Positions 1 to 36,427 of a stretch of 36,427 nt of DNA are shown here, in pieces. A model generated the notes under the pieces. It searched no databases, had not been told where the DNA came from, and was given only the letters and a program-made list of their open reading frames with translations. The translations under genes were made by a program, and so were the position numbers. How positions within the stretch are numbered: the first letter of the stretch is position 1; each line of letters opens with the position of its first letter. The stretch covers positions 4,844-41,270 of the forward strand of contig NZ_MUFC01000023.1 in NCBI RefSeq assembly GCF_001995985.1, written 5' to 3'. The stretch is from Salinivibrio sharmensis. GTDB lineage: Bacteria > Pseudomonadota > Gammaproteobacteria > Enterobacterales > Vibrionaceae.

Positions 1-395
1 GGACGACAAGCTGTCATTACTGCTTGGTGTGATATTCTATGATCTATGTTCAAGTCATTCGAAAAATGTGTATAAATAATTTCAGGATTGACTTCCTCTA
101 CTATTTTTTCAATAGACTTAACGACTTCTATAAGTGGTAGTATATCCATACTATTATCAGGAAACTCACCAAAAACGATATTCTCTTCTTCAACACCCAA
201 TACATCAAGGGCTTTAAGTGCCGATTGTTTTCTTTTCTCAACGTCTCTATCTTCAATGCCTGGTCGTGCGGCTACTCCATTAGTCATAAATTTAATCGAA
301 ACTTTATCACCATTGTGAATATGTTTTGCGATTGTACCGCCACAGCCCAACACCTCATCATCCGGATGTGCAGCAATGATAAGAACTGACTTCAT
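1..395 (-). CDS. PIG-L/LmbE family sugar N-deacetylase, partial (C-terminus beyond window)
   Basis: Reverse-strand reading from ATG at 395 gives an open frame to the window edge. The protein starts MKSVLIIAAHPDDEVLGCGG, the zinc-binding AHPDDE signature of PIG-L/LmbE deacetylases, which remove N-acetyl groups from amino sugars. About 131 residues are present; families are usually 220-280 residues, so the C-terminal half is outside. The stop of the formyltransferase gene overlaps this start by one base (TGATG), which implies translational coupling. Placed after pseB-C-F-G/H and a formyltransferase, it probably edits an N-acyl group on pseudaminic acid or a related sugar. The DNA is AT-rich like its upstream neighbour. 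Family assignment is firm from the motif; the substrate is inference. Confidence 0.85.
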   Translation of the reverse strand, partial: MKSVLIIAAHPDDEVLGCGGTIAKHIHNGDKVSIKFMTNGVAARPGIEDRDVEKRKQSALKALDVLGVEEENIVFGEFPDNSMDILPLIEVVKSIEKIVEEVNPEIIYTHFSNDLNIDHRISHQAVMTACR

Positions 396-1084
396 CACTT
401 TAGTGCCTCTTTAGAAAATATTTTTACAGTCGCTGTCAATAAATTTTCTTTTTCTTTCATTACGTCAGAAAACTCTATACGATGATTACCATAGTCTATA
501 AAGGCCCGTGGGTAGGTCTCAGCATCGAGCATACGAATCAAATCATATATTTCACTTATATTCATTGACTCAAGGATTTCACTCTGCTCAGGCGTTCGAC
601 GTTTAAAATGCACGACTTCTCCAATTTGTTCCTTTGGAGTGATATCATTGCTAACAATTTCTAATATCAAGTCGACTACTTTAGGGGCTGCTCTTTGGAA
701 AATCTCTGTAGCTGATCCAGCCAGAGATAATTCCGCTTTAGCATATACTGGACCAGCGTCTAGCTCTCTAGTCATTTTCAGTGCTGTTAGCTTAGTCGAT
801 TTATGTCCTCGAGAAATTAAATTTTGTAAAGGACTTCCTCCTCTTCCATATGGAACATCCGCCATATGGAAGCATACACAGTTGTAGCGTTGAGTAATAG
901 ATTCTGGGACTAGCCAATTCCAATGGGGGAAAAAAATGTACTTCGGATTTACCCTTTCTATAAACTCTGGGGTTAGCTCACTCTTGTCTCTGACTAGAAA
1001 CCAATTAGGATTACCTTCAAAACGGCTTCTGTAAGCATCCAAACACCAATTTTTTGATGACGCAAAAATATAGCTTTCATTCAC
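395..1084 (-). CDS. Sugar N-formyltransferase (FMT-fold)
   Basis: A 229-residue protein with formyltransferase-fold signatures: an N-terminal strand YIFASSKNW, the central segment FHMADVPYGRGGSPLQN where the family has its catalytic Asn/His region and substrate loop, and LDAGPVYAK with the Asp-x-Gly that completes the active site. Such enzymes move a formyl group from N10-formyl-tetrahydrofolate to an amino sugar. I place the start at GTG 1084, giving a GTGA overlap with the previous stop. A longer frame begins at GTG 1096, but its extra residues are not family-like. The gene lies between the pseG/pseH fusion and a PIG-L deacetylase, so an N-formylated pseudaminic-acid derivative is plausible (inference). 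The DNA is much more AT-rich than pseB/C/F. Confidence 0.82.
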   Translation of the reverse strand: MNESYIFASSKNWCLDAYRSRFEGNPNWFLVRDKSELTPEFIERVNPKYIFFPHWNWLVPESITQRYNCVCFHMADVPYGRGGSPLQNLISRGHKSTKLTALKMTRELDAGPVYAKAELSLAGSATEIFQRAAPKVVDLILEIVSNDITPKEQIGEVVHFKRRTPEQSEILESMNISEIYDLIRMLDAETYPRAFIDYGNHRIEFSDVMKEKENLLTATVKIFSKEALK

Positions 1085-2568
1085 TTCGAACACCACTTAA
1101 AATTATTTACATCCAATCGTTTAAAACCAGCTCTCTCAAAAAGAAATTGAGAAGATATATTATCTTTGTGTACATAGGCGTTTAATTGATAACTTTTAAA
1201 AATTTTTTTTATCTCAAACAGTGCTAATTTAGCAAACCCCATACTATGAAACTCCGGGGAAATGAGGATTGAAATATCCCCCTCAAGCTTACCATTTTTT
1301 TTATCAACTCTTATCGTTCCGATATTAGTATCGCCCTTTGTAATGACAAAAAGATCAATACTAGCACTCTCTATAACCTTATTCATCCATTGAGAGTGTT
1401 CGGCATATGTTGGGACTTTAGAGTTATTGAAGTATTTTCTTGTCGAAGGTAAAGATTGCCATTCATATATAAGTTCAATATCTTTTTTATTAGCATACCT
1501 TAGCTTTAACTTATAGTTTTCTAATTTATTTATCACATCAACTACCCGATTCACTCCTAAGCCATCACAAATTGCTAAGTTACTATTGCAGCACGCTGAG
1601 TACTTATCTTTTATTTCTTGATACGCACCTACTAACTGAGTGTCTATACTGTTAAATTCTACTTTTCTTACTGCGCCTGCATCAACAAGTGCTCTACAAT
1701 TATCCGCTTGGTTTTTTGCAATAGGTATAAGAACACTGGGTAGCCCCAAACATGCTCGCTCCCAGCTTGTTGTGCCTGGTGCGCCGATAGCGATATCATG
1801 GCTCATCATTAGACTGGCCATATCAGCCACAAAATCTACATGGTTGACATTGCCATGATTTGAGCACCACTGTTTTACCTCATGATAATGCGGCGCTCTT
1901 GGCGAGAGTAAGACCGTAAACGTTGCATTGACGTAAGGGTATAGAGCCTCTAGCACGTTGAGCGTGGCGTTAGGGGCATCGACACCGCCCATTGAGACAA
2001 GTACGCGGGGGACATGACGCGTCAAGGTTCGAGATAGCGCATTTTCCCTTTGTTGGAGAAATGCGCGAGACAGTAACGCATAATCACTGCCTGCGAGTAC
2101 GGTAGTGCCTGCTGTCTGATAGTCTGATGCCTCACGACCCAACGTTTGATCTATAACTATATCCGCACTGTGAGTTCGCAAAAGATCATCAATGGCGACA
2201 ATTTTACAGTTAAGCCTCGCGCGAACGATTTCATGCCACTGTTTTTCAATCGCATAGTGGTCGGTCACAACCACATCTGCAGCATGCACGTGATGAATAA
2301 AATCGTGCGCATCGTCGGGGATGGGCTTTGGCAGCCATGCGGCGTAGTCAGCATCGTGCGCCGGTTTCACGACTTGTTCGGGCGCCGTCAACGTGATGAC
2401 GTTAAAACCCCGCTCACCGATAAACGCACGCATATCGCTTTCTAACGGTAAACACGCGAAGGTTATATCATGGCCATGGTTCGCTAACTCATCGGCAAGC
2501 ACCAAGCATCGCATCACGTGCCCACTACCAATCCAAACCGACGCATCAACGCGAAATACAACTTTCAT
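1081..2568 (-). CDS. pseG: PseG-PseH fusion: UDP-sugar hydrolase plus GNAT N-acetyltransferase
   Basis: A 495-residue two-domain protein. The N-terminal part (about 1-345) is PseG, the UDP-2,4-diacetamido-2,4,6-trideoxy-altropyranose hydrolase: it opens MKVVFRVDASVWIGSGHVMR, with the nucleotide-binding and catalytic His segment GSGHVMRC, and has the GT-B-like GAPGTTSWERACLGLPS loop. The C-terminal part (about 353-491) is a GNAT acetyltransferase like PseH, with the acetyl-CoA-binding stretch HSMGFAKLAL and the terminal ERAGFKRL. Steps 3 and 4 of CMP-Pse synthesis are thus in one chain. I chose ATG 2568 because PseG proteins start MKV-FRVD; an in-frame GTG at 2580 adds four residues. Base composition falls sharply near 1.65-1.74 kb, inside the PseG domain. 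The gene overlaps the formyltransferase start. Confidence 0.92.
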   Translation of the reverse strand: MKVVFRVDASVWIGSGHVMRCLVLADELANHGHDITFACLPLESDMRAFIGERGFNVITLTAPEQVVKPAHDADYAAWLPKPIPDDAHDFIHHVHAADVVVTDHYAIEKQWHEIVRARLNCKIVAIDDLLRTHSADIVIDQTLGREASDYQTAGTTVLAGSDYALLSRAFLQQRENALSRTLTRHVPRVLVSMGGVDAPNATLNVLEALYPYVNATFTVLLSPRAPHYHEVKQWCSNHGNVNHVDFVADMASLMMSHDIAIGAPGTTSWERACLGLPSVLIPIAKNQADNCRALVDAGAVRKVEFNSIDTQLVGAYQEIKDKYSACCNSNLAICDGLGVNRVVDVINKLENYKLKLRYANKKDIELIYEWQSLPSTRKYFNNSKVPTYAEHSQWMNKVIESASIDLFVITKGDTNIGTIRVDKKNGKLEGDISILISPEFHSMGFAKLALFEIKKIFKSYQLNAYVHKDNISSQFLFERAGFKRLDVNNFKWCSK

Positions 2569-2581
2569 GATTCTTGCCACG

Positions 2582-3277
2582 CTACTTGTTCGTATGTTTT
2601 AAGGCTGAAAATAGCGACTCGGCAATGTCCCAGTCTTCGGAGGTGTCAATATCTTGGACACGATGACGCGGTAAAAGCACAGCCTTAGAATGCGGTGAGA
2701 AAATTGACAACTTATTGAAAAACGCACTGGCTTTGCCCCAATAGAACTGGCCTGCGTCGTGATACGCCTCTTCCAGATCTTGTGATCTCATTTTCTCCTG
2801 CTCTGGCGAGAACATAGACACAGCACCGTTTGCATCTAATTTAATTGCACGCTGGATCGGAAACGGGAAGGACGTGGCACTAAACGCAAACTGGACGTTT
2901 TCATTGGCTAGCAACTGATAGCCCGCCTTGAGATCGTCAGCCTGAACAAACGGCGCAGTCGCATATAAGCAGCACACGGTTTCAATATTAAAACCTGCAT
3001 CTTGGCACCACTGAATCGCATGGGCCATCACATCCATCGTGGTGGCATAGTCATCGGCAATGTCTGCGGGGCGCAAAAACGGCACCTCGGCACCGTATTG
3101 CTTCGCAACATCGGCAATTTCCTGATCCTCTGTTGACACAATCACCTTATCAAAGCAGCCTGAGGCGATCGCCGCTTCAATCGAATAAGCAATCATTGGC
3201 TTACCATGAAAGGGCTTAATATTTTTACGTGGTATCCGCTTACTGCCGCCGCGCGCAGGAATAATCGCTATATTCAT
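2582..3277 (-). CDS. pseF: Pseudaminic acid cytidylyltransferase PseF
   Basis: This 231-residue enzyme activates pseudaminic acid with CTP to CMP-Pse, the donor for glycosyltransferases. The N-terminus MNIAIIPARGGSKRIPRKN is the CMP-sugar synthetase P-loop-like CTP-binding signature (ARGGSKRIP). VIVSTEDQEIADVAKQYGA and the YATAPF segment are typical of the PseF/NeuA family. The length matches PseF. It starts one base after the pseC stop and is followed closely by the pseG/pseH fusion, so it belongs to the same transcript. GC content matches pseB and pseC, unlike the AT-rich genes further downstream. Confidence 0.93.
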   Translation of the reverse strand: MNIAIIPARGGSKRIPRKNIKPFHGKPMIAYSIEAAIASGCFDKVIVSTEDQEIADVAKQYGAEVPFLRPADIADDYATTMDVMAHAIQWCQDAGFNIETVCCLYATAPFVQADDLKAGYQLLANENVQFAFSATSFPFPIQRAIKLDANGAVSMFSPEQEKMRSQDLEEAYHDAGQFYWGKASAFFNKLSIFSPHSKAVLLPRHRVQDIDTSEDWDIAESLFSALKHTNK

Positions 3278-3278
3278 A

Positions 3279-4439
3279 TTACTCCGTCAGTATCGCTGCT
3301 AAGACATCAATCACCGTGTCTTGCTGCTCATCGGTCATAGCATGAAACATCGGTAACGAGATGGCGTCTTGGTAGTATTGTTCAGCATGTGGGTAGTCGC
3401 CTGGACCAAAGCCGAGCTGCTGGTAATACGGTTGAGTGTGGACAGGAATATAATGCATGTTCACACCGATGCCTTGTTGCCGCAACGCATCAAATACCTG
3501 CTTGTGGGTCTTTGACAGCTTCGCCAATTGAAGGCGAACGACATAAAGGTGCAAGCCTGAATAGGTACCGTTTGATTGATAAGGCAATACTAGGGGTAAA
3601 TCTTGCAACTTTTCGTTATAACGAGCCGCAAGGCGGTGACGCGCACTGACAAACTGATCTACCCGCTGCATTTGGCTTAGCCCGAGTGCAGCTTGCAGCT
3701 CTGTCATCCGATAATTGTAGCCAAGCGCGACTTGTTGATAATACCAGTTTCCGTGGCTATCACCTTCCATCAGCAACGGATCGCGTGTCACCCCATGACT
3801 GCGATACAGCGCCATCGACGTGGCCAAGGCGTCGTCATTGGTTACTGCAACGCCACCCTCTGCCGTCGTCACAATCTTAACCGGGTGAAAGCTGAACACG
3901 GTAACATCTGAATACTGCCCACAACCGATTGGCTTATTCTGATATTTGCCCCCGATAGCATGGGAGGCATCTTCTATCACTTTAAAGCCATACTCGTCGG
4001 CTAATTGCCCTATCGCTTGCATGTCACAGGACTGGCCACACAAGTGCACCGCAACCACCACTTTCGGTAGTGTGCCAGTCGCTTCCGCATGCTTGAGTTT
4101 TACTTCAAGTTGTTTGGGGCACAGGTTGTAGGTAGTCGGGTCGATATCGACAAAGTCCACCTCCGCGCCGCAATAACGCCCACAGTTGGCTGAAGCGACG
4201 AACGTAATCGGCGTGGTCCATAGTCGATCGCCCTCACCAAGCCCGAGCGCCAGACAGGCAATATGTAAGGCGGACGTAGCACTATTGACGGCAAGCGCGT
4301 GCTTGGCGCCGGTGTACTCGGCAATAGCTTGCTCGAACGCAGGGACCTTTGGCCCCTGGGTGAGAAAATCCGAATGCAGCACGTCAACCACTGCATCGAT
4401 GTCATCTTGCGTGATGTCTTGCTTGCCGTAGGGGATCAT
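3279..4439 (-). CDS. pseC: UDP-4-amino-4,6-dideoxy-N-acetyl-beta-L-altrosamine transaminase PseC
   Basis: A 386-residue PLP-dependent aminotransferase of the DegT/DnrJ/EryC1/StrS family. The start MIPYGKQDITQDDIDAVVDV and the HPVKIVTTAEGG segment, which carries the PLP-binding Lys, are characteristic of PseC. It transfers an amino group from glutamate to C4 of the 4-keto sugar made by PseB. ATG 4439 overlaps the pseB stop by four bases (ATGA), so the two first-step enzymes are translationally coupled. Length and order are standard for bacterial Pse operons. Confidence 0.94.
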   Translation of the reverse strand: MIPYGKQDITQDDIDAVVDVLHSDFLTQGPKVPAFEQAIAEYTGAKHALAVNSATSALHIACLALGLGEGDRLWTTPITFVASANCGRYCGAEVDFVDIDPTTYNLCPKQLEVKLKHAEATGTLPKVVVAVHLCGQSCDMQAIGQLADEYGFKVIEDASHAIGGKYQNKPIGCGQYSDVTVFSFHPVKIVTTAEGGVAVTNDDALATSMALYRSHGVTRDPLLMEGDSHGNWYYQQVALGYNYRMTELQAALGLSQMQRVDQFVSARHRLAARYNEKLQDLPLVLPYQSNGTYSGLHLYVVRLQLAKLSKTHKQVFDALRQQGIGVNMHYIPVHTQPYYQQLGFGPGDYPHAEQYYQDAISLPMFHAMTDEQQDTVIDVLAAILTE

Positions 4440-5461
4440 TGTTTCGTGGCCACCGTAAAATTAGGATCGATGTATTGCTTTATCTTTTCCCGTAAGCTGT
4501 CAACGCTTTCCCATTGCTCATTGGTACCCGAGTTATATTTAAACCCAAACGGCACTTTCTCCGCTTTATGGTGCGTCATGTACTCTTGCTCTGTGTGGGT
4601 ATGAGACACAGACGGTAAGATTGCATAGTAATGACCAAGATCAATGGTATTGAGTGAATCGGTATCGGTGATCATTTCTTCGTGCAGCTTCTCGCCAGGG
4701 CGAACACCAATGACTTTTACCTCACAATCAGGCGCGACGGCTTTTGCCACATCCAAAATTTTATAACTTGGGATCTTAGGGACAAAGATTTCACCGCCCA
4801 GGTGATTCTCTAGTGCGTACATCACCATGTCTACCCCATCTTGTAGCGAGATATTAAAGCGGGTCATGTCTTCATGGGTGATCGGCAGGACCCCCTCATG
4901 GCGCTTTTTCAAAAAGAACGGGATCACTGAGCCACGAGAGCCCATGACGTTGCCATAGCGCACCACACTGAACTTTAGGTCACGTGAACCTTTAATATTG
5001 TTTGCCGCCGTAAACAGCTTATCTGATGCAAGCTTGGTCGCGCCATAGAGGTTTATCGGTGCACAGGCTTTATCGGTAGAAAGTGCAACCACATTGTTCA
5101 CCCCACATTTCAATGCTGCGTTAATCACGTTCTCCGCGCCATCAATGTTGGTGCGAATACATTCTGTTGGGTTGTACTCCGCCGTATCAACCTGCTTGAT
5201 CGCGGCCGCGTGGATGATCACATCCACCTCTTCGCACGCTTGCACCATGCGCTCCCTGTCGCGCACATCACCGATGAAAAAGCGCAGCTGTGGGTAGTCA
5301 CTTTGCGGATACAGCTGTTTGAGCTCAAACTGCTTTAACTCATCACGTGAATAGATAATGATTTTCTTTACGTCAGGGTAACGAACAAGAATGGTTTGAA
5401 TGAACTGCTTACCGAACGAGCCGGTGCCGCCGGTGATAAGGACTGATTTGTTGTTTAGCAT
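4436..5461 (-). CDS. pseB: UDP-GlcNAc 4,6-dehydratase (inverting) PseB
   Basis: This 341-residue extended short-chain dehydrogenase catalyses the first step of pseudaminic acid synthesis: 4,6-dehydration with C5 inversion of UDP-GlcNAc. The Rossmann dinucleotide motif is seen near residue 11 (TGGTGSFGKQF), followed by the Tyr-x3-Lys catalytic pair in LYGATKLASDK and by VVRYGNVMGSRGSVIPFF, all typical of PseB/FlaA1. It starts 18 bases after the ABC-exporter stop, with a weak GGAA ribosome-binding site. pseI, needed to complete the pathway, is not in the window and is expected downstream (below coordinate 1). Confidence 0.94.
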   Translation of the reverse strand: MLNNKSVLITGGTGSFGKQFIQTILVRYPDVKKIIIYSRDELKQFELKQLYPQSDYPQLRFFIGDVRDRERMVQACEEVDVIIHAAAIKQVDTAEYNPTECIRTNIDGAENVINAALKCGVNNVVALSTDKACAPINLYGATKLASDKLFTAANNIKGSRDLKFSVVRYGNVMGSRGSVIPFFLKKRHEGVLPITHEDMTRFNISLQDGVDMVMYALENHLGGEIFVPKIPSYKILDVAKAVAPDCEVKVIGVRPGEKLHEEMITDTDSLNTIDLGHYYAILPSVSHTHTEQEYMTHHKAEKVPFGFKYNSGTNEQWESVDSLREKIKQYIDPNFTVATKQ

Positions 5462-5479
5462 TGAAATATTCCGATAGGT

Positions 5480-7270
5480 TTAGCTATGACTAGCCATTTT
5501 TCTAAATTCGAGGTTTTTATTTAGTAACTCAGCATACGTACCATGATCGACTACTTTGCCCTGTTCAAGCATATAGATACAATCACACTGCTGAACCGTA
5601 CTGAGCCGGTGAGCAATCATAATAATGGTTTTATTGCCGGCAAAATCATGGATGGCATCCATCACCAGTTTTTCGGTAATGCCGTCTAACGCACTGGTTG
5701 CTTCATCAAGTACCAAGACATCTGCATCATCATAAAGCGCGCGCGCAATGCCAATCCGCTGTCGCTGACCGCCTGATAGCTGCACACCCCGCTCCCCAAC
5801 GCGCGTATCTAAACCGTTTGGCAGTTCCTCGAGTAATTCCTCTAGGTGTGCCATTATGGCGGCTTTAAGCACTTTCTGATCGTTAATTTCGTTTAGTGGC
5901 AAACCAAAAGCGATGTTCTCTCGGATAGTCGCATCAGAAAGGAAAATACTCTGAGGAACAAAACCAATATTGTTTTGCCATGCACGCACGTTGTCGGCGT
6001 TGATTGGCTTTCCATCGACCTTTAAGCTACCTTGGCTGGGCTCAATAAGTCCGAGTAAAATATCAATCGCCGTTGATTTACCTGATCCTGACGCACCCAC
6101 TAGACCAATCACCTGATTAACGGGTAGTTCCAACGATAATTGTCGCAGAGCAGGCTCGTCTTTACCTGGGTATTGAAAGGTCACATTGTCAAGCCGAACC
6201 TGATGTGTGGGTTTAAGTTTGTCACGCGCTGTACTAGTTTCAGCCACGTGCTGGCTTGCAATCAGATCGGCTTCGAGATTATCAAACGCTGATAAGTTAC
6301 CGCGAACTTGTGCCACCCCTGTGTAAATTTGCTGAAATGCGGGAAGCAGTTTGAAACCAGCTAAGGCATAGACCGACAAAATAGGTAGAATTTGGCCTAG
6401 CTTACCATCGTGTGTTTTGACTAAATATAGCACCAAAAAAATCACCGAGCCAAACGCGACAAGCTCCATGGCATAACGTGGAACCTCGGATAAGCCACGG
6501 TTACGACCCTGAGCATAACCAAACTTTTCACAGGCATTTTGGTAACGCTGGTTAAAGTCTCTTTGGCGGCCCAGTAATAGCGTATCTTTTATCCCGCCAA
6601 ACCCTTCATGCAGCAAAGTAAAACGTTGGCGATTGGCATTAGTGATATTAATACCATCTTGCGACAGTTTTTTACGTACAGTCCGATAGAGCGCAATATA
6701 GGCACACGCAAAAATGGCTAATCCAGTCAAAGCAACCAGTGGGTTATAAATAAAGATTGCGGTCGCCATCACCATCGCTAGCACTGACTTGGCAGCGACT
6801 CGCATTGCAGGCTGAATTATTGCTTGGGTGATCCGACCCGTCTCTTGCGCGACTTTATTGGTTAACTGACTACTGCTGCCTCCTGCATGAAATAACCAAG
6901 ACTGATTCATGTAATAGCGATAAAGACGCGCTGATAACTCCGCCCCTACTTGCTGTGCATATAAAGACAAGCGCCAAATGGTGTACATAGAGATCATCGC
7001 CGAAATAGCTAGCGCGAACAACACAATGACGCCTATCCAGAAAATAAAGTCACTTGGATTGGCTAGCCCGCTGTATTGATATAGCTGTGCAAATTTGCCC
7101 TCACCTTGTAGTTGGCTGATATCACCGACTAAAGCCATAAATGGACCAATAGCGACAACGCTCGTTAACTCAGCGAAAGCCATGCACACGACTAATAGTT
7201 GTAGCCGAATGAGCCTTTTACGTTGTTCTGCCGTTAATAAATTAAACAGCGTTTTTAAACGGTTATACAT
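5480..7270 (-). CDS. ABC exporter, fused membrane and ATPase domains (glycolipid flippase type)
   Basis: A 596-residue half-transporter of the MsbA/PglK type. The N-terminal ~310 residues hold about six hydrophobic segments. The ATPase domain has Walker A GASGSGKST near residue 393, the signature LSGGQRQR near 500 and Walker B VLVLDEAT near 520, followed by the switch His in AHRLSTVQ. I use ATG 7270, which has AGGA six bases upstream; a TTG at 7288 would give a longer but less likely form. It overlaps the wzz stop by eight bases. Its place between wzz and pseB suggests that it flips a lipid-linked saccharide across the inner membrane, like PglK. The substrate is inference. Confidence 0.88.
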   Translation of the reverse strand: MYNRLKTLFNLLTAEQRKRLIRLQLLVVCMAFAELTSVVAIGPFMALVGDISQLQGEGKFAQLYQYSGLANPSDFIFWIGVIVLFALAISAMISMYTIWRLSLYAQQVGAELSARLYRYYMNQSWLFHAGGSSSQLTNKVAQETGRITQAIIQPAMRVAAKSVLAMVMATAIFIYNPLVALTGLAIFACAYIALYRTVRKKLSQDGINITNANRQRFTLLHEGFGGIKDTLLLGRQRDFNQRYQNACEKFGYAQGRNRGLSEVPRYAMELVAFGSVIFLVLYLVKTHDGKLGQILPILSVYALAGFKLLPAFQQIYTGVAQVRGNLSAFDNLEADLIASQHVAETSTARDKLKPTHQVRLDNVTFQYPGKDEPALRQLSLELPVNQVIGLVGASGSGKSTAIDILLGLIEPSQGSLKVDGKPINADNVRAWQNNIGFVPQSIFLSDATIRENIAFGLPLNEINDQKVLKAAIMAHLEELLEELPNGLDTRVGERGVQLSGGQRQRIGIARALYDDADVLVLDEATSALDGITEKLVMDAIHDFAGNKTIIMIAHRLSTVQQCDCIYMLEQGKVVDHGTYAELLNKNLEFRKMASHS

Positions 7271-8231
7271 CTTCTTTCCTAAACGCAAATCTTACCAGCA
7301 CAATCGCGACACTCAGCATACCGCCAAGTAGCGTTGCTAGCACACAAATCAATGCTCGTTTGGGGCCGGCTTTTTCTTCGGGGACAATGGCCGGATCGAC
7401 GGTTTTGAACACAAATTCGTCTTGCACTTCAGCCAGCATCAAACTTTTGGTTTGCTCTTCAATCAGCTGATAGAACACATTCTGCATTTGAGTCAGGTTG
7501 GTGTTTTCTAGCTGTTGGCGCAAGTAGCCAATGTTAGTTTTGGTTTCGGCCAGTTTCTCTTTTTTTACATGGGTGTTGATGTCATTCACCAACAACTCTA
7601 CTACTTGTTGCGCGAAGACCGGTGACTGTGACTCAAAGCTAATGGTGATTAAACCGTTGTCTTTCTGGGTAGCGGTTTCTAGCTTGGATGAAAACGCTTT
7701 ATACAACTGCCAATCTGTAGGCATAGCAGGTTGGTCTGCTGGCGCATCGTCAGACTTTAACCAGGTTTGCGTCTCTGGGTTATAACGCTCTAGGTTAATT
7801 AGCCATTGGTTGGTCTCAGCATCCCACCCTTCAGTCGCCGCCAACGGCACCGCTAATTGATGTTTATGCACAAACTCGCTAATAAACTGGCGTGATTTTA
7901 GGGTGGCCAGCGCAATTTGGGTTTCACTGCCGCCACCGCTGCCAAGGTTAACCCCGGCTAGTGATGCTAATCCACCCAACTGCCCCGCCATACCGGCCAA
8001 ACCACTACCGCCAGATTCATTCGCAGGCGCCAGTAACGCCTCGGACTTGTAGGTATTGGGAAGCGATAATGAATACCCCACCCCACCGACTGCAAACACA
8101 AAGGTGATGGCAATGATCAACCACTTGCCTTGCCATAACGCGGCAAACAACTCGCGGAGGTCGATTTCGTCAGAATCTACCGGCTGCGAAAGCGGCGGGT
8201 AGGGGTAGTGTTCGATATTTTGCTTAGTCAT
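7263..8231 (-). CDS. Wzz/GumC-type polysaccharide chain-length determinant
   Basis: A 322-residue inner-membrane protein with the Wzz layout: a short cytoplasmic N-terminus (EIDLRELFAALWQGKW), TM1 at about residues 35-54 followed by the PNTYKSEALL segment, a long periplasmic part with coiled-coil features, and TM2 near the C-terminus (RALICVLATLLGGMLSVAIV). Such proteins set polymer length or regulate export with a Wza-like channel. A Gly-rich stretch follows TM1 (about residues 75-105). Start ATG 8231 has no good Shine-Dalgarno sequence; a CTAG heptamer array begins only 16 bases upstream, so the natural leader may have been displaced. Confidence 0.88.
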   Translation of the reverse strand: MTKQNIEHYPYPPLSQPVDSDEIDLRELFAALWQGKWLIIAITFVFAVGGVGYSLSLPNTYKSEALLAPANESGGSGLAGMAGQLGGLASLAGVNLGSGGGSETQIALATLKSRQFISEFVHKHQLAVPLAATEGWDAETNQWLINLERYNPETQTWLKSDDAPADQPAMPTDWQLYKAFSSKLETATQKDNGLITISFESQSPVFAQQVVELLVNDINTHVKKEKLAETKTNIGYLRQQLENTNLTQMQNVFYQLIEEQTKSLMLAEVQDEFVFKTVDPAIVPEEKAGPKRALICVLATLLGGMLSVAIVLVRFAFRKEDV

Positions 8232-8246
8232 AAACCATGAGGCAAC

Positions 8247-8275
8247 AGAGACTAGAAACTAGAGACTAGAGACTA
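8247..8275. repeat. Short CTAG heptamer array (about 4 units) upstream of wzz
   Basis: Four 7-bp units of the CTAGAGA/CTAGAAA type run in tandem 16 bases before the wzz start codon. Together with the longer array at 8752-8859 they bracket the four-helix-bundle gene. Confidence 0.85.
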
Positions 8276-8306
8276 TGAGTCAGATGCCATACCTTCCTTT
8301 GATTAT

Positions 8307-8666
8307 TCAAGTTGCTACTTTGAGTGCGCGTTTGTGTCGTGTTATCAAGCTAGCAAGGATTTTTGCAATTTCTCTTGCTTCACGGACCATTACCAAACCA
8401 GCTTCTCGTTCTATTTGTCCGGTTTTAATCGCGATTTGAAGCTGAGTCACCAATTCACCACATGAGCCTTTGGCGTAGTAGTAAAAGCGAACTTTTTCTT
8501 TTGATGTTTCACGTTCTTCCCCTTCTGCAATATTTGAGGGTATTGATAGGGATGACCGAAAAACTTGATCTTTAAGTGCAAAATTCTTGTTGTGCTCAAA
8601 TGTACTAAATACCGAGCACGCTAATTTTGATGAGCGTTGCCAAACACTCAGTTTTTCAAACAGCAT
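8307..8666 (-). CDS. Four-helix-bundle protein (S23/IVS-encoded family)
   Basis: With ATG 8666 as start (119 residues) the protein reads MLFEKLSVWQRSSKLACSVF, matching the usual opening of the 23S-rRNA intervening-sequence / four-helix-bundle family (FEKL-VW-RS), and contains SSLSIPSNIAEGEER, the family's most conserved segment. The longer reading from 8708 is not family-like. The function of this family is unknown; related small four-helix proteins include the Avd accessory proteins of diversity-generating retroelements, but no reverse transcriptase is visible here. The gene interrupts the polysaccharide operon between the SLBB gene and wzz, and is bounded on both sides by CTAG heptamer repeats, so it looks inserted. 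Confidence 0.85.
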   Translation of the reverse strand: MLFEKLSVWQRSSKLACSVFSTFEHNKNFALKDQVFRSSLSIPSNIAEGEERETSKEKVRFYYYAKGSCGELVTQLQIAIKTGQIEREAGLVMVREAREIAKILASLITRHKRALKVAT

Positions 8667-8751
8667 ATGTTGAGCCCTCTCGCCTTTGGGGCAAAGAGTA
8701 CAACTCATCTACTGTTTGTGTTTTTTGTCTTTACATTTCTGCGAGACACAG

Positions 8752-8859
8752 CTAGAGACTAGAGACTAGAGACTAGAGACTAGAGACTAGAGACTAGAGA
8801 CTAGAGACTAGAGACTAGAGACTAGAGACTAGAGACTAGAGACTAGAGACTAGAGACTA
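8752..8859. repeat. Tandem heptamer array CTAGAGA, 15.4 copies
   Basis: 108 bases of perfect CTAGAGA repeats (15 full units plus CTA), the longest and cleanest array in the window. It sits in the spacer between the four-helix gene and the SLBB export gene. Perfect identity suggests recent expansion by slippage. Confidence 0.98.
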
Positions 8860-8882
8860 TTTTATGAGCCGCTTTAAGCTTT

Positions 8883-8989
8883 TCCTAGTCTCTAGTTTCT
8901 AAAAGCGAAGCGTCTAGTCTCTCCCTAGCCTCTAGTTTCTAAAAGCGAAGCGTCTAGTCTCTCCCTCGTTTCTAGAAGCGAAGCGTCTA
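8883..8989. repeat. 40-bp direct repeat of inverted CTAG heptamers around an AAGCGAAGCG core
   Basis: Two near-identical 40-bp units (about 8883-8922 and 8923-8962) and a partial third contain CTAGTCTCTAG and AAAAGCGAAGCGTCTAGTC. They are in the opposite orientation to the CTAGAGA array at 8752-8859, so the two can base-pair into a large hairpin in any transcript crossing the region. Confidence 0.9.
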
Positions 8990-9016
8990 AACTCCGCTCT
9001 AGACTGCTCTTCGCCT

Positions 9017-11737
9017 TTAATCTTTAACCGCTTGCCATGCTACGCCCATTTGGTAGAGGATTTGGGTGGCGGTGGAGGCGGTGCTTAGGCCGTCTAGGTA
9101 GTCGGTGTCGATTGGAACGATGATGGTGTCGCCGGGTTCGAGTTGTTTTTGACTACGGCTGAACCAGAAGCTGTTGTTGGGCATCATTACTGAGCCGTCG
9201 GCGCGGACGACGTAGATGCGGTCGGTGTCGGCTTGTTGTTTGGTGCCGCCGGCGGATTCGATGTAGTCGCTGACGGTCATGCCCGGTTCAAACAGTTGGT
9301 TTGAGGTGAATTGCACTTCGCCCATAATGCTGACCACCGGGTTTTTCGGCGGTACGTAGAGCTTATCGCCGTTTTCGATCATGATGTTGGCAACGTCGTC
9401 ACCTTCAAGTGCGCGAGGCAGTGAAATCACCATGCGGCCGACGGCTTCGGCGTTTTGTAGCTCTTCGGCCAATGATAAGGCTTCTGACGGGCTGGTTGTA
9501 TATTGGGCGCTGCTGGTTTGACGGCGTAGCGCCAGGCTGCTGATTTCTTGTTGCAGTTGGCGATTGAGCATTTTTAAGCGCTCTTCTTCTTGGCGCTTGA
9601 GTCGCTCGCGACTAAACACCGACCCTTTGGGGTAAGCGAATTCGGTTAGGCCGCCGGCGCGTTCAATCACGTCTTTAATGGTTTCGCCACGCTCAAAGGC
9701 ATAAACGCCAGGGAAGCGCACTTCGCCTTGTAGTTCAATGGTGTTGTTTTTATGCCAGTTAGGCTTGGTTTTGATGTTAATCCGGTCTTGGCGATGAATG
9801 GCAAACTGCGGGCCCTCGCCTTTGATGGCTTTATTTAAATCCAGCGGATAATGACGCACGGTTAAACGGCCCTCCACCACTTGGCGGCGGGTGATTTCAG
9901 CTTGGCGCAAGTACGCGGCTTCGGTCAATCCGCCTGCGGCATCCAGCAGTTGCTCAAACGAGGCATTGGCCGGTAATGGGTACACGCCCGGATATTTTAC
10001 CGCGCCGCCCAGCTCCACAATCGCGGCATTGTACTGGTTGTTGGCTTGGTCTTTTAAGCGCTCGATAATTGGTTCAAGCTCTTGCTCGCGCAGTGAACGT
10101 TCGCCTTCGTCATCACGCTCTGCCAGTTTTTTCGCTAGTTTTGATTCGTTTTGCTTGGTTTGGCTTTGTACTTCTGCGCCGGTTTCTGCATCAATGTAGG
10201 TATCGCCACTGGTTTTTTTGTTAAGGCGTGATTTATCCACTTTTGCCGATTGACGTTGATCCCAGTATTGGCTGTCGATGCCGTTATTAAACACAAACAC
10301 CTGGTCGCCTTGTTGCAAGCGCAAGTTATCTGACGAGTTGGGGTGGTCAATGGCTTGGCCCAGTTTAAATTGCAACACTTCAATATTGCGCTCAGCGTCG
10401 ATTTCGCGCACCACCAGCGCATAATTAAGGTCGGCGGTGGGTTTTAGATCGCGTTGGGCATTGCTGACCAGATCGGCAATAGTCATCCCCGGCTCAAAGT
10501 TGTAGGCACCTTGGCGAACGACCTCGCCACGGAGCACCACGGCGTCGTCGAGCGCGTCGTTGCTTTTGGCGATTTTAATGTCATCGCCGTTTTTTACCGT
10601 AAAGGTTTGGCCTTTGCTGGTGCTCATGTCGAGGCTAAATTGCTGAATACCCGATTCGGTCACGCGTTTAACGCTAACGCTCGATAAGTACCCTTCTGGT
10701 AGTGCACCGCCTGCCATATTGATGGCGCTTGCAAGCGTGGTTGGGCCATTTAGCTCATATAATGCTGGCCGTAATACTTCTCCCTCAATGGCGACTTGGG
10801 CGCCACGCGCAGGCACAAACAAGGTGTCGCCTTTGAGTAAGCGCACATCGTTGCTGCTATCGCCGGCAAGGAGCAAGTCGTATAAATCTAAGATTTCAAT
10901 CACCTTGCCATTGCGCTTTAACTGAATATCACGCAATGAACCACTGGTTTTGATCCCGCCACTGGCCAACAAGGCTTGGGTCACCGTGGTTAAGCCATTG
11001 ACGGTATAAGCGCCGGGTTGTTTGACATCGCCCGCAAGATATACCTGCATGGTACGCATGGCGCCAATATCGACGGTAACATCTACGCCAATCACGCGCT
11101 GCTCGAACATGGCTTTGATTTGTTCGCGCACTTTACCGAAGGTCTCGCCAGCGACTTGCATCGGGCCATATTTAGGGAAATGGATGTTGCCATCACGCTT
11201 GACGGTGAGATCGTATTGCTGGTTTTCTTTACCAAACACTTGAATATCGAGGGTATCACCTGGGCCGATTTGATAATCGCTTGGCAGTGGTAAATCATCG
11301 ACCGACGCCATAGAGGCGGGTTTACCATCAAAAAAGGCATAACCGAAAGGTTTGAGGGTGTCGTCGTCTTGGCTTGAGGCCTTGCCGGGGTGGCGTATGT
11401 TATCCGATTGGCTTTGCTCACCGCCGATGCGCTCGGGTGTTTCGGGGGTGGTATTCGCATTTTGCTGTTCGTTATCACTGCTGCTTGTCGATAAGCTATC
11501 AAGATCCACACCGTACTGGCGTGCAAGCTGCTCTTGTTGTGCGCGCGGTAATTGCTTTAACTGTTGCAGCTGGCTGGCAGTTGGCGTGGCCGCCTCGGCG
11601 TGCGGCGCTGTTGTAAGCATCACCGCGCCCAGTAACAGAGCAGGTGCACAGGACAGTAGCGCGGGGGCACAACGGGTCAGGCCGCGCACGATAGTGGCGC
11701 CTAATGGCCGCCCGGTTGAAGATGAAAGCGTTGACAT
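9017..11737 (-). CDS. Polysaccharide export protein with six SLBB domains (Wza-related)
   Basis: A 906-residue secreted protein. Residues 1-49 form a long signal peptide ending AEA. A Poly_export domain lies at about 152-228 (YQIGPGDTLDIQVFG). Six SLBB beta-grasp modules follow at about 231-262, 315-345, 402-430, 573-603, 667-696 and 802-831, each with the GEV..PG.Y pattern. A charged Gln/Glu/Lys-rich linker at 500-560 and a helical stretch at 708-770 separate them. No lipobox Cys is evident, unlike classical Wza. It should form or line the outer-membrane/periplasmic export path of a capsule or exopolysaccharide and work with the Wzi and Wzz proteins on either side. Twice the length of E. coli Wza (about 380), it resembles the long SLBB exporters of Vibrio. 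Confidence 0.9.
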   Translation of the reverse strand: MSTLSSSTGRPLGATIVRGLTRCAPALLSCAPALLLGAVMLTTAPHAEAATPTASQLQQLKQLPRAQQEQLARQYGVDLDSLSTSSSDNEQQNANTTPETPERIGGEQSQSDNIRHPGKASSQDDDTLKPFGYAFFDGKPASMASVDDLPLPSDYQIGPGDTLDIQVFGKENQQYDLTVKRDGNIHFPKYGPMQVAGETFGKVREQIKAMFEQRVIGVDVTVDIGAMRTMQVYLAGDVKQPGAYTVNGLTTVTQALLASGGIKTSGSLRDIQLKRNGKVIEILDLYDLLLAGDSSNDVRLLKGDTLFVPARGAQVAIEGEVLRPALYELNGPTTLASAINMAGGALPEGYLSSVSVKRVTESGIQQFSLDMSTSKGQTFTVKNGDDIKIAKSNDALDDAVVLRGEVVRQGAYNFEPGMTIADLVSNAQRDLKPTADLNYALVVREIDAERNIEVLQFKLGQAIDHPNSSDNLRLQQGDQVFVFNNGIDSQYWDQRQSAKVDKSRLNKKTSGDTYIDAETGAEVQSQTKQNESKLAKKLAERDDEGERSLREQELEPIIERLKDQANNQYNAAIVELGGAVKYPGVYPLPANASFEQLLDAAGGLTEAAYLRQAEITRRQVVEGRLTVRHYPLDLNKAIKGEGPQFAIHRQDRINIKTKPNWHKNNTIELQGEVRFPGVYAFERGETIKDVIERAGGLTEFAYPKGSVFSRERLKRQEEERLKMLNRQLQQEISSLALRRQTSSAQYTTSPSEALSLAEELQNAEAVGRMVISLPRALEGDDVANIMIENGDKLYVPPKNPVVSIMGEVQFTSNQLFEPGMTVSDYIESAGGTKQQADTDRIYVVRADGSVMMPNNSFWFSRSQKQLEPGDTIIVPIDTDYLDGLSTASTATQILYQMGVAWQAVKD

Positions 11738-11821
11738 AGTGAGCGTGTTCCGTACTTATTATTCGCAGTGATAGTTGATATCAGCCGTCGTTGTTATCAG
11801 TCATTGCAGGTTAAGCGGCGA

Positions 11822-13180
11822 TTAAAACCGCATCTGATATTTAAGCCAAACTCGTGTATTGGCGTCTGCCACATTGGGCGCGTCGTCATCGGTTTGGCTG
11901 GCGCCTAGAGTGACCATGGCCGTTGCCACCGGCAGACGATAGCTGGCTTCAATTTCGTGCCAGTTGTGAGTGGCTTGTTCCCGATCCGCCAGCATTAATT
12001 TAACCGCATGATCGTTATTGAACTGGGTATACACTGCCACCGAACGACTGTTATCTAATCCATATGTGGTGCTGTTGCCACCGAGCTGATCGGAGGACAG
12101 TTGTTGGTCCACCGCTGGGGTATTCGCCAATGACGACTCAAAGCCATCGTGGGTGGTTTGCTGCTCAAACACTAGACGCACGCTTTGTTGCGCGATCTCG
12201 GTTTGACCACTCCAGCCAATTAAGCTAGTTGCCAGCTCTTGGCCTTGGTAGTTGCTGGCCAGTTCGGTATAGAGTGCGTGAGCAACCGGCCAATCAAAGG
12301 CGGGCAAGGCGAGTTTGGCATCCCATGCCCATTGTTCGCTAATTTGCCGCTCGCCGTTTGGATCTTGCCATTTTTGATAGCTGATCCCGTGTTGAAACTG
12401 ACGAATCGGCTGGCTGACCAAACGTGCTGCCCAGTGGGTGTCGTAACCGGTTTTGTCTGGTAATTGGTAGACGGTGTCCAGCGACCAGTACCCTAATACG
12501 GGAAGGTAATCACCGAGATAACTGAGTGAGGCGCTGGGCGCTGGGGACGACTGATTGCCCCATATGAGATTGTGTTGCCAGCCTTGTCCCCACCAGCGGT
12601 CGATTTGGCCAAGCGTAAATAACCAACGGCCGTCGTTTAATGCTAAATAGGACCCCTGCCAGGTGTATTCTTTATCGCCATTCGCGTCTCGGCGGTATTG
12701 GTTAGCGACTTTAAAGGCAAAGCGGTTGCTCATGTATTGATACGCCGAGCCGATTAGCCATTCATGCCGCGGGGTATCACCGTAGTCCAGAGCGGTGGCG
12801 GGGTCATTGGCCCAATACAGGTCAAACTCAATCGGCGCACGATTAAATTTCGCGGCATGCGCGCGGTAGCGAACGTGGTTGCGGGCGGTATTAAGCATAT
12901 TATCACGCGCCGTCATCCGTGCCGATTGGCCCGTGTTGGCATGTTGACGTGGCGCTGTGTCATCGTAAAAGCTTGACCAGCGTAACGGGTAGTGATTAAT
13001 CGGCCCGTTAAGCTCACCGGCATCGGACAAGGCGGTAAGATCAGCGCGCAGAAAAGGGGCGTTGGCTTCAAGCCATGGCGACGCCGCCACCGATGTGCTC
13101 ATCAGCAGCACCAGCATCGCCAGGGTTTGACCGTAGCCAAGCTGAGGCGATGTAAAGTTCATCCGTTTTGAACATGTCAT
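11822..13180 (-). CDS. Capsule assembly Wzi family outer-membrane protein
   Basis: An approximately 452-residue predicted beta-barrel with a cleavable signal (hydrophobic LAMLVLLMSTSVAA, cleavage before SPWLEANAPFLRADL). The opening ADLTALSDAGELNGPINHYPLRW, the internal W-rich strands (WWGQGWQHNLIWGNQ) and the aromatic C-terminal end WLKYQMRF match the Wzi/CapsuleSynth family, which anchors capsule at the cell surface. The start is ambiguous: ATG 13180 and ATG 13162 both give plausible signals and neither has a strong ribosome-binding site. ATG 13246 is rejected because it falls against the ops element. It is the first gene after the JUMPstart/ops leader. Confidence 0.8.
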   Translation of the reverse strand: MTCSKRMNFTSPQLGYGQTLAMLVLLMSTSVAASPWLEANAPFLRADLTALSDAGELNGPINHYPLRWSSFYDDTAPRQHANTGQSARMTARDNMLNTARNHVRYRAHAAKFNRAPIEFDLYWANDPATALDYGDTPRHEWLIGSAYQYMSNRFAFKVANQYRRDANGDKEYTWQGSYLALNDGRWLFTLGQIDRWWGQGWQHNLIWGNQSSPAPSASLSYLGDYLPVLGYWSLDTVYQLPDKTGYDTHWAARLVSQPIRQFQHGISYQKWQDPNGERQISEQWAWDAKLALPAFDWPVAHALYTELASNYQGQELATSLIGWSGQTEIAQQSVRLVFEQQTTHDGFESSLANTPAVDQQLSSDQLGGNSTTYGLDNSRSVAVYTQFNNDHAVKLMLADREQATHNWHEIEASYRLPVATAMVTLGASQTDDDAPNVADANTRVWLKYQMRF

Positions 13181-13239
13181 AAGTGATTTAACAACGCTGC
13201 AAATGTGAGAAGAAATGACTGTACGCGTCACGGGCAGCC

Positions 13240-13285
13240 GTGCCATTTGGATACGCTACCGCCCGGAGGTGTCGCTCCCCTGTGC
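13240..13285 (-). promoter_or_regulatory. JUMPstart with ops element, proximal copy (RfaH recruitment)
   Basis: On the minus strand GGCGGTAGCGTAT occupies 13263-13251, the ops core (GGCGGTAGCGT) within a CAGGGG..CACCTC context as in JUMPstart leaders of polysaccharide operons. RfaH binds ops in the paused elongation complex and makes polymerase resist Rho and pausing, which long capsule operons need. It lies 70-90 bases before the wzi start. Confidence 0.88.
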
Positions 13286-13402
13286 GCGGTGATTGGTTTG
13301 TTTTGTCCTATTTTTGACAATTTGAGTGACGCCTTTATGACACAAAACCGCTATCCGTCTCGTGTACTTACACTCTGTGCAACGCGCCGATATTGGCATC
13401 CA

Positions 13403-13450
13403 GTGTCGATTGGATACGCTACCGCCATGAGGTGTCGTTCCCCCCTGTAC
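13403..13450 (-). promoter_or_regulatory. JUMPstart with ops element, distal copy
   Basis: A second GGCGGTAGCGTAT is at 13426-13414 on the minus strand, 163 bases upstream of the proximal copy. About 46 bp of surrounding sequence is shared by both copies (ACAGGGG, CGACACCTC, ops, CCAA). Promoter activity must therefore lie above 13.45 kb. Confidence 0.85.
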
Positions 13451-13680
13451 GAATTTGCGGTTTGTGGCTGTCACTTTATTTATTAAGCACTGCCCGACAC
13501 GGTAACACGCGTTTGCTTACTCGCTGCCCAGCACAGTGCGTCAAATGTCTGACGTATTCTACATAGCTCAGCGGTCATTTAAAGTGTGTTTTAGCGTGAT
13601 TCGCTTACAAAAGAACATTTTGATTGTTTAATCGTCAAGCCTGGATAAAAAAGGTGGTTTAGATCACGGAATGGGGGAAA
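13451..13680 (-). promoter_or_regulatory. AT-rich upstream region of the polysaccharide operon, promoter not resolved
   Basis: The 230 bases above the distal ops element hold no credible gene. On the minus strand there are weak sigma-70-like candidates (for example TTGACG near 13635 and TAGAAT near 13560) but no well-spaced pair, so I do not fix a promoter. Heptamer repeats begin at about 13680. Confidence 0.35.
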
Positions 13681-13968
13681 CTAGGGACTAGGGAAAGAGC
13701 CTTGGGTCCTAGGTCCTAGGGAATCGGAATACGGAGCGCTGCGCTTACGGAGTACGGAAAGAGACGAGACGCTTCGCTTCTGGAAACTAGAAACTAGAGA
13801 CTACGGAATACGGAATACGGAATACGGAATACGGAATACGGAATACGGAATACGGAAAGAGCGTATCGTGCCAGCTCGGGTAGATAAAGTTCCTAGGTCC
13901 TAGGAATTGCTTTACGCTCTTTTCGGTATTCTGTAAGCGAAGCGCTCTGTATTCAAAAATCTTGAATA
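13681..13968. repeat. Composite heptamer element: CCTAGGT, GGAATAC and CTAG modules plus hairpin
   Basis: In order this holds CTAGGGA and CCTAGGT units (13681-13722), a GGAATAC/GGAGTAC block with a variant AGCGCTGCGCTT core, a CTAG module (GACGCTTCGCTTCTGG then AAACTAG units, 13764-13803), the GGAATAC array (13805-13853), then a hairpin block whose arms GAATACGGAAAGAGCGTA (from 13847) and TACGCTCTTTTCGGTATTC (to 13931) are complementary around a TTCCTAGGTCCTAGGAA loop. It ends with AGCGAAGCGCTCTGTATTC. The hairpin block is found again at 15757-15895. Confidence 0.88.
13805..13853. repeat. Tandem heptamer array GGAATAC, 7 copies
   Basis: Seven perfect GGAATAC units followed by GGAAAGA. Three units (21 bases) make seven codons, so the array stays open in every frame and creates false ORFs with an FRIPYSV repeat on the minus strand. 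Confidence 0.97.
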
Positions 13969-13972
13969 TCAC

Positions 13973-14170
13973 GTAGGTCGGTATAAGCGCCAATTCGATC
14001 GCGCAAGCTTGGGGGGATTTGCGCCGCGCGCCCGTTGCACGGCGCAATCGGACATTGGCGGTCAAATATTGGCATTGATCGTGATAGGCGCAGTGCAACT
14101 GGCGCCCAGGTGCCATAGTCCATCATAGTTGACACTTACCGGGGCTTGTGTCACCTACGCCAATGGGGTC
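13973..14170 (+). repeat. REP-like element (GTAGGTCGG head), copy 1
   Basis: It begins GTAGGTCGGTATAAGCGCC, has the internal hairpin GCGCCCGTTGCACGGCGC (from about 14026), and ends GGGGCTTGTGTCACCTACGC followed by CAATGG. The GTAG head followed by an imperfect palindrome is the hallmark of RAYT-associated REPs. The same ~190-bp sequence recurs at 15898 and, inverted, around the RAYT gene. Confidence 0.82.
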
Positions 14171-14174
14171 ATTT

Positions 14175-14289
14175 GACGGAATACGGAGAAGAGCAGCCTC
14201 GTGCTCGCATCCGGGCCTTTGCTCTTTCTGTACTCTGTATTCCGTCATCTGTATTCGGGAATGGGAATACGGAGCGCTTCGCTTACGGA
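14175..14289. repeat. Hairpin block with GGAATAC arms, abutting the MBL gene 3' end
   Basis: Arms GACGGAATACGGAG..AGAGCA (14175-14195) and TGCTCTTTCTG..GTATTCCGTC (14220-14246) pair around a CCTCGTGCTCGCATCC loop. A GAATACGGAGCGCTTCGCTT unit follows and runs into the stop codon of the MBL gene at 14290. Related blocks are at 17235-17345, 18866-18906 and 19770-19880. Confidence 0.85.
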
Positions 14290-15645
14290 CTACGGATTAC
14301 GGATAAGAGTGCCTAGCGCTTGCTGACTGTGCGGTTCGCCATGAATCAAGTGGATCTGCTTGGGGGGCGGTTGGATGCCTTGCACGAATTTGACCAAGTC
14401 GTTTTGATCGGCGTGGGCGGAGTAACCAGAGATTGTGTGGATTTGGGCGTTGACGGTGACTTGCGAGTTGTCTATCCACACTTGTTTGTTGCCTTGCTGG
14501 ATACCGCGGCCGAGGGTGTGTTGGGCTTGGTAGCCGGCAAAAATCACATCGGTGCGTTTGTCTTCAAGTAATGCGGCAAGGTAGTTCATGATGCGTCCGC
14601 CTTGGCACATACCGGAGGCGGCGACCACAATGGCTGGCTCGCCGGTTTGTTTGAGGCGATTCACCAACGCCATATGTTGGCTGTGTTCATCAATGGTAAT
14701 GCATTGCTCAAAGGCTAACGGATGACGGTGTTGGTTCAGTTTGGTTTTGGCCTCTTTGCTCCACAGCTTTTTGAACTGGCGATAGTGACGCGTCACCTTT
14801 TGCGCCATGGGTGAGTCAAGAATGATAGGGAGGGCATCATCAAGCTGCTTTTGGTGAATAAGCTGCTCAATATCAAACAACAGCTCTTGGGTGCGACCGA
14901 CACTGAATGCGGGGATCAATATCGCGCCACCGTCTTCGAGTGAGCGTTGAATAATGGCGTCTAGCCGCTGTGCGCGCGTGGCGACGGACTCATGGGTTTT
15001 ATCACCGTAGGTGGATTCTAAAAACAAGATATCGGCACGGGTTGGCGGGGTTGGATCGGGCAGCAGTGGCGTGTTGCTAGGCCCTAAATCGCCGGAGAAC
15101 ACTACGCGCTGCGCGTCGGGCAGTTTTAACTCGACATAGGCCGAGCCCAAAATATGCCCAGCCGGTTGCAAGCGCAAATAGGTCGCTGGCTGACCTTTTT
15201 GCTTGGGCTTTAGCCGATGCCAGCTGTTGTAAGGCAGTGTCACGGTTAACTGGCGGATGCGTTCGAGTACCTGCTGACGATTGCCGTAGTTCATGTTGAG
15301 TTGCAGCTTTAAAGTATCGTCAATCAATAGCGGCACCAATACAGCGGTGGCTTCAGTGCAATAAATAGGGCCGTTAAAGCCCGCGGCGAGTAGCCATGGC
15401 AGCAAACCACAGTGATCGATATGGGCGTGAGTGAGGATCAGCGCATCAATGCGTTTGCCGTTGAGGTTCACCCTCGCCTCCCGCGCTTCATCGCCTTGGT
15501 ATTGGCCGCAGTCAATCAGCAAGCGTAAGCCGCTCGGTTTTATATCCACTTGGTGGCAAGAGCCAGTCACGGTTTGATAGCCACCGTGGTGAGTGACTGT
15601 GAGGGTTTCATTGTTTAGTGAGGTTTTTAGTGAAGTGTTGGGCAT
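14290..15645 (-). CDS. MBL-fold / beta-CASP metallohydrolase (RNA-processing exonuclease type)
   Basis: A 451-residue metallo-beta-lactamase protein with a beta-CASP insert, the CPSF73/YSH1-like group of nucleases. The zinc motif THAHIDHCG has His73, His75, Asp77 and His78; later ligand segments are AGHILGSAY, FSGDLG and the C-terminal GYSAHADQNDL. The segment FLESTYGDKTH starts the beta-CASP region and ASGMCQGGRIMNYL is typical of it. Substrates of bacterial members are probably RNA, not proven here. The start ATG 15645 has AAGGA seven bases upstream. The last residues and the TAG stop are encoded by a GGATTAC-type repeat, so the natural C-terminus seems to have been replaced. A composite repeat begins about 24 bases before the start codon. 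Confidence 0.88.
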   Translation of the reverse strand: MPNTSLKTSLNNETLTVTHHGGYQTVTGSCHQVDIKPSGLRLLIDCGQYQGDEAREARVNLNGKRIDALILTHAHIDHCGLLPWLLAAGFNGPIYCTEATAVLVPLLIDDTLKLQLNMNYGNRQQVLERIRQLTVTLPYNSWHRLKPKQKGQPATYLRLQPAGHILGSAYVELKLPDAQRVVFSGDLGPSNTPLLPDPTPPTRADILFLESTYGDKTHESVATRAQRLDAIIQRSLEDGGAILIPAFSVGRTQELLFDIEQLIHQKQLDDALPIILDSPMAQKVTRHYRQFKKLWSKEAKTKLNQHRHPLAFEQCITIDEHSQHMALVNRLKQTGEPAIVVAASGMCQGGRIMNYLAALLEDKRTDVIFAGYQAQHTLGRGIQQGNKQVWIDNSQVTVNAQIHTISGYSAHADQNDLVKFVQGIQPPPKQIHLIHGEPHSQQALGTLIRNP

Positions 15646-15668
15646 AGTTACGTCCTTGGTGGGGGAGA

Positions 15669-15895
15669 TCCTAGGGTCCTAGGTCCTAGGGAAAGATTAC
15701 GGAATACGGAATACGGAATACGGAATACGGAATACGGAATACGGAATACGGAATACGGAATACGGAAAAAGCATATCGTGCCAGCTCTGGTAGATGAAGT
15801 TCCTAGGGCCTAGGATCCTAGGTCCTAGGAACTGCTTTACGCTCTTTTCGGTATTCTGTAAGCGAAGCGCTCTGTATTCAAAAATCATGAATATC
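15669..15895. repeat. Composite heptamer element: CCTAGGT units, 9 x GGAATAC, hairpin block
   Basis: CCTAGGT-type units (15669-15690) precede nine perfect GGAATAC units (15701-15763). The hairpin block then repeats that of 13846-13968: GGAAAAAGCATATCGTGCC, an almost perfect CCTAGG palindrome at about 15800-15831, TACGCTCTTTTCGGTATTC and AGCGAAGCGCTCTGTATTC. Same orientation as the copy on the other side of the MBL gene. Confidence 0.92.
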
Positions 15896-15897
15896 GC

Positions 15898-16090
15898 GTA
15901 GGTCGGTATAAGCGCCAGCACAATGCCAATCATTATCACGAAGTGAGCCGCGCGCCCGTTGCACGGCGCCATCGGACATTAAGGTTAAAATTGGCGCTGA
16001 TCGTGACAGGCGCCCGTTTACAATGTGCACCTATCCATCATCTTACCGGGGCTTGTGTCACCTACACCAATGTCACCATCGTCGCTAATG
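15898..16090 (+). repeat. REP-like element, copy 2
   Basis: GTAGGTCGGTATAAGCGCC head, GCGCGCCCGTTGCACGGCGC hairpin at about 15953-15970, and GGGGCTTGTGTCACCTAC tail. It follows the heptamer hairpin block exactly as copy 1 does, so heptamer block and REP appear to have been duplicated together. Confidence 0.82.
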
Positions 16091-16094
16091 GTAT

Positions 16095-17027
16095 TTATGT
16101 ACCTATCATCTTATCCATCATCTGTTCTATCAATGGGCTTGGGTGGCCGTTGTCGTCGGTGAGGAAATAGGTATGGCCCCAATTTGGGTCGAATTGGTCG
16201 TTAAAGGCGTCGCAGTCGGTGACCGTCACTTTGTTCGCAGGAAGTGCGTCGAGGTTTTCGGGGCCGGTCATGCCTAATCGCCGGGTGACGGTGCGGTGGC
16301 GTACGTTGACCACTTTTGAGGCGGCCATGGCGATATCATCGGCGGCATAGTAAATGTGGACTTGTTTGGCGGCATCCAGCACTGCTCTGCCCGGCTGGTG
16401 CGGCTCTAGGGCTTGGTTATCAACATCGGCGGCCATCATAAAGATATGCCGAAACCATTGTGGCATGGTGTCGAGTCCAGCATGTTTGTGCCAATGGTGA
16501 AAGGTGCTGATGAGCGTCCGATTCCCCATGGAGTGCGCGAGTAGGTTCATGCGCCTTTTGCACGGTTCAGTTTGTTGCTCAGGGGCGCGACGCCAGTCAT
16601 CAAACATCGCGAGTAAACGACTAAACGCCAACCCTGACGCGGTGGCGGCGAGTTGGTCGTCCCAATAGTCATCGACAGCACCAAGCCGGCCATCGTCGTC
16701 ACAGGGCCAGATAATCGGCACCACCAGCATGGCGTTGGGTGCGAAGCGATCAAATTGGTGTTGTAAGGTCTGCGCCATCGGGAAGATATGACTTTCCATT
16801 TGGTTGTTATAACCATGGAGCAAAAACAGTATCTGGGTATGTGCGGGTAAGGCTTTTAATCTTGCCATAAACGGCGCCGCGGTGATCTCTTGGTATTCGC
16901 CCTGCCCGGTCCGCTGGCAAAAATACACCCACTTTGAGATATCGGTGTTTTGGTTATCAAAGCTTAGCCAACGGCCGGCATCACTGGTCGGCCCTTGTTC
17001 GGGAGTACGGCTGGTAATAAATAACAT
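16095..17027 (-). CDS. Alpha/beta hydrolase, DUF900-like
   Basis: A 310-residue predicted soluble hydrolase. LLHGYNNQ (about residues 70-77) resembles the oxyanion-hole segment and LLAHSMGNRTL the nucleophile elbow with Ser near residue 165. The order HGYNN then AHSMGN is that of the DUF900 (VirJ/lipase-like) family. Later FMMAADVDNQAL may supply the acid, and GHTYFL the His. I use ATG 17027, with GGTGG eight bases upstream; a GTG at 17039 adds four residues. No signal peptide is seen. Function is unknown. The gene stands alone between composite repeats. Confidence 0.78.
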   Translation of the reverse strand: MLFITSRTPEQGPTSDAGRWLSFDNQNTDISKWVYFCQRTGQGEYQEITAAPFMARLKALPAHTQILFLLHGYNNQMESHIFPMAQTLQHQFDRFAPNAMLVVPIIWPCDDDGRLGAVDDYWDDQLAATASGLAFSRLLAMFDDWRRAPEQQTEPCKRRMNLLAHSMGNRTLISTFHHWHKHAGLDTMPQWFRHIFMMAADVDNQALEPHQPGRAVLDAAKQVHIYYAADDIAMAASKVVNVRHRTVTRRLGMTGPENLDALPANKVTVTDCDAFNDQFDPNWGHTYFLTDDNGHPSPLIEQMMDKMIGT

Positions 17028-17129
17028 GGCATCATCCACCGGTTATGAATGTGCGGTGAGGATAAGCGAGGTAGGTGATTGAGTTGTATGGTGTTTGGAG
17101 GATTTTGCGAGGGAGAAGACGGAAAGAGA

Positions 17130-17345
17130 GTAAGACCTTAGGGTCCTAGGTCCTAGGTCCTAGGGAAAGATTATGGAATACGGAATACGGAATACGGCGG
17201 AAAGAGACTAGACGCTTCGCTTCTAGAGACTAGAAAAAGCAGCCTCGTGCTCGCATCGGGGCCTTTGCTCTTTCCGTACTCTGTATTCCGTCATCGGTAT
17301 TCGGGAATTGGAATACAGAGCGCTTCGCTTACGGAGTACGGAAAA
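17130..17345. repeat. Composite heptamer element with nested CTAG module
   Basis: Three or more CCTAGGT units (about 17136-17164) and three GGAATAC units (17175-17196) are followed by a CTAG module GACTAGACGCTTCGCTTCTAG (17206-17226, overlapping units), then the AGCAGCCTCGTGCTCGCATC hairpin loop, TGCTCTTTCCGTACTC and a final GAGCGCTTCGCTTACGGA (about 17318-17335). The CTAG module sits inside what is the left hairpin arm at 14175. The remainder of the 17028-17377 spacer shows nothing else. Confidence 0.88.
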
Positions 17346-17377
17346 GAGCAGACCGAGCCCGTACTGTGGTTTTTCCT

Positions 17378-18544
17378 TCAATCCGCGCCGAACAAGTCGC
17401 GGGTGTAGACTTTACTTTCTACATCGCGGATCTCATCAACCATACGGTTGGCGACAATCACATCGGCGCGTTGTTTGAAGGTATCCAAGTCTTTGATCAC
17501 GTCTGAGTTAAAGAAGGAGTCTTCGTCAAGTACGGGCTCGTACACTACCACTTCAATGCCTTTGGCTTTAATCCGCTTCATGATCCCTTGGATAGCTGAG
17601 GCGCGGAAGTTGTCTGAGCCGGACTTCATCACCAAGCGATAGACGCCGACGACTTTAGGTTCACGCTTGATGATCGCATTAGCAATAAAGTCTTTGCGGG
17701 TGGTGTTGGCGTCAACGATGGCTTGAATGATGTTATTGGGCACGTCTTGGTAATTGGCCAATAGTTGACGGGTGTCTTTTGGCAGACAGTAACCGCCGTA
17801 GCCAAAGGAGGGGTTGTTGTAGTGATCGCCAATCCGTGGGTCTAGCCCTACCCCTTCAATGATCTGGCGTGCGTCCAAACCGTGGGATTCGGCGTAGCTG
17901 TCCAGCTCGTTGAAATAAGCGACGCGCATCGCCAAGTAGGTGTTGGAGAACAGCTTTACCGCTTCCGCTTCGGTGGAATGGGTAAACAAGACGGAGATAC
18001 CTGACTTCACTGCGCCTTGTTGCAACAAGGTGGCAAATTGGCGGGCGCGCTCGGATTGCTCACCGACAATTATTCGTGATGGATATAAATTATCGTAAAG
18101 TGCTTTGCCTTCACGTAAGAACTCAGGGGAGAAGAGGATATTTTCGCAACCCATCTTGCGCTTAATCTCAGCGGTATAACCGACCGGCACAGTCGATTTG
18201 ATCACCATCACCGCCTCTGGGTTAATCGCCATCACATCTTTAATCACCGCCTCGACCGAGCTGGTATTAAAGTAGTTGGTTTCGGGATCGTAGTCTGTGG
18301 GGGTGGCAATCACCACAAAATCAGCACCTCGATAGGCCTGCTCTTTATCTAAAGTGGCAGTAAAGTGAAGTGGTTTTTCGGCGAGAAATTGCTCTATTTC
18401 AGCATCGACAATCGGGGATTGTTGATTGTTAAGAAGATTGACCTTTTCTTCCACGATGTCGAGTGCGACCACTTCGTTGTGTTGCGCCAGTAGCATAGCG
18501 TTTGACAGGCCGACGTAACCTGTTCCAGCAACTGCAATTTTCAT
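17378..18544 (-). CDS. ugd: UDP-glucose 6-dehydrogenase
   Basis: A 388-residue enzyme, the same length as E. coli Ugd. It oxidises UDP-glucose to UDP-glucuronate with two NAD+, feeding capsule and other surface polymers. The N-terminal NAD site is [36 protein letters not shown] is the substrate and helix segment; the catalytic Cys is residue 253 in [21 protein letters not shown] precedes ATG 18544. It is separated from the Pse operon by two unrelated genes and composite repeats, but probably supplies precursor for a surface polymer of the same cell. Confidence 0.95.
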
Positions 18545-18584
18545 CGGATTTCCCTTAAGTAATGTCTAGAAAAAGGGTATCACG

Positions 18585-18906
18585 TGGGGGCTCTAGGGGA
18601 AAGATCCTAGGGCCTTTAGGGGAAAGGACCTAGATCCTAGTTCCTAGGTCCTAGGGAATAAATCATGGGTTACGGATTACAGATCACGGATTACGGATTA
18701 CGGATTACGGATTACGGATTACGGATTACGGAAAAAGCATATCGAGCCAACTCCGGTAGATAAAGGTCCTAGTTCCTAGGATCCTAGGGCCTAGGGCCTA
18801 GGGAATAGATTATGGATGACGGGAAAGGGTCGAGACGCTTCTAGAAACTAAAGGCTAGAGACTAGGTAAAGCAGACCGTGCTCGCATCGGGGTTCTTGCT
18901 CTTTCT
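18585..18906. repeat. Composite heptamer element: CCTAGGT, GGATTAC and CTAG modules
   Basis: CCTAGGT-type units at 18592-18655, nine GGATTAC-type units at 18667-18729, a truncated copy of the hairpin block (GGAAAAAGCATATCGAGCC), a CCTAGG cluster at 18768-18803, then a CTAG module and the GTGCTCGCATCGGGGTTC block. Bases 18794-18906 recur as a direct repeat at 19695-19813, on the far side of the OmpA-like gene. Confidence 0.88.
18667..18729. repeat. Tandem heptamer array GGATTAC, 9 units
   Basis: Nine units: GGGTTAC, GGATTAC, AGATCAC and six perfect GGATTAC. It occupies the position held by GGAATAC at 15701-15763, so the unit has changed by one base and then re-amplified. Confidence 0.95.
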
Positions 18907-18954
18907 ATGTTCAAGATCTTGAGTACGGCCAATACCTTTAAGACGACATGCTTT

Positions 18955-18984
18955 TTGTCTTATTTTCAGCCAAGTAGATATAAA
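18955..18984 (+). promoter_or_regulatory. Sigma-70-like promoter for the OmpA-like gene
   Basis: TTGTCT (18955-18960), 18 bases, then TATAAA (18979-18984). A CATGATTTAGTCATG inverted repeat (18991-19005) lies at the expected start of transcription and could be an operator. Confidence 0.55.
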
Positions 18985-19079
18985 ACAGCGCATGATTTAG
19001 TCATGTAACACTGTTAATGATTTCAATTATCGTTCTGATCATTACAATGCCAGCGCTTTTAATCTACGAGGATAGAATT

Positions 19080-19631
19080 ATGCGCTTAACAAAACTCATT
19101 GCAATTTCATGCTTGATCCCATCTGCTGTTGCCATAGCCAAGGATGCACCGAAAAAAGATATTATTGATGAATCTTATATAGGTATCCAACTTGGACAGT
19201 CATCCATCGACTATCAGGGGATAGATGATACCGATTCTGGTTTTAAACTATTGGCCGGACATCGTTATAAGAACATCGGTATTGAGGCGGCCTATACGGA
19301 TCTTGGCGGGACAAATGGTTACATCACCCCATATAAAACGTTCGCGCTTGATGCCTCTACAGTAAGTTTATCTGCGATGGGTTACCTACCAGTGAATGAG
19401 TCGTTTTCTTTCTTTGGTAAGCTGGGACTGAACAAATGGTCTGTCGATGGCACTGCTCGCACCCACAACCAAACCTTTTCTGACTCTTCAGATGGTACCG
19501 ATCCCGTTTTTGGCTTGGGCGCGACGTATGATTTGGGCCAGTATGTAAATCTGCGCGTTGAAGCCGAGCGTTATCAACTTGATGACGCAGACGTCGACTT
19601 TATTTCTGTTGGTGTCGGTTACATATTTTAA
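19080..19631 (+). CDS. Small outer-membrane beta-barrel protein (OmpA-like/OmpW-size)
   Basis: A 183-residue protein with signal peptide MRLTKLIAISCLIPSAVAIA. The mature part shows alternating strand patterns: YIGIQLGQSSIDYQ, FKLLAGHRYKNIGIEAAYTDLGG, VSLSAMGYLPVNESFSFFGKLGLNKW, DPVFGLGATYDLGQYVNLRVEAERYQ, and it ends on an aromatic residue (VGVGYIF), the barrel-assembly signal. This is the eight-stranded OmpA transmembrane-like fold without a peptidoglycan domain. ATG 19080 is chosen because GAGGA lies seven bases upstream; an in-frame ATG at 19017 would hide the signal peptide. It is the only plus-strand gene of the repeat-rich region from 13.5 to 22 kb and lies between direct repeats. Ligand or role unknown. 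Confidence 0.82.
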   Translation: MRLTKLIAISCLIPSAVAIAKDAPKKDIIDESYIGIQLGQSSIDYQGIDDTDSGFKLLAGHRYKNIGIEAAYTDLGGTNGYITPYKTFALDASTVSLSAMGYLPVNESFSFFGKLGLNKWSVDGTARTHNQTFSDSSDGTDPVFGLGATYDLGQYVNLRVEAERYQLDDADVDFISVGVGYIF

Positions 19632-19904
19632 CCGAAGCGCTCTGTATTCCAACTCCTGAATACCGATGCTGGAATACTAAGTTCCTAGGACCTAGGCCCT
19701 AGGGTATAGATTATGGATGACGGGAAGGGGACGAAACGCTTCGCTCCTAGAAACTAGAAACTAGAGGCTAGGTAAAGCAGCCTTGTTCTCGCATTGGGGT
19801 TCTTGCTCTTTCTGTACTCCGTATTCAGTACTCCGCATTCGGGAAATTGAATACGGAGCGCTTCGCTTACAGATAACGGAAAAGAGTAAGAAAGGCTCTA
19901 GGTC
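19632..19904. repeat. Composite heptamer element after the OmpA-like gene
   Basis: It begins directly at the stop codon with GAAGCGCTCTGTATTCC, then CCTAGG units (19681-19704), a CTAG module (19735-19772), the GTTCTCGCATTGGGGTTC hairpin block, a GAGCGCTTCGCTTACAG unit (19857) and a CTAGGTCCTAAGG unit that supplies the stop codon of the lipoprotein gene. Confidence 0.88.
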
Positions 19905-21389
19905 CTAAGGATTACTCGTCGATATTTGATAGTGATCGATGATTTTCTTTTGTCGTGCCAGTTGCTCTCGCTCGTAGGTGGTGAAGAGCGCGGGCAATGG
20001 ATCCACACTTAGGTCACTATTATCAGTAATACTTGGGTTGGTGTGTTCTGCCATTAGCGCTGCTAAAGCTTGATCGTTTTCTGTGTACATCACGCTGATA
20101 TCATAATTAGATAATGTACCTGCACCATTTACTAGTGAATCAATAGTATTGTTGTCGAACAATGGGACGGTTTGCTGAGCATTTGCTTCAGCATAGATAA
20201 CGTGTGTGACTGTTGTCGAACCGTCTGCGACTTGATAAGCAATACGTTGAATCCCCACTTGGCCGCCAGCACCGTTGCCATAGGCTGATAACGTTCCACT
20301 TCCATCGATATTCGCGTTTGTCTGTTGTGGAACTGTGATGCTATCTGCCAGATCCGTACGACCTAATCCCGCGCTTAGTTGTGTATCAGACAATTGTTGC
20401 GCGGTCGATAGTTGCCATTGATCACCTGAAGCGTCCACGCTTCCTTCTGCGGTTAAAAAGTAATCCAGATTGTTACTGTCTGGATCATAGCGGTAGGTGA
20501 TGGTATCGCTCGCGCTGTGAGGCAAGTTTTGCCAAATATAGGGCGTTTGCTGGTAGTCAGCATAGAGGGCGGCGGAGGTTAGGTTGTAGGTGTTTGCGGG
20601 AGCTGTCCAGCTGTTGCTTTCGATTAACTTGTCAAGTTCCTCTGTGGCATTATCGGACAGATTAAAGAATTTGTAATCTGTGATTTCTCGCGGCGTCTCT
20701 ACATCTGAAATATCAGTGTTATTGGGGTCGCCTGCAGCTTTTTGAGCATATCCTACCCCTAATGCACTCCTGAATGCTCTGCTGACCGTTTTAGCGCCAA
20801 AGTTTGATGAAAGCGCTCGCTTATCTGGCGTTGTGATACCAACGCTATGCGCATCAGAGCCATTCGAAACATCAACCCTGACATTTGAATACTCTCGTTC
20901 ATCCGGCTTGGTTGCGCCTGAGGTTACGCATCGATCATCATTACTGACGCTGTCGACAGGGTAACCAAACAGTACAGACTGACTTAGTGCATTTTTCTGA
21001 TAGGATATCGCACTGATATCACCTTTCTCTGCCAGAACAAACGTAACATAGCCCTCTTCTGGGACAATTGACTGATTAATCCTTAATTTATTCGAGCCGA
21101 TATCATAAGTATCAGTCACGCCACCTTGTTCATCTTGTATGAGAATCGTTCCGGTTGTATCGATACCACTTATAATCCGATCTTTAGTCGCCAGTATCTG
21201 TTTTCCATCTTGCTTTTCACCATAAACTGCACACCTGCTGTTAGCGTCTGATTTCGCATAAAGAGCAGCAAACTCAAAGGTATACTTAGGGGTTGGCTTG
21301 GGTTGGCTGCCGCCGCTGTCGTCACTGCCGCCGCCGCAACCGGATAAGGTTAGAGGGATAAGGATCGCTAAAAGTTGCTTGTTAAACAT
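19905..21389 (-). CDS. Predicted outer-membrane lipoprotein, function unknown
   Basis: A 494-residue lipoprotein: MFNKQLLAILIPLTLSGCGGG has a lipobox (LSGC) with Cys18, followed by a Gly/Ser/Pro linker (GGGSDDSGGSQPKPTPK). The body is rich in Ser, Thr, Asp and Asn with no domain that I recognise; two Cys (CAVYGE and DDRCVTSG) may pair. Vibrionaceae have large sheath or surface lipoproteins of similar design (such as flagellar sheath protein A), but I cannot establish a match. The TAG stop lies in a CTAGGTCC-type repeat, so the final residues STSNP may be repeat-derived. There is only a weak ribosome-binding site before ATG 21389. No recognisable promoter was identified in 21390-21600. Confidence 0.75.
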   Translation of the reverse strand: MFNKQLLAILIPLTLSGCGGGSDDSGGSQPKPTPKYTFEFAALYAKSDANSRCAVYGEKQDGKQILATKDRIISGIDTTGTILIQDEQGGVTDTYDIGSNKLRINQSIVPEEGYVTFVLAEKGDISAISYQKNALSQSVLFGYPVDSVSNDDRCVTSGATKPDEREYSNVRVDVSNGSDAHSVGITTPDKRALSSNFGAKTVSRAFRSALGVGYAQKAAGDPNNTDISDVETPREITDYKFFNLSDNATEELDKLIESNSWTAPANTYNLTSAALYADYQQTPYIWQNLPHSASDTITYRYDPDSNNLDYFLTAEGSVDASGDQWQLSTAQQLSDTQLSAGLGRTDLADSITVPQQTNANIDGSGTLSAYGNGAGGQVGIQRIAYQVADGSTTVTHVIYAEANAQQTVPLFDNNTIDSLVNGAGTLSNYDISVMYTENDQALAALMAEHTNPSITDNSDLSVDPLPALFTTYEREQLARQKKIIDHYQISTSNP

Positions 21390-21601
21390 AGTTGATACTC
21401 TTTGGGTCTTGGTGCCAATCTAACGGCAAGTGTTTGCCTTTGAATGCATGATGGCGTGGGTTATGCAAAAAGTGAGCCGAAGCTACGTTACTATCCACTG
21501 CGACTAGGTTAGCGTTTTTAGATAAGGGATAAAAGCAACTTGGGCAATTGCTGTGAGGGTGAAAATAGCTTGAAATCATTGTTCGGTGAGGGATAGATAG
21601 C

Positions 21602-21629
21602 AAAAAACCGCCACGAGGGCGGTTTTTTT
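21602..21629 (-). terminator. Rho-independent terminator of tRNA-Ser
   Basis: Stem CCGCC/GGCGG with a five-base loop (21608-21622), A6 on one side and T7 on the other, five bases past the tRNA 3' end. It can act in both directions. Confidence 0.9.
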
Positions 21630-21634
21630 AATGA

Positions 21635-21722
21635 TGGCGGTGAGAGAGGGATTCGAACCCTCGATACGTTGCCGTATACACGCTTTCCAGGCGTGCTCCT
21701 TCAGCCACTCGGACACCTCACC
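21635..21722 (-). tRNA. serX: tRNA-Ser(GGA)
   Basis: 88 nt on the minus strand: acceptor GGTGAGG pairs with CTCACC near the 3' end, the class II long variable arm is ATACGGCAACGTAT, the T-arm GGTTCGAATCC is intact, and the anticodon is GGA in ACGCCTGGAAAGCGT. The CCA end is encoded. It decodes UCC and UCU. The sequence is almost identical to E. coli tRNA-Ser(GGA) as I recall it. Confidence 0.96.
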
Positions 21723-21790
21723 ATATTGTCTGTTACGCGAGCTATTTATTGGGTGGACTTGAGCTACCCGCAGTCGCGTTAACGGGGCGT

Positions 21791-21819
21791 ACTATAGAGA
21801 GTTGCCGCTTTGCGGTCAA
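21791..21819 (-). promoter_or_regulatory. Promoter of tRNA-Ser
   Basis: On the minus strand TTGACC (21819-21814), 17 bases, TATAGT (21796-21791), followed by a GC-rich discriminator (ACGCCCCG) typical of stringently controlled stable-RNA promoters. The tRNA starts about 60 bases downstream. Confidence 0.85.
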
Positions 21820-22009
21820 GCTGTTGGTGATGGCTTTGGGTTTAAATGGCTATTCCATCACCAAAAGCATCTCTATGTCTGGAAAAACTGAGTTAACTCC
21901 CCCCGATTCAGTCGCCAACGTATTGAGCAACAGCGTGCGAGCGATGGAAGCGCGCGAGTGCGAAAGCTGTTAAACTCATGGCATTGATCAAAATACAAAT
22001 AAGAGTGTT

Positions 22010-22588
22010 ATGACGTTAGCCGACTTTCTCACCCAGCATGCCGATAGCGAGCAGCTACTTAACGAAATGCAAACTCGTGGTGTCGTCACCGCGATGGCGG
22101 CCGCGCCTCATGTTATTAGCCCTAGCGAGTGGCTTCCTGTGATGTGGGGTGGCGAAGAACAAGCGCCGTTTGAGAATCATGAGCAGTTTGAGCAGTACGC
22201 CAATCTGATTGTGGATATTTGGAATGAACAGCGTCAGCAGTTGTTGGAGAAAACCTGGCTATGGCCAGAAGGCTGTTTGCTTGATGACGCTGAGATTGTC
22301 AACCAAGCGACGCGCGATTTCGCCGAAGGGTTACTACAAGGCTGGAGCCTGACCCGTGATGACTGGGAAACACTGATGCCGGAAAACACCGATGGTAATG
22401 CCCTACTCGGTGGCGTGGTGCTGTCTATTAGCTTGCTTTACGACCCAGAAACCGCGCTTTCTACCATGGAAGCGCAAGGCGCCGAAGAGCTGGCACAGTT
22501 TGAGGAAATCTTTAACGCCATGCCTACCATGTTGTGTGGTTTAAGCCTCCACGGTGCGGCGTTGGCGGAAGATGCAGAAGGGGCATAA
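22010..22588 (+). CDS. UPF0149 / YecA-YgfB family protein
   Basis: A 192-residue acidic protein whose pattern matches the UPF0149 family: an N-terminal helix MTLADFLTQHADSEQLLNEM, G-V-TAMAAAPHVISPSEWLPVMWGGEE, and FAEGLLQGWSLTRDDWETL. The SEC-C metal-binding tail found in YecA is absent, so it is the short form. The family's biochemical role is not established. ATG 22010 follows an AAGAG about seven bases upstream. It lies after the tRNA-Ser promoter region, divergent from it; the 21820-22009 gap holds no other gene that I can support. A heptamer element begins directly after its stop. Confidence 0.82.
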   Translation: MTLADFLTQHADSEQLLNEMQTRGVVTAMAAAPHVISPSEWLPVMWGGEEQAPFENHEQFEQYANLIVDIWNEQRQQLLEKTWLWPEGCLLDDAEIVNQATRDFAEGLLQGWSLTRDDWETLMPENTDGNALLGGVVLSISLLYDPETALSTMEAQGAEELAQFEEIFNAMPTMLCGLSLHGAALAEDAEGA

Positions 22589-22592
22589 AAGT

Positions 22593-22723
22593 AGGGTCCT
22601 AGGCGATAGTATACAGGGCCTTGAATACAGAGCGCTTCGCTTACGGAGTAAGGGAAGAGCAGAAATCAGTGCCTAGGTCCTAGGATCCTAGGACCTAGGC
22701 ACTTAGTTCTCCGTATTCCGTCA
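22593..22723. repeat. Composite heptamer element with 36-bp perfect palindrome
   Basis: GAATACAGAGCGCTTCGCTT (from 22623) leads to a perfect 36-bp palindrome at 22668-22703 made of CCTAGGT units around a central GGATCC, then CTTAGTTCTCCGTATTCCGT. A near copy is at 25963-26063. Confidence 0.93.
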
Positions 22724-22730
22724 AATGATT

Positions 22731-22911
22731 CGATTGGCGACGATGGCGCAAGCCCTTACCCGATGTTGGATACGTACAAATAGGCCAACGCGGGCGCCTG
22801 TCACGATCGAAGTTAATCGTTGGCTTTGATATCGGATGGCGCCGTGCAACGGGCGCGCGGCGGAAATCACACCAAGCTTGTGCGATCGAGAAGGCGCTTA
22901 TGCCGACCTAC
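22731..22911 (-). repeat. REP-like element, copy 3 (inverted)
   Basis: Reads as a minus-strand GTAGGTCGGCATAAGCGCC head at 22911, with the GCGCCGTGCAACGGGCGCGC hairpin at about 22842-22861 and a degenerate tail. Copy 4 follows head-to-tail; the two heads are exactly 200 bp apart. Confidence 0.8.
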
Positions 22912-22930
22912 GCCTGGTTTGTATATCGGT

Positions 22931-23111
22931 GGTTCCATTGGCGTAGGTGACACAAGCCCCGGCAAGGTGTTGGGTATGTGCACATTGCCAACTGGGCGCC
23001 TGTCACGATCGGTGCCAATTTTAACCACGATGTCGATGGCGCCGTGCAACGGGCGCGCGGCGGAAATCACGCCAAGCTTGTGCGATCGAGAAGGCGCTTA
23101 TACCGACCTAC
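22931..23111 (-). repeat. REP-like element, copy 4 (inverted)
   Basis: The most complete copy: tail CCATTGGCGTAGGTGACAC at 22934, hairpin at about 23040-23060 and head CGCTTATACCGACCTAC ending at 23111. It carries the longer central segment (CACGCCAAGCTTGTGCGATC) that copies 1, 3, 5 and 8 share and copy 2 lacks. Confidence 0.82.
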
Positions 23112-23181
23112 GCCTGGTTTATATATCGATGATTCCATCCGACCTTGTATTTTTTTAGGTAATATAAACAACTTACTGCCA

Positions 23182-23469
23182 CTAATGAGCTTCTAATGCT
23201 TTGTAAAACTCAGGGTTATCTTTAATAGTGTGAAGCACCTTCGCAGCTAAACCGGAGGGATTACGACGCTTGTTTTCCCAGCTTTTTACTGTCTCTACGC
23301 TCACGCTCATCGCTTTGGCAAACTCAGAGCGAGATACATTCAGAATATCTTCACGAATAGCCTTAACGTCTTCAATGGCATAAGAAGTAACACGAGAGGG
23401 CTCCATGTTTTCTTTCTTGATTTCGACTGCCTCTTCAAGGGACGTCTTTAGATCTGCAAAAATACTCAT
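23182..23469 (-). CDS. higA: HigA2/NadS-type antitoxin, XRE family
   Basis: A 95-residue antitoxin with a C-terminal helix-turn-helix: the segment IREDILNVSRSEFAKAMSVSVETVKSWENKRRNPSGLAAKVL is the HigA-type XRE domain, with the recognition helix around VSVETVKSWE. The N-terminal 35 residues are charged and probably form the toxin-binding tail. It starts within the end of higB (four-base ATGA overlap). Toxin-first order with a C-terminal DNA-binding domain is the HigB2-HigA2 arrangement known in Vibrio cholerae. It should repress its own promoter at 23823-23884. Confidence 0.9.
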   Translation of the reverse strand: MSIFADLKTSLEEAVEIKKENMEPSRVTSYAIEDVKAIREDILNVSRSEFAKAMSVSVETVKSWENKRRNPSGLAAKVLHTIKDNPEFYKALEAH

Positions 23470-23801
23470 TCCCCATTACCTCGAAGTTGTTTAACTAGTT
23501 CTTTCAACTGCTTTTTCTCTTCATGTGTCAAAGTTTCTTGCGTTGCTTTAGCATACACATACACTAAATAAATGGTTTCAGCGTGAGCAAAATAATATAG
23601 GACCCTTAGACTCCCGCTCTTTCCTTGCCCTTTCTTGGCCATCCTGACTTTTCTTAGCCCACCTGTACCTTGAATCAGATCGCCCTTTTCAGGTTGAGCG
23701 ATGAGTTCGCTCTGTAGCTCTTTCAATTCATCATCAGATGCGAGTGCAGTAATTAATCTGGTAAATGTTGGGGTCTCAATAAAATGGAGTGCGTGGCTCA
23801 C
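23466..23801 (-). CDS. higB: HigB2/RelE-type toxin (mRNA interferase)
   Basis: A 111-residue RelE-fold toxin. The stretch DLIQGTGGLRKVRMAKKGQGKSGSLRVLYYF closely matches the HigB2 core (D-IQGTGGLRK-R), with basic residues that in the family act at the ribosome to cleave mRNA. GTG 23801 has AAGGAG eight bases upstream and is the first codon. It is cotranscribed with the overlapping antitoxin gene. The pair sits between REP copies in a spacer that otherwise has no genes. Confidence 0.9.
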   Translation of the reverse strand: MSHALHFIETPTFTRLITALASDDELKELQSELIAQPEKGDLIQGTGGLRKVRMAKKGQGKSGSLRVLYYFAHAETIYLVYVYAKATQETLTHEEKKQLKELVKQLRGNGE

Positions 23802-23822
23802 GTTTGGAGCTCCTTATACCTT

Positions 23823-23884
23823 ATAGTATGTGTACTAAGTACCCGCTGTCAACATAGCCCAACGAAATAACGGGTACACAGTAC
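23823..23884 (-). promoter_or_regulatory. higBA promoter with two operator-like palindromes
   Basis: On the minus strand TTGACA (23852-23847), 18 bases, TACTAT (23828-23823). A perfect GTACT-A-AGTAC palindrome (23832-23842) lies between the boxes, and a related GTAC-ACA-GTAC (23874-23884) lies upstream, 42 bp centre to centre. These are probable HigA binding sites. Confidence 0.7.
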
Positions 23885-23917
23885 ACTAAAAATGTGTTCG
23901 TTGATGCACTGCGCCTG

Positions 23918-24068
23918 TTACGTTCGGCGCCAATTTTGACCACGATGTCGGATGGCGCGCGGCGGAAATCACACCAAGCTTGTGCGATCGAGAAGGCGCT
24001 TATGCCGACCTACGCCTGGTTTATATATCGATGATCCTATTGGCGACGGTGACACAAATCCCTGCGCA
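23918..24068 (-). repeat. REP-like element, copy 5, and the tail of a further copy
   Basis: Inverted copy with its head GTAGGTCGGCATAAGCGCC at 24013; the CCGTGCAACGG segment of the hairpin is deleted. A tail-like piece (TATTGGCGACGGTGACACAA, 24035-24054) follows, just before the RAYT gene. Confidence 0.75.
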
Positions 24069-24185
24069 ACAAACACTTTCGATCTTGTTTCTCGGCTGAA
24101 TTCTAATTTATTGTAATGAAACTTGATTCCTGCCTTGGGTTCGCGTCACTTGATCGTATGTGAAGGTGGCAAAAGAGAGCCTGGA

Positions 24186-24671
24186 ATGCGGTATCGGAGA
24201 AATTATGCACATGGTGGCACGTATTTTTTTACGGTAAATCTACACGACAGAGAGATGCAATTGCTCACGGAGCATATAAGGTTACTGCGTTCAGCGGTGG
24301 CAACCGTCAAAGCGTCTCGTCCTTTTCAAATCGATGCTTGGGTTGTTTTACCTGATCATTTACATGCTATTTGGACACTTCCCGATAATGACTCAGATTA
24401 TTCAACTAGGTGGCGCGAGATAAAGAAGCTATTTACTAAAAGTGTGTCCCGAATTGATAAGCGACTCGTTACAGGAAAAGGGATGGTATGGCAAGATCGG
24501 TTTTGGGAGCATACAACCAGGGATGAGCGAGATTTTAAGCATCATTTTGATTATGTGCATTTCAATCCGGTTAAACATGGTTGGGTTGAGCGCGTCGTTG
24601 ATTGGCCGTATTCCTCATTTCATCGTGAAGTTAAAAGAGGGATTTATCATCCCTCGTGGAATTTGTGTTGA
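24186..24671 (+). CDS. REP-associated tyrosine transposase (RAYT), HUH/Y1 family
   Basis: A 161-residue transposase related to IS200/IS605 TnpA. It opens MRYRRNYAHGGTYFFTVNL, the typical RAYT start (RRxxxxGGxYFFT). The metal-binding HUH motif is His58-Leu59-His60 in VVLPDHLHAIW, and the catalytic Tyr is Tyr123 in FDYVHFNPVKHGW. WQDRFWEHTTRDERDF is the conserved middle segment. Key residues are all present, so it looks functional. ATG 24186 is chosen on homology; an in-frame TTG at 24123 would add unrelated residues. RAYTs act on REP hairpins with a GTAG-type guide; the many GTAGGTCGG repeats around it are the likely substrate. Confidence 0.93.
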   Translation: MRYRRNYAHGGTYFFTVNLHDREMQLLTEHIRLLRSAVATVKASRPFQIDAWVVLPDHLHAIWTLPDNDSDYSTRWREIKKLFTKSVSRIDKRLVTGKGMVWQDRFWEHTTRDERDFKHHFDYVHFNPVKHGWVERVVDWPYSSFHREVKRGIYHPSWNLC

Positions 24672-24714
24672 GCAATTATCGATGCAGAACGATAATTTAA
24701 ACGCCGATGATATC

Positions 24715-24902
24715 ATTGGCGTCAATGACACAAGCCCCTGCAAGATGTTGGATAAGTGCACCTTGTCAACGGGCGCTTGTTACACTGCGCCATGCAATGG
24801 GCGCCTGTTACGATCGGTGCTAAATTTACCACCAATGTAGGATGGAGCGCGGCCCACATTGTGATACTTATTGGCACTGTGCTGGCGCTTATGCCGACCT
24901 AC
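24715..24902 (-). repeat. REP-like element, copy 6 (inverted)
   Basis: Degenerate copy downstream of the RAYT: ATTGGCGTCAATGACACAAG at 24717, GCGCCATGCAATGGGCGCCT near 24787, head GTAGGTCGGCATAAGCGCC at 24902. It resembles copy 2 in its central part (CACATTGTGATACTTATTGG) and not copies 3-5. Confidence 0.75.
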
Positions 24903-24920
24903 GCGTACTTTAACGGCAAT

Positions 24921-25082
24921 GATACCATTCAAGATTGGCACTAAACTTGGCTTTAATGTCCGATGGCACCGTGCAACGGGCGCGCGGCATACATTGTGAT
25001 AATTATTGGCATCGTGCTGGCGCTTATGCCGACCTACGCTTGGTTTATATATCGGCGGTTGTATAGGCGTATGGCACAATTC
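24921..25082 (-). repeat. REP-like element, copy 7 (inverted), and tail of a further copy
   Basis: Shorter copy with TGTCCGATGGCACCGTGCAA near 24957 and its head GTAGGTCGGCATAAGCGCC at 25036, followed by a degenerate tail (TATAGGCGTATGGCACAA, 25064-25081) that ends about 25 bases before the HepT ribosome-binding site. Confidence 0.75.
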
Positions 25083-25117
25083 GGGGATCGACTCCCTAAC
25101 CCTGCAAGGAGGTGAAA

Positions 25118-25531
25118 ATGACGGATACACACCTGGAGCGCTGGCAACTTCGACTTCAAAACCTGATTAAAGCCCAACGTCGGCTTGAAAACGCTTGCGG
25201 ACAAGAAAGCTATAACGAACTTGAGCTGGCAGGCCTCGTGCAAACCTTTGAGTTTACTTTTGAGCTCACGTGGAAAACCTTAAAAGACTTATTAAGCTAC
25301 GAAGGGTTTGATGTTGCATCGCCGCGCAGTGTCATTCGCACAGCGTTAGAAGCCAACCATCTGTCGTCGGATCAGTGTGAAACCTTGCTTGACGCGCTAG
25401 TAAAACGAAACTTGCTTTCGCACACCTACGACGAGCAAAATGCCCTCGAAGCGCAAAGACTGATCGTTAAACATTATGCCCCTGTTATTGCCGAGATCAT
25501 GCGGTATTTGGAGAATAAAAGTGGACAATAA
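25118..25531 (+). CDS. hepT: HepT-like HEPN toxin of a type VII toxin-antitoxin pair
   Basis: A 137-residue helical protein of the HI0074/HEPN family. The RNase motif R-x4-H-x-Y is seen as RNLLSHTY, with Arg97, His102 and Tyr104. In the characterised Shewanella pair the partner MntA adds AMP residues to the Tyr of this motif and so silences the toxin. LELAGLVQTFEFTFELTWKTLKD is the typical HI0074 segment. ATG 25118 has a strong AAGGAGG five bases upstream; the GTG at 25112 overlaps that site. The mntA start overlaps the end of this gene by 11 bases. Confidence 0.88.
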   Translation: MTDTHLERWQLRLQNLIKAQRRLENACGQESYNELELAGLVQTFEFTFELTWKTLKDLLSYEGFDVASPRSVIRTALEANHLSSDQCETLLDALVKRNLLSHTYDEQNALEAQRLIVKHYAPVIAEIMRYLENKSGQ

Positions 25532-25841
25532 TGCCACGTTCTTGATGGGGGTAGGGTTAAAACCCCATCAATTTCAACTGCTCCAAGATATGGTATTCAG
25601 CCACCCTGGCGTCCAACACGCCTGGATCTTTGGCTCTCGCGCAACCGGCACATTTAGGGATAATTCTGATATCGACATCATGCTTGAGGGCAACGCATTA
25701 ACATTCAATGATGTAGCAATAATACAAGATAAACTCGAGCAATCGACGCTTCCTTTCACCGTTGATATCGTGCTCAAACATCAAACTCAATCGTCTGAGC
25801 TCATCACACGTATTCGCGAAGAAGCCAAGCAAGTAAAGTAA
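25521..25841 (+). CDS. mntA: MntA-like nucleotidyltransferase antitoxin
   Basis: A 106-residue minimal nucleotidyltransferase. The active-site motif GS-x10-D-x-D is complete: Gly38-Ser39 and Asp50, Asp52 in IFGSRATGTFRDNSDIDIML, with a third acidic residue likely in FTVDIVLK. By analogy with the Shewanella pair it would AMPylate HepT and neutralise it. I use GTG 25521, seven bases after GGAG; an ATG at 25545 would give a shorter form without a good ribosome-binding site. Overlap with hepT implies coupled translation. Confidence 0.87.
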   Translation: MDNNATFLMGVGLKPHQFQLLQDMVFSHPGVQHAWIFGSRATGTFRDNSDIDIMLEGNALTFNDVAIIQDKLEQSTLPFTVDIVLKHQTQSSELITRIREEAKQVK

Positions 25842-25851
25842 TCCAAAGGCG

Positions 25852-25949
25852 CCAAATTTACCACCAATGTCCGATGGCGCCGTGCAACGGGCGCGCGGCG
25901 GAAATCACGCCAAGCTTGTGCGATCGAGAAGGCGTTTATGCCGACCTAC
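25852..25949 (-). repeat. REP-like element, copy 8 (inverted, tail missing)
   Basis: TGTCCGATGGCGCCGTGCAA (25867), the GGGCGCGCGG hairpin arm, CAAGCTTGTGCGATCGAGAA and the head at 25949. It starts 11 bases after the mntA stop, and a heptamer element begins about 14 bases further on. Confidence 0.8.
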
Positions 25950-25962
25950 GCGACATTCAGGG

Positions 25963-26083
25963 TTTTTGAATATAGAGCGCTTCGCTTACGGAATACGGGA
26001 AGAGTAGAAAGCAGAGCCTAGGCCCTAGGATCCTAGGCACTTAGTTCTCAGTATTCCGTCATCTTTTCCTAGGCCCTAGGAAC
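25963..26083. repeat. Composite heptamer element next to nadA
   Basis: Near copy of 22614-22723: AGAGCGCTTCGCTTACGGAA (25976), a CCTAGG cluster with a GGATCC centre (26017-26039), CTTAGTTCTCAGTATTCCGT, then CCTAGGCCCTAGG (26069-26081). It ends about five bases before the nadA stop codon. This is the rightmost heptamer element seen. Confidence 0.9.
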
Positions 26084-26087
26084 CGCT

Positions 26088-27143
26088 TTACCCCTTCATT
26101 TCAGCGGCAAAGTTAAGCATGCGGTTGAGCGGGATTAACGCTTTTTCGCGCACCTTGTCGTCAACGTGGATTTCATGCTCTTCGCCGCCGTTTTCAAGTG
26201 CGCTCTCTATCGCTTTGAGGCCATTCATCGCCATCCATGGGCAGTGGGCGCAGCTTCGACAGGTCGCGCCGGCGCCGGCGGTGGGGGCTTCGACAAGTTC
26301 TTTTTCCGGCACCATTTGCTGCATCTTATAGAAAATGCCTTTATCGGTGGCGACAATCAGCTTTTCGTTCGGCAGCGTTTGTGCCGCTTTAATCAGCTGG
26401 CTGGTTGAGCCGACGGCATCCGCCATTTTGACCACACTGGCAGGCGATTCTGGGTGAACGAGAATCGCGGCATCAGGATAAAGGTGTTTCATTTTTTCCA
26501 GCGCTTGGGCAGAGAATTCATCATGCACCACGCATTCGCCTTGCCATAAGACCATGTCAGCGCCAGTTTCTTTTTCGATGTAGGCGCCAAGGTGGCGATC
26601 TGGGGCCCAGATAATTGGCTTATCTTGGCTATCAAGATGTTCAACAATCTCCAGCGCAATGCTGGACGTCACCACCCAATCGGCACGCGCTTTAACGGCG
26701 GCTGAGGTGTTGGCGTATACCACCACAGTATGATCCGGATGGGCATCACAAAACGCGGTAAATTCGTCCGCTGGGCAGCCTAAATCTAGCGAGCATTCCG
26801 CATTAAGTGTCGGCATTAGCACGGTTTTCTCTGGGGTGAGAATTTTGGCGGTTTCCCCCATAAAGCGTACACCGGCGACAATCAAGGTACTTGCTGAGTG
26901 TTGGTTACCAAAGCGGGCCATTTCTAACGAGTCTGCGACACATCCGCCGGTTTCTTCCGCGAGGGCTTGGATCTCTGGATCCGTGTAATAGTGAGCAACA
27001 AGCACCGCGTCTTTTTCTTCTAACAATTGTTTGATGCGTGCAACGTGTTGTTTTTTCTCTTCGTCACTCAATGCCACAGGTTTCGGCGGAAAGGGGTAGA
27101 CCCTTTGCGACGTTTCAATCACTTGGCTCATGGGATTACTCAT
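26088..27143 (-). CDS. nadA: Quinolinate synthase A
   Basis: A 351-residue 4Fe-4S enzyme that condenses iminoaspartate with dihydroxyacetone phosphate to quinolinate in NAD synthesis. Conserved cluster Cys lie in [22 protein letters not shown] and the C-terminal [29 protein letters not shown] is the N-terminal substrate segment. I use ATG 27143 ([10 protein letters not shown]), with GGAAG about six bases upstream. An open frame extends 67 codons further, but that part is REP-derived sequence and not NadA. Length matches E. coli NadA (347). It lies downstream of the tol-pal cluster as in Vibrio and E. coli. Confidence 0.96.
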
Positions 27144-27219
27144 GCTTACTTCCAGTCCGGGGCTTCCAGTCCGGGTAGTATAACGTGAGTGGGGGGAGAA
27201 ACAAATTAGCACTAGGATC

Positions 27220-27497
27220 AGATAAGCGCCATGGCACGGGATCAATATCTCACCGGCGTTAAAGTACGCGTAGGTCGGACAAGCACCGGTGAGATGCGGA
27301 CTACTGAAGCAATGTCCGCGGCGTACCTCCGACATCAAAGCCAAAAATTAACCCCAATCGTGACAGGCGCCCGTTGACAATGTGCCCATATCCAACAAAG
27401 TCCCGGGGCTTGTGTCACCTACGCCAATGGGATCATCGAGGTTAAACATTAACGCCTTGTCGCCAATGGAGCCATCGTCGTCGATGGCACCATCGTC
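27220..27497 (+). repeat. REP-like element, copy 9, with diverged flanks, between cpoB and nadA
   Basis: A plus-strand GTAGGTCGG head is at 27270; the central part is replaced (CACCGGTGAGATGCGG pairs with CATCTCACCGG-like sequence before the head), then ATCGTGACAGGCGCCCGTTG and the tail GGGGCTTGTGTCACCTACGC at 27405. The sequence up to 27497 repeats short CCAATGG/ATCGTCG pieces. No gene is seen in this spacer. Confidence 0.65.
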
Positions 27498-28229
27498 CTA
27501 CATCGCGTTTTTGGCTTGTTTGGCGCTGGTTGAGTCTGGGTAGGTATCAATCACTTGCTGGAAGTATTGATTGGCTTGGTCGCCATTACCTTGTTTTTGT
27601 GCAATCAAGCCCAGTTTCAGCAAGGCATCCGGGCGTTTGTTGGAGTCTTTAAACTCACTCACTGCCGTGAATTCTTGGCTGGCTTGTTCAAACTTACGTT
27701 TGGAGAAATAAAGCTGACCGAGCCAATAGTGGGCATTGGCGGTGTAGACCGACTCTGGGTATTGTGAAAGAAACGCTTTAAATGCTTGGGTAGCCCCTTG
27801 GTAATCTTTCTCTTTTAAGATCAGATTAACGGCGGCTTCATAGGCTGCATTTTCGGTTTGATCCGCGGTGTAGTTCGCGGCTGACTTGTCTTCAGCCTTT
27901 TTTTCAGGCTCTGCAGGTGCTGATTGCTTCGCCGTTCTTAGGGTATCGATTTCTCTATAGAGGTCGCGCTGACGCTCAACCATTTGTTGAATGTCATAGC
28001 TGTTGCGCTCAACGTTGCCGCGTAAATTGCTCAGCTCTTGCGCCATTTGGTCAAGCTGGCGCTGCATATCCAGTTGCATTTGGTTGCGAGCTTGGAGCAT
28101 GCGCTCTAAACGATCGACGGCGGTGCCGCCCGCCCCTACTTCTGTCACCGGAGCAGGTGTGGCAGCCACGGGGGCTGCCGCACTCACCAGTAACGCCAGC
28201 GCGAGGGTTCGCACAGAGTTACTGTTCAT
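27498..28229 (-). CDS. cpoB: Cell division coordinator CpoB (YbgF)
   Basis: A 243-residue periplasmic protein. A signal peptide ends near VAATPAP; a coiled-coil trimerisation segment follows (LERMLQARNQMQLDMQRQLDQM to about residue 95), then three TPR repeats in the C-terminal half (YEAAVNLILKEKDYQGATQAFKAFL, SVYTANAHYWLGQLYFSKRKFEQA, RPDALLKLGLIAQKQGNGDQANQYF). CpoB links Tol-Pal with septal peptidoglycan synthesis. I use ATG 28229, since AGGA is seven bases upstream of it and too close to ATG 28235. Last gene of the tol-pal cluster. Confidence 0.94.
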   Translation of the reverse strand: MNSNSVRTLALALLVSAAAPVAATPAPVTEVGAGGTAVDRLERMLQARNQMQLDMQRQLDQMAQELSNLRGNVERNSYDIQQMVERQRDLYREIDTLRTAKQSAPAEPEKKAEDKSAANYTADQTENAAYEAAVNLILKEKDYQGATQAFKAFLSQYPESVYTANAHYWLGQLYFSKRKFEQASQEFTAVSEFKDSNKRPDALLKLGLIAQKQGNGDQANQYFQQVIDTYPDSTSAKQAKNAM

Positions 28230-28263
28230 TGTCATATCCTTTATCCATTACCAAAAGGCTGGA

Positions 28264-28782
28264 TTAGTATACCAATACCGCACGACGGTTTTTGGCGTAA
28301 GCTTCTTCGCTTTGGCCAAGTACCAACGGTTTTTCTTCGCCGTAGCTCACGATAGAGATCTGGCTCGCCGGTACACCCAGCGCTTGCAGGTATTTAGAAA
28401 CCGCTTCGGCACGACGCTCGCCCAAGGCGATGTTGTACTCAGGGGTACCGCGCTCGTCAGCGTGACCTTCTACGACCACTTCCATCGCTGGGTTAGCACG
28501 CAGGTAAGTCGCGTGGGCATCCAGCATGTCTTCGTATTGTGGCAGTACTGATGAGTCGTCAAAGTTGAAGTAAACGGTTTGCGACTGACGCAGCTCTTGG
28601 TTACGAATTTGTTGCTCTGTCATTGAGCCTTGGCCGTCAACAGGAGAAACAACGGTGGTGCCATTTTGGTTGGTTGATTGGCCAGAACCACTGCCTGTTG
28701 AGCTATCGTGTGAGCTACACGCAGCCAGAGTAAACATCGGCAGTGCCACCGCCAGACCTTTCAGTACTTTATTGATTTGCAT
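28264..28782 (-). CDS. pal: Peptidoglycan-associated lipoprotein Pal
   Basis: A 172-residue lipoprotein: lipobox LAAC at Cys22, Ser/Gly/Thr linker, then an OmpA-like peptidoglycan-binding domain ([50 protein letters not shown]). It anchors the outer membrane to peptidoglycan and partners with TolB. Position between tolB and cpoB is standard. Confidence 0.97.
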
Positions 28783-28832
28783 TCTATTTTCCTTTTCTAG
28801 AAAGTTAGCGTACGTTGTTTAAAATTTAAAAA

Positions 28833-30254
28833 CTACAGGTAAGGTGACCAGGCTGGTGCACGCACGCGCCCGTTGGTTGCCGGTAACCGCGCTTTAAAGC
28901 GGCCGTCTACAGAGACGAGCGACAACACATTCTTACGTCCATATACCGAGCTGTAAATCACCATGCTGCCATTTGGCGCAATGCTTGGCGACTCATCCAA
29001 CAAGGTTTTGGTTAGGATTTGCACCGCCCCGCTGTTTAAGTCTTGCTTTGCAATGTTATAGCCAGACGATGATTGATTGACCATAATCAAGTGACGGCCA
29101 TCCGGTGTCAGTTGCCCACCCATGTTCTGATTGCCTTGCCACGTGATCCGTCGGCTAGTTCCGTCGTCTAAATTTACGCGATAAATCTGTGGTTTGCCAC
29201 CCCGGTCAGAGGTATAGATGAGCGAGTTACCATCAGGATCCCAAAATGGCTCGGTGCTGTTGGCACGGCCATGGGTAATTTGCGTCAATTTTTTGCTGTT
29301 CAAATCGAAGGTATACACCTGCAAGCTACCGGTTTTGGAAAGTACCAAGGCTAACTTGCTGCCATCAGGGGAAAACTGTGGCGATCCATTATGACGAGGG
29401 TATGACGCAACTTTCTCACGTTGGCCGGTGTAAATGTTCATGATGAAGATTTCTGCCTGGCCATTTTCAAAGCTGACATAGGCGAGCTTGCGGCCATCCG
29501 GTGACCAAGACGGTGACATCAAAGGCTGTTTGGAGCGCAGGATCAAACGCTCGTTGTAGCCGTCGTAATCCGATAACCGCAGCTGGTAGGGATAGTCGTT
29601 TTCTTTATCAATCACCACATAAGCGATACGAGTTAAGAACGCGCCCTTTTCGCCGGTGAGCTGCTCATAAACAATATTGGAAATCCGGTGCGCATAGCGG
29701 CGTAAATCGCTCTCTTTGACTGTGGCGCGGTTATTCACCAGTAAGTGATCATCGGTTTGCACTAGCTTGCCATCGGCACCTAGGCCTTTACTGTCTCCGC
29801 CAGTGAGCTGGCCTCGAACGATATCAATAAGCTGATAATCAATTTGATAACGACCGTCAGATGTGGGAGTAATGGTGCCTGTGACCACCGCATCTACTCC
29901 CAGCGAGGTCCAAGCGTTGTAATCTATATCCGCATCACTATATGGGGTTTGCGGCATGTCACTGACCGCCAGCGGGTTAAACTTACCGCTGCGGCGTAAA
30001 TCAGAGCCGACTACGCCAGAAATATCCTCGGGTAGTTCGCCTTGCCCTTTCCATTGAAACGGGATCACGCCAATTGGGCGCGCGGTATTCACCCCTTCGG
30101 TGATCACCAATTTAAGCGCGGCATGTGCCGGTTGAATCAGTATCGATAGACAGGCAAAAAGCATCACCATCGCGGCGATACGCCATGTTCGCAAACGATC
30201 CTGACTCTTGCTTGTCACACTCTTTGTGCCACCGCAGGGGCTCACTTCCATCAT
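28833..30254 (-). CDS. tolB: Tol-Pal system protein TolB
   Basis: A 473-residue periplasmic beta-propeller protein. The N-terminal domain [23 protein letters not shown] follows a signal ending QPAHA; propeller blades show the repeating SP.WSPDG..LAY pattern ([54 protein letters not shown]). ATG 30254 has AGGA eight bases upstream. The resulting signal region is about 46 residues, long for TolB (about 20 is usual); internal Met29 or Met31 would give a normal length, so the true start is uncertain. Confidence 0.95.
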
Positions 30255-30271
30255 GTTTGGTATCCTGTCGT

Positions 30272-31327
30272 TTAGTTAGGTCTAACGGTCAACTCGATAT
30301 CACGTAGTTTGGCAATAATATCGCCATCTTCCGGCATTGGAAACTGAGACACAGACGCCACCGCGGTCTTGGTCGCGCGGCACAGTCGCGTGTTGCCCGC
30401 CTTTTCTTCCACATTAAGTAGCAGGCCAGTGGGCGACAAGCGCATATTCACCACACACTCTTGGCCACTTAAGCCATCGTCAACGATAAGGCGTTGCTGG
30501 ATCATCTGTGTAAAAATGGCGCCGTACCGCGCCACTTCGTCTTGAATAAATTGCCCGCGCGCGCTTTGCCGCTGGCTGGCTTCTGACTCAAGGCCTGAGA
30601 ACAAATCGTTCAGCGCCGCCTCTTGCTCTTGTTGTCGTCGCTTCGCCTCCTGGGCTTTGCGCTCTGCTTCCTTGCGTGCTTGTTCGGCTTTGCGCGCCTC
30701 TTCTTCCGCTTTTTTACGTTCAGCAAGCTTGCGCTGTCGCTCAGCTTCGGCTTTTTTCGCTTCTTCCTCGGCTTTACGTTGCGCAGCGAGCTTTTCTTGC
30801 CGCGCTTTTTCCGCTTTCTCCGCCGCGAGTTCCGCTTTGCGCTTCTCTTCTAACTTGCGCTGGCGTTCGCGTTCGGCCCGCTCGGCTTTTTGCTTGGCAA
30901 TACGCGCTTGCTCTTCCGCTTTGGCCTGTTGCTCGGCAATCCGCTTTTGCTCTTCCCGTGCTTGGCGCTCAGCTTCTAGCTTTTGTCGCTTCACGTCGCG
31001 AAGGCGCTGCTCTTCTTGCTCACGCTGCTGCTCAAGACGTTTCGCTTGCTGCTCTAACCGTTTGAGTCGCTCCGCTTCTTCACGCTTTGCCTGGTTACGT
31101 TGCTCACGAATTTTCTTCGCCTGTGCATTGACCACGGCCGGATCAATCACTGTGGCATCAATCGCAAGCCCCGCTTTAGGGGTTGGCGTTGAGTCAGAAC
31201 TAAAGTCTGCGCCCCACAACAGCACAATCACTAACACCAGATGCAACACGGCTGATATCGCCAGCGCGGGCATCAGCGAGTCTTTGCCTGATTTTTTGTG
31301 GGTTGGTTTATCGTTTGGCTCGTTCAT
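30272..31327 (-). CDS. tolA: Tol-Pal system protein TolA
   Basis: A 351-residue inner-membrane protein. A single TM segment near residues 19-38 ([17 protein letters not shown]) includes the Ser-x3-His motif that contacts TolQR. A long Lys/Glu/Ala/Arg-rich helix covers about residues 70-235. The C-terminal globular domain, with a Cys pair (QECVVNMRL and TRLCRATK), binds TolB and Pal. ATG 31327 has AGGTG about six bases upstream; GTG 31336 overlaps that site. Follows tolR within ten bases. Confidence 0.95.
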
Positions 31328-31336
31328 CACCCTCAC

Positions 31337-31783
31337 CTACGACTCGTACGGCTCGGTCATTAAGCCCACTGACGACACGCCAGCTTGGTTTAATGCATCA
31401 AGCGTCAGGATGATTTCTGAATAAGGCACCCGGCCATCACCGCCCACTAACACCGGCGATTTGGGGTTTAGCTGCAGCTCAGCTTTAACGCGCACCAGAA
31501 TTTCTTCCAAGCTCAAACCGCGCGTCATATCGCCATTATTGACACTGAGTCCGAGTTGGCCGTCTTTATCCACTTCCACAATGATAAAGGAGCCGCTGTC
31601 TTCCTCTTCTGCTAGCTCTGCCGCGGTTTTCGCTTGTGCCGTTTGTGGCAGATCCACATCCACGCCCTGCGTCACGAAGGGGGCGGTCACCATAAAAATA
31701 ATCAGCAGTACCAGCATCACATCAATGTAGGGGACGACATTGATTTCCGCCGTCATCTTGCGCCGCTTAGGTTGATACGCCAT
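31337..31783 (-). CDS. tolR: Tol-Pal system protein TolR
   Basis: A 148-residue ExbD/TolR-family protein with one TM segment (about 18-38) carrying the proton-channel Asp in [20 protein letters not shown]. The periplasmic domain follows with GVDVDLPQT. It works with TolQ as a proton-motive-force-driven motor that energises TolA. Confidence 0.97.
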
Positions 31784-31786
31784 GGA

Positions 31787-32473
31787 TCACTCCTGGGTTG
31801 CCGCAAACGCTTGACGATGAAGAATGCTAGAGAACTCTTCCATAAAGTTCATGTAGTTGTGCTCAAGTTTGCCCACTTTAGCCGTCAGACGGTTGTACGC
31901 CATCACGGCGGGGATCGCGGCGAACAGGCCCATTGCGGTTGCCACCAAGGCTTCAGCAATCCCGGGCGCCACCATCGCCAGCGTGGCCTGCTTTACCGCG
32001 CCCAAAGCGATAAAGGCGTGCATAATGCCCCAAACGGTGCCAAATAGGCCGATGTAGGGGCTGATTGAGCCCACCGTGGCCAAAAATGGCAGATGGGTTT
32101 CCAGCTCTTCCACCTGTTTTGATAGCGACACACGCATCGCCCGCGACGTGCCTTCCATTACCGCTTCAGGCACTTTGTCGTTGCTACGGTGCAATCGCGC
32201 GAATTCTTTAAAGCCGGCGTAAAAAATCTTCTCGCTGCCGGTCAAATTGTCTTTGCGCGCTTGCACTTCTTGGAATAGTTGAGAGAGATCGATCCCAGAC
32301 CAAAATCTGTCTTCAAAGCGTTCCGCTTTGCTAAACGCTTGCTGCATGACCTTGGAGCGTTTGATGATCATCGCCCAAGACACCACTGACATACCCAGTA
32401 ATATCAGCATCACTCCCTTGACAAGCAAACTTGCTTGCAAAAACAGGTCGAGAATGGAAAGTTCAGCGGTCAC
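31787..32473 (-). CDS. tolQ: Tol-Pal system protein TolQ
   Basis: A 228-residue MotA/TolQ/ExbB protein with three TM segments (about 17-37, 134-156 and 166-190) and the conserved [13 protein letters not shown] and [20 protein letters not shown] regions. The start is GTG 32473, overlapping the ybgC stop (GTGA), with GGAG eight bases upstream inside ybgC, so translation is coupled. Confidence 0.97.
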
Positions 32474-32877
32474 GTCATCATCTCCGATTTAATCTGTGTT
32501 GGAATCGATTTGGGTTTCATGTTTTTTGGGTCGACACAGGCTATCTTAACCGTCGCCGCACACAATGCTTTTTGATCAGAATTCACCAAGCTTTGACAAA
32601 ACGTCATGCTGGCGCGCCCCATGGCTGACACTGTAGTGACAACCTCCAGCGCGTCATCAAGCCGAGCGCCACGGTGAAAATCAATGTCCATGTGACGTAC
32701 CACAAAGGCCGTATGCTCGGCAAAGAGCGCTTGTTGATTGACACCGATCTCACGCAACAGTTCAGTGCGTGCTCGCTCAAAGTAATTGAGGTAATTAGCG
32801 TGGTAAACCACTCCCCCGGCGTCCGTGTCTTCATAATACACACGGATGGGCCAGCGAAACGGCGTTGATTCTGTCAT
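32470..32877 (-). CDS. ybgC: Acyl-CoA thioesterase YbgC
   Basis: A 135-residue hot-dog-fold thioesterase. The catalytic signature [26 protein letters not shown] carries the active Asp. The family hydrolyses short-chain acyl-CoA or acyl-ACP and is linked to phospholipid metabolism near the Tol complex. I use ATG 32877, where homologues start; the open frame extends upstream to 33015 through non-conserved sequence. Confidence 0.94.
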
Positions 32878-32911
32878 GTCTTTACCCATGATCGGTTTTC
32901 GATAGGCAATT

Positions 32912-32940
32912 ACTATACCTAAGTTGTGGATGTATAGAAA
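32912..32940 (-). promoter_or_regulatory. Possible promoter of ybgC-tol-pal
   Basis: Minus-strand TATAGT (32917-32912) is 17 bases from a poor -35 TTTCTA (32940-32935). It lies after the cyd terminator and before ybgC, where a promoter is needed. Confidence 0.35.
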
Positions 32941-33034
32941 TGCCGAGACCGCGCGGCTGGCGCATTGGTCGCCCATCAAGCGGTCGAGAAGTGATGTGCT
33001 GCAAAAAACGCGCAATTACTCACGCTAGAGTGAT

Positions 33035-33060
33035 GAAAAAAGCACCACTCGGGTGCTTTT
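33035..33060 (-). terminator. Rho-independent terminator of the cyd operon
   Basis: GCACC-ACTC-GGGTGC hairpin flanked by A6 and T4 on the plus strand; on the minus strand it ends in a T6 run, 48 bases past the ybgE stop. Confidence 0.9.
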
Positions 33061-33107
33061 GTCATTCATTTGTCACTTTGCACTTGCTCACCGAGCGGTT
33101 GACTCAA

Positions 33108-33404
33108 CTAGCGCAGCCACATCAAGGCGAGCAAAAGAAGGGAGACGCCCCACCCCAATGGCGGCCAGGTGAGCCATCGGCTCCACTTGCCTTGCGCGGT
33201 GAAACCGACCGCATGGATCACCCCGACGCAGGTCGCGTAGAGCAGCCCCACGCCCATCGGAAACGTCACCCCACCCATGCGCTGAGCAAAGGCTTCTGGC
33301 GCCCACATCACTTGGCCGCCCCAGCACAGGGCACTGGCCAATGAGAGCAGCCGCCAAAGGCCAGAAAAATCCTGGCCTAAGGGAGCAGGTTGGCGCTCAC
33401 TCAT
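33108..33404 (-). CDS. ybgE: Cyd operon protein YbgE
   Basis: A 98-residue small membrane protein with about three hydrophobic segments (LLSLASALCWGGQVMW, FPMGVGLLYATCVGVIHAVGF and GWGVSLLLLALMWLR). YbgE accompanies cydABX in gammaproteobacteria; its role is not well defined. ATG 33404 overlaps the end of cydX by eight bases. The longer frame to 33482 is the shadow of cydX. Confidence 0.88.
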   Translation of the reverse strand: MSERQPAPLGQDFSGLWRLLSLASALCWGGQVMWAPEAFAQRMGGVTFPMGVGLLYATCVGVIHAVGFTAQGKWSRWLTWPPLGWGVSLLLLALMWLR

Positions 33405-33504
33405 TGTCGTGATCCATCGCTTCGGTGTGCTCCAACCATAAGGCATTGATAATGCCAAAGGCGCATGCCAGCAGCACACCAAGAATCCACGTGAAATACC
33501 ACAT
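33397..33504 (-). CDS. cydX: Cytochrome bd-I oxidase small subunit CydX
   Basis: A 35-residue single-TM peptide, MWYFTWILGVLLACAFGIIN and onward, ending TEAMDHDNE. CydX stabilises the haem site of cytochrome bd. ATG 33504 has AAGGAG about nine bases upstream and starts 15 bases after the cydB stop. It overlaps ybgE. Confidence 0.95.
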   Translation of the reverse strand: MWYFTWILGVLLACAFGIINALWLEHTEAMDHDNE

Positions 33505-33519
33505 ATGCAAGCTCCTTAA

Positions 33520-34656
33520 TCAGTACAGTGAATGGGTGTTGTCTTCAATATATTGCGCGTCTAAACGACCAAACATCTTAATGTAGCACCACAGGGTGTA
33601 AGCCAAGATAATCGGCACAAACACTGCGGCGACGATGGTCATGATCGACAAGGTCAGCTCGCTTGAGGTGGCATCCCACATGGTCAAGCTGTGACCCGGG
33701 AAAGTGCTCGATGGCATCACAAACGGGAACATCGCGATCCCCGCGGTCAAAATCACGCCCGCCACGGCTAAACTCGAGAACAAGAAGGCCCAGCCGCCGC
33801 GCTCAAGACGTGACGCCAGCAGTGCCAGCAAGGGCATCACCGCACCGACCAGAGGTGCTAACCAGAGAATTGGCATCGCTTGGTAGTTACGCATCCAAGC
33901 CCCGCTTTGCAGTGCGACCTCTTTTGCCAGTGGGTTAGACGCCGCTTGATTCGCCGCATCACTGACCACCACAAAACCATCCATATTTTGTACCCAGAAG
34001 CCTGCCGCCACAAAGAGGACTGTGGTAAGCAGTGCACAGAGCTGAGCCACATTACGTGCACGTACGTGCAGCGCATCGGTGGTTTTCAGTTGCAGCCAGG
34101 TTGCCCCTTGCAATACCACCATAAACAAGCTCACCAGCCCACACACCAAGGCGAACGGATTAAGCAGCGCAAAAAAGCCGCCTGTGTAGGTTGGGATCAA
34201 AAGATCGCTAAGCTGGAACGGGACCCCTTGTAGGAGATTACCAAAGGCGACCCCGAAAATGACCGGTGGCACAAAGCCCCCCAGCACCAGGCCCCAATCC
34301 CACGCGGTGCGCCAGCGCGGATCATCGATTTTTGAGCGATAGTCAAAGCCCATGGGACGGAAAAACAGCGCCGCCAGCGTGACCACCATCGCGATATAAA
34401 AACCAGAAAAGGAAACCGCATACACCAACGGCCAAGCAGCAAAGAGCGCCCCGCCAGCAGTCACTAACCAGACTTGGTTACCTTCCCAGTGAGGGGCAAC
34501 AGCATTAATCATCACCCGACGTTCGCTGTCGGTTTTGCCGATCAGGGTAAGCAAAGCGCCCACCCCCATATCAAAGCCATCGGTGACGGTAAAGCCAATC
34601 AGTAACACGCCTATCAGCACCCACCAGATCAGGCGTAACATTTCATAATCAAACAT
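33520..34656 (-). CDS. cydB: Cytochrome bd ubiquinol oxidase subunit II CydB
   Basis: A 378-residue integral membrane protein with about eight to nine hydrophobic segments. The opening MLRLIWWVLIGVLLIGFTVT and DGFDMGVGALL are diagnostic for CydB. It forms the bd quinol oxidase with CydA, a high-affinity oxygen reductase. Eleven bases separate it from cydA. Confidence 0.97.
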   Translation of the reverse strand: MFDYEMLRLIWWVLIGVLLIGFTVTDGFDMGVGALLTLIGKTDSERRVMINAVAPHWEGNQVWLVTAGGALFAAWPLVYAVSFSGFYIAMVVTLAALFFRPMGFDYRSKIDDPRWRTAWDWGLVLGGFVPPVIFGVAFGNLLQGVPFQLSDLLIPTYTGGFFALLNPFALVCGLVSLFMVVLQGATWLQLKTTDALHVRARNVAQLCALLTTVLFVAAGFWVQNMDGFVVVSDAANQAASNPLAKEVALQSGAWMRNYQAMPILWLAPLVGAVMPLLALLASRLERGGWAFLFSSLAVAGVILTAGIAMFPFVMPSSTFPGHSLTMWDATSSELTLSIMTIVAAVFVPIILAYTLWCYIKMFGRLDAQYIEDNTHSLY

Positions 34657-34667
34657 GCTCTCTCTCC

Positions 34668-36254
34668 TTATGCTTCAATCTGGCGGCTGAAATCCGCTTC
34701 TGGATTGCCTTTTTGTTCAAAGTGGTAGCGGCCAGTTTTCAGGCTGCTGGGCCCAAGGCGGGCAAACTTGAACATCAGATAAAGCTCGGCGACGAGGAAA
34801 ACGGTGTAGAGCGAGCAAATCGCCACCATCGAGAAAATAATATCGCCAGCGGCCAGGTTAGACGCCGCAACATGCACAGGGAGGATTTCCCCCACCGCCC
34901 AAGGCTGACGGCCATACTCGGCAACAAACCAACCGGCTTCGCATGCGATCCACGGCAGCGGAATACCAATCAGCGCAAGCTTCAGTAGCCAGGGTTTTTC
35001 ATCGATACGCTGACGGCAGGTTTGCCAGAACGCCATGCCAAAAATAAACAGCATCGCAAAGCCACAGGCTACCATGATCCTGAAGCTCCAGAACAAAGGC
35101 GCCACTTGCGGAATAGAGTCTTGCGCCGCTTGCTGAATTTGCCCTTCCGTCGCATCCACCACCTTATCGGTGTACGGTTTGAGGAGCAGGCCATAACCGA
35201 GATCGTTTTTCACTTCATTGAACGCGGCTTTGGTTTCCGGTGATTTCTCGCCGGCACGCAGTTTTTCCAACAACGCATACGCCTGCATGCCGTTGCGGAT
35301 ACGAGTCTCGTGCTCAGCGATCAAATCGGTTAAGCCTGTCACTTCTTTATCCAATGAGCGCGTGGCAATGATCCCCATCGCATAAGGGATTTTGATCGCA
35401 TAATCGGTCTGCATGGTTTCTTGATTCGGCAGCCCCACCACGGTGAACGCCGCTGGCGCTTCCTCGGTGTGCCATTCGGCCTCAATCGCTGCCAGTTTGA
35501 CCTTCTGCACATCGCCCAGCTCGTACCCGGACTCATCACCTAAGATGATTACCGACAAAATAGCCGCCATGCCAAACGAGGCGGCAATCGCAAACGAGCG
35601 GCGGGCAAAGGCAATATCACGGCCTTTGAGCAGATAGTAAGCGCTGATCCCCAGAATGAACATCGCCCCTGTGGTATAGCCAGCGGCAACGGTGTGAACA
35701 AACTTCACCTGTGCGACGGGGTTAAAGACCACATCAGCAAAGCTCACCATCTCCATACGCATGGTTTCAAAGTTAAACTCTGAACCCACGGGGTTTTGCA
35801 TCCAGCCGTTGGCGACCAAAATCCATAGCGCGGAAAAGTTAGAGCCTAACGCCACCAGCCAGGTAGTGACCAAGTGTTGACGCTTACTGAGACGATCCCA
35901 ACCAAAGAAGAACAGGCCCACAAAAGTGGATTCAAGGAAGAAGGCCATCAGCCCTTCAATGGCAAGCGGGGCCCCAAAAATATCCCCGACATAGTGGGAA
36001 TAGTAGGCCCAGTTGGTTCCGAATTGAAACTCCATGGTGAGGCCAGTGGCCACCCCAAGCGCAAAGTTAATTCCAAACAGCTTGCCCCAAAACTTGGTCA
36101 TGTCTTTGTAGATTTGCTTGTCGGTCATCACGTATAACGATTCCATGATGGCCAGCAAAAATGCCATGCCCAGAGTTAAAGGAACAAACAGGAAGTGATA
36201 CATCGCGGTCAGCGCAAACTGCAGCCGCGATAAATCGACGATATCGGTAATCAT
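34668..36254 (-). CDS. cydA: Cytochrome bd ubiquinol oxidase subunit I CydA
   Basis: A 528-residue membrane protein carrying the three haems and the quinol site. It starts [20 protein letters not shown], with His20 the probable haem ligand; [23 protein letters not shown], the Q-loop (about residues 255-390) and [18 protein letters not shown] are conserved, and it ends [23 protein letters not shown] 36254 has AAGGAG five bases upstream; the open frame to 36332 is leader sequence. First gene of cydABX-ybgE. Confidence 0.97.
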
Positions 36255-36427
36255 GGTCACTCCTTTACACCGTTTTCGGTGCCGATACTGGCGTATCGCT
36301 CGTTTTACTCTCTCACCCAACACGGCAGTCAAAACAACTGGCTGGCGCGGGGAAAGCTACACACTTCTTAATTGACTGCTTGCATGTTACACAGTTGAAA
36401 CACCAAGGTTATTCTATAGTTAAATTT
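36255..36427 (-). promoter_or_regulatory. cydA leader region with CACCG-TTTT-CGGTG hairpin
   Basis: Non-coding upstream of cydA to the window edge. A perfect five-base-pair hairpin (36268-36281) lies just before the Shine-Dalgarno sequence (36259-36265). Such operons are usually controlled by ArcA and FNR, but I could not identify a convincing site for either, and no promoter is resolved. Confidence 0.4.

Follow-up and report, generated by a model that had tools for sequence, protein, structure and literature searches.

Mosaic heptamer repeats and an S23/IVP gene in the surface-polysaccharide region of Salinivibrio sharmensis

Heptamer repeats and related elements

Heptameric repeats are a known class in bacteria, and both their over-representation and a polymerase-footprint slippage hypothesis have already been published (PMC4692102). 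The STRR or SSR heptamers of cyanobacteria, Xanthomonas (GGGAATC), Nostoc (GGGGA(C/T)T) and Beggiatoaceae (TAACTGA) are, in the sections of the reports used here, tandem 7-mers that are mostly intergenic, with several units per genome; spacers are filled in some relatives and shorter in others, and indels occur in 7-nt steps (PMC4692102, PMC4679880). The Salinivibrio arrays described below share these features. They differ in being region-bound (17/18 in 75 kb of 1.13 Mb), whereas those sections describe the repeats of Xanthomonas and Nostoc as genome-wide, in occurring together with hairpin blocks that share a core, and in bordering an S23/IVP gene.

A second comparison is with the intervening sequences (IVS) of 23S rRNA that carry an S23p ORF. 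In the Coxiella IVS, tandem heptamers in strain-variable number lie just 5' of the ORF; the remark linking heptamers to S23p is therefore already in print for one organism, and in the part of that paper used here its authors consider production of S23p in vivo unlikely and the RNA more important (PMC4990558). The protein family is the same as that studied here (PF05635, TIGR02436), and many plasmid S23/IVP loci have inverted termini around the ORF, as in the IVS. In contrast to the IVS, the S23/IVP genes of the window and of the compared loci lie outside rRNA, and the window locus has direct CTAGARA borders with only a partial inverted match.

The constant-size, variable-sequence tandem repeats of Bacillus also keep their unit length while the sequence changes, but have units of 52 or 20-21 nt, belong to another phylum and, in the part of the report compared, have no S23/IVP link (PMC8161180). 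Like MITE-type elements, the blocks described here are short, ORF-less, palindromic, multi-copy and intergenic, but no target-site duplication was seen, the ends are ragged and a parent transposase was not found. REP/BIME repeats with a RAYT gene are represented in the window itself, as a second family of palindromic spacer elements, but across Salinivibrio they are distributed differently from the heptamer blocks.

There is no consensus on what explains either bacterial heptamer repeats or the S23/IVP protein family. If the two are physically linked, both puzzles reduce to a single testable question: does the protein, or the RNA that contains it, act on the stem arrays?

A 7-bp mosaic that is confined and turns over in Salinivibrio

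The window, a stretch of 36,427 nucleotides from a salt-loving bacterium, contains the following features:

8247-8275, + strand: (CTAGARA)4 array, left border of the S23/IVP gene (TRF, motif list)
8307-8708, - strand: S23 / 23S_rRNA_IVP four-helix-bundle gene, 133 aa by longest start (PF05635, E 1.3e-28; TIGR02436; NF008912; solved relative 2gsc_A)
8752-8859, + strand: (CTAGAGA)15 array, right border of the S23/IVP gene (TRF, 15.4 copies, 100% match)
8884-8990, - strand: three inverse CTAGARA arms with the AAGCGAAGCG core, pairing with the CTAGAGA array in the RNA fold
13680-13957, + strand: mosaic block of CCTAGGN, core with CTAGARA, GGAATAC array (13802-13857), hairpin block and inverse arm with core
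14177-14302, + strand: second type of hairpin block, GAATACGG / CCGTATTC arms and core (family D5)
15668-15885, + strand: mosaic block of CCTAGGN, GGAATAC array (15698-15767), hairpin block (15768-15885) and inverse arm with core; used in the genus-wide search
15886-16085, + strand: REP-type repeat of a separate family, with more copies at about 13958-14166 and 22740-25950
17142-17348, + strand: mosaic block of CCTAGGT array, three GGAATAC units, CTAGARA with core and hairpin block
18587-18910, + strand: mosaic block of CCTAGGN, GGATTAC array (18670-18732), CTAGARA units and hairpin
19629-19886, + strand: mosaic block of inverse arm with core, CCTAGGN, CTAGAAA and hairpin block
22598-22722, no strand assigned: hairpin block of CCTAGGN palindrome and core (fold z -8.7; D14)
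24123-24671, + strand: REP-associated tyrosine transposase (RAYT) gene, a separate system (NF047646, E 1.2e-57)
25966-26080, no strand assigned: hairpin block of CCTAGGN palindrome and core (D14)

TRF and the motif list bear out the arrays, units and coordinates of the mosaic as given in a preliminary description of this DNA, i.e. (CTAGAGA)15, two GGAATAC arrays, a GGATTAC array and CCTAGGN clusters. The core AAGCGAAGCG/CGCTTCGCTT has 12 copies in the window. That description placed the repeats in nearly every spacer. Many spacers are indeed filled, but the motif list has none of its four motifs in 11738-11821, 13247-13679 or 21390-22009, and the repeat sequence at 22.7-25.95 kb is mostly of the REP-type family around the RAYT gene. 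Confinement to accessory spacers, also proposed, does not hold: the same parts lie between the core genes rjg-esterase and UPF0149-nadA and, outside the window, in the ruvA-ruvC spacer and beside galE. Two genes are absent from the preliminary description: the S23/IVP gene flanked by the CTAGARA arrays, and the gene for RAYT.

Five heptamer-bearing stretches were folded as DNA, each against 200 shuffles. Three beat every shuffle (15768-15885, z -4.9; 22616-22725, z -8.7; 17199-17348, z -3.4); the other two were ordinary (8845-8990, z -0.1; 13858-13957, z -1.8). Rfam named only a tRNA and the CpoB/ybgF thermometer in the window, with no heptamer block and no rRNA. For decayed copies of one known insertion sequence, a case raised in the preliminary description, a profile scan of selected window proteins, run without a dedicated IS library, named no IS, and blastn of block 15655-16090 against a plasmid collection and a phage collection gave no match.

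To place the arrays in the genome (G000; 3.33 Mb), 1.13 Mb was scanned for exact arrays. There were 18 with period 7, and 17 of these fell within one island of ~75 kb that comprises the surface-polysaccharide locus and adjoining core genes. Five mononucleotide shuffles of the 1.13 Mb gave 0 period-7 arrays, and within the island arrays of periods 6 and 8-15 were absent, in agreement with the earlier judgement that the repeats are not due to chance. The unit is 7 bp whatever its sequence throughout the scanned part of this genome. A strict 7-bp rule is not supported: 8-bp arrays occur in a related genus, and 8- and 9-bp arrays adjoin S23/IVP family genes on plasmids. Nor are such repeats missing from other Vibrionaceae, for which the preliminary description knew of no described counterpart with this modular form: (GGAWTAC)4 is present in 22/296 genomes of the family.

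Eight Salinivibrio genomes were compared. In the genus-wide block search, all 31 matches in a closed relative (G001) lay inside ~102 kb, and the 30/30 matches in G000 were confined to one region. Orthologous spacers were empty, filled, or filled with other heptamers, depending on the species. At ruvA-ruvC, for example, G002 has no unit, G003 has 1, G000 has 7 of GGATTAC and G001 has about ten mixed units, so that copy number and unit class both differ at one orthologous spacer. The heptamer copies therefore turn over. The preliminary description proposed a single generating process such as slippage; number and class do change between species as slippage with turnover would give, but the idea is already in print (PMC4692102). 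Filled and empty versions of the ruvA-ruvC and rjg-esterase spacers, compared by eye, showed ragged ends and no target-site duplication.

Local spread by distance was rejected: in neither genome did block divergence follow chromosomal distance (G000, r -0.12, p 0.67 for 7 blocks; G001, r 0.10, p 0.31 for 8 blocks). A tree of 22 blocks, from 24 selected of which 2 dropped out because of their length, had good support at 2/19 forks and is not used as proof.

The S23/IVP gene and its flanks

A new lead is the S23/IVP gene beside heptamer arrays. In the window it sits between the wzz and wza genes, bordered by the CTAGARA arrays, and an S23/IVP gene was found between wza and wzz in 7/7 fetched pairs of this type from three genera. 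These loci have repeats on both sides, with classes that differ between genera. That similar repeats border an S23/IVP gene elsewhere may help to explain the origin of such repeats. In Salinivibrio G003-G006, blocks are present and the fetched pieces, which cover part of the loci, hold no S23/IVP gene.

Inverted flanks of at least 13 nt within 160 bp were present at 3/8 S23/IVP loci of Vibrionaceae, all of them palindromic CCTAGG units. The inverted match at the window gene is 7 nt within 160 bp and 17 nt within 300 bp, and in the predicted fold the CTAGAGA array pairs with the neighbouring arm and not across the ORF. At locus L302, the fold is a heptamer stem around the S23/IVP ORF. A tblastn search of phages gave no match, and one protein query confirmed no S23/IVP gene in viral contigs. 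The S23/IVP gene as companion of every AATACGG array was rejected at the sensitivity of a profile built from eight Vibrionaceae sequences, which found an IVP-like ORF at only 2/99 loci.

On plasmids, where the S23/IVP loci are nearly all cyanobacterial, inverted flanks of at least 13 nt (a measure picked after the data had been seen) occurred at 15/27 S23/IVP loci versus 1/131 other ORFs. In a first plasmid set, a period-7 array (at least 2.4 copies) lay no more than 50 bp from the gene at 10/15 S23/IVP loci, compared to 16/126 other ORFs. In a second set, period 7 alone gave 3/12 versus 6/99 (p 0.056), and 0/12 S23/IVP loci at a threshold of at least 2.7 copies. Widening to periods 7-9, again chosen after seeing the data, gave 15/27 S23/IVP loci versus 23/225 other ORFs; periods 4-6 were mildly enriched (6/27 versus 17/225). 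The link that the plasmids show, of S23/IVP genes with 7-9-bp arrays and with inverted flanks, is a statistical one.

Explanations for the mosaic

Our preferred reading is that the spacers are occupied by small IVS-like hairpin elements of one family, with arms that would be built from 7-bp units. One member would carry the S23/IVP ORF (8307-8708) between heptamer arrays; the remaining members would be ORF-less hairpins with CCTAGG palindromes and, in one arm, the AAGCGAAGCG core. A single arm of an element may often expand into a pure heptamer array, with replication slippage as the presumed growth step, and the ORF-less blocks may derive from the ORF-bearing element, or rely on it, as its non-autonomous kin. 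Copies would have built up and been replaced within a single region, made up of the surface-polysaccharide locus and the genes next to it, and in some lineages the S23/IVP gene would be a regular component of the wza-wzz segment. Taken as a whole, we give this reading an even chance.

A broader version is tentative, and we think it rather unlikely: that S23/IVP proteins mark widespread free-standing IVS-like elements with 7-9-bp array stems, that the protein acts on those stems, and that array-only derivatives account for many unexplained bacterial heptamers, including the polysaccharide-locus mosaic of Vibrionaceae.

It is also possible, at a probability well short of even, that these are ordinary STRR-type heptamer SSRs formed by slippage at short palindromic seeds, with the region rich in them only via imported, often recombining polysaccharide loci and the S23/IVP gene a passenger. 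This would suit the over-representation of heptamers in many bacteria, for which slippage has been proposed (PMC4692102), the turnover of unit class and number at orthologous spacers, the 97/99 fetched array loci without an IVP-like ORF and the several Vibrio arrays scattered away from polysaccharide genes. However, it neither predicts that 7-9-bp arrays and inverted flanks are more frequent at S23/IVP genes than at other ORFs of the same plasmid loci, nor accounts for the different unit classes that border the same S23/IVP gene across genera.

Alternatively, the arrays may be maintained for a role as recombination tracts or switch sequences in the exchange or regulation of surface-polysaccharide genes, which we regard as improbable. 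The regional confinement of arrays and blocks is consistent with this, as are data from other Vibrionaceae. Using a marker panel taken from the window, its island and one g3 locus, polysaccharide markers were found in 10/11 array-bearing pieces of genus g3, versus 3/53 control pieces from the genome of the window (G000), and in the one array piece of genus g8; in two Vibrio genomes, 5/6 and 7/10 array sites cluster at polysaccharide genes. Against it, arrays also lie in core spacers such as ruvA-ruvC, G002 has no arrays yet keeps its polysaccharide locus, and clear markers accompany only 3/20 Vibrio array loci (L242, L271, L136), a set in which nine loci are only 8 kb long and one site appears twice (L110, L274). 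A polysaccharide link as a family-wide rule was rejected: it fits g3 and the g8 piece but few of these Vibrio loci. The confinement in Salinivibrio and the clusters at polysaccharide genes in related genera provide a natural setting in which to ask why repeats accumulate regionally. An origin tied to the replication strand was rejected, as array strand did not track the sign of GC skew in 20-kb pieces sampled from Vibrio G225 and G289.

An origin of the heptamer blocks from the RAYT/REP system (24.1 kb) is very improbable: the RAYT gene and REP blocks share the island in G000 and some REP and heptamer blocks abut, but G001 has its 31 heptamer-block matches with no close RAYT (best 31% identity), on which ground RAYT was rejected as the generator, and REP matches peak in G006 (51) and G005 (28), unlike heptamer-block matches (25 and 9, respectively). 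The RAYT gene itself lies amid REP-type repeats in the window and has a close homologue in three of the eight Salinivibrio genomes (G000, G005 and G006).

Heptamer repeats and genes in the window

Reading of the sequence, TRF and a repeat finder bore out the parts and coordinates of the 7-bp mosaic set out in the preliminary description. The 8.2-26.1 kb region contains CTAGARA, GGAATAC and GGATTAC arrays, CCTAGGN clusters and hairpin blocks (ORF-less spacer elements), together with 12 copies of a short shared core, AAGCGAAGCG/CGCTTCGCTT. When five heptamer-bearing stretches were folded as DNA, three were better than every shuffle and two were unremarkable. The genes referred to below are:

8307-8708, four-helix-bundle gene of the 23S-rRNA-IVP type (S23/IVP), flanked by wzz-like and wza-like genes
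14290-15645, beta-CASP hydrolase gene, which we take to be rjg
24123-24671, REP-associated tyrosine transposase (RAYT) gene, amid its own REP-type repeats
within the window, by gene calls, DUF900 esterase, ugd and UPF0149 genes

Among the seven other Salinivibrio genomes (G001-G007), close homologues of the RAYT were found in G005 and G006 only, and REP matches were likewise most numerous in these two. Other features of the window include two gene pairs: a toxin-antitoxin-like pair within the REP repeats (23182-23801; RelE-type, PF06296, and helix-turn-helix, PF01381, neighbours) and a HepT-MntA-like pair (25112-25841; NTase_sub_bind/HepT-like and Polbeta nucleotidyltransferase neighbours), both genes of which have close homologues in G001. 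A tRNA-Ser(GGA) at 21635-21722 lies in a spacer without heptamer motifs, and 28200-28363 matches the CpoB/ybgF RNA thermometer in Rfam.

Regional confinement and spacer turnover

We scanned 1.13 Mb of the window's own genome (G000; 40 contigs, 3.33 Mb) for exact tandem arrays of period 4-15 and about three or more copies. Of 18 period-7 arrays, 17 lay within 74.5 kb and one in the remaining 1,056 kb. This island comprises contig C37 from 210 kb, the whole of C16 and C23 to 14 kb, an order backed by synteny with the closed genome G001; the C37-C16 junction is presumed, and gene content there differs from that of G001. The same scan found no arrays of period 6 or 8-15 in the island, and five mononucleotide shuffles gave no period-7 arrays. 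The sole period-7 array beyond the island in the 1.13 Mb has ACTAGCG units (C37:27403-27436, 4.9 copies). Searched across the whole of G000, the block at 15655-15885 had 30 of 30 matches inside the island. The core in one orientation occurs 18 times in the island versus three times in the rest of the 1.13 Mb, and in the other orientation seven versus six times. Because housekeeping genes are also part of the island, the earlier restriction of the repeats to 'accessory spacers' is wrong.

The confinement recurs in G001, where all 31 block matches and all 27 CCTAGGNCCTAGG sites fall at 1,783-1,885 kb of the 2.84-Mb chromosome. Elsewhere in the genus, block matches numbered 25 (G006), 23 (G004), 9 (G005), 5 (G003), 2 (G002) and 0 (G007). 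Block divergence does not track distance along the chromosome.

Orthologous spacers, compared in up to six genomes, turn over in the presence, number and unit class of their repeats. Between ruvA and ruvC, G002 has ~74 bp free of repeats, G003 a block with a single GGAATAC unit, G001 ~10 units of mixed GGAATAC/GGATTAC type and G000 seven of the GGATTAC type. Between rjg and the esterase gene, G002, G003 and G007 have 40-57 bp free of repeats, G001 has CTAGARA units, G005 both GGAATAC and CTAGARA, and G000 9-10 copies of GGAATAC together with a REP block. No target-site duplication was visible at the compared spacers, and their ends were ragged. In a block tree with 2 of 19 inner forks well supported, three of the four ruvA-ruvC blocks form one group (93/77) and the fourth falls in the same eight-row group.

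Occurrence beyond Salinivibrio

(GGAWTAC)4 was present in 22 of 296 genomes of the family, in 4 of 13 genera, and sequence belonging to the Salinivibrio block family, its core included, occurs in the Vibrio genomes G319 and G081. In two Vibrio genomes, 5/6 and 7/10 sites of at least five units are clustered, in 39 and 51 kb, at or adjoining polysaccharide genes; most of the other Vibrio array loci showed no polysaccharide markers. Such markers occur in 10 of 11 array-bearing pieces from the related genus g3 and in the one piece from another, g8, versus 3 of 53 control pieces drawn from G000.

The 22-mer GAATACGGAATACGGAATACGG matched 99 stretches in a collection of bacterial and archaeal genomes, in taxa as far apart as Vibrio, Shewanella, Endozoicomonas and Chloroflexi. 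These loci, which were selected by a heptamer, are rich in further 7-mers and contain few arrays with units of another length. Many of the AATACGG stretches (within loci L042-L139) come from one Chloroflexi MAG, Dive96_bin3.68, and are intermixed with other ACGG-containing 7-mers, e.g. AACACGG and AATCCGT.

Unit length is not fixed at seven bases, since g3 has 8-bp arrays. Arrays of 8-bp GGTCCTAG lie right of 1420 in locus L266 and right of the IVP gene in locus L267 (reverse). They take the place of the 7-bp CCTAGGN units of other species, and thus unit length can shift.

S23/IVP genes and proposed IVS-like hairpin elements

The repeats are real and partly of a known kind. Heptamer over-representation, filled versus shorter sites and the idea of polymerase slippage are in print (PMC4692102, PMC4679880), and rRNA intervening sequences (IVS) with S23p are already published. 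Passages of PMC4990558 describe the Coxiella 23S IVS as a selfish element with tandem GACAGAT heptamers directly 5' of the S23p ORF, in strain-variable number; its authors there doubt that the protein is produced. Beyond this remark, we found no paper in the open-access literature linking heptamer repeats with IVS/S23p. The link between heptamer repeats and S23/IVP genes is new and testable.

The simplest account joining the facts, to which we give even credence, posits IVS-like hairpin elements of one family, with arms made of heptamers. The arms would lengthen by slippage into arrays, some members would carry the S23/IVP ORF, and the ORF-less blocks may be non-autonomous relatives of these; any activity of the S23/IVP protein is putative. 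A candidate cause of the regional restriction would be long residence of an S23/IVP gene at wza-wzz.

This gene was present in 7/7 fetched loci with this wza-wzz pair type, from three genera. Its borders carry CTAGARA in the window, CCTAGGN in G001 and CCTAGGN or 8-bp GGTCCTAG in g3. In the Vibrio clusters the intervening gene is also PF05635/TIGR02436, bordered by GGATTAC and GGAATAC arrays (Vibrio genomes G225 and G289). An eighth case, in genome G148, has a different setting and TTCAAGG units on one side. In G002, a single genome with only two, weak block matches, no S23/IVP gene was found in 120 kb around the locus; the fetched pieces of G003-G006 do not span it. An inverted flank match of at least 13 nt within 160 bp was found at 3/8 Vibrionaceae loci, each of which has palindromic CCTAGG units. 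For the gene in the window the inverted match is 7 nt within 160 bp and 17 nt within 300 bp, and in the RNA fold its CTAGAGA array pairs with the inverse arms next to it and does not pair across the ORF.

Because the Vibrionaceae loci were located via arrays, they cannot test the link between array and gene, whereas the loci of a plasmid collection, nearly all of them cyanobacterial, can. In set 1 (15 loci from 20 records), with the remaining ORFs of those loci as controls, 10/15 genes versus 16/126 controls had an exact period-7 array of at least 2.4 copies no more than 50 bp away (p 1.4e-5); the figures were 8/15 versus 14/126 at 2.7 copies and 5/15 versus 7/126 at 3.0. Set 2 (12 loci) was weak at period 7 (3/12 versus 6/99, p 0.056; 0/12 at 2.7 copies), and 8- and 9-bp units appear there. 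With periods 7-9, a widening chosen after the set 2 outcome was known, set 2 gave 7/12 versus 7/99, the combined sets 15/27 versus 23/225 and the thinned sets 11/23 versus 17/184; periods 4-6 were mildly enriched as well (6/27 versus 17/225).

The flanks of the plasmid genes had an inverted match of at least 13 nt in 15/27 cases versus 1/131 control ORFs, a measure adopted after an initial view of the data, with direct matches in 1/27 versus 2/131. The inverted excess was stable over thresholds from 11 to 17, and 10 of the 15 inverted-flank loci combine this with an exact 7-9-bp array at a distance of up to 300 bp. The fold of plasmid locus L302 places a long heptamer stem around the S23/IVP ORF. 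Three S23/IVP genes on cyanobacterial plasmids (L304:4995-5354, L307:4977-5345 and L309:4986-5342) sit within CRISPR-Cas gene rows, twice in the cas6-cas4 interval and once in the cas10-Cmr3-family interval.
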